Shown piece after piece: positions 1 to 64,000 of a stretch of 64,000 bases of DNA. This DNA comes from Conus ventricosus (Eukaryota; Mollusca; Gastropoda; Neogastropoda; Conidae): the NCBI GenBank assembly GCA_018398815.1, contig CM031602.1:101930174-101994173 (forward strand), read 5' to 3'. Made by a program: the position numbers and the translations under genes. The notes under the pieces are model-generated. The model searched no databases. It saw only the letters and a list, made by a program, of their open reading frames with translations, and was not told the DNA's origin. Position 1 is the first letter of the stretch; the number at the start of each line of letters is the position of its first letter.

Positions 1-127
1 AATCTTACTTAATGTTAAATTTTTAATTTTTAAAATTATTAACAATTAAATAACCCCAACCGGGGGCCCAAAATTTGATTTTTCCCCCCAAAATTAATCA
101 AACCCCCCGTCCCCCCAAATCCTCCCT

Positions 128-158
<31 letters not shown>

Positions 159-244
159 CATCCCCCTCCTTTTCCTCTTCCATAATCCCCTCTGTCGTTT
201 CATCTGGCGGCCATTCTTCCTACCACATGGAAAACAGATAGGTC

Positions 245-380
245 ACTCTTCGTTCTTTGTTTGCATGTCCTAAATGTTAAATGTGATCTAGTGTGTTTTT
301 TTGTTTTGTTTTTCCCCCTGAAGAAGATCCATGAGTGGAAATGCATCGTGTTTTGTCCTGTGCTTTGTTTGTCATTGTCC
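245..380 (+). repeat. Possible diverged dispersed repeat
   Basis: This stretch resembles 9455-9565 by eye: both have a GTTCTTTGTTT segment, a T-rich run, a CCTGA(A)GAAG block and then a GTCCTGT-TTTGTT block. Seen only by reading; no alignment score is available. Neither copy has an ORF. It could be an old SINE or the tail of a LINE. Confidence 0.25.
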
Positions 381-1036
381 TTGGCGGTAATTAACCCCTC
401 TCTTTCTAAATTTTGGTTTCACTTGTGTTTTCTTTAATCTTGAATTAATTTATTATTATCATTATCATTATTATTGTTATTAATACTATCATCATTATGA
501 TTATAATTAAGATTCCCAACAGGCACAGTCTCGGCAAATTGTGCGGATCTGTCGTGTCAACCCCCTGACGACTGTTAAACAACCCAGGACATGTCTGTCC
601 CTTTGAGATGATTTTTTAGTGGTGCGTATATAGCACATTGTTAGGACCTATTTAGGCTCCAAAGTAATCATGCTGAAGGAAGCTAGATCTGAATATGTCC
701 CCTGTAGATTTTCTCTCTCGTATCTATATAATTAGTGTGTAATCTTGGAGCACGTCAAGGATGTTATCGTATAAAATTATTAACATGTTGATGATGTAAA
801 TGTTCCCTGTGTGTAATTGTTCTCTGTGTGTGCAAGCCATTGTCCGAGCTGTCTGTGTGGGTGCTAGGGACCTTAAGTCATGTTCCTTGTCTTCCAACTC
901 CTCTCTCTGGCAGAGACGCCTTGACTTTGAACACTCAGACACTCTGCACGTGAAACTCACTGTTTTTTGGTGTCATGACAGCAAACAAAACAAATATTGT
1001 CTATTCATCGTCCATTTGCGCCTAATTTGAGGAGAT

Positions 1037-1041
1037 AAGTG
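1037..1041. other. Target-site duplication, left copy (AAGTG)
   Basis: AAGTG directly before the 5' LTR is repeated directly after the 3' LTR at 9447-9451. Five-base duplications are usual for retroviral-type integrases. Confidence 0.85.
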
Positions 1042-2143
1042 TGTCATGTGACGTAGCCTCACATCAAGGCATGTGACGCTCCATCACATGTAGTTAGTGA
1101 ATGAATCATTTCCCCGTGCCACAATTAAAGGAAGAATATTCATATGGCTTGACTAGTGTAGCGGGCGTCCCCAAATAATTGTGAGTATGACTCATTCAAG
1201 AAACGAATGTGGTCATTGGGTGAAAGTGACCACTGAGTGATAGTTTAACAAGGGCTGGTAAGGTAAGGTGCTGGTCATGTGTTTTGAACACTGAGTATGC
1301 ACTCACTAGGAGAAGGGAGGAAAGAGTCAGTTTTAACCCGCAGATGGCCTAGAGACTCGAACCTGTCAGGACGGTGGTCCTCTTTGCTGACCAGTCATTA
1401 CCAGCCCTTCACCCTTTTAACCCTTCGCCCTTCACCCTTCACCTTTCACCCCGTGAGGTTTGAAGATGGCCATGGTGTGAGGAACACATTGGTATTCACC
1501 CCCACAGGTACCAACTCCAGGGAGAGGAGTTGAAGCTCGTCGTTTCTCAAGAGACAGAAGAACTCCAGGAAGGGAAGTCGAGACTCGTATCTCCAGACAG
1601 GAGAATTCGAGGGGCAGTATATTGTCTCAGAGAGACAGGGAATTGAGAAGCAGGGGAGCTTTTTTCTTGAGGCAGGCAGGTCCTCAGTGATTACGGGAGT
1701 TATGTATTCTCCTGGTTCGGATTTTTTGATAACGGAATGTGAAGGCCATAGCTTTATAGAAGCGGAACTAGACTATTCTATCTCTCGGTGTGAGGAGAGA
1801 TACATGTGTGAAGATTGATTTGTCTCTCAGTGTAAAGAGAGATACATGTGTGAAGATTGATTTGTCTCTCGGTGTGAGGAGAGATACATGTGTGAAGATT
1901 GATTTGTCTCTCGGTGTGAGGGAGAGATACATGTGTGCAGTTTATTTGTCTCTCAGTGTGGAGAGAGATACAGTTGTAAACTCTGTTTACAAGTGGTTGA
2001 TGATTTAGTAAATTGTTTTCCCTGAAGGAGAGGGGGAGAAGAAAAACATTCGGTAGTGCGCCTTTTGGTTGTTTGGAAAGATTGCGTGTGCGTATGGAGT
2101 AAATGCTGTCATGAATGCGGGTATGCAAGATGACAGTGTGACA
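1042..2143 (+). repeat. 5' LTR
   Basis: 1,102 bp, TGTCA...TGACA, matched along its length by 8357-9446. It should supply the element's promoter and polyadenylation signals, although I could not place a certain TATA box. The inner third carries 42-bp tandem repeats (1781-1972). Differences from the 3' LTR are mostly single-base insertions or deletions. Confidence 0.85.
1781..1972 (+). repeat. 42-bp tandem repeat inside the 5' LTR, about 4.5 copies
   Basis: The unit runs from TCTCTCGGTGTGAGGAGAG through ATACATGTGTGAAGATTGATTTG. Copies differ at a few sites (GTGTAAAG, GTGTGGAG). The same array, with more one-base deletions, is at 9096-9290 in the 3' LTR. ORFs read across it on both strands are repeat artefacts. 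Confidence 0.8.
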
Positions 2144-2144
2144 G

Positions 2145-2162
2145 TGGTGACCCCGACTCCAG
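2145..2162 (+). promoter_or_regulatory. Putative tRNA primer-binding site
   Basis: TGGTGACCCCGACTCCAG begins one base after the 5' LTR. TGG at the start matches the complement of a tRNA CCA end, as in LTR elements generally. I cannot name the tRNA without a search. Confidence 0.6.
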
Positions 2163-2197
2163 TTTCAACCGGCGTAGCTGCCGTTTGTTTCCCCGGG

Positions 2198-2392
2198 AAA
2201 AAAAAAAAAAAGAAAGATTTCTATTTGTGCCCTTGGGTTTAAAAAAAAAGATTTATATTTGTACCCTCAAGGGTTTGAGGAAAAAAAAAAAGGATCTCTA
2301 TTTGTGCCCTCAAGGGTTTGAGGGAAGAGGAAAAAAAAAGATTTCTATTTGTGCCCTCAAGGGTTTGAGGAAAGGAAAAAAAAAGAAGAAAG
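2198..2392 (+). repeat. A-rich tandem repeat in the element leader
   Basis: Four copies of a roughly 45-60-bp unit made of an A-run followed by GATTTCTATTTGTGCCCTCAAGGGTTTGAGG. The segment CCTCAAGGGTTTGAGG is a near-palindrome, so each unit could fold. The A-runs vary in length between copies. Confidence 0.75.
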
Positions 2393-3685
2393 TTTAATTA
2401 TTATTGTGTATAATATTTGCATTTGTTGTTGTTTTTTCTATTTCTATATGTGTTAGGGTGGTTGACATTTCTTTTGGTTGCCTACTCCGTTAAGGGTTTT
2501 TTTTTTGGTAGGATTTCTTTTTGACCCTTCCCCACCTCGGGACCGATAGCCTCAACCTCCTCTTGCTCGAACCTGGCAGCAAGGGGGCAGGGCGTTGAGG
2601 AGTCGCTGCCCTTTTCCCCTAGAGGATTAGAATTTTTGTCCCCTTTCCCAGACTGATAGCCCCAACCTCTTCCTGCGTTTAGCAGGGGACATGGCGTTGG
2701 GAGTCAATAGTCTTTCCCTTCTCATAAATATCTATTTCTTTCGCTTTCCTATTGTTTCAGTTTGATTTTTCCCCTTGCCCCTCAGAGTGTGGGATCAACT
2801 TCTCCTCCGTCACGCTAATAGTGTAGGTGGTGGAGTTGATTACCGCTCTGTCCAAATAAACATCTTATCTTTTGATCAATTTTTTTTTCTGGTGTGGTGC
2901 GAGATTTTCTTTGAGTTTGAGTGAATGTGCATTTATTAATTGATTGTTTATTATTTTGCATTATTGCTGTAGTGTTGTGTATATTGTGAGTGATTTGTTT
3001 TTTCCCGTCTCCAGTTTCACGGGAGACAGTGACCACTAGGGTGCTGTCCTGTGGGCTTCTTTTGCTTTTCTTGATTTCTGCTCACTATTCCGGTCCTGTG
3101 TATCCTTTCATTTCCTTTTCACCCCCTTTTTCAAAACTTCTTAAACCTTCTCCTCAATAAGGCTCCTATCTAGTTTTCTTTTCAACATTTTCATCTTTTA
3201 GGTAGGATTTCCGCTAGTTTGTGTTTCTTCCCCTCTTTTTAATTGTTTGTGACCCATTTGTTTTGTAAATTTATATTCATTTTTTGTATAAGGCGGTACA
3301 TTTGTTTTGTAAATTCGTTTGAAATTAAGTAAGAAAGAAAGACTGACAACAAGAACTTTTAAGAACTAAAACTTTATAAAGAATTTATTTTCAGAAAACT
3401 TTATTGTGTGTATTTCCTTTCTTAAGGGAAACAGTTTTGCATTAAACTTCATTTTGTTTTCTAAATTCCAAATTGATATCAGTTGCAAATTATTTTTGGA
3501 AAATACATTCCTTGGATTTCATATCTACCCTGTTTAAGTAAGCTGTTTTCTGTTTATTCCGGAAATTGAATTCTGTATTTGTATATACTATAAATTACGG
3601 TTTTGTGAAACATAACATTATCATATATCGCCTTATTTTTATTCATACTTTGAGATTGTTTGGTGTTTATATCTGACGATTCATT
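2393..3685 (+). other. Untranslated leader between PBS and gag
   Basis: About 1.3 kb with no credible ORF. Two related segments at about 2523-2610 and 2640-2725 share a CCGATAGCC/CTGATAGCCCCAACCTC core followed by a G-rich block, an internal duplication. The rest is T-rich. A long structured leader would fit RNA packaging, but nothing here proves it. Confidence 0.5.
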
Positions 3686-5070
3686 ATGGATGATTTTGAT
3701 AAATATGTTAAACAAGCGGAACGCTTGGGTTTTGATGGAGAGAAACTTACTAACTATGTGCAACAATGCATAGATAGGGCAACAGGCTAAGACAGAGGAA
3801 GCTGAAGAAAATAGACTACAGAGGGAAGCTGAAGAACATAGACTAGAGGGGGAAGAAAATAGACTACAGAGGGAAGCTGAAGAAAATAGACTAGAGAGGG
3901 AAGAAAATAGACTACAGAGGGAAGCTGAAGAAAATAGACTACAGAGGGAAGCTAAATTTGGAGGAAAAAAGATTACAGAGGGAATCTGAAATGAAGAAAA
4001 AAAGATTACAGAGGGAAGCTGAAGCTGAAGAACGTCAATTTAAGTTGAGACAATTAGAACTAGAGACTGATGCTGAAATTAAAAGAATACAGGCATCAAG
4101 AGAACCTCCACCAGTTCCACCAGTCGGTTCCGCAGCCGCGCCTCAACCAAAAGCGGCATATATTCCAAAGTTGCCGCCTTTCGAGGAAAAAACGGATGAC
4201 ATAGATAGTTTTTTTTCCGTTTTGAAAGTCACGCAACGTCTTGTGGTTGGCCAAAGGAAAAGTGGACATTGTATATTGCGTCGTTGTTTAAGGGTAGCGC
4301 TTTGACATTGTACCACTCACTGGCAGCGAAACAAAATTTAACTTGGGATCAGTTGAAAGAAGAACTCCTCAAGAAATTTCAATGTTCTGCTGATCGTTTT
4401 CACGAACGTTTCCGTTCTGTGCGCCCTGAAAAGGAGAATCGTTTTCCGTCGTTTCTGATCCGTATGAGTCATTGTTTGGATCGATGGATCGTTTTTATCT
4501 AAAACGAACAAGACTTTTCAGTCACTGCGAGATCTCCTTCTTAGAGAACAACTTTTCCAGAGCGTGAGCAAAGATCTGGCCACTTTCCTTAAAGAAAGGC
4601 AATTTGAAAACGTTGAGGAAATGTGTCAGATGGCTGATCAATATTGTATCGCTCACCCAGATAAGGGCGTGGCTAGGAAAGGAGAATTTTCCATCTTTGA
4701 GTGTCATGCGTCATGTACTATCCCATCAGGACAGGGAAGTTACAGGAAAGGAAATCGTGGGTCATTTTTGAGTCCTCAAGGATATACCTATCCTAGGAAC
4801 GCACAGGGATCTTTCCGCGGTTCGAGATGACTTTCGTCAATACCATTACTCACCCCCGGGACAGACCCTTACTTTCTCAGCAAACGTTTCCAAAGGTCGT
4901 GGACAACGACCACCACGTAGACCTTTTGGGCCAGTTCGTGGCCAGAACAGAAGTTCACAAAATCATCAGCTGCCGATCAGACAATGCGCTGTTTCTTTTG
5001 TGATGGCAAGTTCCATCTGAAACAGAATTGCCCTTTCAGACCGGGTGATTCAAAACCCGCATTATCTCCA
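3686..5070 (+). pseudogene. gag: gag polyprotein, frameshifted
   Basis: The nucleocapsid/capsid precursor of the LTR element. The ATG at 3686 opens a frame broken by about 3789; coding continues in other frames. 3787-4030 encodes a highly charged repeat (EENRLQREA-like units), predicted coiled coil. 4140-4500 encodes a capsid-like region (PKLPPFEEK, then LFKGSALTLYHSL) and continues to a CQMADQY segment near 4620-4650. A CX2CX4HX4C zinc knuckle lies at 4990-5031 (C-F-F-C ... H ... C), which settles the gag assignment. At least four frameshifts are needed for a continuous protein, so it is non-functional as written or damaged by sequence error. Confidence 0.75.
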
Positions 5071-5436
5071 CTGATTGTGAAGAAGGCCTTGTTTTGACAC
5101 CAGATCAATCTGTTGATGGACTGGTGTTAGAAAAGGGGAGCCATCAATGGATTGCAGGCTTCGGTTTTGCGAGACACTGGGTGCACCACTGCTGGTGTAC
5201 GGAAATCTTCCGTGCTTCAAGACCAGTATCTCAACACTGTCCAAAAGTGTAAGGTCGTTTGGAGGCAAGATTGAAACGTTTCCGCTGGCGAAAATTTCAG
5301 TCGACACACCGTACTACTCCGGCTTTCTTACCGCCTGTGTCTTTGATAACCCAGTCTGCGACTTGATCTTGGGCAATTTGCCAGGTGTCGCTACAGTACA
5401 TGGTGGTGCTGGAGGATCGTTTTTCCTTGTCTTGTG
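5071..5436 (+). pseudogene. Retroviral-type aspartic protease, partial
   Basis: Located between gag and integrase, where the element's protease is expected. An LRDTGCT segment places the catalytic D-T-G at 5173-5181. The downstream sequence keeps a hydrophobic LILGNL-type segment near 5365-5385, which in this family lies before the second half of the fold. The reading frame changes at least twice. It would cleave the Gag-Pol polyprotein. Confidence 0.55.
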
Positions 5437-6990
5437 AGTACTAGATCTAATGTCATAGAGCAGGGAAAGGCTACAAAGCCGCTAAAAGTCTCAAAACTGG
5501 ATGAACTCCAGATTACCCCAGATGATTTAAAAGAAATGCAGGGAAAAGACGAGACGCTGACGACAATACTTTCTGCTGCTAAACAGACTGTCACTGACGT
5601 ACAAACGGACAAACCACGTACATACTGGACTCTAACATTCTCTACAGGTGTGTACCTGGACAGGACAACAGACAGGTTGTGGTTCCAAAACCACTTAGAG
5701 AAACAGTGCTGCACACGGCTCATGATGCATTGTTCGCTGGTCACTGTGGGATCAAAAGAACATTAAAGAGAGTTCTTGATTCTTTTTATTGGCCGGGTGT
5801 CACAAAGGAAGTTACGAAATACTGCCGCTCATGTGACATCTGCCAAAAGACATCTCAGAAAGGTCGCGTCCCATGTGCACCTTTGCACAAAATGCCTCTC
5901 ATTTCCGTTCCATTTCGGAAGGTAGCTATTGATCTTGTTGGAACCGCTACCACTGTCTTCTTCGGGATATCGCTATATCTTGACTTTGGTGGATACAGCG
6001 ACAAGGTATCCAGAAGCGATTCCACTGAAGAAAATTGATACAGTATCTGTCGCTGAAGCCTTACTTGCAATTTTTTCCAGAGTGGGTCTTCCAGACGAAA
6101 TTCTCTCGGATTGTGGAACGCAATTCATTTCTGATCTCATGAGAGAAATTTACAGACTGTTGTCAATCTCTTCCATTTCAACCACGCCATATCATCCCCA
6201 ATCGAATGGCATGGTTGAACGTTTCAATGGAACGTTAAAGTCCATGTTGAGAAAGGTTGCAAGGCAAGAGCCCCAGGAATGGGATCGTTTCATACCGGCT
6301 TTGCTTTTTGCATACAGGGAAATGCCGAACGAAACGCTGGGATTCTCACCATTTGAGCTTCTTTTCGGACACTCACCAAGGGGTCCTTTTGGATCTGTTG
6401 ATGACACAATGGACGGAAAAGACGGACATACCTGACAGTAAAACTGTTTACCAATACGTTTATGAACTGCATAATCGTTTGAAGGATGCCCATGTGAGCT
6501 TGCTCAACAGTCAGCTGATAGGAAAACAGATGTGTTACAAGGTCTTGCAGACAGAAAAGCAAAGGCACGTTCCTTTAGTGTAGGGATAAAGTCCTTGTAT
6601 TACTCACTGATGAACATAACAAGCTTCGTGTTATGTGGAAGGGTCCTTTTCAGGTGGTCGAAAAAACTTTCTGAAGTAAATTATAAGATCAAAATGGCAA
6701 ACACTGAGAAGGTATTTCATGTGAACATGTTGAAGAAGTATGTTGAACGTACAAATGTTGCCATCAACCAGTCAGTTAAGTGGATATGTCCTATGTCAGA
6801 AACTGATGTCAACATGACAGACATTATCAGTGATGAATTTGTACCCAATGTAACGTACAGGGACAGATCAAAGGTTATGAAAACAGCAAATGTAGGAATG
6901 TTAACATCTACCAGTGCAGATGAATGTTGTACCCCTTCCTTTCTGTCTATCAAAGGTGAAACCTATGAGGGTGTGGTTCTGGTCGAATGA
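5437..6990 (+). pseudogene. Integrase (HHCC, rve core, GPF tail), frameshifted
   Basis: Inserts the element's cDNA into the genome. A linker (5437-5670) leads to an HHCC zinc domain at about 5719-5850 (HDALFAGH ... CRSCDIC). The catalytic core follows: first Asp in VAIDLVG near 5930, second in ILSDCGTQF near 6108, Glu in NGMVERFN near 6217. A frame change occurs near 5940 and another near 6400. The C-terminal part has MWKGPFQVVE (near 6632), a GPF/Y module typical of Ty3/Gypsy integrases, then HVNMLKKYVE. This integrase lies upstream of RT, unlike in most Gypsy elements. Confidence 0.85.
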
Positions 6991-7560
6991 TTTGTCTACA
7001 AGTCAAACAGAACAGCTCAAAGACATTTTGAAAGACTTTCAGGATGTGTTGACGGATACCCCAGGTACAGTAACTGGTATTGAACCCCATAGTATTCAGT
7101 TAACTTCTGAAATAACCAGTGCGAACCAGACCATAACCCCCTCCCATTTGCAAAAAAAAGAGGTGGTTGAGAGAGAAATCAATGTAATGCTGGATTAAAG
7201 GTGATAGAACCTTTCTACGTCTCCGTACAGCTCACCAGTTGTATTGGTGGACAAACCTGATGGATCGGTGCGTTTTCTGCATCGATTAACAGAAAAGTAA
7301 ATAAGATCACTGTGTTCGATGGCCGAGCCTATCCCAGACATTGAAGAACTTCTGTGTCAGCTCTCAGAAGAAAACTATTTTGTGAAAGTATACTTGACTA
7401 AAGGAAATTTCAATTTTACTGTTGAACCAGTGCCTGGAACAAAAAAATGTCATGGGAGATTTGTTGTCACGTGCATGAATATTCATGGACAAATGTAACT
7501 GTCTTCAAGGGAAAGACTATTCCTGTTTTTGTCTTTCTTTAAAGATTACGGTGTGATCAC
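6930..7560 (+). pseudogene. Reverse transcriptase, N-terminal fragment
   Basis: Begins after the integrase tail. DVLTDTPGTVTGIEPHSIQL near 7040-7100 is the usual lead-in to a Gypsy RT, followed by a VIEP segment (7200) and VLVDKPDGSVRF (7238-7275), the first conserved RT block, then IPDIEELL and a VKVYLTKG segment (7325-7410). The homology then breaks up. I see no YxDD box, no thumb and no RNase H before the 3' LTR. The copy therefore lost roughly 1.5 kb or more of pol, or the region is scrambled. Confidence 0.75.
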
Positions 7561-8346
7561 TTTTGACAGTGCATTGTATGCCTATTGACTGTTTAAATCA
7601 GTGGTATTTATGCATAAATTTTGCTTATTGAAGTGACTATATGTTTTGCAAGCAAACAACTACTTGATGTTGATGTAATACATATTTATTCTTTGATAAA
7701 CAATGGGAAAAAATCAAGTACTATTTAGTCTAATTTGCTTGTGAAGATGAATATATATATATGTGTGATGAGCAAATAACTCTTTAGAAATGTATATACA
7801 CATGTTTTGATTGTGCAATGAGACAAACCAATTGTTTTCATTTGTCATTGTCAACAATGGGGAAGCATGTGACTTTTCAATGGACTATAACAATACATGT
7901 GGGGAAAAAGAAACTATGTTTAAATTATGTTTATTTTGTTTACAATGTTATTGAGAAACATTCACACTTGAAGTATTCTCATTTTCATGAGGTTTTGAAA
8001 CATATGATGTGAGACAAAGATCGATGGAAAATATGTGCTTCACATCTTAATGTATGAACACAATTTGTACTTTGAATTGGTATAATCCCTAATTTTTTAT
8101 CCATGTAATTTGTGAATTGTATCTTGTGGAAAAATGGTGATCAATTATGAATGTTTTTTTTTTAAAAAGATTGAAAGTTTGAAAATATGCTATTTATGGT
8201 GGATCATGGTGATTGATTCTATACGTTGATTATTAATTTGGTGAATCATGTGCGATGGTTACACATTTTGAGATTCATGGCTGAAGATGTGTTAAGTGAA
8301 GTTGTATATCCTTTAAAAAATTTTCTGGAGAAAATTTTTTCATCCC
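7561..8346 (+). other. AT-rich non-coding 3' region of the LTR element
   Basis: About 0.8 kb, rich in T and ATG-like words, with no domain on either strand. It occupies the place where the rest of RT and RNase H should be. Confidence 0.6.
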
Positions 8347-8356
8347 AGGATGGGGG
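8347..8356 (+). promoter_or_regulatory. Polypurine tract
   Basis: AGGATGGGGG lies immediately before the TGTCA start of the 3' LTR, the expected site for plus-strand priming. Confidence 0.65.
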
Positions 8357-9446
8357 TGTCATGTGACGTAGCCTCACATCAAGGCATGTGACGCTCCATC
8401 ACATGTAGTTAGTGATATGAATCATTTCCCCGTGCCACAATTAAAGGAAGAATATTCATATGGCTTGACTAGTGTAGCGGGCGTCCCCAAATAATTGTGA
8501 GTATGACTCATTCAAGAAACGAATGTGGTCATTGGGTGAAAGTGACCACTGAGTGATAGTTTAACAAGGGCTGGTAAGGTAAGGTGCTGGTCATGTGTTT
8601 TGAACACTGAGTATGCACTCACAGGAGAAGGGAGGAAAGAGTCAGTTTTAACCCAGCAGATGGCCTAGAGACTCGAACCTGTCAGGACGGTGGTCCTCTT
8701 TGCTGACCAGTCATTACCAGCCCCTTTACCCTTTTACCCTTCGCCCTTCACCCTTCACCTTTCACCCCGTGAGGTGGTTGAAGATGGCCATGGTGTGAGG
8801 AACACACTGGTAGTTCAGCCCCAGCAGGTACCAACTCCAGGGAGAGGAGTTGAAGCTCGTCGTTTCTCAGAGACAGAAGAACTCCAGGAAGGAAGTCGAG
8901 ACTCGTATCTCCAGGACAGGAGAATCGAGGGGCAGTATATTGTCTCAGAGAGACGGGAATTAGGAAGCAGGGAGCTTTTTTCTTGAGGCAGGCAGGTCCT
9001 CAGTGATTACGGAGTTATGTATTCTCCTGTTCGGATTTTTGGATAACGGAATGTGAAGGCCATAGCTTTATAGAAGCGGAACTAGACTATTCTACTCTCG
9101 GTGTGAGGAGAATCATGTGTGAAGATGATTTGTCCTTTAGTGTAAAGAGAGATACATGTGTGAAGATTGATTGTCTCTCGGTGTGAGGAGAGATACATGT
9201 GTGAGATTGATTTGTCTCTCGGTGTGAGGAAGAACATGTGTGCAGATTTATTTGTCTCTCAGTGTGGAGAGAGATACAGTTGTAAACTCTGTTACAAGTG
9301 GTTGATGATTTAGTAAATTGTTTTCCCTGAAGGAGAGGGGAGAAGAAAAACATTCGGTAGTGCGCCTTTTGGTTGTTTGGAAAGATTGCGTGTGCGTATG
9401 GAGTAAATGCTGTCAGAATGCGGTATGCAAGAGTGACAGTGTGACA
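8357..9446 (+). repeat. 3' LTR
   Basis: 1,090 bp, TGTCA...TGACA, collinear with the 5' LTR. It includes the second copy of the 42-bp array (9096-9290). Most differences from the 5' LTR are one-base indels, for example GAATGCGGGTATG versus GAATGCGGTATG. Confidence 0.85.
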
Positions 9447-10079
9447 AAGTGATTGCTCGTTCTTTGTTTTCATTGTCGAATGTGTTTTTAAAAATGTTTC
9501 CTGAGAAGAGCAAAGAGGTGGAACCGCGTCATGTATGTCCTGTAATTTGTTCGCTCTTTTGTCTTGCGGAATAGTATTTTTTTGTTTTAATATTCCGCCT
9601 ATTGATCAGGGCCACCTCCTGCACGGACGTGTGGCAATGGCTGTCTCAAATTGTGTGATCCTTCCTGTCTCTGTGAACAATGTAAGCTCCAAGAACAACT
9701 CGCGCACGACTTTGATTATTTTTTCCAGTTTAAATGTAAAACGGCCTGAAAAGGAGCAGCGTGCACAATTGTTACCTCGATTTTATTCTCTATTATACAT
9801 ATTGGACAGAAACAGACATGGCTGTTGTTGTGTTTGTTGTTGTTGATGTCGTACTCTGGCTAAAAGACTCAAGGGGAAAATCCAGACGCCGAAGAAATTT
9901 CCTTGGTCAGCGGCATCATTTGGGGATGAGAACATTAGTGTGTGCCCTTTTTTTTTTTCCCCTGTGACAGGGAAAACCCACACTCCACTTCGGGGAAACT
10001 GGGGTTGAACCGAGAAACACTTTTCCCTGAAGATGACCAGGGCGACGGGCGGCAGGAGCTAAAATAAAAAAACTCCTAA
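9447..10079. other. Unassigned flank with right target-site duplication
   Basis: AAGTG at 9447-9451 is the right target duplication. 9455-9565 resembles 245-380. A short T-run and CTGTGACAGGG-type sequence near 9950-9975 precede the minisatellite. No gene is supported. Confidence 0.5.
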
Positions 10080-13000
10080 ACTTAACAAAAAGAAACAGAC
10101 GCTAAAGATAAAAACAGGGGGAAAACAGAGCAAAAAAGCTTAAAAAAAAAAGAGATTCCTGAAGTAAAAAAAAAACAGACTGTTGACGAGAACAAAGAAA
10201 AAGTTGACAAAAAACTGACAAAGGAAACAGATTTTGAAACTTAACAAAGGAAACAGACTGCTGAAGCTTAACAAAAGGAAACGGTTTATGAAGCTTAACA
10301 AAGGAAACGGATTTTTTGAAGCTTAACGAAGGAAACAGACTGCTGAAGTTAAAAAGGAACAGACTGCTGGCTAAAAAAAGGGAAAACAGACTGCTGAAGT
10401 AAACAGAGCAAACAAATTGTTGAAGCGAAAATACACCCCGTTCAAGCGTACCACAACATACAGACTGCTGAGGCTCAACTCAGATCAACCTAAAAAATTC
10501 AGAGGCACTGTTGAAATTCAGCCGCAAACGCCCCTCTAAAGGTGAACTTGCAAACGCCGTTTAAAGTGTAAAGAAAAAAACGACAGTTGGGGCTATAAAG
10601 AAGGGGGCTGCTAGAGTGTAAACAAGCAGATGCGGGAGATGTAAACGCAGACTGTAGAGCAGGAGAGAATTAACAGACTGTGGAGAAAGAGAAAATTTAA
10701 CAAATGTGGAGCAGGAGAGAATTAAAGACTGTGGGAGGAGAGAAAACAACTGCGGGAGGAGAGAACAGACAGACTGCTGGAGCAGGAGAGACAGACGGGG
10801 GGGGGGGTTTGCGGGGAGAGGAGAAATTAAAAACAGACGTGGAGCGGGAAAAATTTTAACGATGTAGAGCAGGAGAGTTAACAGACTGCTGGAGCGGAGA
10901 AAATTTAAACCCAGACTGTGGGCACGAGAGAATTAACAGAGCGGGAGAAATTAACAGACGCTGAAGCAGGGGGAAAATTAAAGGGGGACAGGGAGAGAAA
11001 ACAGACTGCTGGAGCATAAAGAACAGACGACTGAAAAGCTGGGAAAACAGATGCTGGAGCTGGAGAGAGCAACAGACTGCTAGGCTGGAGAGAGCAAACA
11101 GACGCTGGAGCAGGAGATTTTTAACGGATGGGAGCGGAGAGGGGAAAACCGACTGGGGATCAGTAAAGAACAGACAGACTGCTAAGCTGGAGAAAAAGGG
11201 CTGCTGGAGCTGGAGAGAGCAAACAGACTGCAGAGCTGGAGAAAACGGGTGCGGGAGCTGGAGAGAGAAAACAGACTCCAAAATCGGGAGAGAGCAAACA
11301 GCTGCTAAAGCTGGAGAAAGGGGCTGCTGGAGGGGAGAGAGAAAACAGAAGCAAAGGGGAGAAGAAAAAGGACTGCTAGGCTGGAGAGGAAAACAGATTA
11401 AAAAAGCTGGAGAGAGAAAACAGACTGTTTGACTGGAGAGAGCAAACAACTGCTAAACTGGAGAGAGAAAACAGACTGTGGCTGGAGAGAGCAAAAGATG
11501 CTAAGCTGGAGAGAGAAAACAGACTCCTAAAGGGAGAGACAAACAACTGCTAAGCGGGAAAAAACTGTGCTGGAGGGGAGGAGGAAAAACAGATGCTAGG
11601 CGGAGAGAGCAAACAGACTGCTAGAGCTGGAGAAGCAAACAGATACTGGAGTAAGAGAAAACAGACTGCCGGACTGGGGGGGGGCAAACGACTGCTAAAG
11701 TGGGGAGAAACAGACTGCGAGCTGGAGAGAGCAAACAACTGCTAGAGCTGGAGAGAGAAAAACAGATTACTAAAGCGGAGGAGCAAAAAAAGGACTCTGG
11801 AGGGGAGAGATCAAACAGCTGCTAAAGCTGGGGAGACAAACAGACTACGGAGCTGCAGAAGCAACCTGCTAAAGCTGGAGAGGCAAACACTGCTAGAGTG
11901 GAGAGAGCAAACGACTGCTAAAGCTGAGAGAGCAAACAGATGCTAGAGCCGGAGAGAGCAAAAAACTGCGGAGCTGGGGAGAGCAAACAGATGCTAGAGT
12001 GGGGAGGAAAATGGGGACTGTGAGCTGGCGAGAGAAACCACGTGTACTGGGGATAACAGACGCTAAAGTGGAAAACATAGGCTGGAGGTAAACGGCCACA
12101 GATTGTGGAGCTGGGGGAAAACAAAGGAAATGCTGGAGGTAGATAAAACAACGACTGCTGGAGCAGCAGAGCCGCTGTGGCATAAACAGACAAACAAACA
12201 GCTGTGGAGTGAACAAGCAAACACTCTGCTGGAGTGAAGGAGCAGACAGACGGTAAAAACGGAGAGGGAAAAAGACTGTGGAGCTGGCAGAGCAAACAGA
12301 CTGCGGCGATGAACAGAACAAACAAACAGACTGCTGGACTGAACGAGAAAACACTCTGTGGGATGAACGGAGCAACAGACGGGAAAAGGAAAGGGGAAAA
12401 GGACTGTGGAGCGGAAGAGAAAAGGAAAGGGGGAGCTGGAGAGAACAAACAGTCTTGGGAGGTAAACGAAAAATCAGACGTTCGAGGGAACAAGCAACTG
12501 CTGAAGGTGAACACAGAAAACAGATTGGGGGAACACAGAAAACGATGCGGAGTTAAAGAGCAAACAGACTTCTGGAGGTGAACGAGCAGACGCTGAGGTG
12601 AACAGAGGAGATGCTGGATGAAAGAGCAAAAAACTTTGGGGGTGAAAGAGCAGACTGCAAGGTGAACAGAGCAGATGTGGATGAACAGAGCAAAAAATTC
12701 GGCGGTGAACAGGCGCTGCAGAGGGAACAAGCAGCCTCCGAGATGAACAAGCAAACAGACTTCGGGAGGTGAACGAGCAACTGCGGAGATGAACAGAGAA
12801 ACAGACTTCTGGAGGTGAACAGAGAGACTGGGGAGAAAAACAAACAAAATTTGGAGGGAACAGAGCAGACTGTGGAGATAAAGAGAAAAACCCCTTTGGA
12901 GGTGAACAAGCAGACTCTAAAATGAACAGGCAGACGCGGAGGGAACAGGCAAACCTGCTGGAGGGAACAGGCAAACCCCGACTGCTGGAGGTGAAAAAGG

Positions 13001-13290
13001 ACAAACAGACGCGGGAGGGAACGAGCAACAAAACTGCTGGAGGGAAACAAAAAAAGATGCTGGAGGTAAACAGAGCAAAAGACGCGGAGGTGACAGAACA
13101 AACGACTGTGGAGGTGAACAGAGAAACGACTGCTGAGGGTAAAAAAGGCAAACAGACTCTGGAGGAAATAGAGCAAACAATGCTGGGGGTGAACAGAGAA
13201 AAACGACGTGGAGGTGAACGAGCAAACAGACTGTGGGGGTGAACGAGCAAACAGTTGGGAATGGGAGGAAAAACAGATGTGGAGCTAAAA
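10080..13290. repeat. 27-bp minisatellite, about 3.2 kb, with ordered variant blocks
   Basis: Built from a 27-bp unit whose constant half is AACAGACTGCTG and whose other half changes along the array: GAAGCTTAACAAAGGA (about 10,230-10,450), GGAGCAGGAGAGAATT (10,620-10,980), GGAGCTGGAGAGAGCA (11,040-12,010), GGATGAACAGAGCA (12,170-12,380) and GGAGGTGAACAGAGCA (12,540-13,290). Roughly 115 copies, many with single-base losses. Because 27 is divisible by 3, long ORFs appear on both strands; these are not genes. Confidence 0.9.
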
Positions 13291-13435
13291 AGTGAAAGTT
13301 GACGGCTGACACAGAGGTTAAGGGAATGGGGATCAAGGGCGCGCGTAAAAACCCCCCGGGAGCTATGAATGACAGCATTGATTGGACACGCATTTTACAG
13401 GACGGCGCAGTAAACCCCTTATTTCAATGCAAAAC

Positions 13436-13543
13436 GAAGAGGAGAGAGGAGAGAGAGGGGAGAGAGAGAGAGAGGAAGAAGAGAGAGCGAGCGGAGAGAG
13501 AGAGTGGTGAGTGGTGTGTTTTTTGGTGTGTGTGTGTGTGGTG

Positions 13544-13574
<31 letters not shown>

Positions 13575-13650
13575 TGTGGTGTGTGTTGTGTGTGTGTGTG
13601 GGGTGTGTGTGTGTGTGTGTGGTGTGTGTGTGTGTGTGTTGTGTGTTGTG
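13436..13650. repeat. GA-rich then GT microsatellite
   Basis: GAGA-type repeats at 13,436-13,510 pass into imperfect GT repeats at 13,514-13,650. ORFs here read as Cys/Val polymers and are artefacts. Confidence 0.9.
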
Positions 13651-13877
13651 GACTATTTGCCCCCACTAATTGACCTCTTATAAACAGAACATTTCGGGGA
13701 TAAAAATGTTTCTTTTTTCCAGGAGAATGCACAGTTGTTTTAAACTACCATTCTTTATTTGTCCCTGCCCCCAAATCCTCCCGGGGTTGCTTCCGTCTCC
13801 CCCCCTAAACACCCTTTCTTTTAATCTTTTTACCTCATGTACACGTGTATGTGCATGTGTTCTCGAGCGCCCCCTAC
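13651..13877. other. Unassigned spacer between microsatellites
   Basis: About 230 bp of single-copy-looking sequence without a recognisable gene. Confidence 0.4.
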
Positions 13878-13976
13878 ACACACACACACCCCAACCACAC
13901 ACAACACACACACCACACCACACACACAAAACCACACACACACACACACACACACACACCACGCACGCACGCACGC

Positions 13977-14008
<32 letters not shown>

Positions 14009-14020
14009 CAACAACACATC
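13878..14020. repeat. CA / CGCA microsatellite
   Basis: Imperfect CA repeats, with a CGCA-rich interval at about 13,960-14,000. Confidence 0.9.
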
Positions 14021-14159
14021 TCACACCAACATGAAGTAGGTAGGAATCCCATTTTTCCACTTCCGTTTGCCTGTGGAATGTGTACCGTGTCACAGACAGC
14101 ATCACACTGCAGTGGAATCACTAGTCACCAAGTTTTTCCGCAAGGCATCTCACTGTATC

Positions 14160-14425
14160 ACAACACACACACCACCCACAACACACACACACACACACAA
14201 AACACACACACACACACCCACACAACACACAACACACCAACACACACACACACACACACACACCAAAACCACCCCCCACACACACCACACACACACACTC
14301 GCACACCCACACACACACAACTCTCTCTCTCTCTCTCTCTCTCCGCTCTCTCTCTCAACCAACACACACACACAACACACACACACACAACACACCCACA
14401 CAAAAACCCACACACAACACACATA
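14160..14425. repeat. CA microsatellite with a CT run
   Basis: Imperfect CA repeats interrupted by CT repeats at 14,320-14,355. Confidence 0.9.
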
Positions 14426-14514
14426 TTAAATGAAAAAACTTTTTATTAGGAATCCCCACCCCCTTCTGATGAGGGTTTCAAAAAACCATTATGGAGTGCC
14501 AACGTCAAAAACAA

Positions 14515-14541
14515 CAACAAACAGGAAAACATTAACAACAA

Positions 14542-14572
<31 letters not shown>

Positions 14573-14583
14573 CAACAACAGCA
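14515..14583. repeat. CAA microsatellite
   Basis: Run of AAC/CAA trinucleotides, densest at 14,535-14,570. Confidence 0.85.
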
Positions 14584-14689
14584 AACGGTATCAAAACGTT
14601 AAATGCAGTTTACAACCCCGTTCAAAAGGAAAAAGATGACCCAGTATTATATCATATCATGATATTTTCCGTAGCACCAGTCAGACATT

Positions 14690-17055
14690 GATTAATTAAT
14701 CACAGCAGCGCGTCTCTTAAAGTTTTAGTAAAAAATTATGCACAAATTCCTCAAACTGTCTTTTTCGTGGTCAAGCAAAGTGACATAAAGTTTTTAGTCT
14801 GCAAGTTTTTGAAATGTTTTATATTTTTGCGTACGTCATGAGGCAGTGCAGAATAAAGCTGCTAGTTTTGAAATGTTTTATATTCTTGCTTAGACACTGA
14901 GAACAGTGAGAAAAGTCGCATAGTATTAAAATGGTTTATATTCTTGTGTCGCCTGAGAGCTTAGAATAACAGCTGCATACTATTAAAATGTTTTATATTC
15001 TTGTGTACGTCATGAGAGCAGGGGAAAATAATAGAAATGGTTTCGTCCATGCACCTCTTCATAATCAAAGTGCTGTTTTTGATCTACATTTTCTATTATT
15101 TCTTGATTTTCTGCAGTAAAACACCAAATCTAAACTGTATGTATTTTGTATTGCCTGTCATATCGAGTGAAAGATATTTTGCATTATTGGATAAATTTTC
15201 ACGATCTTACCATAAAATAACCTATCACTTTTTGAAAAGTTGACCCTTTTGCCATCTGCATGACAAGTTTTAGAAGAAAACATATGCAAAACGTATTTTT
15301 TAAATTTTTCCCCACCCTGGTTAACTATACAAATCCAAAACCATTTTTCGATAGGATCTTTTTTTAATATTGACGCCCCCGTATTTTACCTCGTGATTAA
15401 CCCAATAACATTTTTTAAACTTTCAAAGTTAACCCCCTTATTCATCCCTCTTTTAGGACCGTCTAGTACACTGCGCATTTTATTCATGTAATGGGTGACG
15501 GGGTATGTCTAGCATCTCCTAAATAGATTGTAGGCATTTTCTTTTGGACCCCCCAAAAGCTTTTTCAGAAGCTTCCAAACCCACGTTCGGCAACAAGGGG
15601 AGCAATTAGCTGCACCTGGGGGATTTTAAAAAATTTTGGAAAAAATCGAAGCGAATTGTTTAAGTAGTACATCATTGAAAAAAAAAATAACAAAACATTT
15701 TTCGCTCTGCATGTAAAAATCTTAACGCAGGCACAAAAAAAAAAATTTTTTAGAAAAATAAATACCCAAAATATTTTAACAGTTAACGATAGCCATTTTT
15801 CTCACCAAAAACATCCCTCTCTTCTGCAAGGGGCCCGCCCTTTCCCAAAAACAAAAAACTGTTTTGATTTAACCTTAAATTAGAGTCTATTGCTTTTTAC
15901 ACAAAATTTTCAAAATGGATCTGGAGGCCAAAAAAGGGGTTTTTGAAAAAAAGCGTTTATCTACCAACTAATACTACTTCAATAAACTGGAGTCAGTGTT
16001 GCACATGTCTACCTTCTTATCAATTTTTGTTGTGCTTTTTCTTGATAACGAGGAAAAAAAAACAAGACTACAGCATCTCTTTTCTTTACCCTTCTTACCA
16101 AGTGTTTTCTGTAAAATTTACCACCACAAAACCCTTGTTTTACACATTTAAAAAGTCCTTTATACATTGAATACCTTTCCCTTTTTTTCCCCTTCTTTTG
16201 AAACTTGCTTTTTTTTTTTTGGGACACGGACCCAAATGATTTTTGAAATCAACGAAAGCTTGTAAGTTTGTGTTCCATGAAATTTTCTGTCTAATTTTCG
16301 AAAAGTTTAAATCATTTGATCATAATTGAAAGACCTTTCTTAAACCCCGATTGCCCCTCACCTGTACGTTAATACTTCAACCAGTCTTCCCGTCTACAGA
16401 TAGTTATAAACTAATGTACTCTGATAACCCCCCGTATTTGCATTTGGGCATTGACTTCACTTCTTTTAATAAATGGCGATTTTATCACTTCTGTCCAATT
16501 ACCAGAAATTCCCCTTTGCAAAAAACAAAACAAAAAAAAAACACACACCCCCAAAAAAAAACAAAAGGAAAAAAACCCAAAATTGATGCAGGGCTTTTGG
16601 AAAATGAAAAAAAAGTAATAAAGTTTATGAAAACATTGTGGGGTCCTTGAATCCATTAAAAGGAAAATGACGTTTTCAAGCATGGCCCTTGTCAAAATGA
16701 CGAGAAGAAGACAGTGAGGAAAGCCATTGAGAAATTTGCGTGAGAAATTTTTCAATTTTTTATGATCACTGTTCAGGTGCGTTTAGCCACCCAGACACAC
16801 ACCACCGTTCACACAAAGACACCAACACACACACACCACAACCCCACACACCACACACCACACACCAAAAACACACCACCACACCACACCCCACACACAC
16901 ACACACACCGACACACACGCGGCCCGCGCCGCGCCATAATAAGTTTTAAGTGTGTTCAAACATACCATATTATTGTCTTGCAGAAAAAATTGTTACAAAA
17001 TTGGTATCCCTTTCATTTTAATTAAATGCTAAATTTTAAGTGAATTCAGAATGTG
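14690..17055 (-). repeat. 3' UTR of the LINE
   Basis: Reverse complement of 61,250-63,120 with numerous indels. Matching landmarks: TGTACGTCATGAGAGCAG at 14,999-15,020 against the tandem units near 62,700; TAATGGGTGACGGGGTATG near 15,489 against 62,170; a CA microsatellite at 16,790-16,925 against the GT run at 61,400-61,530. Several TTTTATATTCTTG repeats at 14,800-15,005 correspond to the 64-bp repeats of the other copy. It is AT-rich without coding potential. Confidence 0.75.
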
Positions 17056-19290
17056 CTTTTTCACACAATTCAATGCATATCATCGTCCTTTCCCGGGCCC
17101 CTTTCGCTTTAGGCTATGGCAAAGATCTCCATTGGCTTGTTGCGTGCTTGGGGCTGTGTTGAGAGTCAGTCCTTTGCCCCTTTACCTCTTTCATTGTCCC
17201 GGCCAGGTTTCCTTCGGGCGCCCCGTTTTCTTTTAATTGGGGGTCCCGGCAGGGGTGTTCTGGGAGTGAGCTGGGTGGGATGCAACAGCATTCCCCCGCC
17301 CTGTCCATCGACGCGCCTGGATGGTTCTGATTGTGGAGACTCAGTTCTTCGTTTGAGATGATGTTCGGCCGAAATCCTGATGATACGTCGCAGACAATTT
17401 TTTCTGGAACCTTCCGCTTTTTTCAAGGCGCGGTCGTCTTCCGCACTCCCGACCATACGGGGGACGTGAGGACATTGCTCTTGAAGAGTCGAATCTTCGT
17501 TTGGATGGAGACGGTGGATTCCCAAGGGCCTAAGCACTGCGAAGTTGGGGTTGCTTTCGTTTGGCGTTGACTCCCGGTTGCAGTCGGTCTGTGGTCATCT
17601 TGCGCCCAGGTTAAAAAAATTCCGAAAATCATCAAGTGGTTTGCCGTTAGCGGTGATGGGGTTTAGTTGTGGCTTTTTCCATGACCCCGCGCTTCCCCTC
17701 GTTGACCTTCACCCAAAGGTGCTGGCTTCCGCTGAGGCTTTCTGACTTTGCTGGGGTCCTGATGCTTGTGTGAAGCGTCCCCGGGAAACGCGAGTCAAAA
17801 CCCCAAAACTGAGGTCAAGTCCACCCATTCCCTTGCTTTCCCTGGGTGACGTTTTGCTTCAAACCCCGTGGCCAAGGAGAAGGGATTGGGGCATAGCCCT
17901 TGTTTCCCCCCGGTGTCCACCTTTAAAAGGTTTTTGTCAGCGGTTGTTGTAGATGATGCGAACTCAAAGCTCTCTACAGGGATGGTGATGGTGACCCTTT
18001 TTTGGGGAATGCCGTTGGAGGATTTCCCGAGAGAAACACGGTGCAAACTGTCGAAGGCTTTCCTAAATCAATGAAACCCTAAATGGGCCTTCCTTTTATG
18101 GGACTGCTCGAGGATCTGGCGTAAGACGAAAATGTGCAATGATATCTCCCCCCCTAAAGCCCGCCTGCCTTGACGAAGGGTCATCACCCCTTTTTTTAAC
18201 GTGGGGTAAGGCGATGAAAACTTTGCTGGGATTTAAAAGAGGGGGAGCCCTCCCAAATTTTTGCATTTCCCAGATTCCTTTTTTTGGTAATTTTATGATG
18301 TCCATTCTCCGTCAGCTGGGGTTTTCTCCTGGTTAATGTCCCGCAGGATGCGTTGGAGGGAAAAAGGTTGTCCCGTTCTTTTTCCTTTACATCTCGGGGG
18401 GATGCACCATCTTTCCCTGGGGCTTTGCCATTTTTCAGCTTGTGGGTGGTTCCCTTTACCCCAACTGTGGTTCCCATGTTGACGTCCCGGTCCCCCCTCT
18501 GCCCTAGGGAAGTAGCTGGTTTTTGGGGGGATCAGGGGGGGTTTTGGACCCTGGAATGCTCTCTCCACCCCCGAGCTTGGCACATTTTCTGTGATAGGTT
18601 TCCCTCCCTGCCTTTAACGGTAGTCTGGTTCTGTTCTGGGCTCCCCCCGGGTTTTTGGGGGTTCTATACATGTCTTATACCCTTTATTTTTGCTGCTGCC
18701 TCAGCTTTTTTCAGCAAACCTTCCCCAAGGAGTTTTTCTTTCCTTTCAGACAAATTCATTCTTTGCTTTCCCCTGTGTGGGTTGCTATTCTTTCCTTTAG
18801 CCTGGGGGGACTTGGCATCTAGAGTTTCTTTTGATCTGTTTTCCTCTCAATGGTTTTCCCTGTTTGGCAGTTACCCCTCAGATTTCCCTTTTCCCTTTAA
18901 CCCTTTTTCTCTTTTGCTGTTTGGTTTTTCCTTGTTAAACGTTAGGGGAGTGTTTTTTTCATCTTGGAGGACGTGAAAACGATTCTTCAAGGGACGGGAG
19001 AATTCTTCTTTGTTTTTAATTTTTTTTAGTTGGCAACATCAAAGCGCAGGTTTCCGAGTCCCCAACTTTTGCTTTTCCCCAGTTTGAGGGTCAGTTTCGT
19101 ACCAGTAATTCATGGGCACTACCAAATCTGCGTGTCGCATCACACGTACTCTGTGGGAGCGCCTCCATTTTCCTTGAAATGATTGGGGAAATTTTTTTCT
19201 TTGTCTTTCCGTCGGGGGGGGGTCCATGTTAGCTTGTGGTGGTTTGTGAGCGAAAAGGTACCGCCCTGACCCCCCAGCGCTCAGATCGCC
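17056..19290 (-). pseudogene. LINE endonuclease-reverse transcriptase, heavily frameshifted
   Basis: On the minus strand, 19,290-19,040 carries the end of an APE endonuclease (GKWRRS ... VRVMRHAD). RT blocks follow: KLKNGKAPGKDG (near 18,420), a LPKKG segment (near 18,280), QAGFRGGD (near 18,150), KAFDS (near 18,055), YGIPQK-like (near 18,010) and GGKQGLCP, the damaged RQG block (near 17,890). The tail has LRRIIRI (near 17,400) and KRKRG (near 17,240), a basic segment typical of LINE C termini. I could not find the F/YADD catalytic box between 17,700 and 17,800. Frames change every 100-250 bases. Confidence 0.75.
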
Positions 19291-19530
19291 AGGCAAACGA
19301 CTTAAAACCCAACCAAAATTGAGTTTTTATTTTCTTTTTGTCAGCAAGGAGGTAGCAACATCTGCAGCGAGACCCGTCAGCAAGAACAACCTGAACAACA
19401 CCACACCCCACACACACAAACCCCCACCCCCCCCACACACCACACACACCCCACACACCCACACCCCCACCCCACACAAAAAACCCCACCCACTATTTTT
19501 ATACATGTCGCTCATCGATTAACAACCAAC
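19291..19530 (-). repeat. LTR fragment related to the solo LTR at 63 kb
   Basis: The reverse complement matches 63,540-63,770: GAGCGACATGTATAAAA, then a G/T-rich run, then TTCTTGCTGACGGGTCTCGCTG, CCTTGCTGACA and TTGCCTGGCGATCTGAGCGCTGG. The G-rich centre (19,400-19,490) has expanded. It lies between the LINE and polymerase copy A and truncates the latter's 5' end. Confidence 0.65.
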
Positions 19531-19551
19531 CCACAAAACGTTCATGAAAGC

Positions 19552-22500
19552 GTGCCACCCCCTATCTCAAAATCCATGGTTTTTTCAGATGGACCGCCCG
19601 TAAAAGTGCTGTTGGGTGTTCTGATTGATTATATAACGCCTGATGATAGTAACATGGAAGTCTGGGTTTCAACTAAACAGAAAGAAGTAATCAGCTATCG
19701 CGACCTTAATTCTGACTGGGCTGACTACATGCTTACACAGTTTAACCATGCAAGTGAGGAGGCAAAGTTAAGGGGTTCTGACTGGTCTGAAGGGACAGTC
19801 CTTTAAATCAGATTAAGACAAAAAAGTTCTATCCTATTGTTGGCAATTCTTACCTTCTTCTCCCAAAAGAGTTAGAATTAAAACGAGCAGTCTTAAACAT
19901 ACATAATTCTGACAACATGTGTTTTATGTGGTGTGTTTTAGCACATTTACATCCTGTTAAAAATCATGCAAACAGAGTATATAATTATGAAGCACACAAA
20001 CAAGAGCTAAACTTTGATAACATAATCTTTCCAGTAAGTATAAAAAGTATATCTCAGTTTGAAGAGCAAAACAAACCAATCACTGTAAACGTATAACACA
20101 TGGTCTGTAGAAGCCAATCTAGTGCCTCTAAGGATTTCTACCAGTGCTCCTACTTTAGGCGAATCACTTAAGAATCATGTAGACTTGATCCTGTTTGCAG
20201 ATAGTACAAAGAGCCATTATGTATTAATCAGAACAATAAGCAGACTGTTAGAATATACATCAAAACATAAATCTAAAGAAGAGCTTTGTAGAAGATGTTT
20301 GGTCAGAATCCCTACTATAGAAGCAGCTGCCAGTCATAAGAAACATTGTAAAAGTTTTGTAGACTGTGAAACCGAACTCCTCACACCTAAACCAGGGTCT
20401 AAAGTTAGTTTTAAAAATTTACACAAATTTAAATGAGTCCATACGTGGTTTATGCTGACTTTGAATCAATCTTACCACAGTACTATGGTCCACACAGCAA
20501 GAAGCAAAAAACAACCTTGTTTATAGTAGTGCTTATATACATAAGTGTGTCTCGTGTGGAAATATGTGTGTGTGAGTAACGTTGTTGTATTTGTGTGTGG
20601 TGTGTTGTTTGGTGTGTGTGTGTTGGTGTGTGATGTGTGTTGGTGTGGTGTGTGTTTGTGTGAGTGTGTGTGTGGTGTGTTGTGTGTGTGTGTTTGGTGT
20701 GGTGTGTAGTGTGTGTGTGTGTGAGGTGTTGTGAGTGTGTTTCGCCAATCATCACATGAGGCTATTTGAGTCATTATTAGAAAGAGTAGACCAAGGGAAT
20801 GTTTCATATATCAATGTCTTTATTCTTTTGGGGTTATAACTTATTTGGAATAACTATACATAGCTCTTTTGTAGATCAAAATAAATGCCTATGTAAACTA
20901 GTGTTATAAAATCAACTTTGCTCAGTAGAACTTTGTGATAGCATTTACTGATCCTTAGATACTAGTTGCTAAATAGCATTATTACCAGTCCTGTCGAATC
21001 CATGCTTGATTATCAAGGATGCGTGTCCCAATGCTGTTTCTGAATATAGTACCTTTATTTAATTATCACCTTTACTTTCATTGATTCCTTCTATTGGTAA
21101 TCTTATTTTGTGCTTTGCATTTGTCATGTAAAAAACGAAAAATTGTCAATAAAAAATAAAAAAAACCGAATTAAGAACAGTTCAAAGCGTTTATAGTTGT
21201 TAGTCATATTGAGCACACACCCCCCCAGAGATTTACAGAGGTCCGCCAATGCAACAAGCAGATTTTTAGAGCAGATGAAACAACTTGGCAATTACTACTC
21301 CAACCAACTAAATCTTATCAGACATGTTATGACTCCTGAAGACCAAGAACGTTATGACACATCTACACACTGTGGATTGTGCGGCTTAGATGCTAACACC
21401 AAACAGTAAAGACGCGACGTAAGAGACTACAATCCCATTACTGGAAAGTTCAGAGGGGCCGCGCACAACAATTGTAATCGGTATCAACCTTAAGGTTATG
21501 ACCCCTAATAAAACAAAAATAGGAAAAAACCTTTGGCCCCGCCACTATCCCTATTAATTTTCACCTATTATTTCATTTTAAAACCCCTACGAGTGGCCCC
21601 CCCCCTTGATTAAACCCGATTCCATCATTATTAATATGCAAGCAGTAATCTTCTAATATAAAGGAGAGTTTACCGTGGCATAGCACCAATCAACAGAAAT
21701 TACATGACGTATACTCTGATTTGTTATCGCTTTAAAAGACCTCCTGCCCAACATCGGAAGGCTAGTATGGAAAACTAGCAGACGCTAACAAACTTTCCAA
21801 CACTTAAACATTACTTTGATCCATCTTTATAGCTGTAAAAGGTGTTAACCCCCCTTCTTGGAAAATTAGATTAAATTAAGGTTATTAAATGAATTATTAT
21901 ATTTTTGATGAAAAAAGAAAAAAAACTCCCCCCTTTCCGCCCCCCCTTATATTTATTTCCCCCCCCCCTCCTAAAGGGGCTTTTCTTTCTAGTCTTAGCG
22001 GCAAAGACAAAACTGACTCGGAATAATGTAAATACGCCAGAAGCCTGGACCGCAATACCCTGTCAAACAATTGGCAACTATCACCATCAGTCTCTAATGG
22101 CTTGAAGTGTGTTTATTGGCAGACGTCTTTCAGAATTACAGATCTACATGCCTGGAAACATTTAAAAAAAAACAAAAAAAAACAAGCTTAGACTCAACAC
22201 ATCACATCTCTGCCCAGCCTTCTTGGATGCTTTTTCTGAAAGTCTACAAACATCCAGAATGACTTAATATCTGATCTACCCGACAAATCAGATTCTTGAA
22301 GATGGCTGAGGGGAAGGATTATCATGGCCTCACATCCTTAACTTCAAAGCACACCAACAAGCATTAGACGACAATGATCCCCACTAACCCTCCAACTATC
22401 AAATGTACTTATGACGCCAACAATCTGTAATGATGGCCATGAGCCAATTGCCGCTTCCGCCTAATAAATCCAATAGGACAAATCTTAGAAGTAGACTTAG

Positions 22501-23590
22501 AAAATCCTATAACTCCAACGGATCTTCCATAACGATTAACTCCCCTAGCCGAGAAAGATAAAGATATCCCCATCGCAACCTCCTAAACTTGGTGCCTAAT
22601 CTAGAGACATAAAACAAAATATGGTGGTGCCATCACAGACTGTTGCAGTTTTACCTAGAAGCACGGAATTAAAGTTGGCAGGCTGTTCACAGAATAATTA
22701 TCTGGATCAAGAGCCCATTCGAGGCATACATCAAGAAAGAATACTGAGTCTTAGAACCCAAGCTATTGGATGCTTCAGAAAAAAGACTTCTTTAAACTGA
22801 TTAACAACAGCTGTATTGGCGCAAAACCAAGGAAAATCCACAACAAACGTAAAGATGGTGAAATTAGTTACAAAAAGAAATCCAAGCAATTAAGTTGGCC
22901 TCTAAACCTAACTATCAAGACTTTCGAAGATTTAACGACAGCCTGGTTGGCATTATTGATGAAGAAAAAGGATGTTAAGTTGGAACAAGCCGGTGTTTAT
23001 CGCCTTTAACCGTATTAAGTTGTCAAAGATATTGATGTTAGAATTCCTAGTACGACTACTTTATAACGCGGTACCCAAAGCAATAGACCTTTACACAGAA
23101 CTGAATAGTTTTATTCTAGACGTCCCCACATAATACCTTTACAAATACTTAGAAACAGAAAGTAGCTAAAGGAGTTTATGGGTGAAATGACACAAGCGAA
23201 CTATCAAAGAACAGTCCATTACATTCAACGTAAACAAGAAAAGTAATTGAAAGGACTGAAGTATGAACATAATGGTACAGTAATCAAAGAAAGTTGGTTT
23301 GTGGTCGAAGATGAACAGCGTTTTCAGCCAGACTTCTGTAATAAAGAATGCAAGGGCAAAGAAGTAAAGAATTGTCAAAAAACATATAACTCACGAACAA
23401 CTACCAAGCAAGCTCTCTTTGAAAACAAGTATTTTTATCACACAACGTTAATCTGCGTCTACTCTTCATCAAGTAAACACAACTTCATTAATAAGAAATC
23501 AACTAGTCTCAACACTAACAAAGAACTTACGTCAATCCGAATTTTCATATGCTTTATGGCATTGGAGAACTTAAAAGAGGAAATAACTTG
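19552..23590 (+). pseudogene. Protein-primed type B DNA polymerase, copy A (decayed)
   Basis: Counterpart of the polymerase in copy C. 19,552-19,810 matches the N-terminal part (DGPPVKVLLGVLIDYITPDD). 20,122-20,436 contains CRRCLVRIPTIEAAASHKKHC, a C2HC-like segment. The exonuclease YADFES lies at about 20,450-20,468. 21,220-21,480 has TPEDQERYD and CGLCGLD, followed by a degraded FRGAAHN block. Later, KKDFFKLINNSC (22,780-22,815) is the motif-B region. Motif C (YTDTDSF) is damaged: near 23,085-23,110 I read TELNSFILDVP. The gene is interrupted by an insertion at about 20,530-21,190 and has many stops. N-terminal codons are missing. Confidence 0.8.
20530..21190. repeat. GT microsatellite-bearing insertion inside polymerase A
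   Basis: Polymerase homology stops near 20,525 and resumes near 21,195; the equivalent positions in copy C (53,190-53,260) are close together. The insert has imperfect GT repeats at 20,560-20,745 and AT-rich sequence after them. Its class is unknown. Confidence 0.6.
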
Positions 23591-23604
23591 AAATGACTTT
23601 TGAT

Positions 23605-23835
23605 ATGAACATTAACTTAAGAACCTAACAAAACCTAACTATTCTTACAGAGAATTTAACAAGAACTTAACTTAAAACCTAACAAGAACTCTTATTAACT
23701 TAATAAATTTTTTTTGCACTTTACTTGTCACTTACCATAACAAGTACCTTTCTATAACTAACTTACCTTGTACTTTATCTAGTTCTTAACTTGTACATTA
23801 TCTAGTTCTTAAAATCTATTCCCATAGAAATGGTC
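23605..23835. repeat. Head-to-head pair of terminal-repeat-like sequences
   Basis: The first half (about 23,610-23,710) repeats AAGAAC-TTAAC words in the orientation of the right TIR of copy C. The second half (about 23,780-23,815) repeats TAGTTCTTAA words in the orientation of the left TIR at 42.3 kb. This reads as the right end of copy A meeting the left end of copy B. The match is by composition and short words, not a full alignment. Confidence 0.5.
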
Positions 23836-24061
23836 TACAGCAGGAGGTTGTACTTTATTTTTTGCATAAGCTGGTTCTTCATCTTTTACTGTGGGGGTTT
23901 GCGACTTTGTTGCTAGGTAAGGTGTTAGGAATTTGTATGCTAGAAACCCACAACACAACATGCTCCCAATACATAAATAATTACATCTTATCGTTTGATT
24001 GTGTTGTTGTTGTTAATTGCGATTGTGATTGTGTTGTTGTTGGTGTATGTTGCGGATGTTG

Positions 24062-24300
24062 TATTACAATCTAACAATTTTTGTTTAGCTGGATTGGTTG
24101 CTTTTTGCAGTCTGTTTCCATTCAGCTAGTTTTATACGCCCCAGCCTCAACACGTCCGGGACGATTAGACTATAAAGGTATCATTACTCCCTTTGGAACA
24201 TTCACTTGCGGCTCACTTGGGGTACATTCTGCACTGCGGAGGGTCCTGCGGAGGGTCTGGAGGGCGTCTTCTCGCTCATTTTTTTTTATTGGAATAAATT
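24062..24300 (-). pseudogene. Remnant of the small PGRV/membrane protein, copy B
   Basis: On the minus strand RPGRVEAG (near 24,150) corresponds to HPGRVKAG in the copy C gene at 57,970-58,452. The membrane segment that should follow is not intact. Confidence 0.4.
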
Positions 24301-24690
24301 TAATAGAAATCAAAATTATATGATTAAATGTAATTAATCCCGATGAAGATTGGCAAAACAATGTTCCAAATCTGTAATACATGTACATGCGAGAGTATTT
24401 CTAGGGACTAGTTTAACACCGTGATCTTGTTGAAAAGTCAAAATTAGAATCTCTTCTGAATCAACTGGGGCCCATCTACTTACTAACTTAGCATATAGCC
24501 TAAACATTGTCATCCACACTGATCTAACCATGTGATTGACCCAAGCTTTTCTTCGTACTAGCGTATTACTTCTCCAACGGCTGAAGTAGACAATTGCTGA
24601 ATCTGTTCAACCACTTAGTTCATGCCTAAATACTGTCTACGATTTTTCCACAAGCACAGAGAGTTATAAATCTTATCTTATGGCAGTGGT
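24300..24690 (-). pseudogene. Homologue of the 175-aa membrane protein, copy B
   Basis: Minus-strand pieces AKLVSRWAPVDSEE and YYRFGTLF ... GLITFNHI align with TKLVSRFAPIDSEQ and YYRFGTLL ... GLITFNHI of the 57,501-58,028 protein. The frame is broken at about 24,360 and 24,530. Confidence 0.6.
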
Positions 24691-24785
24691 CTGCTGAGTA
24701 GACAGCTTGCTCCTCAAACTTTAATATACGACACAATCCATTTTAAAAAAAGCAATAAAAAATAATATAATACTTAAAAAACCAA

Positions 24786-25130
24786 TGAGTTTAAACGCAG
24801 TTAATTATGCCGTGCCTGTTGATAGTGTTATAGTTTATTAAACCCATGCAAAATGTTTTGTTAGGAATAAAACCCGCACCCAACTGGGAAAGATAGAAGA
24901 TTCGCAAAACGTATATGCAGACCATTTTTTTATTATAGCTTTAACAACAAAAGATTATCTGATTAAAAAGCACATAGACAGCCTTTCGTCTTATGATTAT
25001 ATTAATTATTATTTTAGTTTATAAAAAGATGATGAAAAAAAGAATATCATACGAATTACCATTCTGCTGTCATTAGCGGTCTTAGTATAGTGCAAAATGT
25101 GTGTAAGCAAAGAACCAGTTTAAAATGAAG
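24786..25130 (+). pseudogene. Homologue of the small membrane protein at 57.2-57.5 kb, copy B
   Basis: An ATG at 24,786 opens a frame with KIEDSQN and FFIIALTTKDYLIKKH, similar in position and pattern to DSAKVIAIIAAS ... LVKQG in copy C. A second HSAVISGLSI segment at about 25,065-25,100 matches HSAVIGGLSV. Order and strand agree with copy C; identity is low and a local duplication or rearrangement is likely. Confidence 0.4.
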
Positions 25131-25299
25131 CCGGCTACATAGGAAGGCTAGAACATTGAGGACGATTGTTAAGGTTAATAGATGAAAATACTGTCCGAGG
25201 GAATGCGACAAAAGACTTTCCTTGATACACACAGGGGATTATCCCCAAAAATATTTATACATAGAAAGAATATTCTAGAAAATATTGATTTATAAAAGT

Positions 25300-25890
25300 A
25301 TGTCTGGATTAGTTATCTGATGCGGAGGAGCTAATTGTTACCGCATGGCCTTCCTGAAGCATTATAATATGTTTTAGAAATTTGAGGTCCGAAAGAAGTG
25401 AGCGAGCGTCATAACAGCAATGGAAAATATGCAAGGCAAAAGACGCTTATGAGAAAACGAATTGCTCAACATATACTAGTATTAATCAAAATTGAAGAGA
25501 CAGGGACCAGCAGAGCACGACAAATACAGACGTTAAGACGCAATGAATGAGTATTACTTAGTGACGGGAAAAAGAAGTATACCAAACATCGCCACCGCCA
25601 TGGTGTGCCGGACATCCATAAAGACAGACTATGGCACCGCCCTTAAACAGCCAGAATTGGACAGTTCGCTGCACAGCTTGGTTTCAAAATCTGGAATGTA
25701 CCCATCCAGAGGCCCCAAGCAAATGGTTGTGTTGTGTATTACTTATGACGGAAAGATGTTTCTTAAAATCGCCACCGCCCCAAACTGTCTGACTTTTTAT
25801 GAACCATCAGCGGAACAGAAGACTACAAAGATAGATTTCCTACATGCAGTTGGCGACCTCAGTCCCTATCTTGTCGCACACCTTTCATGA
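25300..25890 (+). pseudogene. Homologue of the 135-aa protein upstream of integrase, copy B
   Basis: Starts with MSGLVI/CGGA, resembling MASLVMMIGGA in copy C, and ends with IATAPNCLTFYEPSAEQK (25,768-25,840), resembling IAPTKIQRFYHPSEKQK. A 115-codon frame at 25,543-25,890 covers the second half and contains an internal near-repeat (KIATAP / NIATAM). It directly precedes integrase, as in copy C. Confidence 0.45.
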
Positions 25891-25939
25891 GTAAAATAAA
25901 ATGCAATTTAAAATAATAACAATACGAAGTACAAAATAT

Positions 25940-26470
25940 ATTAATTTCCTAAAGGGTATTGGAAAGGAAAGACTGCTATTGAAAAACTGAGTAAAGCTGC
26001 TAGAGTGTCTGAATCAGATGCTAAAAACTGGCTTTCAAAACAGGCAATTTGGCAAATATATTTGCCTGCCCAAAAAAGAATAATAAGGCCTAGATTTGTT
26101 AACTCAGTCCAAATGGACTTGCTGTATCTTCCACATGATAAAATTAGAAGAAAAAGTTTAAGTATGCTCTGACAGTTGTTGATATGGCTTCATGATACAA
26201 AGACGCTGAACCTTTAACGGATAAAAGCTCAACTGCTGTGGCTGTGGCTTTACAACAAATATACAAGTATGCTCCTGGAGAGGCAAGAAGGCGATGTTAG
26301 AATTAGAGCTACAGATCCCATATGGAGCGTAGATGTATATGAAGTTGAAACATCATGAACACAAATCCTCCGTATATTATTTAAGAGAAACTCTCTCTTC
26401 TAAAAAGCCTGCCCTAAAAAGATCGTTTGTTCGCGAAGAGCTGCAAGTTGTCCGCCAAACACAGTGAGTT
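25940..26470 (+). pseudogene. Retroviral-type integrase, copy B, core deleted
   Basis: The N-terminal KGYWKGKTAIEKLSKAA and WLSKQAIWQIYLPAQKR region (25,950-26,090) and DLLYLPHDK (26,113-26,145) match copy C. Near 26,285 the sequence jumps to the C-terminal ATDPIWSVDVYE segment, skipping about 0.4-0.5 kb. The second Asp and the Glu of the catalytic triad are therefore missing. Confidence 0.75.
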
Positions 26471-26532
26471 AAAAAAAAAACAAGTATTTATTTTTGCTAA
26501 ACTTATTTTTTGTTAAACTTATTTTTGGGGGC

Positions 26533-26800
26533 CTATTTTGGGTTTAACCGATCATGTGTTTGTTTTTCAATGTTCTGTTTAATTGCATCAGTGTCTACCT
26601 GTTGTGAAGTAAAAGTCTTTCTCCACTCCTTTTGAAGTTCAATTTTTTGTCGTCTGTAATCCTCACCATCGGTCATAAGCTTCTGAAATTCTTCGTCCGT
26701 AATGTTTCATCCTGTAATGATTTTGCTTATTCTTAATATTAATGAACAAAGTTTTGCTGATGCTAGGGCAACAATGGCAGTGTGCTTTTGTAATTTAGGA
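26533..26800 (-). CDS. Small coiled-coil protein (ITDEEF type), copy B
   Basis: The minus strand reads ITDEEFQKLMTDGEDYRRQK followed by IELQKEWRKTF and stops at 26,533-26,535. The same gene in C (51,734-52,061) reads KRQKFDLQRKARTSF in one frame. It is short, charged and probably helical. Its place next to the hydrophobic gene is conserved. Function unknown. Confidence 0.5.
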
Positions 26801-26811
26801 GTTATTTTTTT

Positions 26812-27084
26812 TTAAATAGCACTTACAATCATAGACATAGCGCCTAAACCTAACCCGAGACTCCCTAATGCTAAAGAGGCTGGCGCTCCAGCCCCAGTCG
26901 CTAAAAGAGCAACACTAGACCCAGCACTTACGCTAGCTACAGCTGATGAGCCAGTAATTACATAAGAAAGAGTATTTAATGCTTTGGCATATTTCTTTCT
27001 GGTAGCCCTATACTTATCCAAGTCACTTTCTATTTCCTTTTGAAGTTCAGTTATTTGCTCTAACCTAAACTGTTGAACCTCCAT
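26812..27084 (-). CDS. Conserved glycine-rich hydrophobic protein, copy B (90 aa)
   Basis: An intact frame. Residues 1-35 are charged and helical (EQITELQKEIESDLDKYR); residues 40-90 form one or two glycine/alanine-rich membrane-type segments (SAGSSVALLATGAG ... LGLGAMSMIV). The copy C protein at 51,468-51,717 shares SAGTSVGLLATGFGAPA. It follows the capsid side of the element in both copies, so a membrane or virion role is plausible but unproven. Confidence 0.65.
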   Translation of the reverse strand: MEVQQFRLEQITELQKEIESDLDKYRATRKKYAKALNTLSYVITGSSAVASVSAGSSVALLATGAGAPASLALGSLGLGLGAMSMIVSAI

Positions 27085-28100
27085 TTTTAATCAAATTAAT
27101 TTTGTAAACATGTTCTTATTAATCCTTCTGGTAGCACTTCATCAACAGAGTAAAAAGCAATAAAATCAACATACTTAATGAAAATAAAGTCGAGTACTGT
27201 TAGTTGGTCTTTGTTAACCATCACAGTAACCTTGTCAGATGATAAGAAGTGTTTATTTCATCCCTGTTTTTGGTAATGGCAATAACAAGCTTAAGAGGGC
27301 CATCCGAGTTGCCAGACAATAATTGTACTCCTCTTGCTAACACATGTTCTGGCAAACTAGAATTAGACCCCCCTGGAGTAATTAATAAAACAAAAATCAA
27401 AGTAGCAGTGTTAGGCATTGGCGGTTTTGGGATAAACTATCTAGGGTTATCTGTGTCATTCCCCCAATCTTCAAGCTAAGGCTTCGTTCGGCTCAGCACA
27501 TATTCAAGCTTGTAGGTATCTATTCTATCTGCTTTTTCTGTTGTGTGTTCCTGGAACATGACTAGCATGACGGGGACGCGGCTTTCAAAGCTTTTCTAAA
27601 ATTGTGTGGTTTATCTAAGTTTACATTGGGGCTTCGTAAGTCAAATTTTTAAATCCCAGTTTATTTCAAGTCGCAAGACCGACCTCGGTGTTGTCTTGTC
27701 TTATAAAGCCGGTATGATATTTGCCGCGATGCAGTTGTTTCTAGAATTTGCTGATTTGTTCTAGTTTAGGAGATTGCTGTCAGTTTTTTTGTGCTGCTTT
27801 TTCTGGTCGTTGGTAAATCCCGAGTCATCTGGGTAGTCAAATCCAGAAACAGTGTCCTATCACCCCTATCAGATCAAACGCACGCTGTGTGCTGCTAGGT
27901 TCTTCGTTGCTCTACTGCTACCGGACATGTTAGGTGCTATCTGCGCTTCTGATACTGGCCCCCGCGAGACCTTCGTTTTTAGCATTAAAAGTACTTGAAT
28001 AAACAAGCTACAATTAACAAACGTATTGAATGGGGGGTCAGTCCGCAAGCGAGCTGATGCGGCCGGAGTGAGGTTGTCTAACGGCTCTTTGTTTTTGTAG
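27085..28100 (-). other. Unassigned minus-strand coding-like region, copy B
   Basis: Minus-strand fragments such as VTVMVNKDQLTVLDF (27,190-27,240), the 65-codon frame 27,221-27,418 and FQEHTTEKADRIDTYKLEY (near 27,500-27,560) look coding, but I do not recognise them. Copy C has no counterpart here: its capsid and hydrophobic genes are nearly adjacent. Confidence 0.35.
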
Positions 28101-28700
28101 GCATCTTTCGTCCCTTGTTGTGATTTGGCATCCGGTATCACTAGTCTTCAAACAACGTATCTTTGTCCTTGTTAGTGTAAAAGTAATACAACCGAGTGGT
28201 ATATCTGCGAGCACGCATAAGTCTTTTTTAAGACGCATTGTTTTTTTTTGAGTTAAGAGCCACACAGACAAACTAAGCCGCTGGCCGGCCATAAAGGCTA
28301 GCTTGACAGCAGGGCTGGTGGCTTTTGCCTGTTTAACATATGTCGCGTTCCCAGCCGAACAGTCATAAGGACAAGAAGATATACGCGGTATTCAGTTCCC
28401 TCACAATAGCCTATAGTCTGGTGCTAAACAGTCGCTCCAGTTGTTGTCGCTCGGATCAAACTAGTATAATATTCTCGTGGTCCAAATAAAGCTTCCTTTC
28501 TTTGTAAGGACTTGTTTGTGAGTTAAGGGTTGTGCAGAATATAAACATATGGCTCTGTATTGACACCCCTAATATATTGTTGGTAACAAATAATGTACGA
28601 AGACGTTTTCCCAACACCCTGTAATCCCGCAGATAAGGGGTGACAACAGTGCGGATCTGTTGGTGGACCACTTTCAAAAACTATCCATTGTTTTTTTAAT
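28100..28700 (-). pseudogene. P-loop ATPase candidate, copy B
   Basis: On the minus strand near 28,590-28,620 one frame reads GLQGVGKTSSYI, which fits the Walker A pattern GX4GK[ST]. Maverick/Polinton and adintovirus elements usually encode a packaging ATPase of the FtsK/HerA type near the capsid gene, and this lies directly downstream of the capsid remnant. No Walker B could be placed; stops are frequent. The call is therefore tentative. Confidence 0.35.
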
Positions 28701-28734
28701 AGGCTTATTTTTGTTGCATTTTAATAAGCCACGC

Positions 28735-29945
28735 TTTTAGCATGTTTCTGCAATGTTTAACTGGGCTATCACAAACCATAAAATACATGCATTTGTTATT
28801 GGGGCGTTCCGTGGATTTCTTGTGCAATATGCTATTTTTTATATCCACGTCGCACTACCCTTTCTCCATCCTAACAATCTGTTGTCAAATGTAGATCTAA
28901 AAATCAGCCACAGCCCATATTTGTTTATTAAGTAGTCTTCGATTCTTACTTCATAAGGCGAAGTGTTTTACATACACCAGGATCAAACGAGCAGGTCAGG
29001 ATCTCTTTGCCGACCTCCAGTAATACATCGTCCTTTTTGCATCAATGTGTTCGGTTTAAGGTGAGTAAAAAGTCCGCACCGAAACAACGGAAGCAGACTT
29101 ACCATGGTTTGCACAGGCAACCTTGTCTCATTTGTGGAATTATAAAACGCTTCTGATTCTCTCATGAAAAGGAGTTGTTTCTTCAGTCCAAACAAGAACA
29201 AAATTCCTTTTAAGACTTCAGGACGGATTTAGATGTATGTTCCAGAGAGTGTCTCGCTGTTGTCTAATTTTCTGTAATGGGTGTGTGAGAACTCTTTCAT
29301 AATAAATAATACTGTTTTATTCTTTATAGGGTTAAGATTGTTCTGGCCAAGTTTCGGTTAGTAACAACATTCAAAACTAAGGAGAAATGTCGTGACTTAT
29401 GTATTTGCTCAGGGGCCTTAGCACTGTACAAGACAGAATCGCTAGGATTAAAGGCAGTTCAGTAAGTAAGTGTATTGCTTTTTAGTCGCCGTGGTAAATA
29501 TGGCTTATTGCGTATTAAACCAGTTCAAAAATCTAGAGGGATGCAGAATTGTTGCCAAATGCTTTTGCTACTGCCTCTTTTTTTCCATCGCCCTTTGCAT
29601 CCCCCGCTTTAAGCCTGTGCTTGAGCCCGTTTGGGGATTTGTATTCCCTGATAAAACTTCTCTTTCCTTTCTTTTTTAGGCAGCCTAGGTCGAATAGAGG
29701 CAAAATGTCTGCCCTCGCTTAGTACAAAGACTTCTCTGCCCTCAGTTTGATTGCTATATGTTTTTTCAAACGATTGCCCTGCCCAATTAGCAACAACAGC
29801 AGTATTAGGGATCGTGTCGATGTAATATTATTTGGATGATTGGTTTAGCAGTGCATGGATTATAACAATCGCCAGCGCCAAGATCTGGGAAATTGGACTA
29901 TTAAAGTTTGTTCAGGCTGAAACTGTTGATGGGCTTTTACACTAA
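28735..29945 (-). pseudogene. Major capsid protein candidate, copy B
   Basis: Minus-strand segments match the copy C capsid in order: QTLIVQFP and IPNTAVVANWAGQSFEK (29,790-29,920), then EDYLINKYGLWLIF (28,900-28,945), then FVIAQLNIAE near 28,745-28,775, against DDYLTTKYGLWID and LIYDAQLNIED in C. The middle is too decayed to read. Two independent copies sharing both ends support a real gene. Likely the double-jelly-roll capsid of the element's virion form. Confidence 0.55.
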
Positions 29946-29966
29946 TTTACAGTCCATGCCTATCCT

Positions 29967-30245
29967 TTGCATGGGGTTCCTTCTCTGTTCTGTATGGGTG
30001 CGAGGTCAAAACCATATGAGTTTATTTTTTGTATAAAACATAAAAGAACTATAAATAAAAATATGGTGAAGATTTTGACGCGATTAACTATTGAAGAAGA
30101 AGAAAATATGAAACAGGAACGGGGCCCTTCATTGCATGAGGAGCTGGAAGGTGCAGCGTTCTTTATCCCTAAACAACGCCGAAGAACTATGCGAGTAAAG
30201 AATTCAATTCTAAGAAGCATAGACGAGAGTACTAGGCGTGCTTGA
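29967..30245 (+). other. Small charged ORF upstream of the 238-aa homologue, copy B
   Basis: A 92-codon open frame with a Glu-rich segment (TIEEEENMKQ) and a basic end. It sits where copy C has the small gene at 49,752-50,029, but I see no clear similarity. Possibly a gene, possibly chance. Confidence 0.25.
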
Positions 30246-30289
30246 TCCTAACGAATTTTGAGGAAGATTGGTGGGCATTTGTTATATAC

Positions 30290-31270
30290 GAACTGGGGCG
30301 CAGAGGGTCGTTGTTTAAAAAAGCTACTTCAACGCGCAAAGCCCAAAAAGTTTTTAAAAACTAAGCACAATTAGGCCCCGGAAAACTCTATTGCTAAGGC
30401 AGAACAATTAAAGCTTGTGAGAGCTTAGGCCGAGCCGCCAGCCGTTTACAAAACTTTGGGCAAGGCTGCCAACACAATCTAACAATACAAAACATACTTC
30501 TTCAAGATTTAAATTCGAACAGCAAGAGGAACTCATAGCAGAATTGCAAACGAGATATTAATTAGGAGGCGCAGTTAAAAACAATTGACGTTTTCTCCAT
30601 TGCCAATGCGTGAAATCCTGGGCTTAATGCTGACCTCTACAGACAATAAGGGGTTGAAACTAACAAACAATTTGGCCAAAACGTCGGTGAGGCTTAGATA
30701 GAGAGATAGAGAAGAAAAAAATAAAAATGGCTGATGATAGACGAGAAACATTTAGGGCGGAGAAGAAAAGGCTAGAATACAGCAGAAAATACAGATTTAA
30801 CGCTGTTTAGGAAAGCTAGGTTAGAAGTGCGTCACCAACAGAGCGCAGCTAGCCATCAAAATCCAGCAGAATAAGAGAAAACTATTATACAGAATACTTG
30901 TATGTGAAATACTAGCTAGCGAAAGAATAAAGGACTTGTTCAGATAACAAGGATTACAATAGTTAATTAGCTATTAAAAGCTGTTGGGTTTGACTATTCT
31001 CTACACTCGTTTATGTTTAACAGCAGTGCACCAACGGGACCAGTAGCTCCTCCTACGCCTCGGTGGTAAAAGTTGGATTAGAAAACAATTGCTATCTAGC
31101 AAACTTATTAAAGAAGTTAGCTGCCAAAGCGCTGATGCTTGCCTGGCATTAATTGGCAGGGTTGTAGTTGGGGTTTGTTACTATAGGCTAATGTTGCTGG
31201 TTTTATGATGGCTAAACCATTCTGTGGGCGTTGGGAGTGCTAGCTGCTGGATTATTTTTAGTGTAATTAA
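30290..31270 (+). pseudogene. Homologue of the 238-aa coiled-coil/membrane protein, copy B
   Basis: PLPMREILGLM (30,597-30,630) matches PLPMREIAALY in copy C. Further on RILVSEILASERIKDLF (30,893-30,943), a hydrophobic stretch, a Pro-rich linker (APTGPVAPPTP, 31,030-31,062) and a KKLAAKAL-type helix follow in the same order as in C. Many stops. Confidence 0.6.
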
Positions 31271-31289
31271 GTATGGCTATCTGTATAGT

Positions 31290-31850
31290 TAAAAAATACT
31301 AACAAGGGTGTCCTTTTGAGTGTGACTGTCAGTGTGAGGCACATTAACAGGTGGAGGTCTTTCTGGGCTGCTTTCTGACATGTCGGGCGCTTATAACTGG
31401 ATCGCTTTCTTCAGTGTAGGGTACTTTTTGTGTAAATGGATGGAGCGGGCTTGTGTTTATGCCTTGTCTTGTGCCCTAAGTTTTGGTCGTTCCGGCTATG
31501 AGGATTTCATTGTTATAATTCTGTATCTGCCATCTGTAGTCTAAGGTCAGAAGGCAGCATGTATAAATCATAACACAACAAAGTCAACCTTTGTCCTCTA
31601 GCATGTGCAAGAACGTCTGATACCGTTTGTATGCTGGCAGGCAAATCCAACAGCCGAGTTAAGAGCATCTTCTAAATTGGCTTAGATATTGTTTTCTTGG
31701 CCATCAAAGCCTGTAGATTGATCCACTATGCTAGACTGTAGTCGGTGCTTGTGCTCGTAATAGACACCAAACGTATGTCCTTATGGAGTCATTAAGTCTT
31801 TGCACTCCGGGCATTGTTAGGCCTTTACTTTCATCTAAGAATAAATGTTG
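31290..31850 (-). pseudogene. Homologue of the protein at 48.3-48.9 kb, copy B
   Basis: The reverse complement matches C at the DNA level: ACGTTTGGTGT (31,768-31,778), TACAGGCTTTGATG, TTTATACATGCTGCCTTCTGACC (31,545-31,570, identical in C) and AACAATGAAATCCTC (31,510-31,525). Shared words LYMLPSDLRLQ and YNNEIL mark the protein. Function unknown. This copy extends further upstream than C, where the N gap begins. Confidence 0.55.
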
Positions 31851-32334
31851 TCCAAGCATTAGGGCGTTTTTGTTCTTTTGAGATCAATCGAATCTTGTTG
31901 GTCTGGGTGGGCTTGAAAGAAAGTGTGGCCGGGCCAGTTAGTCATAATTATATTCTCTTACGTTCGCACCACAATAAAATGTGCCCAATCCCATGATTAC
32001 GGTTTCTCAACTTTTGTTTTAAAATCAGTTGAGGGTTGAATGTTAAATTCGTTGCAGAGTCTTTCTTTGCTTTGGTGTCCGTGGGCCGTTTAATGGGATA
32101 TTAAATCGCGTTGTCGTTAGGGTGGGGGCACTTGTAGTTCAGTAGTATGTGTCTGTACTGGGGTATCTAAACATGAAAGTTATTCAATGCACTGGCCTAA
32201 AAGTTGGGGTGGTTTAAATGGTTTGCATATGATAACCCACAGCCAGGCGGTGCGCACGAAGGTAAATGGGGGCCAAAATGTAAACTGAGTCTGGAAAAAA
32301 AGCATAGGGCGGGGATGACCATGAGAGGCCAACT
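31851..32334. other. Unassigned right flank of copy B
   Basis: Probably the upstream part of the preceding minus-strand gene plus boundary sequence. I find no TIR here. Confidence 0.3.
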
Positions 32335-33030
32335 TGTCAAGAATAGAAGTCAAACTTACTTGGGGTGTGTTCTGCCTGGTCAGTAGTCGCCCAACATAAG
32401 TCAAACTTACATTTTTCGGGTGTGTTCTTCATCAACAGGACAGTCGTCAGCCCAACATAGCATTTCAAACTTACATGGGGTGTGTTCTTCACAGGACGAA
32501 GTCAGCCCAACATAGAAGTCAAACTTTACATGGGGTGTGGTCTTCCCAGGACAGAAGTCAGCCCAACATAGAAGTCAAACGTACTTGGGGTGTGCTCTTC
32601 CCAGGTCAGAAGTCAGCCCAACATAGAAGTCAAGTACATGGGTGTGTTCTTCCCAGGACAGACAGTCAGCCCATCATAGAAGATCAAACTTTCATGGGGT
32701 GTGTGTTCTTTCCCATGGACTGTAGTCAGCCCAACATAAAGTCAAACTTACATGGGGGTGTGGGTTCTTCCCATGGACAGAAGTCAGTCCAAATAGAAGT
32801 TCAAACTTACATGGGGTGTGTTGCAGAGACCCAGGGACAGAAGTCAGTCCAACATAGAAGTTCAACTTTCATAAGGTGTGTTCTTACCAGGAAGAAGTCA
32901 GGTCAACAGAGAGTCAACTTTCTCATGGGGTGTGTTTTCCCGGACTGATTAGTCAGTCCATACATAGAAGTCAAACTTACATGGGTGTGTTTGCACAGGT
33001 CAGATGTCAGCCCAACATAGAAGTCAACTT
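32335..33030. repeat. Minisatellite of about 55-57 bp, roughly 12 copies
   Basis: The unit contains AGTCAGCCCAACATAGAAGT, CAAACTTACATGGGGTGTG and TTCTTCCCAGGACAGA. Copies differ by many small indels. A 157-codon ORF at 32,475-32,948 runs through it and is an artefact. Confidence 0.9.
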
Positions 33031-33359
33031 GGGGCTGCGAGCCACAGCATGTCTTCCAGACGCTGCCATCGCCCTCACAGAGTTAAAGGTCACCAGTGGA
33101 CCCCCCCAGGTCTCTGGCCACCCCTCCCTTGCCTGGGGTGACTGAGTGACCTGGTGGTTCGGACCAGCACGCGAGCATTGGGTCATCTGCCCTAAAGCCA
33201 CCTGGGCCACCAGGTTGGGATAGCCACAGTGTCCTCGTCCTCTCCCCCAGGCACTGCACTCTAGGTTGCAGGCCAGGTGTGGCTGGAAGTGTGGCCCAGT
33301 GTGGGCACTGAAAACAGTTCCATGACGTCCTTTCAGCTGTTCTGGTGTGGACTGGGGTG
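33031..33359. other. GC-richer spacer
   Basis: Single-copy-looking sequence; no gene recognised on either strand. Confidence 0.4.
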
Positions 33360-33386
33360 TGAGAACACACGCTCAACGCACACACA

Positions 33387-33428
<42 letters not shown>

Positions 33429-33482
33429 CACTACACACACACGCACACCACACACACACACACACACGCACGCACAACACAA
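33360..33482. repeat. CA microsatellite
   Basis: Mostly CA dinucleotides with CGCA and CACTCC interruptions. Confidence 0.9.
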
Positions 33483-34838
33483 TTATGCTTTTATATAATT
33501 GTGCTGGTATTAAGTTTATGACACATATTTACTTCGCAGTCCAGTAGCAGTTTATCTTGAAGCTTTCGCCTCCTCTAATTACATAAAAAATGCACTTTGA
33601 CTGTTGAAACATGACATCAACAATCGCGTGGCTCAGTAATAAATGAATGAAAAAAATCTGACGGCAGGGAACTTATTAGACAATAAGGGTTCAATGAGAT
33701 CGTTTTAAAGATGCGTGTGAGGACCATCTTATGGCAGCTCAAGTGACAGTTTAATCGTGTTAGTTTCAGCCTGTTCTTTGTTTCCCAGGATAAACTCTTT
33801 GGGTTTTCATGGACAATTAAACGAATCGTCGTGAGGATTGTGTCGAGTGACCACATGTTCGCTCCTCGTATAGCATTTGATGATGTCACGAAGCTCACTA
33901 CCCCCATTCCCCACCTTTCAAAATCTGAACTATTTTCATGGCCCTCCCTCGCCAGTGTCCAACCGCTGGGGGGTTTTTGTGTGTTTGTTTTTTTTGATTG
34001 TTTCTTTGTTTGTTTTTGCTCCTGTTGTTTTTGTTTTTCCTAATCAGCATGTACGGTTCTAAGCTCCGAACGGTCGGCAGTCTCACCTGTGGAAAGTGAA
34101 GGGATTTGATGGCCAGCAAACATGTGTGAATGTGGTAATACAGAGGAGTTTCTGTCAGCACCATAGTGAAGTCGTTTCCATTCCCAAGGCTGTCTCAAAC
34201 CGTGAACTGGAAGAACCATATTCTGTATGGTTTTAGATGTCCGGCAAGGGGACCTTCAAGCTGCTGACACTCACTGTCCGAGAGGTCATGTCCCTGGCAT
34301 GTGACTGTGGAGGCTGAGAGAGGCATTGGGATCATATCAACGTAGAGATCACTGAGCCGAACAGAGTGAGATGTGGGAAATGTTGAGAGGTGGTGATTGA
34401 TGAAGAGAAGGGCCCAGAGGATGGGGGATTGAGGGACTCTGATTGATTCTTGGCAGGTGCACAAAGCCGTAGAACACTAGCCGTAGCTTGCTAAAGGCAC
34501 GGGCAAGGGCAAGGTTCGACAGGCTACTAGACATAGCACTGATGCAATGCATATGTCCTAAATGCGTGGTTATGTTTAGAATATCATCGGTGCACAATTC
34601 ATTAATCCAAGGATACCTTGACTGAGTATTCTTTGATGTCTGCGCCGTCTCAACAGGGTTCATGTTCAACAGAAACATAAAGACCAGCTCTGGGGGCCCC
34701 CCCCCGCCCCCCCCCGTATTAAATGTGTCTGGCACACAGAGAAGTCACCTTCCACTGAATGGTGGAATTAATCCCTGGATGCGAATCTACGCGAAATATT
34801 TACATATACAACCAGAAGCAATTCTAGACAAACACAGT

Positions 34839-34841
<3 letters not shown>
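33483..34841. other. Unassigned sequence with a C/G homopolymer patch
   Basis: No gene recognised. A C-rich patch (CCCCCCCCGCCCCCCCCCG type) lies at about 34,695-34,718. Short ORFs of 70-128 codons on both strands show no familiar motif. Confidence 0.4.
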
Positions 34842-34875
<34 letters not shown>

Positions 34876-34920
34876 CTCTCTCCTCCTCTCTCTCTCTCTC
34901 TCTTGCTTCTCCTCTCTCTC

Positions 34921-34954
<34 letters not shown>

Positions 34955-35173
34955 CTCTATTCATCTCACTGGCATGTTGTAGTCCCTATTTCAGGCGAGG
35001 ATGGATGTTAAAAAAGCACGTCAGTTACTTATCTTTTGTTCCTCGTACATATAACAATATGTCTTGTCTTGTTGTTCTTGTCTTGTTTGTTTGTCTTGTT
35101 TTGTTATTGTCTGGTTTGACTTGTCTTGGTTTGTTCTGTCTTGTCTTGTCTCTTCTCTCTCGCTCTCCTCTCC

Positions 35174-35214
<41 letters not shown>

Positions 35215-35245
35215 CTCTATCTCTCATCTCTCTCTCTCTCGGCGC
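34842..35245. repeat. Two TC microsatellites separated by TTGTC-rich sequence
   Basis: TC repeats at 34,842-34,965 and 35,150-35,242. Between them, TTGTC words recur (about 35,060-35,145). Confidence 0.85.
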
Positions 35246-38200
35246 TCACCTGACAAGTTGGGGATGATAAACAACTCATTTTCTTGAGCTCCGACAAGTG
35301 TGTTGTTATAGTCATCTGTGGCGACGTTTAGGGATCACTCTTTGGCGACTGATAAACAAGTGGTCAGAGGGCTTGGTGGTTAGTGAAAGCGACTGCCAAG
35401 ACAGCAGAAAAGGGTTAAAACAGAGGTAGGGAGAGCGAGGAGAGGGCTTTTCAACGGACATTACGGTCAGTGAGAGGCGGCAAAACGAGAAAGTAGCGAG
35501 AGCCTCAAAGATGACAGGAGTGCGCGATTTCTTGGTGGGCTTTGTTGGGTTGTGGTGCCTTGCACTGACAATAGTTTTCGGCGACCAACATGACACGCGA
35601 AGCTTTCGGCCCGCACTCGGTTAACGAGGGATACAGAAAAGCGCCGAAAGGGGCTGCCATACGGAGACTTTAAGTGCTACGAAAACTCGGTGGACTGAAG
35701 GAAGCGAAACACGTGGGCGCCAAAAGTCAAAGTCGGAATGGCCATGATTCAGGGGACTCACAGTGTTGAAAGTACATGGGCAGAGTTAACATAAAACGAT
35801 TGACAGGCTGACCCGAAGCTGAATCTACCTGTGTGTCACTCCTCCTGTTGCTTACCCACATATCTCAGGAAGAAAGCTTGTCTTAAGTAATGACGTGGAA
35901 TCGCACCAGGGATCCTAGTATTAATACTAACGTGGAAGCCAGATGAAGAAAACAAGAAACTAGAAACAAACTAGGAAAAAAAAAACCTGACAACATAGAA
36001 ACACAAAAGGTCACAAAATACTCGCAACCATGGAAAATTACCTCGCAGAGGGCATTTGATTCAAGAAACTCGTAAAAGCCAGAAAACAATCTCAGTAAGA
36101 AATGGATCAGAAGCAGACTCACATGGCAGAATCCACTCAACCAAACTACGCAAAGATGTTTCAGACACGAACCAAAGAGACATACAAGAAACAGTGCTGC
36201 AGGTTCGTTTTTAATAAACACGTAGACAAATGAATGCAAACTACACCACAAGTTTAGTGAAGAAGTGGGCAGTGAATAGAACAGTGGACTCGCATGGGAA
36301 AGATTGAGCTAGAGCAGGTAGAGAGTTCTCGAGAAGGAAACAATGTGTGAAGATATTCGCTGACCCTGATGGAATTGTCGGATGAAGAAAACAGGAAAAA
36401 GAGGGAAAATGCGAAGTCTTGGTTTTTTGTTGAATGAGAACGTACTGTGAGATCGAGACGGGGAAGGAGAGAGAGAGAGGAACATAACTACCAAAGAGGA
36501 ATTTGGCCCCCAGTATAGACGATGCGTCGAGAGGCGCATGATTCGGGGAGAATTTCTACCATTTAGGTCAACCATCCAAAGGCTGTGTTAGTAAAGATGC
36601 TATGGTGAGAAGACGTTGTGAAAATAAGTGGAAAACTCTGTGGCTAGGGGAGAGGATCCACCAAGAAAGAAGTAAGAATGAAATTAGATTTGCCCAGGAC
36701 CAGGGCCAGACGACAGGCAGCGGTTTCTAAAAAGGACTGAAGATGAGGCAGGTCAGGATACTTCGTTAGGGCAATCTGTGGCCATTCCGCGACGGGAATA
36801 AAATGCCATACGGACTATTACACGCGCATGACACCAAGAAATGGATCAGGAGATGACCATGCATGAGTTGGCCTACAGGGAGACGAAATGTGCGATCGGG
36901 GCTTACTGGGCACCAAGTAAACAGATGGGACATGTTGGGGGGTGGGTTTAGAGATAGAGAAGGCCAGTGGTGCCGGAGACTGGGACCTTGGTGGGAGAAG
37001 GGAGAGAGGAATGAGACAAAATGAGGGAGTGTGAGAGAGAGATTGTGAGTGGAGGTGAGAGATGAGAATAAAGAGTTGTTGAAGGGGAAAAGAGGAAAAG
37101 GAAGAAATTGGGAGGGGGAAGGTAGTGAAAGTGGGGAAACAAAAGAACGAAAGACGAAATGAGCAAGGATGATTTAGAAAAAATGTGTTGTTGATGGTGG
37201 CCAGAATTGAGTGCGAGGCCAAACGAGAGTGTAAAAGCAGAAGTGATCTGGAGACACTCAATTTATCTTGGATAGAACGGTACATGAAATAGGAGGGGGT
37301 TATTTTTTTTTTCAGAAGAGGACAACGAATACGGAAGATGAGAGCTGTCTGCGACTGGAATGCCAAATAATGTAAGGATTCGAGGTATAAAGAAAAGATG
37401 TAGACGAAGAAGGAAAGTATAGGAGATGGTTACATCCAGAGATATGGTTGGGGAATAGTGCTTGTGAGTGACAATGAAGGAAAGTTGTTGAACGAACGAA
37501 CATAGCAGCCCGACGAAAGGATGACCGCCGCATGCTTGAACGTCTCGTGACCTCATTAACAGACCAAAAAACAGCACAGATAGAAGCGCACGGGGTCCCG
37601 ACCACAGGTCCCTACTTGTTTTGCCGTAGTGTCCCAAACACAACAACCCAAACCGAAAAAGAACAACCAATCAGCATTTGGGACAACCGGGTAGGGTCGT
37701 ATTATATCAGGCCGGCTCGCACGAACAGACAATATTACATACTGACCGACAGTACACCTCGCTGTGGCACGATGTGACAATGCAGACACTCACAAACCAC
37801 AATACACCAGCACTGGCCTAATACATAAAGAGAAGAAAACAGTTTTCAGTTAAACGAGTTGACATCAAGGACAAGGCCAGTTAAAAACAACATGGAAAGC
37901 CTCGCGACAGACAACACTTGGACAATACTTTTCAGGGCAATACCCACAGAGGGTGTATTGAACTGCGGATTTAGGGCCAAGTGAAGGAGAGGAAGAAGAA
38001 AAAAGGGAATAATATACTCACACTGCAAGGCGAACCTCGCTACGTTCCACGCAAGCACCTGCCCTAAACACAAACACCACGATAGGGGGATACCCTGTGG
38101 GGGAATTCGAGAAGAGGGAGTAATGAAAAGGAATCAGACAGGAAATGTGAAGAGTAGGCCAGGGGCCGTCACCAGATCAGAACGATTCACTGAGTACCAA

Positions 38201-38930
38201 AATGTCTGTCCTTCTTGGTTGGTATTTGAAGGTGGCTTGGAAAAGAAAAATTGGCACAGACCAGATTTCTATGATTTTATACTACAGTTGATTAGGGGGT
38301 TGCCTGTCGGAAAAACAATTTACCCTTACGCTGTTGGATTTTGATGTGTTCAATTTTCAAGAATTTTTGGGATGGCATTGTCCAGGTACAAAACAGTCAC
38401 TTAAGATGGGTTCGCCCCTCCGTTGGGTATTATTGTGATCTTTACTTGATGTGTCAGAATTATGTACAATCTTATTGATACCAAATAAGTGACAATTGTG
38501 TCACGTGGTAAATTTAATCGGATAAAATTATGAAATATGTTTGTTACAGTGTGATAAAGATGTTAATTTGTTTTTTTGCTGTTTATGTACACCCCGTGGA
38601 CAGTCATTTTTTATGCTCAGATAAGGATTAGGTCTGGTAATCCGTGATGTGATTGAAAATTTAATGGTGTCACAAGTTCAGCAAGGAACTGATTTCTATA
38701 TGCCATTGGTGGTGGAACTCTAAATGTCGTATTGGTGAATGGGGCTTAAGTCTTGCGTGGACAATATAATGTATTTGAATTAAGAGCAGAATGTGTTACG
38801 CACGGTAATGCAAAAGGATTCTACATTAATGGGCTTCGGGAAAAGATTGATTGATTTTTTACTGTCTGTTAGCGTTCTCCATGAAATGGATTGTGTATGT
38901 GATGATTTTGAGGGGTACCCCATTCACTGT
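35246..38930. other. 3.7 kb with nothing recognised
   Basis: No domain, repeat array or element end that I can support. The plus strand is purine-rich at about 36,250-37,500, which yields long Ser/Leu-rich minus-strand ORFs (for example 36,818-37,366) that are probably compositional. 38,340-38,930 is AT-rich. Confidence 0.4.
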
Positions 38931-39039
38931 GCTTCTCAGAATGAGGAATCTGGACATCGAGCTTGCTGAGGCTCTATTGAAATAATAATTGGTTTATAAT
39001 AGACTGAGCCACAAATAAAGAGAAAAACGCAAATGCAAT

Positions 39040-40236
39040 ATTGCGGGTCCATTAGTCCTGTGACCCCGCTATGTTGTGGTCCATTTATATCTGCCATCCA
39101 GTTGAAAGGAATTGATTGCATCCATTGAGTCTTCTTGGCTTTAGTTGTTCGGATTGTTGGCCCTGAAGCAAAATGGGTCACTGTTCCTTGAGTGTCACGG
39201 AGAGGGGGTCAGTAACGAGTGTGTTCCCTCACGAGAAGCGTTCGTTGACCCGCCTGACATCTGGCAGGCTTGGGGTGGATAGACGGTCTGATGGTGGCCC
39301 ATGGTGACGTTGTTCCAGCTCTGGCCTTGTGGCAATGCTCTAGCTGACGGGCTGTGTTGGCCTGCGCTGAACAGCATTCAGCTCCCATTGTGAGATTGTG
39401 TGGGTCCAGAAGTGTTCGATAGGGTTCAAATCAGGGTCTCAGCGAGGGCTCACTGGCGAGCTCTGATGCCCTGGTTGCTGCAGGAAGTCTGTGGTGACTC
39501 TGGGCAGTGTGTGTACGAGCATTGTCCTGCTGGAGTCGAGTGAGGGTTGGCTGTGCTGCTGGAAGTGGGGCACAAACGACTCGGGGCCTGGAACACCTGG
39601 CTCAATGTATCAAGCTGCGCTGTAAAACGACCATTTCGCGACCAGGGTTCCATGTCTAGGGAAAATACAACTAGGCCCAACAAGCTGACTGAGGCTGATT
39701 CCTCCCCTACCATGTTGCCGCACCTCCCCTATGATTGATCTCGTTGGAATGTGTTGTTGGCATACCTCTAGGGTTGGCGCCTCCTCCACACCCGGCTTCG
39801 GCCATCAGCAGTAATGAACACAGTATCGGCTCTCATCCATGAAGGAGAGAGGCCCCTCTTGCCGCAGTTCCAGTTCCGGTGCTGCTAGGCCAGAGCAGTC
39901 TTGTTGCCTATGTCTTGGAGTAAGAACAGTCGCCTACGGGACGGCGGCAGGTGCAGGTGATGTTGTTCTGTGTATCGACGCCGCACAGTTTCACCAGTAG
40001 ACAAATATTGGAGTGCACCATGCCTGCCAATGGTGTTTCTAGCAGGTTTGTTGCACATATAAGTGAATGCATAACGCAGGTGAGCAGTGGTGAATCGCCC
40101 GATCGTGGCCGCGCAGTCGTTATACGGGGGGGGTCTGCAGCTTGTGGGTTGTCCGAGCGTCGCCTTTTGCCTGGAACTGGCCCAACAATCGACCAAAACA
40201 AATATATTGTAGAAACATGCTATCGCCAAACGCAGC
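39040..40236 (-). pseudogene. Tc1/mariner (IS630-type) transposase, frameshifted
   Basis: Minus-strand order: an HTH-like region (40,236-40,000), MDESRY with the first catalytic Asp (near 39,840), QQDNARTHTA with the second Asp at 39,524-39,526, and PDLNPIEHFW with the Glu at 39,415-39,417. The second Asp and the Glu are about 36 codons apart, compatible with a DD34E-type DDE transposase plus a 1-base shift. The frame breaks several times, so it is inactive. I could not define its terminal inverted repeats. Confidence 0.8.
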
Positions 40237-40346
40237 TATGACTTGTGCAGCACGCGCTTACGGGCTTCGGGAGTCGCCCTATGGCTCTTTCTCTGTCGTC
40301 CGGCGCGCAGTCGTGGCATTCGGGTCATGTGGAAAGTGATTGCTTT

Positions 40347-40470
40347 GCCAGGGCGTAACGCCTGGGTTAGAGACGGTATTTATACCGTTTTGGCTCCGCC
40401 GCATCTCAAACCGGCCTTAGCCGGTCTCGTGACGGGCCGAAGCCAAAAGCGGCATTACGTTCTCTACTAA
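40347..40470. repeat. Complex terminal hairpin, left (T-shaped foldback)
   Basis: Nested palindromes: ACGGTAT-TT-ATACCGT (40,373-40,388); outer arms TTTTGGCT (40,388-40,395) and AGCCAAAA (40,441-40,448); and within them ACCGGC-CTTA-GCCGGT (40,410-40,425). Imperfect outer pairing extends from about 40,367 to 40,466. CGTTCTCTAC at 40,457-40,466 is shared with the right hairpin at 61 kb. Such cruciform ends recall hairpin telomeres of linear DNA genomes; that parallel is inference. Confidence 0.6.
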
Positions 40471-40560
40471 GCATGACTTTATAACCAAAAAGTCTTTTAA
40501 AACTGAGTTATAATTTTTGACATAAATTCCACACTACACTGCATGCGTGAGAGAGATTGG
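40457..40560 (+). repeat. Shared outer end, left copy (inverted relative to 60,970-61,092)
   Basis: CGTTCTCT-AC-AAG-A-GACTT, ATAACCAAAAA, TTTTAAAACT-AGTTAT and TTTTTGACATAAA appear in the same order on the reverse strand at 61,092-60,970, with one extra block of about 40 bases in the right copy. This is homology by eye over roughly 70 conserved bases. Confidence 0.7.
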
Positions 40561-40933
40561 CTTTATGCAGGTTGTTTTTTAAAGGGATGCAGTGAAGCGC
40601 GGCACTCCCCAGAGATTCAATAGAAGCATTCAGAGCAAGCTAGTGGTCTCCACTCATGCACCGTTGGATTTTGTAAAGCCAGTCAGCAGTTATGAATACG
40701 ATCGATTTCTATTGCCTGCAGTTCTGAATAGCGAGATTTCTATAAGTGTTGAAAGGATTTTGCTCAGTCATTCCCGCCTGAGGTAAAAACAGATATAGAC
40801 ATGTTTCTTACATTCTCCTATCATAAGTCAAGATTTAATCATGTGATAGTAAAAAGACGTCACATCCGCCCCCAGCACTGTTGTTGACGTTGGCAACCAG
40901 GCAGAGCTGTCTTTTCATTTACTTGGTGGCGTT
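40561..40933 (+). other. Leader before the unknown gene
   Basis: About 370 bases without repeats or recognised motifs, between the hairpin end and the gene at 40,934. Confidence 0.4.
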
Positions 40934-41839
40934 GTGCTGTGCAGGTGTGTGGTGCGTTTTTCTGTGAGAGAAGTGTTTGCTTATGGCACAAATATAGCTG
41001 CAGTTTTAGAAGACAGTGTGGATTCTGAGTTAGAAAAAGTTCTTGAATCACAAATACCTTTTCAACAACATTATAGATTAAATTATTTGGGTGCGGAAGA
41101 CATGGAATCAGCTACAACTTTCCAACAAGCTCAAATCTCCCGTTACCCACCGCCAACACCAACGGAATTGTGGACAGAGGAAGAAATGCTTATTTTGCAA
41201 GAGATTCAAGACTACTTTAAAAAAAATGACAGAAATAATTGAAAAGATTAAAAGGGAAGGACCGCAGGATTTGCCAAAGAAGCCTAAAAGAAAGCTTGAG
41301 CAATTGTTAAAAGAAAAGAAAGGAACAAAAAAAGGAGAACAGATCTTTCAATGCCACAAGAATTACATGACTATCTTATGGCAAATCAGGCTGACATTCA
41401 ATCAGCTATTTCCAGAGAAGCTTTTGCTGATCAGATATTTTCTGAAACAACAAATGAAGCTGAAATTGTAGAAAGACTACAAAAAGGGATGAGAAATTTG
41501 AGGAGGCAAGATGCACAGTCCTTGCTAATTTACGTTCAGTTTGGTAACTTCTTGATTTTGTGTAAACAATGGCAGGAAAATGAAAGGAAAGAAGGGAGAA
41601 CGAAGGAAACATGGGCTGTTTGGTTGAAAGAAAAAACCGGTATTCCGATGTTCACGCACGAAAAATTACGTGCCGTTGCAAGGTTCTTTATGATACACAG
41701 GGTTTATGCTGTAGGCCTTCCCTTTCGTTTCATTTTTGGCAAGCTAAATGAAATCAAAGCCATGCTGCAAGTGCCAAAATTTGCGCAGTTCTGGAAACAA
41801 GATCCATGCATATCAAGCGAGCTCCAACAGTCCCAGTAA
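40934..41839 (+). pseudogene. Unidentified gene of about 290 codons with two frameshifts at A-runs
   Basis: Three overlapping frames (40,934-41,242; 41,091-41,471; 41,351-41,839) read as one protein if a base is gained or lost at the A-run near 41,219-41,228 and again near 41,325-41,335. Composition is that of a real protein: acidic N terminus (EDSVDSELEKV), PPPTPTELWTEEE, a Lys-rich middle, then a helical region with WAVWLKEKTGIPMFTHEKL and a hydrophobic VYAVGLPFRFIFGKL. I do not recognise the family. It lacks NS1/helicase, DDE or HUH motifs that I can see. If the A-run shifts are sequence errors, it is intact. Confidence 0.5.
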
Positions 41840-41849
41840 ATAGAACCGT

Positions 41850-41960
41850 TCATGCGTGACGGCTGATAGAATCAATATGCACATAGTATAGACCTGGCAA
41901 GTTCAGAGACGTTTTCATTACTAAAAATACGACCGTTCACGCGTGAACGCTAGCCTGCCT
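41850..41960 (+). repeat. Palindromic CCGTTCA motifs after the unknown gene
   Basis: AACCGTTCATGCGTGACGG near 41,844-41,862 and a perfect 16-bp palindrome CGTTCACGCGTGAACG at 41,934-41,949. Similar CCGTTCAT...AACGG hairpins recur in the array at 59,590-59,935 on the other side of the Polinton pair. Confidence 0.65.
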
Positions 41961-42337
41961 GCCAACATTCTTACTCCATTTAATGACTTTTTTTGCTGTT
42001 GTGGTTGCCTGCTTCTTCACCTCTACCCCGCCAACGCTCCGCCAACACCCTGCTACAAACTTTTAGGCTGTCTCAGACGGCCGCTAGGTGTACTTTATAC
42101 AATTGTCTTGTTTTATTCAATCAGGCTTTTGTTAAATGCACCTGGTGGCTGCTTTGAACTTGCGACAAAAAGCCAATGAATCACAAAAACGCAAGCGCCG
42201 TCTTGCACCAAGTGGTGTTACACATAACGAATAATAAAGCTCTGTGTACACCACACACACACTCCCTCCCCTTCCACGCCCACAAAACCAAGCACGCACT
42301 CCGTCCCCGTACCGAGCTTTGAACACTTGACATCTTG
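41961..42337. other. Spacer up to the Polinton terminal repeat
   Basis: Nothing recognised. A short CACACAC run and an AATAAAG word lie near 42,230-42,265. Confidence 0.4.
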
Positions 42338-42805
42338 CCCTAATCACCCCAAGTCACCCCAAGTCCTTAATTAAGTTCTTAATCAAGCCCGCCCCAAAAA
42401 GGTGATCCTAGTAATTCCACTTTTGGCACCTTCCACTTTGAAAACCTTGACGCCCCTTCACCCTAAGTCACCCCAAGTCACCCCAAGACGCCCCAAGTCC
42501 TTTAAATTTAAGTTCTTGATCAAGTTACCCCAAGTCCTTAATTAAGTTTTTAATCAAGTCACCCCAAGTTCTTAATTAATTTTCTAATTAAGTTCTTAAT
42601 TAAGTCACCTAAAGTTCTTAATAAGTTCTTGATCAAGTCATCCCAAGTTCTTACTCAAGTCAACCTAAGATCATAACTAAGTCATCCTCTAAGTACAACT
42701 AAGTTCTTATTCAAGTTATCTTATAAAAAAAAAAATACAATCTATGTTTTTTATCTTAAATAGTAATGTCAATAAGTCACACACGCTTCAAAAAACGCGT
42801 CATCA
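42338..42805 (+). repeat. Left terminal inverted repeat
   Basis: Built from AAGTTCTTAATTAAGTCACCCC-like units, many containing the palindrome CTTAATTAAG. 42,600-42,800 aligns with the reverse complement of 58,680-58,900: AGTTCTTAATAAGTTCTTG, AACTAAGTCATCCTC, AATACAATCTATGTTTTTATCTTAAATAGTA, CGCGTCATC. The outer part (42,338-42,540) is longer than in the right arm and may contain an extra duplication. Confidence 0.8.
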
Positions 42806-43518
42806 TCAGACCTTCTGTCTGAAGAAGCCACCAAGACTCTGGTTCTGCTTTCATTCTTTCAAGACTTGACTACTGTAATTCTCTTCTTGCTGGCTGTCCA
42901 CAAACTCCTTGCAAAATTGGGCAGAAAGTCCCAAAATAATGCTGCTCGCCTTGTCTCGAAATCTCCGAAAACCTCTCATGTTTCTCCCTTGCTTAAATCT
43001 TGCACTGGCTCCTGTTGAAAAACGCATCAAGTACAAACTTTCTTTGCTCTGCTACAAGGCATTGGATGGCCTCGCTCCATCTACCTCTCTAAACTTCTGT
43101 CGACCTATACTCCTTCCAGCCCAGCTTCGCTCTTCTTCTGACACTTTCGCATTCTGCAGATCCCTCGTTTTCGAGCCAGAACACTTGGTGAACGTTCTTT
43201 TTCTTTTCAGGCTCCTTCCTGCGGGAACAATCTCCCTTCTGCACTCCGAAACCCCAAACAGTCTTTCTTCTTTCAAGTCCTCCCCAAAACAAAAACCCCT
43301 TCAAAACATAATTTTCTGCTCCCCTTTGCTGGTGTTTTGGTGTGTGCGTGTGTGTGGTGTTGTGTGTGTGGGTGTGGGTGTGTGTGTTGTGGGTGTGTGT
43401 GTGTGTGTTGGTGTGTGTGTGTTTGGGCTTATTGCTGTAAGCGCTTAGGGCTTTTGTTTAAGATTAAGCGCACTAAATGGGTTTCCCTTTTTATTTTTAT
43501 TATTATTATTATTATGTC
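42806..43518 (+). mobile_element. 5'-truncated LINE (L2/CR1-like 3' end) inserted in the left arm
   Basis: The right arm is uninterrupted here (near 58,675), so the insert can be delimited. It encodes, in shifting frames, the C terminus of a LINE reverse transcriptase: LDYCNSLLAGCP, PVEKRIKYKLSLLCYKALDG (43,013-43,075), QLRSSSDT. A GT microsatellite (43,337-43,425), a GCGCAC motif and an ATT-repeat tail (43,494-43,514) follow, as in L2/CR1-type 3' ends. Confidence 0.8.
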
Positions 43519-43680
43519 TTGCTCAGCGTCCTCTGCGTGAGATTGGTCAGCATGATCTTAATGAAGTTCTTACATCCTAAAACAACCGCATTGATTAAAA
43601 AATCTGGTCTATGGAAATGTCTTTTATAGACTCCATGTCTTTATTTTTTGACTTCAACAAATACTAATCCGCCATGATCT
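43519..43680 (-). pseudogene. Cys-rich small gene, left-arm copy, disrupted
   Basis: Matches the reverse complement of 58,504-58,680. The LINE insertion separates its 3' end. The CXXCXCXXC segment is degraded in this arm. Confidence 0.5.
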
Positions 43681-43689
43681 ATTTTATCA

Positions 43690-44165
43690 AAAAATTTTAA
43701 AATATTATTGCATTATAAATGGATCAAAAAGATGTTTTGTTATTGGCGTTCCTGGGGCGCTGTTGTGTTCGTCTTTTTTTCATTTAATGGTTGAGATTGT
43801 TTGGACTTTGGGGGTTTTTCCACGTTGTTTATATATTTTATAACCGTAATAACCGCCCCCAACAGCAGCAAGGGCGCTAAAAAAAGGCAACATTTTAAGT
43901 TTAATAATTCCATGAAGACTTTGGCGCTGTAGGTCTTGAATCATATGGAGTTTTTTTTAGCTGGCATTGAATCGACTGTTGGCGTTGGCGGCGTTATGTT
44001 TCATGATGAGTTATATTTGTGAAATTTTAACTGTAATTTTTTTGTTGTTCCACTCAGCTAATTTTTTTTTTTCCCGCTGCAATTCGTCCAGGATGAGGTG
44101 TTTTAGTGACCACTTCACCTGATTCAATGTTTTTTGATTCTGCTGATTTTCTGCTCGTTCATTTT
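43690..44165 (-). pseudogene. PGRV/membrane protein gene, left-arm copy
   Basis: Reverse-complement counterpart of 57,970-58,452, with landmarks CATGAAGACTTTGGCGC and ATAACCGTAATAACCGCCCCCAAC. It has several indels and a damaged start. Confidence 0.55.
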
Positions 44166-44640
44166 GAAGGGAAAAAATCTATATGATTAAAAGTAATTAA
44201 TCCCCCTGATTAACGGTGAAACAATGTTCCAAATCTGTAGTATAAATCACACCCTAGAGACTCTAATGACTTTGTTAAAACTGGATCTTGCGTTAAAAAC
44301 ATAAAGTAAGATCTTGTTCAGAATCAATGGGGGCAAATCTACTGACTAGTTTTTGTGTACAAACTAAGAACCGTTTGCTCTACACTTTTTACCATTCTTT
44401 ATCCAAGTTGCGCTTCAATACCTGTTATGATACTTAAAATGTCTTGTGGAGACATCTGTTGAAATCTGTTCTATGCTGAATTCAGTTCCGAGGAACTGTT
44501 TTGTTTCCCCCCCATGCCGCCAAAGAATACAGTCTTTCCTTTTTTGGCATAAACTTGGTCATCAACTTGTTCATTTGTAATCACAAGTTCGCAAGGAATG
44601 TTTAGCAGAAACGTCGCTGTTCATGTTTATTACTAAATAT
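44166..44640 (-). pseudogene. 175-aa membrane protein gene, left-arm copy
   Basis: Reverse-complement counterpart of 57,501-58,028 with at least five indels, for example in the stretch corresponding to YTKLVSRFAPID. Confidence 0.6.
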
Positions 44641-44662
44641 AATTATTTTATTTTTAAAAAAG

Positions 44663-44890
44663 GGGCGCTGAAAAAACTGTTGCCAACCTTGTATACCATT
44701 CGCTGTTATTGGAGGTCTAAGTAAGGATACACAATGCTTGGTAAAAGCTTGTTAAGAATTAAACCAGCAGATCTTGGCAAACTAGACTTTGAGGATTCAG
44801 CAAAGCTGATTGCTATATTGCAGCTTCATTTGCTACGAAAATTTTTAGTTAAGCAAGGAATAATTCCAGACAGTAAAAAATGTAAATAAA
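44663..44890 (+). pseudogene. Small membrane protein gene, left-arm copy
   Basis: Counterpart of 57,235-57,463. The start codon region reads GGCGCTGAAAAAAC instead of ATGAGCACTGAAAAAAC. Downstream homology continues to a TAAATAAAAAAT end. Confidence 0.55.
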
Positions 44891-44907
44891 AAATACATTT
44901 ATAAAAA

Positions 44908-45309
44908 ATGGCTTCACTCGTAATGATGATAGGTGGGGCAGTAGTGAATGCGCTTGCTTTAGCGAAGTAATTACGCGTTTAGTAAACTACGGGATATGGC
45001 GAGAGAAAAAACATAACAAAGCATGGAGAAACTAGCAGCTGCACAAGACCCAAATGAAAAGCAGAGAATTGACAGTTGGATTTTATTAATGACAAACTAA
45101 AAAAACAGGGGCATGCAGCTTACACATTTAAAGACGTTGATCAAGCAATAAAAGATATTATCTTGTAACAGGCAAACCAATCGAGACATTGCCCCCACCA
45201 AAATTCAGTGACTTTTATCAACCCTCAGAAAACAAAAGATGCAAGAAATCGTGTTTATCGTCTTTGGCATGACCGTCGTGTATTTTTGTGCGCATAAATT
45301 GGGTGAATA
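44908..45309 (+). pseudogene. 135-aa protein gene, left-arm copy
   Basis: Starts ATGGCTTCACTCGTAATGATG like the right-arm gene and ends just before the integrase ATG at 45,313. Several indels shift the frame. Confidence 0.6.
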
Positions 45310-45312
45310 AAA

Positions 45313-46192
45313 ATGAACAAAATCTATTATTTTCCCAAAAAGGGTATTGGAAGGAATCACAGCAATAAAAAAGCTAAGCCAAGCACGGGGGTCAGTGAAC
45401 AAACAGCAAAGGGAAAGGCTATCTAAACAAGCGATTTGCAAATTTATTTACCTGCCCTAGACGAAAACAGAGACCACTTTGTTAATAAAAATACCGAACG
45501 ACACCCATCAATGGACCTTCTATATTTTCCCCCCATGACAAAGATTAGACGAAAAAGATTTAAGTACGCACTCACAGTCATTTACATAGCTTCAAGATAC
45601 AAAATGCAGAACCATTAACACAAAAGAGTGCTTCTGCTGTTGCTGTTGCCATACAACGATAACCAAAGAGGGCCTTTAACTTATCCTCGCATGATTCAAG
45701 TCGATGATGGGAAAAAAAATTTAAAGGGCCCAAATGAATCAATTATTGTTTAAAACATAGAGTTACCATTAAAAGAGGCATTCCGGGAGTTCACAGATCA
45801 CAGGCTTTAGTTGAAAACTTTAACAAACAGTTAGCTGAAAGACTTTTTCCTACCATATCACAGAGAGCTTATTGACAATTCTCGCAACACAGAATGGGTT
45901 AGAAGACGCCCTCAGTTCTAAAGTGCGATAATAATGAAGAATTTAAAGGGGTAAAAAACCCGTCCAAGCAATCAAAAGAAAAACAAAAAAGTTGCTGAAG
46001 ACTCCAGTACAACCGGCAAACTATACCATTTGGTTTGAAAGTAAGTACCTTATTTACCGGGGAACAGAAGGGGACACTCGCATCAGGGGAACAGATCCAG
46101 TTTGGAGTGTTGATCCATAGAAATAAAAAGAATTGTAAAAATGAATCCGCCCGTGTATTATTACGAAAACTGACACAACAAAAACAACCTAG
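45313..46192 (+). pseudogene. Integrase, left-arm copy, frameshifted
   Basis: Contains the N-terminal KGYWK region, the DLLYFP block with the first catalytic Asp near 45,513, the QVDDGK block near 45,700 and the ALVENFNKQLAERLF block with the Glu near 45,814. Frames break at A/G runs (for example GGGAAAAAAAATTT). Homology continues to TTACGAAAACTGACACAACA near 46,182 and then ends abruptly. Confidence 0.75.
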
Positions 46193-47295
46193 TGATGGTG
46201 GGAAAACTGGGCAGCGAGAAAAGATTGACATGACTGTTTGCATTCGCCTTGCACATGCAAACACGGCTTCCCGTTCATGCGCGGGTGTACTTTTTTCAGT
46301 GCACGACCTGATTTGCACGTGCTGCACACTACTAATGCTGCCATGCCGCACGGAATATAGGGGGCACAGCGCACCTACATGCCATAAATATTCACCCCTC
46401 CCTACCCTCCATTTCGTTTTTTCGGGGCTCATTATAATGAAACACACAGTTCAAGACAGAGTTAATCACACATATACCAATCATGAGGGAAATACAATAC
46501 TTTCCCGGGATAAAAAATCAAAAACAAAAAAAAAAAAACATACACAAGGAAGATAAATGGGATCTGCCAAACACCCCAAGATCACAGTTCTTTCTTAGAA
46601 TCTTAAAGTTCCCAAAAAGTCTTAGATCAAATTATACAGGAAAAGATATGATGAGATGTGAAATAGAATTTTAATCAATTTTAAAGGGAAACAGGGAAAG
46701 TAGGGGCAAGACAAAAGGAAAGGGGGCCAAAAAAAAACCACCATGGGGGGTTTGACAATGATTGTTTACGAAGAAGAAAAGAAGCTATCAGGGGACTGAG
46801 AAACTTACCAATATTAACAAAATAAGGGCCCTAAAATTTTGAAGAAAGAAAGGGGAAATTAAAATCAAAAGACTCCATCAAAAACTAATTAATGGAAAAA
46901 AGAGGGTTCATAAAAAAACAATTTGGCGTCATATACGTACCATGTCAGACAATAACATTTACGGGAGTTAGTCTCTCGCCAGGGCCCAAGTTTTTGTTGG
47001 CTAAGCAGTGAAAGACAGTCCCCTGGGCCCAACCCCCCTTCCGCCCCGGAAAGCCATGTCAGTCTCCCCTACCTTTATTTTCCTGGCCTGCCCTCCAAGC
47101 AAGAAAGTTCTTGTGCTCTGTCTCGCCTTTTCTTTCCGTTGTGTTAAAAGCTTTGAGGTTTTTCTTCTTTGCTTATTGTTTTTGGTTGCCGTTTTTACCC
47201 TTTCATTTTTAACCGGGGGGGCTTTTTGGTTTTTTGTGCTTTTTTTCAGGGTTTAACCCCCGATCTTTGCCCTTTTTGGGCCTTTTTCTCGACAC
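46193..47295. other. Unassigned sequence between left arm and assembly gap
   Basis: No gene recognised. CCCGTTCATGCGCGGG at about 46,271-46,286 resembles the palindromic motifs at 41.9 and 59.6 kb. The last 300 bases are rich in homopolymer runs and may be low-quality sequence. Confidence 0.4.
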
Positions 47296-48295
47296 NNNNN
47301 NNNNNNNNNNNNNNNNNNNNNNNNNNNNNNNNNNNNNNNNNNNNNNNNNNNNNNNNNNNNNNNNNNNNNNNNNNNNNNNNNNNNNNNNNNNNNNNNNNNN
47401 NNNNNNNNNNNNNNNNNNNNNNNNNNNNNNNNNNNNNNNNNNNNNNNNNNNNNNNNNNNNNNNNNNNNNNNNNNNNNNNNNNNNNNNNNNNNNNNNNNNN
47501 NNNNNNNNNNNNNNNNNNNNNNNNNNNNNNNNNNNNNNNNNNNNNNNNNNNNNNNNNNNNNNNNNNNNNNNNNNNNNNNNNNNNNNNNNNNNNNNNNNNN
47601 NNNNNNNNNNNNNNNNNNNNNNNNNNNNNNNNNNNNNNNNNNNNNNNNNNNNNNNNNNNNNNNNNNNNNNNNNNNNNNNNNNNNNNNNNNNNNNNNNNNN
47701 NNNNNNNNNNNNNNNNNNNNNNNNNNNNNNNNNNNNNNNNNNNNNNNNNNNNNNNNNNNNNNNNNNNNNNNNNNNNNNNNNNNNNNNNNNNNNNNNNNNN
47801 NNNNNNNNNNNNNNNNNNNNNNNNNNNNNNNNNNNNNNNNNNNNNNNNNNNNNNNNNNNNNNNNNNNNNNNNNNNNNNNNNNNNNNNNNNNNNNNNNNNN
47901 NNNNNNNNNNNNNNNNNNNNNNNNNNNNNNNNNNNNNNNNNNNNNNNNNNNNNNNNNNNNNNNNNNNNNNNNNNNNNNNNNNNNNNNNNNNNNNNNNNNN
48001 NNNNNNNNNNNNNNNNNNNNNNNNNNNNNNNNNNNNNNNNNNNNNNNNNNNNNNNNNNNNNNNNNNNNNNNNNNNNNNNNNNNNNNNNNNNNNNNNNNNN
48101 NNNNNNNNNNNNNNNNNNNNNNNNNNNNNNNNNNNNNNNNNNNNNNNNNNNNNNNNNNNNNNNNNNNNNNNNNNNNNNNNNNNNNNNNNNNNNNNNNNNN
48201 NNNNNNNNNNNNNNNNNNNNNNNNNNNNNNNNNNNNNNNNNNNNNNNNNNNNNNNNNNNNNNNNNNNNNNNNNNNNNNNNNNNNNNNNNNNNNNN
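47296..48295. other. Assembly gap, exactly 1000 N
   Basis: A block of 1000 undetermined bases, which looks like a fixed-length scaffolding gap. ORFs computed across it are meaningless. The real spacing and even the join are unknown. Confidence 0.98.
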
Positions 48296-48856
48296 GCCTA
48301 ACTAAAGCGATGACGAATAAACGACTCTGTTCGTACTACGTTTGGTGTTTGCTAGGTTCGCAGCACAAACGAATCGAGCATAACAGATCTTCTACTGGTT
48401 TTGATGCACAAAAACAATACTTAGCAAATTTAGAGGACGCCATTAATTTACAGTTGATTTACCTTCAAGTATAAAAAGGTACCAAAATGTTTTACAATAC
48501 GCAAGATCGAAAGTAGACTTTGCTGTTGGCACTGGTTTATACATGCTGCCTTCTGACCTCAGACTCCAGATAGGAACAATAATAAACTACAATAATGAAA
48601 TCCTCGTGGCAGGCAATGAACAAAAAGTTGGGAAAAACGAAATAAATTTGAGCCAGTAATATTGCAAGCAGTAAAAAACAAGATGACCCCCCAAGAATAA
48701 GTCATCCAATCCCCGGGGCCCAAAGCCCAAAGACTGTTGAAGACGTGGACTCTGTTCGCGAAGTCAAAAAATAATGACCATGAATATGAAAAGACAGCGC
48801 TTGTTCTTGGATTAACTGGTCTAGGATTACTCGGTCTTTATCTTACTAAATATTAA
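48296..48856 (+). pseudogene. Unknown element protein (48.3-kb type), 3' part
   Basis: Begins at the gap edge, so the 5' end is missing. Shared with copy B: GFDAQKQYLANLEDAIN (48,400-48,450), LYMLPSDLRLQIG (48,538-48,577) and YNNEIL (48,592-48,610). The last 20 codons (KTALVLGLTGLGLLGLYLTKY, 48,791-48,853) form a membrane helix. Three or more frameshifts. Function unknown; it converges on the next gene and overlaps its end by about 30 bases. Confidence 0.5.
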
Positions 48857-49742
48857 CCCAACTATTAAGAGAACTAATGCCCATAAGTGCTCGGCCATAA
48901 AGCCAACTACTTTGCTTGCGGTAGACAAAAGCCAGCTAACGATACTCCCTAATATACCCGGTAAAGCGTCTATGGCTTTACTGGCTAATTTTTTTAATAA
49001 ACCCGCAAGATGATCAAGCTGTTTTTTACCATGATTTATCAGGTGGAGGGGATGGCGACGGAGGCACTGACCCGGAACCACCGCCGCCTGTAATCGCCAA
49101 CACCAATGTACTTATTGCAAATCCTAAGGCAGTTATAACGCTTGCTAATGTGACACCCTGCTCTCTAAACAGTATTCGTATTCGTTCTGCTAGCGTTGTG
49201 TCTTCATATAAAATTCTTTGGATAGTTTCTCTTATTCTGCTCACTTGAGTTCGCAATTGTTTTTGGTTAGTAGACAACACTTCTAGTCTTGCTGATCTCT
49301 CTTGTTCAAGATCTTTTAGTCTTTGGGTTATTCTTTCTTTAATATCAGGCCCTAAGTTGGCGTCATCAGCCTCAAGGAGTTTTTCTTTTTCTCTTTTTAT
49401 ATGCTCATCTAGTTCACCTAGTTTTGCAAAATTGTTTGTTAATTCGCCTTTGATGCTTCTCAAAGCATGATAAAGGGCCGCTATTTCTCGCATGGGTAGC
49501 GGTGGGTCGTGTATAGTTTTTAATGCTGTTTCTTCTGAAAAACTGGTTTCTGCTTCTATTACATTTTTTAAATTTCCCCCTGCTGATTGTTTTAAATTCT
49601 TTAAGTTCATGTTCTGCATTTGGTTATCTGTTGGAAGTTCTTGCAGTGTGTTTTGAAGTTTAGCAACTCCCTCCGCTCTTAATTTCGGTCTAACAATGCC
49701 AAGGCGATTTGTACGCTCGCAGGGATTTAAATTTCTAATCAA
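48827..49742 (-). CDS. Coiled-coil protein with two C-terminal hydrophobic segments
   Basis: The start at 49,742 gives 238 codons to a frame break near 49,060; the neighbouring frame then carries a further 70 codons to 48,827. Order: N-terminal RNLNP segment; helical coiled coil around residues 75-185 (ELDEHIKREKEKLLEADD, ERITQRLKDLEQERSARL); ILFREQGVTLASVITALGFA hydrophobic segment at 193-215; GGGGSGS and a Pro/Ser linker; then, after the shift, amphipathic and hydrophobic helices (ALPGILGSIVSWLLSTASK, WALVLLIVGLIF). Conserved in copy B. Probably membrane- or virion-associated; no enzymatic motif. Confidence 0.65.
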
Positions 49743-49751
49743 AACCCACAG

Positions 49752-50029
49752 CTAAAAACTTTGAGGGTCTTTTTTAGTTTTTAAGTGAACAAGTTGTCCT
49801 TGATCGTTTTTCACAAAACAAATGGTATCTTTTACTTCAAAATCATTAGGGTCTATAAATTCGGGAGGTTCTTGACCTAAACTTTGGGTACAATGAAATT
49901 TGACCTTACTTTCTTTTAATTCACGCCGCAATGAGAGCGCTGAGTGATGCTGTGTCAAAGGGATCATTTCATCATGTCGTCTCCAGGATCAAAAACATCA
50001 TAATCTTCTTCCCCTTCAATGCCTGCCAT
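49752..50029 (-). CDS. Small acidic protein gene divergent from capsid
   Basis: The ATG at 50,027-50,029 starts MAGIEGEEDYDVFDPGDD, then meets a stop; 71 more codons follow in another frame from 49,967 (VKFHCTQSL, ICFVKNDQGQLVHLK). One gene of about 90 codons if a single base is restored. It lies 10 bases upstream of the preceding gene and 42 bases from the divergent capsid start, suggesting a shared promoter region. Function unknown. Confidence 0.45.
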
Positions 50030-50071
50030 TTTTTTTTAAAAAATTTAAACTTTTTATTTTGCTTCAAAAAA
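50030..50071. promoter_or_regulatory. Divergent intergenic region
   Basis: Only 42 AT-rich bases separate the divergent starts at 50,029 (-) and 50,072 (+). It should hold promoters for both, but I see no distinct motif. Confidence 0.3.
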
Positions 50072-51342
50072 ATGTCACAAGCACATGGCTCGATTCTTAA
50101 ACCCACATAGAAGACTGAAGAACCTTTGGCGTAAAGGGAAATAAGCGGACTATTACTTTTCCCAAAATTAATCCATCTATATTGATGCAGATCAAATTCT
50201 TACTGTCAAATTTCCAGCCCTAGGAGCAGATGACGTGATTGTGCCAGGCTCTGCGCGTCTTACTTTCAAAATAGTACTCGCTTAAACAACAGACACAAGC
50301 AGGACAGTTGTCCAGAATTTTGGGCGGGCAATCGTTAAGAAAATTTCTATAAACTTGAGGGGCAAGAAATATTTTCTTTACCCCAATGCAGACATATTTT
50401 TAAACCCATTCTGATCTATGGCTAACCGGGAATGAAAGGGATGATCTTGCGTTTCAAGGGAAACGAAAATGAAGAAGCACTAAAACTTAGAATAGGCGCC
50501 GAACTCGGCGCAGGTGAAAAAAGCAGCAAAAAGGCTTTAGCTGTAAATTTTTCGTATGGAAATGCTTTTCTATTCCCTTAGATTTTGAGTTGTTAAAAGC
50601 GCATGCGCCATACTTTCAAGGAGCATTAAAGACAGATTGTCATAAGAACTAACTTTTAATGAATACAAACGTGTTATCAGATCATCAGACACCGAAGCAA
50701 AGTACAGCATTTCTGACATTCGTTAGAGTTTGACGTTGTTAGCAACCAATTAGCAAGGCTGATTGAGCAACAATTCAGTCAAAATTAGCAATTTTATTAC
50801 AAAGAGTGATTTTCATACAAAAATATCCCAGAAAAAGGGCAGACGCTATATGGAATTTTAGTTTTAGTGTCGCAGCAAGATCGCTTAAAGGGATTTTATT
50901 GCTGTGCGAAAATGAAGAACCGTTCAAAAGAGGAAGTGAAAAGTTTTTAATCCCAAAATAACGAAAGTACAATGTTCGATTGAGGGTAGTCCTACCAAAT
51001 CTACGCTAGCGGGCTTAAACCTTATCAGCATTTTGATGAAATAAGAAAATGTTTGGGGGGCGGGAGGTGGGAGAAAACCAACAGTTGACCTTGTGTCTAA
51101 AGATTTACATCTTCACAATGTTAGCTTGATGATTATTTAACAACGAAATACGGTTTATGGATTGACTAAGGTAACAGAGGATAACAGTTGCATGGAAGTG
51201 GGAGAACTGTGAGAGACGTAAAAAAACATTCAAATTGATAAAGAAGAAGAAGCCGAATAAACCACTTAATGTACATTTGTTTTTAATATATGATGCGCAG
51301 CTGAATATTGAAGATAACAGACTAAAAGATATACAATACTAA
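50072..51342 (+). pseudogene. Major capsid protein candidate (double jelly-roll type), frameshifted
   Basis: The start ATG at 50,072 and stop TAA at 51,340-51,342 give a span of about 423 codons, somewhat short for capsids of this class. Readable blocks: ILTVKFPALGADDVIVPGSA (50,190-50,250), TVVQNFGRAIVKKI (50,298-50,345), then KLRIGAELGAGEKSSKKALA (50,484-50,545), RLIEQQFSQN (50,757-50,787), SGLKPYQHFDEI (51,008-51,045), KYGLWID (51,148-51,168), and FLIYDAQLNIEDNRLKDIQY at the end. The GRAIVKK block and the terminal block resemble capsid proteins of Maverick/adintovirus elements. At least eight stops or shifts. Copy B shares both ends. Confidence 0.6.
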
Positions 51343-51365
51343 ATTATTTTTATTTTAAAAAAAGC

Positions 51366-51427
51366 ATGTCTGTTCAGGTTTATCCAAAAAGTGCCTACAG
51401 AGTCGCCGGAGAAGAGATAGTTTGAAA
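51366..51427 (+). other. Short ORF remnant after capsid
   Basis: The ATG at 51,366 starts MSVQVYPKSAYRVAGEEIV and stops after 19 codons. Copy B has about 1.6 kb between capsid and the hydrophobic gene, so this may be the start of a gene deleted in copy C. Confidence 0.3.
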
Positions 51428-51467
51428 CCGCCGGCATAAAAACCTTTAGATTAACAAACATTCACAA

Positions 51468-51717
51468 ATGCAACAAAAACTAGAGCAGGACCTTTCAAAA
51501 ACGCAAAACCAAACGAAGGTTTCTGCTGTCTTTAATGCTGTTACCCATGTTAATTTTGGAGCATCGGCTATTAAGTGCTCTATCAGCAGGAACGAGTGTT
51601 GGTCTCTTAGCAACAGGTTTTGGTGCACCGGCAGCTTTACCTCTAGGCGGTTTGTCTTTAGCTCTTGGCCTGTGTTCATTAGCTGTAGGTGCTGCTAGCA
51701 AAAAAATAAAAAAATAA
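51468..51717 (+). CDS. Conserved glycine-rich hydrophobic protein, copy C
   Basis: Begins MQQKLEQDLSKTQNQTKVSA; after a one-base shift near 51,540-51,570 it continues LSAGTSVGLLATGFGAPAAL and ends in a basic KKIKK tail at 51,717. A charged N-terminal helix plus one or two membrane-type segments, the same plan as 26,812-27,084 in copy B. About 80 residues. Role unknown. Confidence 0.55.
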
Positions 51718-51733
51718 ATCACAAAGCACAGCT

Positions 51734-52061
51734 ATGGTTCAACTAATAAAAGCTAAACTTAGTTCCTTCAATGGATAATAAATAAAGCGCTAGCTGACTC
51801 AAACATCACGGATGAAGGAAATTTAATCGTTTACAGGCCGATTTTGATGACTACAAAAGACAAAAGTTTGATCTTCAAAGAAAGGCGAGGACAAGTTTTT
51901 CTCAACAGCCAGACCCGAGCAGATAAAAAAGGAATGTTTAAAAAAGTAAACGAGACATTAAACTCTGTTCTAAACAGCTCACAGTAACAACATCAAAGGG
52001 CGTTTATACTTTAGTTTATGAGTCCAAGCATAAAAAGACCGTTGATATTGATTCTGATTAA
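51734..52061 (+). pseudogene. Small coiled-coil protein (ITDEEF type), copy C
   Basis: The ATG at 51,734 and TAA at 52,059-52,061 frame a gene whose middle reads NITDE ... FDDYKRQKFDLQRKARTSF across frames, with SKGVYTLVYESKHKKTVDID at the end. Homologous to 26,533-26,800. Located just upstream of polymerase. Confidence 0.5.
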
Positions 52062-52115
52062 GCCGTTGTATTTTTTTAATTTAAATAAATATGTTGGCTT
52101 AGAAAGAAAGACAAC

Positions 52116-55100
52116 ATGGCTAAGATATATGAAGGCCCAGATGAATTGTTTGAAGGAATGCTCGAGAAAGAGCGTTTGTCAAGAGCACTGAATGATATTG
52201 ATTTAGAAGTTATTAATCCAGAAAACGTGCGGGCAAGCGTTGTACATGCAATTTCTCAAGTTCCAAGTAAACTAACAATAGACCCGCCAGTTAAAGTAAT
52301 GTTAGCTGTTTTAATCGACTATATAACAATAAATGAAGAAAATCTAGAAGTCTGGGTCTCAACTAAACAACAGACTATTCTTTCTCATAACGACATAACA
52401 CCCGGTTGGGCAGACGAACTGCTTACACAGTTTGACGCTGCCGCTGAAGAAGCTAAAATGAGAGGCTCTGGTTGGTCAGAGGGCGAAGTCTTAGAGATTA
52501 GATTAAAACAGGCTAAGTATGCACCGATTGTAGGCAAGGCTTACATTCCGCTACCCGAGAGTTGGTTTTTAAAGAGAGCAGTTTTAAACATAAAAAATTC
52601 AGACAACAAATGTTTCATGTGGTGTGTTCTCGCAAGGCTGCATCATGTCCGCGAACACGCAGAGAGAGTGACTAACTATCGGCAATACAGCAAAGATCTT
52701 AACTTCAATGGAATATCCTTTCCTGTTGGTGTAGACAAATTGATCAGTTTGAAGAACAAAACAAACCAATAACTGTCAATATCTACACATGGGATGAGGA
52801 AACAAATCTACAGCCGATTAAAGTGTCCAAGAACAGTCCAACAATTGGCGAGCCAGACAAAATCATGTTGACTTACTACTAATGTTTTCACCAGCGGGGC
52901 TGCCACATTACACATTGATACGAACAATGAGTAAACTAATGCAGCATACTTCAAAAGATGGGCACAAACAAGAATTCTGCAGAAAATGTTTAACAAGAAT
53001 GCCATCTGTTCAAGCCGCAAGCGAACATAAGAAACATTGTATCGGCCCAGTTGACTGTAATACAGAACTAATTACGCCCCCACCTGGACCTAAGTTAGTT
53101 TTAAGAACTGGAAAAAAAACTGCAAACAAGTCCATACATTGTTTACGCAGACTTTGAATCACTCATTGTTCCTTATGAAGGGCCCAGCGCCACAAAAACT
53201 TCGAAAAACAGTCTTAATGAGTAATCATCAGATTTGTTCATTTGCCTTCATTATTGTTAGGTCGGATGGCGCTCATTCAACGCCAGAATTATATAGAGGG
53301 CCTAATGCTGCAGAATACTTCTTAGAGCGCATGCAGCAAGTGCGTAATGATTGTTCTAATAATCTGAATTTATCTGAAATCATAATGACGCCCGAAGACC
53401 AACAACAGTATGCCTCAGCCACTCACTGTTGGATTTGTGGTTTAGGCCTCTCATCAGACGCAGCGAATCCAACAGTAAGAGACCATGATCACATTAGTGG
53501 AAAGTTCAGAGGAGCTGCGCACAACAAATGCAATCTTCAACTAAAGTTTGAACCAAAGACATGGAAGCTGCCCATCTTCTTTCATAACTTGCGAGGTTAC
53601 GACTCTCATCTTATATTGCAAGCAGTAACCAACGCCTTCAGGGTAGCATGCATTGCACAGTCATCAGAAAAGTACATGTGCTTTAATCTAAATAACATGT
53701 CTTTTTATGACTCTATGCAAACATGATGGGATCATTAGAGTCACTAGCTATGTCCTTAAAGTCCTGCCCAATAACGGAAGAATATTTTGACCCAACTCTT
53801 GTTAGAAAGGGCGTTTACCCTTATGAGTACATGAACAGTTGGGAAAGGTTTGACGAAGATACACTTCCACCTAAAGGCGCGTTCTTTTCTAGTCTTAGAG
53901 GAAAGGACATCAGTGATTCAGATTACCAACATGCTCAAGATGCGTGGCAGAAGTTAGATTGTAAAACGATGGGAGACTATCATGACTCATACTTGATGGC
54001 TGATACATGTTTGTTGGCGGATATTTTTGAAAATTATAGGAAGACCTGCATGAAACATTATAGCCTGGATCCCGCGCATTACATTTCTGCGCCCGGGATG
54101 AGTTGGGATGCTTTCTTAAAGTTTACTGGAGTACAAATTGATTTATTGTCTGACCTACCAATGATTCAGATGATTGAAAACGGATTGCGTGGAGGAATTA
54201 GTATGGCGTCGCATCATTACTGTAAAGCAAACAACAAATACTTGGACGACTATGATCCGAGTAAAAGGTCTAACTATCTCATGTATTTAGATGCAAACAA
54301 TCTGTATGGTTGGGCAATGGCGCAATCACTTCGTTACGCAACTTTAAAATGCACACAAGCGTCGATCCGAATAATATTCAAAAGGCATTAAAGTGGTTGA
54401 ACAGTTTAACGCCTGATCAGCAGCGTGGATACATTCTAGAAGTTGACTTAGAATATCCTCATGAACTCCATGACCTGCATAATGACTACCCATTAGCAGC
54501 AGAAAGTCTAAAGACGAATCCAAGAGAGCCGCCTAAACTTGTGCCTAATCTTCGTGGCAAAAAAAATTATGTCTGTCATTACAGACTTCTACAATTTTAT
54601 TTAAGACACGGTTTGAAGTTGACAGCAGTTCATCGCATAATTGCTTTCGATCAAGAACAGTTCATGAAACCATACATCATGAAGAACACTGATCTCAGAA
54701 CCAAATCCACATATGCTTCAGAAAAAGACTTTTTCAAGTTGATGAACAACAGCTGTTTCGGAAAGACTATGGAGAAATCCGCACAAGCGCAAAGATGTCA
54801 GATTAGTCACCAAAGAGAACGAAGCAATTAAGCTAACTTCAAAACCTAATTATCAGGACTTTAGAAGATTTCATGATCAGCTTTTTGGCATAATGATGAA
54901 AAAAAAGAAAGTCAAATTGGACAAACCTGTATTTATTGGGTTTACTGTTTTAGAATTATCAAAGCTTTTGATGTTAGAATTTCTTTATGACTACTTTAAA
55001 CCCTTGTATCCAGAGTCCAGAGTACTTTACACAGATACAGATAGTTTTGTTATAGATGTCCCTACTGAAGACATCTATAAAGACATGGAATCGAAGTGGC

Positions 55101-55552
55101 TAAAGGACATGCGGGATGGTATGATACATCTGATTACCCTAAAGATTCGCCTTTACATTCATCCGTTAACAAGAAGGTTTTAGGAAAGATGAAGGATGAA
55201 TTATCTGGAGGGGTGATCAAGGAGTTTATTGGTTTAAGGCCAAAAATGTACAGTACTTCGAGCCAGGAGAAAAACCATTAAGAAAGCAAAAGGAATATCT
55301 CGCAGTGTTGTGCAGTCAAACATATCGCATGACAACTATAAAGAAGCATTGTTTGGCAATAAGACTTTTCATCATGACAACGTAAAACTGCGATCTAATC
55401 TACATGAGATCAACACAACAGTTGTAACAAAGAAGTCGTTAGATAGAACAAACACAAAACGCGTGTTTGTTAATCCAGAGTTTTCATATGCAATCGGGCA
55501 CTGGAGGACCGCATTAAACAGGGGGTTTTATATTTTTCATCAACTTTTATTA
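52116..55552 (+). pseudogene. polB: Protein-primed type B DNA polymerase, about 1,140 codons, frameshifted
   Basis: Replicates the element. The start at 52,116 is the first ATG in a 218-codon frame. In order: N-terminal domain (FMWCVLARLHHVREHAERV near 52,615-52,670); a C2HC cluster (CRKCL ... HKKHC, 52,978-53,040); exonuclease D and E in YADFES (Asp at 53,150, Glu at 53,156); an HNH-like cluster (CWICG ... RDHDH ... RGAAHN, 53,428-53,528); exo II HNLRGYDSHL (53,583-53,612); motif A LDANNLYGW (54,287-54,313); motif B NNSCFGKTMEK (54,745-54,777); motif C YTDTDSF with Asp codons at 55,034 and 55,040. All catalytic motifs are intact, but frame changes occur near 52,740, 53,125, 53,720, 54,335, 54,810, 54,890 and 55,110-55,300. 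Length is normal for the family. Confidence 0.9.
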
Positions 55553-55820
55553 TAAGATCAATCATAGCTTCATCCAATTCATTTAAATCTTTTCTCATGT
55601 TTGCTTGACGCGTTCGAATTTTTTTTATTATTTCAAGATATTCTTTTTCCCAATTTGGGGGTTTGAGTTGTAGGTGATCTGGATGATTTAGCATGCATTG
55701 ATTAATCCTCGAAAATGTTTCCTTAATAGCATTACACGCCTGAAATGATTCCCGTATCATTTTCAAGGTCTCTTCCTTTACCATTCTTGTTTCGTTCTGC
55801 GCTTCCTTCTGGCCTTCCAT
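55470..55820 (-). CDS. 116-aa helical protein between polymerase and integrase
   Basis: An uninterrupted frame starting at 55,820. Strongly charged and helical (EKEYLEIIKKIRTRQANMRK, DLNELDEAMIDLIIKVDEK). Its end overlaps the polymerase 3' end in the opposite direction, so the two genes converge. The true end may be a little earlier. Absent from the left arm, which stops just before it, and from copy B. Function unknown. Confidence 0.5.
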   Translation of the reverse strand: MEGQKEAQNETRMVKEETLKMIRESFQACNAIKETFSRINQCMLNHPDHLQLKPPNWEKEYLEIIKKIRTRQANMRKDLNELDEAMIDLIIKVDEKYKTPCLMRSSSARLHMKTLD

Positions 55821-55850
55821 TTTAAACCAAAATATGTTTACGTAAATTAA

Positions 55851-56800
55851 TTAAAGCGGAACTGTGTCTGGCGGAATTATCTGCAGTTCTTCTTTCACAA
55901 AAGATCTTTGAGGAGCTGGTTGTTTTGTTGTGTCAGTTTCTCGTAAATAATACACGGGGGGATTCATTTTTACAATTCTTTTTATTTCATATGGATCAAC
56001 ACTCCAAACTGGATCTGTTGCCCTGATGCGAGTGTCCCCTTCTGCTTCCCCGGTAAATAAAGGTACCTTACTTTTAAACCAAACGGCAATAGTTTGCCGG
56101 ATGAAGACTCTCCTTCAACAACATTTATTGTTTTTTTTTGATTGTTTGTACTGGTTTTAGCCCTTTAAATTCTTCATTATTCATTGCGCGCAAAACTGAG
56201 GGCAGTCTTCTAACCCATTCTGTGTTGCGAGAATTGTCAATCAGTTCTCTGTGATACTGGTAGGGAAAAGTCTTTCAGCTAACTGTTTGTTAAAGTTTTC
56301 AACTAAAGCCTGTGATCTGTGAACCCCCGGAATGCCTCTTCTAATGGTAACTCTGTGTTTTAACAATAATTGATTCACTTGGCCTTTAAATTCTTTTCCA
56401 TCATCGACTTGAATCATACGAGGATAAGTTAACGGACCTCGTTGGTATATCAGCTGTATGGCGACAGCAACAGCAGAAGCACTTTTTGTGTTTTGGTTCC
56501 GCATCTTTGTATCTTGAAGCTATGTCAATGACTGTGAGTGCGTACTTAAATCTTTTTCGTCTAATCGTATCAGAGGGTAAATATAGAAGGTCCATTTGAT
56601 GGGTGTTCGTTCGGTATTGTATTCACAAATTGTGGTCTCTGTATTCGTTTGGGCGCTGGTAAATAAATTTGCCAAATCACTTGTTTAGATAACCATTCTT
56701 TTGCTGTTTGTTCACTGACCCCTGCCGCTTGGCTTAGCTTTTGTATTTGCTGTGATACCCTTCCAATATCCTTTGGGCGAAAAATAGATTTTGTTCATTT
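55851..56800 (-). pseudogene. Retroviral-type integrase, copy C, about 316 codons, frameshifted
   Basis: Inserts the element. The ATG at 56,798-56,800 lies 3 bases after the stop of the 135-aa gene. Order: N-terminal MNKIYFSPKGYWKGI and WLSKQVIWQIYLPAPKRIQR; rve core with Asp in DLLYLP (near 56,590), second Asp in VDDGKEF (near 56,400) and Glu in ALVENFNKQLAERL (near 56,285); C-terminal RIRATDPVWSVDPYEI (near 56,030-55,985); stop at 55,851-55,853. The triad is present. Frame changes occur near 56,625, 56,505, 56,240 and 56,100. Two other copies are at 45,313-46,192 and 25,940-26,470. Confidence 0.85.
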
Positions 56801-56803
56801 TTT

Positions 56804-57212
56804 ATTCAGCCAATATTATGTGCAACAAATACACGACGGTCATACCAAAGACAATAAACGCGATTTCTTGCATCTTTTGTTTTTCTGATGGATGATAAAA
56901 TCGCTGAATTTTGGTGGGGGCAATTGTCTCAATCGGTTTGCCTGTTACAAGTAATTTTGGGTTTTATTGCTTGATCACAATCTTTAAATGTGTAAGCTGC
57001 ATGCCCCTGTTTTTTCAGTGTGTTATTAATAAAATCTAACTGCTCAATTCTATGCTTTTCATAGGCGTCTTGTGCTGCAGCTAGTTGCTCCATAGCTTTG
57101 TTATGTCTTTTTCTCTCGCCGTCGTCCGTAGTTTACTAAACGCGTAATTACTTCCGCTAAAAGCAAGCGCATTCACCACAGCGCCCCCTATCATCATTAC
57201 GAGTGAAGCCAT
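56804..57212 (-). pseudogene. 135-aa protein, operon-like with integrase
   Basis: The start at 57,212 (MASLVMMIGGAVVNALAF) is a hydrophobic N-terminal segment, followed by a helical charged part (MEQLAAAQDAYEKHRIEQL), a KQGHAAYTFKDCDQAI segment and a C-terminal membrane helix (IAFIVFGMTVVYLLHI), stop at 56,804. Frame changes near 57,125 and 56,960. Conserved in the left arm and copy B, always just before integrase. Confidence 0.6.
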
Positions 57213-57234
57213 TTTTTATAAATGTATTTTTTAT

Positions 57235-57463
57235 TTACATATTTATACTGTCTGGAATTATTCCTTGCTTGACTAGAAAATCTTCGTGGCAAACGAAGCT
57301 GCAATGATAGCAATTACCTTTGCTGAATCCTCAAAGTTAGTTTGCCAAGATCTGCTGGTTTAATTCTTAACAAGCTTTTACCAAGCATTGAGTATCCTAC
57401 ACTTAGACCTCCAATAACAGCAGAATGGTATACAAGGTTAGCAACAGTTTTTTCAGTGCTCAT
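57235..57463 (-). pseudogene. Small membrane protein, about 75 codons
   Basis: The start at 57,463 gives MSTEKTVANLVYHSAVIGGL and a second hydrophobic part (VIAIIAASFATKIF) after a one-base shift near 57,330. The stop at 57,235 is 22 bases before the next gene. Divergent from the 175-aa gene, 37 bases away. Confidence 0.5.
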
Positions 57464-57500
57464 TTTTAGAAAATAAAATAATTATAATTTAAATAAAAAC
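57464..57500. promoter_or_regulatory. Divergent intergenic region near the right end
   Basis: 37 very AT-rich bases between starts at 57,463 (-) and 57,501 (+). By position a bidirectional promoter; AATAATTATAATTTAAAT is the only notable sequence. Confidence 0.3.
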
Positions 57501-58028
57501 ATGAACAGCGATGATCTACTACAGCTACAAGGCAGCCTAAACCTTCCTGAACTTATGAATGACCAAGTTGATGATCAAGCTATTATGCCCAAAAAGGAGA
57601 GGCTGTATTCTTTGGCAGCATGTGGGAAAACAAAACAGTTCCTCGGAACTGAATTCAGCATAGAACAGATTCAACAGATGTCTCCACAAGACATTATAAA
57701 GTATCATTACAGGTATGAAGCGCAGCTGGGGTCTAGAATGGTGAAAAGTGTGGGGCAAACGGTTCTTAGTTTGTACACTAAACTAGTCAGTAGATTTGCT
57801 CCCATTGATTCTGAACAAGATCTTACGTATGATTTAACGCAAGATCCAGTTTTAACAAAGTCATTAGAGTCTCTAGGATGTGATCTATACTACAGATTTG
57901 GAACATTGTTATCGCCATTAATCATGGGATTAATAACTTTTAATCATATAGATTTTGTTTCCCTTCAAAATGAACGAGCTGGAAAATCATCAGAACCAAG
58001 AAACATTGAATCAGGTGGGAGAAAGTAA
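57501..58028 (+). CDS. 175-aa protein with C-terminal hydrophobic segment
   Basis: An uninterrupted frame with an acidic N terminus (NSDDLLQLQG ... NDQVDDQ), a central helical region (EFSIEQIQQMSPQDIIKYHY, TKLVSRFAPID) and a hydrophobic YYRFGTLLSPLIMGLITFNH near residues 131-150. The annotated stop comes after a probable shift, since the natural end seems to be just after ITFNHIDFV where the next gene begins. Two homologues in this window. Role unknown, perhaps virion- or membrane-associated. Confidence 0.6.
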   Translation: MNSDDLLQLQGSLNLPELMNDQVDDQAIMPKKERLYSLAACGKTKQFLGTEFSIEQIQQMSPQDIIKYHYRYEAQLGSRMVKSVGQTVLSLYTKLVSRFAPIDSEQDLTYDLTQDPVLTKSLESLGCDLYYRFGTLLSPLIMGLITFNHIDFVSLQNERAGKSSEPRNIESGGRK

Positions 58029-58452
58029 CCAAGCCAGAAATCAGCAGAATCAGAAAACACTGAATCAGGGGGGGCCCAGTGAAAAGCACCCTGGGCGTGT
58101 TAAAGCAGGAAAAAAATTAGCAGAGTGGAACAGACAAAAAAATTAATGTTACAGAATATAACTCATCATGAAAACATAACACCGCCAGCGCCAGAACAAG
58201 TTGATTCAATGCCCGCTATAAAAACTCCATGTGATACAAGGGCCCCAAAGTCTTCATGGAATATTGAACTTAAAACTGTTGCCATTTTTGGCGCCATTGC
58301 TGCTGTTGGGGGCAGTTATTACGGTTATAAAAATATATAACCAATGGCAACAAAAACAAAAGCAATCAAAAAAATCTGAACCACTAAATACAGAAAAAGA
58401 CAACTGCACGCCAAAACCGCCAATAACAAAGCATCATTTTGATCATTTATAA
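57970..58452 (+). CDS. Small protein with PGRV motif and a membrane helix
   Basis: The ATG at 57,970 reads a Gln/Asn-rich segment with repeated QNQ(E/K)TLNQ, then KHPGRVKAGKKLAEW, and stops in the A-run at 58,135-58,142. In another frame it continues through WNIELKTVAIFGAIAAVGGS (membrane helix near 58,258-58,318), with a further shift near 58,335, and a Lys-rich tail to 58,452. One protein of about 160 residues if the A-run is misread. Confidence 0.55.
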
Positions 58453-58503
58453 TGCAATAATATTTTAAGAACTTAATTTTAAATTTTTTAATAAAAATAG
58501 ATC

Positions 58504-58735
58504 ATGGCGTATTATAAAATGATGAAGTCAATAAATAAAGACATGGAGTCTAAAAGACATTTCCATAGACCAGAATTGTAATCAATGTGGTTGCTTAGGA
58601 TGTAAGAACTTCATTAAGATCTATGCTGACCCATCTCGCGCTAAGGACGTTAAGCAAGACTCCTCAACGATGACGCGTTTTTTTGAGGCGTGTGTGTACT
58701 ATATTAGACATCTACTATTTAAGATAAAAACATAG
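58504..58735 (+). pseudogene. Cys-rich small protein with CXXCXCXXC
   Basis: The ATG at 58,504; a stop in frame near 58,580. In the next frame NCNQCGCLGCKNFIKIYAD (near 58,578-58,634) gives a compact metal-binding-like cluster, followed by MTRFFEACVYYIRHLLF, stop at 58,733-58,735. The gene runs into the TIR. The pattern recurs in the left arm, where a LINE splits it. Confidence 0.5.
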
Positions 58736-58955
58736 ATTGTATTTTTTGATAATTATAAGATAACTTAAATAAGAACTTGGTTGTACTTTGAGGATGACTT
58801 AGTTATTGATCTTGAGGTAACTTAATCAAGAACTTAAACAAGAACTTATTAAGAACTTGAAGTATTAATTAAAAACTTAATTAAAAACTTAGTTAAGAAC
58901 TTGGGGTGACTTGAAGTGACTTGAGGTGACTTAAGTTAAGAACTTAAAAGTGACT
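58600..58955 (-). repeat. Right terminal inverted repeat
   Basis: Inverted partner of 42,338-42,805 and 43,519-43,600. Outer 200 bases consist of AAGAACTTAATTAAAAACTTAG and GTGACTTGAGGTGACTTAAG-like units. Confidence 0.8.
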
Positions 58956-58961
58956 TAAGTG

Positions 58962-59532
58962 TGTGCTGCGTGGGGTGGGGGTGGGAGGAGGAGGTGTGCA
59001 TGCGGGGGTGGGGGTGGGAGGAGGAGGGTGTGCATGCGTGGGGTGGGGGTGGGAGGAGGAGGTGTGCATGCGTTGGGGTGGGGGTGGGAGGAGGAGGTGT
59101 GCATGCATGGGGTGGGGGGTGGGAGGAGGAGGTGTGCATGCGTGGGGTGGGGGGGGGGGGGAGGAGGTGTGCATGCGTGGGGTGGGGTGGGAGGAGGAGG
59201 TGTGCATGCGTGGGGTGGGGGTGGGAGGAGGAGGTGTGCATGCGTGGGTGGGGGTGGGGGGAGGAGGTGTGCATGCGTGGGGTGGGGGTGGGAGGAGGAG
59301 GTGTGCATGCGTGGGGTGGGGGTGGGAGGAGGAGGTGTGCATGCGTGGGATGGGGGTGGGGGAGGAGGAGGTGTGCATGCGTGGGGTGGGGGTGGGAGGA
59401 GGAGGTGTGCATGCGTGGGGTGGGGGTGGGAGGAGGAGGTGTGCTTGCGTGGGGGGGGGTGGGAGGAGGAGGTGTGCATGCGTGGGGTGGGGGTGGGAGG
59501 AGGAGACGTCCATGCGTGGGGTGGGGGTGGGG
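58962..59532. repeat. G-rich minisatellite of 34-36 bp, about 16 copies
   Basis: Unit TGGGGTGGGGGTGGGAGGAGG-AGG-TGTGCATGCG. Abuts the right TIR. The runs of G on one strand could form G-quadruplexes. All six-frame ORFs of about 200 codons here are artefacts. Confidence 0.95.
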
Positions 59533-59589
59533 CAAAATCTGTCCCAGTTACGAGCACCACTACATCCTGTTAGACTCATGCTGCTAAAA

Positions 59590-59935
59590 TAGGACGTTCA
59601 CACATAAACGGCTATTTATAGTAGCAGTCAGCAAGGCTAATTTTACTGCAGTCCTCTTGCTGCTAAATATTTGCCGTTCATGTATAAACGGCTATTTATA
59701 GCAAGGCGGATTTCCCCACAGTCCTCTTGCTGCTAAAAATAGCCGTTCATTTTATAAACGGCTATTTATAGCAAGGCGGATTTCCCCACAGTCCTCTTGC
59801 TGCTAAAAAATAGCCGTTCATGTATAAACGGCTATTTATAGCAAGGCGGATTTCCCCACAGTCCTCTTGCTGCTAAAAATAGCCGTTCATGTATAAACGG
59901 CTATTTATAGCAAGGCTGACTTCGCCACAGACCGC
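59590..59935. repeat. Tandem hairpin repeats, unit about 69 bp, about five copies
   Basis: Each unit has AATAGCCGTT-CATGTATA-AACGGCTATT, a hairpin with 10-bp perfect arms, followed by TATAGCAAGGCGG...CCTCTTGCTGCTA, a second inverted pair (AGCAAG/CTTGCT). First and last units are partial. Related CCGTTCA palindromes occur at 41,844-41,949. Confidence 0.85.
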
Positions 59936-60265
59936 CTCCCGCAACAAAGAGTTTCATTATACTTTCCTTCTCACACAAAAAAAGTTTTTACCACACCCCT
60001 CCTCTTTTCTCATCCGGGCTTGGGATCAAGCATTTATATGGAGATAGTGCTGGCTACACACTACTCTCTCCATACTGGTAGATGTACTAAGGTCTGCCTA
60101 GCCCTATCTAGTTTTGCCAGAACATTCGAAAATCGTTAACCAGTTGCATAAGTTTAATGATAGTTTGGCGTTTGCTACAGTTCATTTATACTGATTCCTA
60201 GCTTGTGAAATTTAGGATAGTTATAAAAACACACAGAAGTTAAATGAGTTTCCTAGCATACGAAT
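59936..60265. other. Spacer after the hairpin repeats
   Basis: No gene or repeat recognised. It is pyrimidine-rich at 59,960-60,015. Confidence 0.4.
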
Positions 60266-60685
60266 TTATCCATGTTCACCTTCGCCTTGAAAAATGAACG
60301 CCCTGTTTGTAGCGTTTTTGTTTTTTAAACATGACTTGAGCTGTCTCAAGCCGCGGCCAACAATCAACGCGTGATGGATTGTTTTGCTTCGGCCAACTTT
60401 CAACAATGCAGCGCCATTTTTTAGATAAGGAACCATCTCATCGATAGCCAAACACGTATTAAAACTGGCTACATCTTGTTTCATTTCCTTGAACCAACAA
60501 ACCTTTAAGATAGTCGTTCATTTCCAAAGCAGTTAGTTCACTTTTTTCGTTTTCTAGAAAAACAATCTCTCTGGTTTCACAACATGCTTCGCCTAATTCT
60601 TTCAACAAATACTCTAACATGCAGTTAAAGTAAAACTTATGGTCTCGAATAGCACAAACCTGTTCTTCAGTAACGTTTTAGCCAT
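60266..60685 (-). pseudogene. Unidentified small gene, about 140 codons, two frameshifts
   Basis: The ATG at 60,685 starts MAKTLLKN; the better frame then reads VTEEQVCAIRDHKFYFN, EYLLKELGEACCETREIVFL and ALEMNDYLKGLLVQGNE, and after a shift near 60,475 MKQDVASFNTCLAIDEMV, NGAALLKVGRSKTIHHALI to the stop at 60,266. Looks like a compact helical protein. I recognise no family. It occupies the same place relative to the shared outer end as the unknown gene at 40,934-41,839, but the two proteins do not resemble each other. Confidence 0.5.
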
Positions 60686-60965
60686 TTTAAAATAACACAA
60701 TTAAAACACAGTGGTCACACCAGAGCGCAGTCAAAACACAAACCTTCGAGCAAACAATGGCAAACCGGTCGTGTCACGTGACAGCCTCGATACGGTGTGT
60801 CGACGTGGCATAGGCCTAATCGAGAATATTCCAAACGCAGTTTGTAAGCGGGCCGTGCGCTGTGTGAACGAAGGTCGCTTGTCTGCGCTAGCCGTGCCAT
60901 AGCATAAATTAAGTGATCAGGTTTCAGACTCGTGTCTGTGTGGGCAAGTTTTGTAGGTAGAAATT
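60686..60965 (-). promoter_or_regulatory. Leader of the unidentified gene, with a CACGTG palindrome
   Basis: GTCACGTGAC at 60,773-60,782 is a perfect 10-bp palindrome with an E-box-like core. The region is GC-richer than its surroundings and would hold the promoter if the gene is expressed. Confidence 0.35.
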
Positions 60966-60969
60966 AGTC

Positions 60970-61092
60970 AGAATAAGTGTGCGGATTTTATGTCAAAAAT
61001 ATAACTTAGTTTTAAAAACGGATAACCCTACACAGTATGTCTGTTTGTAGATAATCGTTATTTTTTGGTTATTGAAGTCTTACTTGTCAGAG
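60970..61092 (-). repeat. Shared outer end, right copy
   Basis: The reverse complement aligns with 40,457-40,560 as described there, with an extra block of about 40 bases (61,020-61,060). Confidence 0.7.
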
Positions 61093-61180
61093 AACGTAGA
61101 AATACCAATCCTGGGTCGCTTTCGCCCGAAACTGAGTGAGGGCGGAAGTGGCCCAGGATTGGTATTTCTACGTTCTCTAC
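61086..61180. repeat. Terminal hairpin, right: 27-bp perfect arms
   Basis: Left arm 61,089-61,115 begins AGAGAACGTAGAAATACC; right arm 61,152-61,178 is its exact reverse complement. The 36-base interior has a second imperfect stem (CTTTCGCCC / GGGCGGAAG). The outer sequence ACGTTCTCTAC is shared with the left hairpin at 40,457-40,466. Confidence 0.9.
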
Positions 61181-61375
61181 TGGCCTGTTTAAATCCGGTA
61201 GTCGTAAATAATGCTGTATGCATTGAATTGTGTGAGCATGCCACATGTCTGAATTACACTGTAAACATTAGCATTTGAATTCAATGTAAGGATACCACAT
61301 TTCTTGTATACAATTTATTCTGCAAAACAATGAATATGTGTATGTTTGACACACTTCTTGAACAGTTATCATGCG

Positions 61376-61530
<155 letters not shown>

Positions 61531-62689
61531 TGTGTGTCTGTGTGTGCTCAAGGCACCTGAACAGTGATCCGTAATAATTAAATGAGATATTCTCACGCAA
61601 TTCTCACATGGGCTTTCCTACACTGTCTTCTTCTCGTCACTTTTACAACGGACCTATAGCTTGAAACGTCAGTTTTCTCTCCAATGGATTCAACTACCAC
61701 CAAAAGTTTTTTTTTTTCATAAACTTTATTACTTTTTTTTTCATTAACAGCTTTGTTGTCAAAAATCCCTTTTGGCCTCCAGATCCAGTTGAACAATTTG
61801 TGTAACACAGCATATAGACTCTAACTTAAGGTTAATATCAAAAAGAGATGTTATTGTATTTAGAAAGAGGGAACCTTGCAGAACGAGAGGGATGGTCTTT
61901 GGTGAGCAAATGGCTATCGTTAACTGTTGCTAATATCTTAGTATTTATTTTTCTACCAAATTTAGTTTTGTGGCTGCGTGTAAAGATCTTACATGCAGAG
62001 CGAAAAATGTATTGTTGTTAATTTTTCAATTCGCTTCGATTATTATCAAAACTTTTTTAATACTCAGGTGCAGCTAATTGCTCTCTCCGTTGCCGAACTG
62101 TGGGGATTGGAAGCTTCTGAAGAAGCTTTTAGGGGTCCATATAGAAATGCCTACAGATCTAGTTTATGGAGATGCTAGACATGACCCCAGTCACCCATTA
62201 CATGAATCGAAATGCACAGTGTATTAAACAGTCGCTAAAGATTGGATGAATAATGAGAGGTTAACTTTGAAAGCTTATAAAATGTTATTGTGGTTAGAGT
62301 CACGAGGTAAAATCACGTGGGCGTCAAGTATTCATAAGATCCTATCTGTAAATGGTTTTGGATTTGTATAGTTGAACCAGGGTGTGGAAAATGTAAAATA
62401 CGTTTTGCATATGTTTTCTTCTAAAACTTATCGATATCAGATGGCAAAAGTGGCATCAACATGTTCAGCAAAGTGATAGGTTATTTTTATGGTACAGATC
62501 GTGAAAAATTATCCAATAAGTGCGAAATATCTTTCACTCGATATTGACAGGCATATACAAAATCACATGACTAAGTTTTGATTTGGTGTTTTACATGCAG
62601 CAAATCATAGTCAATAATGGTATAATGTAGATTATAACAGCACTTTGATATGAAGAGGTGAATGGTGACGAAACACACTTTCTATTATT

Positions 62690-62941
62690 CTGCACTGCTC
62701 TCAGTGACGTACAGCAAGAATATAAAACATTTCAATACTATGCAGACTATTATTCTGCACTGCTCTCAGTGACGTACAGCAAGAATATAAACATTTCAAT
62801 ACTATGCAGACTATTATTCTGCACTGCTCTCAGTGACGTACAGCAAGAATATAAAACATTTCATACTATGCAGACTATTATTCTGCACTGCTCTCAGTGA
62901 CGTACAGCAAGAATATAAAACATTTCAATACTATGCAGACT
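62690..62941 (+). repeat. 64-bp tandem repeat, four copies
   Basis: Unit TATTATTCTGCACTGCTCTC, AGTGACGTACAGCAAGAATA, TAAAACATTTCAATACTATGCAGAC. Copies are nearly identical apart from single-base losses. Corresponds to the diverged repeats at 14,800-15,020. Confidence 0.9.
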
Positions 62942-62979
62942 CATGAAACTTTCATGTCACTTTGCTTGACCACGAATAG

Positions 62980-63151
62980 ACACTTCTGAGGAATTTGTGC
63001 ACATATCTTAATAAAATCTTTAAGAGACGCGCTGCTGTGATTATCTAATAGACACTTCTGAGGAATTTGTGCATATATCTTAATAAAATCTTTAAGAGAC
63101 GCGCTGCTGTGATTATTTAATAGACACTTCTGAGGAATTTGTGCATATATC
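62980..63151 (+). repeat. 71-bp tandem repeat at the LINE tail, about 2.4 copies
   Basis: Unit contains TAATAGACACTTCTGAGGAA, TTTGTGCATATATCTTAAT and TTAAGAGACGCGCTGCTGTG. Continues at 63,951-64,000 beyond the solo LTR, and its single-copy form is at 14,690-14,760 (reverse). Confidence 0.85.
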
Positions 63152-63950
63152 TGTGGAGAAGTGAAGAAAAGTTATTTACGATTTTTTCAGCCATTATTAC
63201 AAGAAAAATCACTCTTAACAAACGAATGACGTCAAACGCTCTTTAATCATAAAGATCAGATTGTAGATCCAAAATAAAATATTGTTTCCATGGAAGATAG
63301 GTAAATAGGCCTATAAGTTATATCGAAACAAGCAAATCATCGGAAACTTGATTAAGTTTCATTTAACAGTTGTTGGTTAGAATTAGATTATTATATTGCA
63401 TTTATCGATAGTTTGTTATAGTATTATTTTTGCTTCGATGTCATGTTGGTAGGATGATGTCGTAGAGTTGGTCGTTAGATTTGTTTCGATGTTATGTTGT
63501 TAGGGTGATGTGGTAGTGTTGGTCGTCCGATCAATTGACGACGAGCATGTATAAAAGGAGAGTGTGTTTGTGTGTTCGGTGTGGTTCTTGCAGGGTTGTT
63601 CTTGCAGGGTGGTTCTTGCGCGGGGGTTGCGCGATTGTTCTTGCGTTGTTCTTGCTGACGGGTCTCGCTGACAGATGCTTGCTGACCATCCTTGCTGACA
63701 TAAAAGAGAAGAGAAACATCGATTTTGGTCTGGTCTCAAGATTATTTGCCTGGCTGATCTGAGCGCTGGTTGCTTGCTGTCTCTGCTACTTCTATTGATC
63801 CACAAACCCAGCAGATTTAGTCTGCATGATTAATCTGTGCAAAGTGGCAGGCACGAAGATGAGATTGAGCATCCGACATATATAAGATTGAAGTTGAAAA
63901 TCCTTGGTTTCGATCGAGCTCTTGCAGTTGCCTAAGTCCACTTTGCCACA
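63152..63950 (+). mobile_element. Solo LTR
   Basis: 799 bp beginning TGTGG and ending CCACA, inserted in the LINE tail repeat with a 4-bp TATC duplication (63,148-63,151 and 63,951-63,954), or 5 bp (ATATC) if the end is one base shorter. A TATA box (TATAAAAG, 63,550-63,557) and a G/T-rich block with repeated GTTCTTGC follow. A relative lies in reverse at 19,291-19,530. No internal region, so a solo LTR from recombination is the best reading. Confidence 0.7.
63550..63557 (+). promoter_or_regulatory. TATA box of the solo LTR
   Basis: TATAAAAG about 400 bases into the LTR. The related fragment at 19.5 kb keeps TATAAAA in the corresponding place. Confidence 0.5.
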
Positions 63951-64000
63951 TATCTTAATAAAATCTTTAAGAGACGCGCTGCTGTGATTATCTAATAGAC
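63951..64000 (+). repeat. LINE tail repeat, continuing past the window
   Basis: Resumes the 71-bp tail unit directly after the solo LTR and is cut by the window edge. Confidence 0.8.

Follow-up and report, generated by a model that had tools for sequence, protein, structure and literature searches.

The two outer units in the window (the whole 64,000-nucleotide stretch of Conus ventricosus DNA that was analysed) raised the question of whether they form the ends of one larger element of 20.8 kb at 40347-61180, as the sequence-only reading proposed, or are foldback elements that happen to flank a Polinton. The inverted symmetry of the window was confirmed, and the two outer units lay in opposite orientation, as earlier described. 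The outer bounds, previously placed at 40347 and 61180, were corrected to 40369 and 61178. The features of the two outer units were:

40369 to 40465, plus strand: class A hairpin of 97 nt at the outer end of the left copy, decayed; other copies have homologous hairpins
40466 to 40535, plus strand: subterminal sequence common to both ends, with a conserved block at 40495-40535; in other copies, also present inward of the far hairpin
40934 to 41839, plus strand: accessory gene of the left copy, broken frame, of a family without recognised domain
41843 to 41950, plus strand: two CGTTCA/AACGG palindromes, 3' of the left accessory gene
58961 to 59531, plus strand: 34-bp minisatellite of 16.8 copies, right copy
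59582 to 59912, plus strand: five CGTTCA/AACGG palindromes of the right copy, including four within a 70-bp tandem
60111 to 60677, minus strand: degraded right-copy gene, probably related to the accessory gene on the left
60976 to 61017, minus strand: right-end counterpart of the conserved subterminal block, by local alignment with the left end
61089 to 61178, minus strand: class B hairpin of 90 nt at the outer end of the right copy, well preserved

Both foldback hairpins were present. The right hairpin was strong (folding z -11, 0/200 shuffles as stable; folded with short flanks as 61080-61190), and the left hairpin was weaker and decayed (z -2.6, 3/200 shuffles; folded as 40346-40475). A conserved end shared by both sides was borne out by the local alignment of 40495-40535 with 61017-60976 (score 59; reached by 0/2000 Markov shuffles, maximum 35). 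Palindromes of the form CGTTCA...AACGG, noted earlier in both outer units, were likewise verified: allowing up to 2 mismatches, the window had 25 vs. 11.5 expected (0/100 shuffles), with clusters at the two intervals listed. Sites of this type were present in 18 of 20 loci fetched from the same genome, and a palindrome pattern had no match in the viral contigs searched.

A small gene had been reported on each side. The left accessory gene belonged to a genuine protein family, with molluscs, among them Elysia, Plakobranchus and Mytilus, as the named relatives, and the right gene is probably a degraded member of that family, as weak, colinear matches suggest. No relatives of the accessory protein were found in the viral contigs or prokaryote genomes searched. 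Its fold model (mean pLDDT 86.7) had no significant match in the PDB and none among viral models, where a DUF3102 protein appeared at rank 41 (E 3.3); Pfam DUF3102 matched 12 of 20 family members weakly (best 0.0029). An initial model built from 3 sequences was poor. A parvovirus link, suggested by unusual N-termini in two gene models from Elysia crispata (P0079, P0082), was dropped; neither model had an above-cut-off match in Pfam, NCBIfam or PDB, and P0079 had none in PHROGs.

The genome searched was the window's own (3.5 Gb), with loci (L numbers) chosen from the best matches and not at random. Of the 20 loci fetched, 19 showed the left hairpin and gene unit leading into a Polinton arm, with an identical junction in 16; the right unit led into the arm at 2/2 loci. 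Therefore, the units are to be read as ends of a Polinton-type element and not as separate foldback elements, and the proposal that an element containing a Polinton truly ends in these hairpins was upheld. Chance flanking of a Polinton by two independent foldback copies kept no support after the genome search; it does not accommodate a unit that runs into the arm at nearly every locus, mostly with the same junction. This alternative was refuted for the sampled loci and is scarcely credible for the window. The hairpin at the gene end was found in 17 of the 20 loci (16 strong, 1 weak). It was not seen at L025 and L027, and at L018 a stretch of N precluded a judgement. At L025, the accessory gene adjoined a different polymerase lineage.

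Far ends were sought in 9 copies, and 7 of them had a far hairpin followed inward by the terminal repeat alone; the far end was not found for L020 and L022. The first far-end stretches without ends were mostly N (L029), gave no match (L031, L032), or contained body only (L030). The two-ended copies (n = 7) were 15.5-17.5 kb long, with the gene and arm block at one end only, and the hairpin length class was equal at both ends in all 7. Perfect 5-bp target duplications lay outside the hairpins in 5 of these copies. The flanks of L013/L043 (CGCGC/CGCAC) agreed at 4 of 5 bases, and those of L024/L038 (AAAGG/CAAGC) showed no target duplication. Cross-pairing the flanks of the first six copies gave 0/30 matches. 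The search for hairpin-Polinton joins at other loci with duplications outside the hairpins, which the sequence-only reading had named as its check, was positive. In the 5 copies whose duplication was perfect, the terminal inverted repeats aligned over 109-454 columns at 94.1-100% identity; those of L024/L038 aligned over 115 columns at 80.9%. At L019, a hairpin end lay within the PolB-like gene of another copy, and homology stopped at AGAGAAC.

Gene content was consistent with a Polinton. An rve integrase (PF00665) was detected above cut-off in L010, L012 and L024 (~2e-10), with integrase structures matched in the PDB at 3e-5, and an A32-type packaging ATPase (PF04665) was above cut-off in L033 (5e-8) and L039 (3.6e-17). 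The polymerase region matched no polymerase model or structure in Pfam, PHROGs or PDB; its only match was an EndoVII motif (PF02945 just below cut-off; PHROG 423 at 1.2e-6). Read by eye, its frames contained motifs such as DANNLYG, KLMNNSCFGK and YTDTDS, which we take to be those of PolB. Major and minor capsid proteins and the maturation protease had no Pfam match among the ORFs scanned, and neither HUH endonuclease nor SF3 helicase was found among the ORFs scanned with Pfam, a non-exhaustive set. The canonical target site duplication of Polintons/Mavericks is 6 bp, and that of this family was mostly 5 bp; yet retroviral-type integration otherwise fits, so the family was regarded as a Polinton/Maverick variant. 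The outer units are likely to be the ends of a many-copy family of Polinton/Maverick type with foldback-hairpin termini. The anatomy of the element can be stated with greater confidence. It very likely runs from a hairpin terminal repeat through the accessory gene and its palindromes, the arm with the integrase, a PolB-like gene and the A32 ATPase to a second hairpin terminal repeat, and a 5-bp target duplication usually lies outside the hairpins.

Between the outer units, the window contained:

42344 to 46189, plus strand: Polinton arm of the left copy, integrase remnants towards 46.2 kb
42805 to 43513, plus strand: 709-bp insertion in the left arm, with a GT run and an ORF recognised by eye as presumably reverse-transcriptase-like
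47296 to 48295, no strand: run of 1000 N that separates two copies
48296 to 55900, plus strand: body of the right copy, PolB-like remnants at ~52.1-55.3 kb (motifs by eye)
49029 to 49742, minus strand: coiled-coil-like ORF within the right-copy body
55901 to 58960, minus strand: arm of the right copy, integrase remnants at ~55.85-56.8 kb (minus), ORF 57501-58028 (plus)

The two sides of the 709-bp insertion were nearly contiguous in 19 of 20 other loci (e.g., L012, positions 3320/3328). Left and right arms had 84.7% identity. The Polinton TIRs earlier placed at ~42.34 and 58.96 kb were internal to the element and did not mark its ends.

The interpretation of 40347-61180 as a single unit was not sustained. 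The window hairpins were unequal (97 vs. 90 nt), the outer flanks GGGTT and ACTGG agreed at 0/5 bases, and the left arm was slightly closer to class A copies and the right arm to class B, with thin margins. Because hairpin class, flanks and arm leaning all differed, the window most likely contains two separate insertions in inverted orientation around the 1-kb N gap. Of these, the class A copy would be broken off at ~46.2 kb; the class B copy would extend from 48.3 to 61.178 kb. A single composite element agrees with the inverted symmetry and with hairpins at both outer limits; it is very improbable given the unmatched flanks, the different hairpin classes, the leaning of the arms, and two-ended copies that are shorter and carry the gene and arm block once. 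Slightly less improbable, and still unlikely, is one mosaic element, in which two gene ends were joined by recombination between class A and class B genomes during replication, followed by decay of the duplication. A mosaic would account for mixed classes in one place, and since the left hairpin has decayed, the left flank may also have changed; against it stand the complete disagreement of the flanking bases, the unequal decay of the hairpins, and mixed hairpin classes in 0/7 two-ended copies.

Within the hairpin stems, 93.1% of 611 cells were paired, and 16 of 27 pairs had changed on both sides (53 cells; 0/500 shuffles; with sliding, the maximum was 12 cells). Class B arms (n = 10 hairpins) had an identity of 0.96 to their own partner vs. 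0.73 to arms of other copies, and diverged by up to 44% between copies with a mean identity of 96% to their own partner. The two ends of one copy (L026/L039) differed at the same pair, and both hairpins were paired there. Tip orientation was constant in 22/22 comparisons, so flip/flop of the type seen in parvovirus resolution was absent.

Fold-back copying of the element ends would explain these changes, and the pattern of arm sequences leaves its probability about even. The AGAGAAC...GTTCTCT tips would be the sites at which the integrase inserts the element; when the element replicates extrachromosomally, these tips would fold back and one arm would template the other, and this templating would keep the arms complementary despite fast sequence change between copies. 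The main rival is a selected protein-binding structure, e.g., a putative site for the integrase or a replication protein, with compensatory changes through ordinary selection. This rival is plausible, with a probability somewhat below even. Conserved tip orientation, the nearly invariant outermost AGAGAAC/GTTCTCT and subterminal block, and some one-sided changes and mismatches in the stems are in its favour, whereas arms so far apart between copies and so similar to their own partners, and the L026/L039 ends that differ at one pair with each still paired, are not; rapid joint change fits templating better. Beyond fold-back copying as such, it is a tentative and rather doubtful suggestion that self-primed hairpin copying completes the ends, instead of or alongside protein priming, which would place parvovirus-like tips on a Polinton-type transposon.

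If self-primed end copying is true, the family could connect Polintons with bidnaviruses and with DNA viruses that have hairpin ends. High copy number and hairpin tips with covarying arms make end copying testable by sequence (arm changes, young copies) or in DNA (closed ends). Terminal hairpins taken for adjacent repeats may lead to misplaced element ends.

Parvovirus terminal palindromes form imperfect hairpins of ~100 nt in which the arms pair and the tip is asymmetric, and imperfect terminal hairpins of this size and form also occur here. Unlike in parvoviruses, no HUH/NS1 gene was present among the scanned ORFs, flip/flop was absent, and the elements are integrated and ~16 kb long. The family resembles Polintons/Mavericks, such as the vertebrate Mavericks (PMC8097293), in the rve integrase, A32 ATPase and PolB-like gene (here by motifs read by eye), and in terminal inverted repeats that start with AG and a target duplication; it differs from them in foldback-hairpin termini with covarying arms, in a duplication of 5 rather than 6 bp, and in the accessory gene and palindromes beside one end. 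With Bidnaviridae, which have a Polinton-type PolB on linear DNA, it shares inverted terminal repeats and a putative PolB, and it differs in the rve integrase and A32 ATPase; bidnavirus terminal repeats form no hairpins according to PMC4061559. Poxviruses and giant viruses (PMC12747079) are alike in hairpins at both ends of a large DNA element and an A32-type ATPase, whereas the present elements are integrated copies with target duplications.

The left unit (the segment of hairpin, gene and palindromes outside the left Polinton arm) ran on into a Polinton arm in 19 of the 20 loci fetched, 10 kb each, from the 71 matches listed in the genome search (40 scored of 3804 candidates). The junction was the same as in the window (42.26-42.34 to 42.344 kb) in 16 of the 19 joined loci, and a different spacer preceded the arm in three (L019, L027 and L028); L025 was the sole locus in which the unit did not continue into the arm. 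The search with the right unit listed 95 matches (40 scored of 8485 candidates), and both loci fetched began with the hairpin, followed by the arm. The joining of hairpin ends to Polintons, on which the sequence-only reading turned, was thus found elsewhere in the genome, and the left and right units are ends of Polinton elements. No description of hairpin-ended Polintons was recognised in the literature searched; their novelty is provisional because subscription papers and Repbase entries lay outside that search.

A gene-end hairpin was strong within the first 1.9 kb in 16 of the 20 left-unit loci and weak in one; one locus was masked by N, and two had no hairpin in that interval. The search for far ends covered nine copies and found the far hairpin in seven, none being found for L020 and L022. 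Far ends (L033, L034, L035, L036, L038, L039 and L040) carried only the terminal-repeat sequence of the window's units, without gene or arm, and a stretch inside the far hairpin of L033 was common to all five of L035, L036, L038, L039 and L040. The accessory gene (40934-41839 (+) in the window) was found at one end in the sampled loci, but these were selected by that gene. The expected target duplications outside the hairpins were present as identical 5-mers in five of the seven two-ended copies (AAAGT, CTTAC, ACAGG, TGCAG and CAAGG), and cross-pairing of the flanks of the first six copies gave 0/30 matches. The flanks differed by one base in L013/L043 (CGCGC vs. CGCAC) and read AAAGG and CAAGC in L024/L038. 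Tip-to-tip length was 15,489 to 16,346 bp in six copies, and 17,492 bp, worked out from end positions, in L013. The rve integrase and A32 ATPase of the element were both above cut-offs. Pfam, PHROGs and PDB returned no polymerase match, and what we take to be the polymerase was identified just by sequence motifs and its EndoVII motif. In L019, another hairpin end interrupted the polymerase-like gene, homology breaking off at AGAGAAC. From the duplications, the integrase gene and established integrase chemistry, the rve integrase would insert the element with a 5-bp stagger.

In the window, hairpins were borne out at both outer limits. The right hairpin (61089-61178) folded extremely (z -11, reached by 0/200 shuffles), and the left one (40369-40465; z -2.6, 3/200 shuffles) is genuine though decayed. 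The shared ends and palindromes claimed from the sequence also held, with some 43 alignment columns in common between the inner ends of the two units (score attained by 0/2000 shuffles) and 25 palindromes observed vs. 11.5 expected. The inverted arms were 84.7% identical across about 2.8 kb, and a 1000-N run lay between the two halves of the window. The proposal of a single 20.8-kb unit (40347-61180) did not stand: the window most likely holds two copies. Hairpins fell into class A (96-112 nt) and class B (88-93 nt), which are our own terms, and both ends belonged to one class in 7/7 two-ended copies, unlike the window's hairpins of 97 and 90 nt.

Hairpin lengths at the two ends of each two-ended copy (nt)
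97/96
111/112
112/112
93/90
92/92
92/92
96/96 (L013)

The window's flanking 5-mers were GGGTT and ACTGG. Counting only loci with a single match over the main arm, the left arm was 85.4-89.3% identical to nine class A loci vs. 83.7-85.0% to three class B loci, and the right arm 91.1-91.9% to three class B loci vs. 87.5-91.0% to ten class A loci. Nearest to the left arm was L018 (91.1%), masked by N at its hairpin end and assigned to neither class. These margins are thin, yet by sequence identity they point the same way as the reading of two copies. The left copy broke off at about 46.19 kb, and the following 1.1 kb matched none of the first 20 loci.

The left arm was interrupted by a 709-bp insertion (42805-43513), absent from the other copies covering that place; one ORF in it resembles reverse transcriptase, and it also contains a GT run. 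The right copy had a 34-bp minisatellite (58961-59531) and its palindromes formed a 70-bp tandem (59649-59930); the other two right-unit loci fetched showed neither repeat. The window also holds another, older Polinton relic (19594-26264 and 31481-31775), with 65-73% DNA identity to the main Polinton; the hairpin scan, which also missed the decayed left hairpin, found no strong one in its vicinity.

The left gene family had no recognised Pfam domain. A single-sequence query gave two relatives, a three-sequence profile 39 matches at E ≤1, including those two, and a broader profile 51 at E ≤0.01, overlapping the former set. Most matches were without any name, three others had transcriptome names only, and those with species names were all molluscan (Plakobranchus ocellatus, Elysia crispata and three Mytilus species). 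When the profile without the window's own row was compared with 2023 window ORF pieces, the three best after the left-gene pieces lay in the right unit, on the minus strand and colinear, each at only E 0.18-0.81. In hhalign comparisons, E was 0.0014 at a probability of 18% and 0.1 at a probability of 0.6%. Two other right-unit copies had similarly weak colinear matches (E 0.023 and 3.1; 0.091 and 2.6), with one additional match on the opposite strand (E 3.4). Judged from these alignments, the right-unit gene is probably a degraded relative of the left gene. Palindromes were present in 18 of the 20 left-unit loci, and one guess is that the accessory protein may bind DNA at them.

At L025, the accessory gene (1002-1960) was 92% identical to the window's, and the adjoining polymerase-like region (3478-6682), 71% like the window's, lay beside it in the other orientation. 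Among the matches listed, three more left-unit matches spanned query positions 590-1540, as at L025, and another spanned almost that range. Loci of this type suggest that the accessory gene was exchanged between Polinton lineages. Two Elysia crispata gene models (P0079 and P0082) fused accessory-gene sequence to unrelated N-terminal sequence recognised by none of the libraries searched. Seven protein relatives (P0005, P0006, P0032, P0040, P0042, P0046 and P0048) had similar N-termini and diverged cores, as if by exon shuffling or recombination.

Stems were compared in 25 hairpins (17 left, 6 right and 2 window; 23 distinct). Pairing held in 93.1% of 611 cells, and both sides had changed in 16 of 27 stem pairs (53 cells); cell counts are inflated by shared descent. 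None of 500 shuffles attained any of the five stem measures, and sliding the partner arm by 1-3 columns gave at most 12 double-change cells. After L016, L022 and the window's left hairpin, poorly aligned over the stem, were dropped, 559/591 cells were Watson-Crick and at least two pair types occurred in 16/27 pairs. Arm identity in class B (10 hairpins) was 0.96 to the own partner vs. 0.73 to arms of other copies; the contrast was smaller over all 25 hairpins (0.95 vs. 0.88). Arm-on-arm templating during fold-back, in which the tip would fold back and one arm would then serve as template for the other, is the best explanation for the two arms changing together. Parvovirus-type terminal resolution yields flip/flop, whereas the tips here matched their class reference forward in 22/22 comparisons; the absence of flip/flop argues against resolution of that type, and the remaining options are snap-back synthesis resembling repair, or strong selection on the structure.
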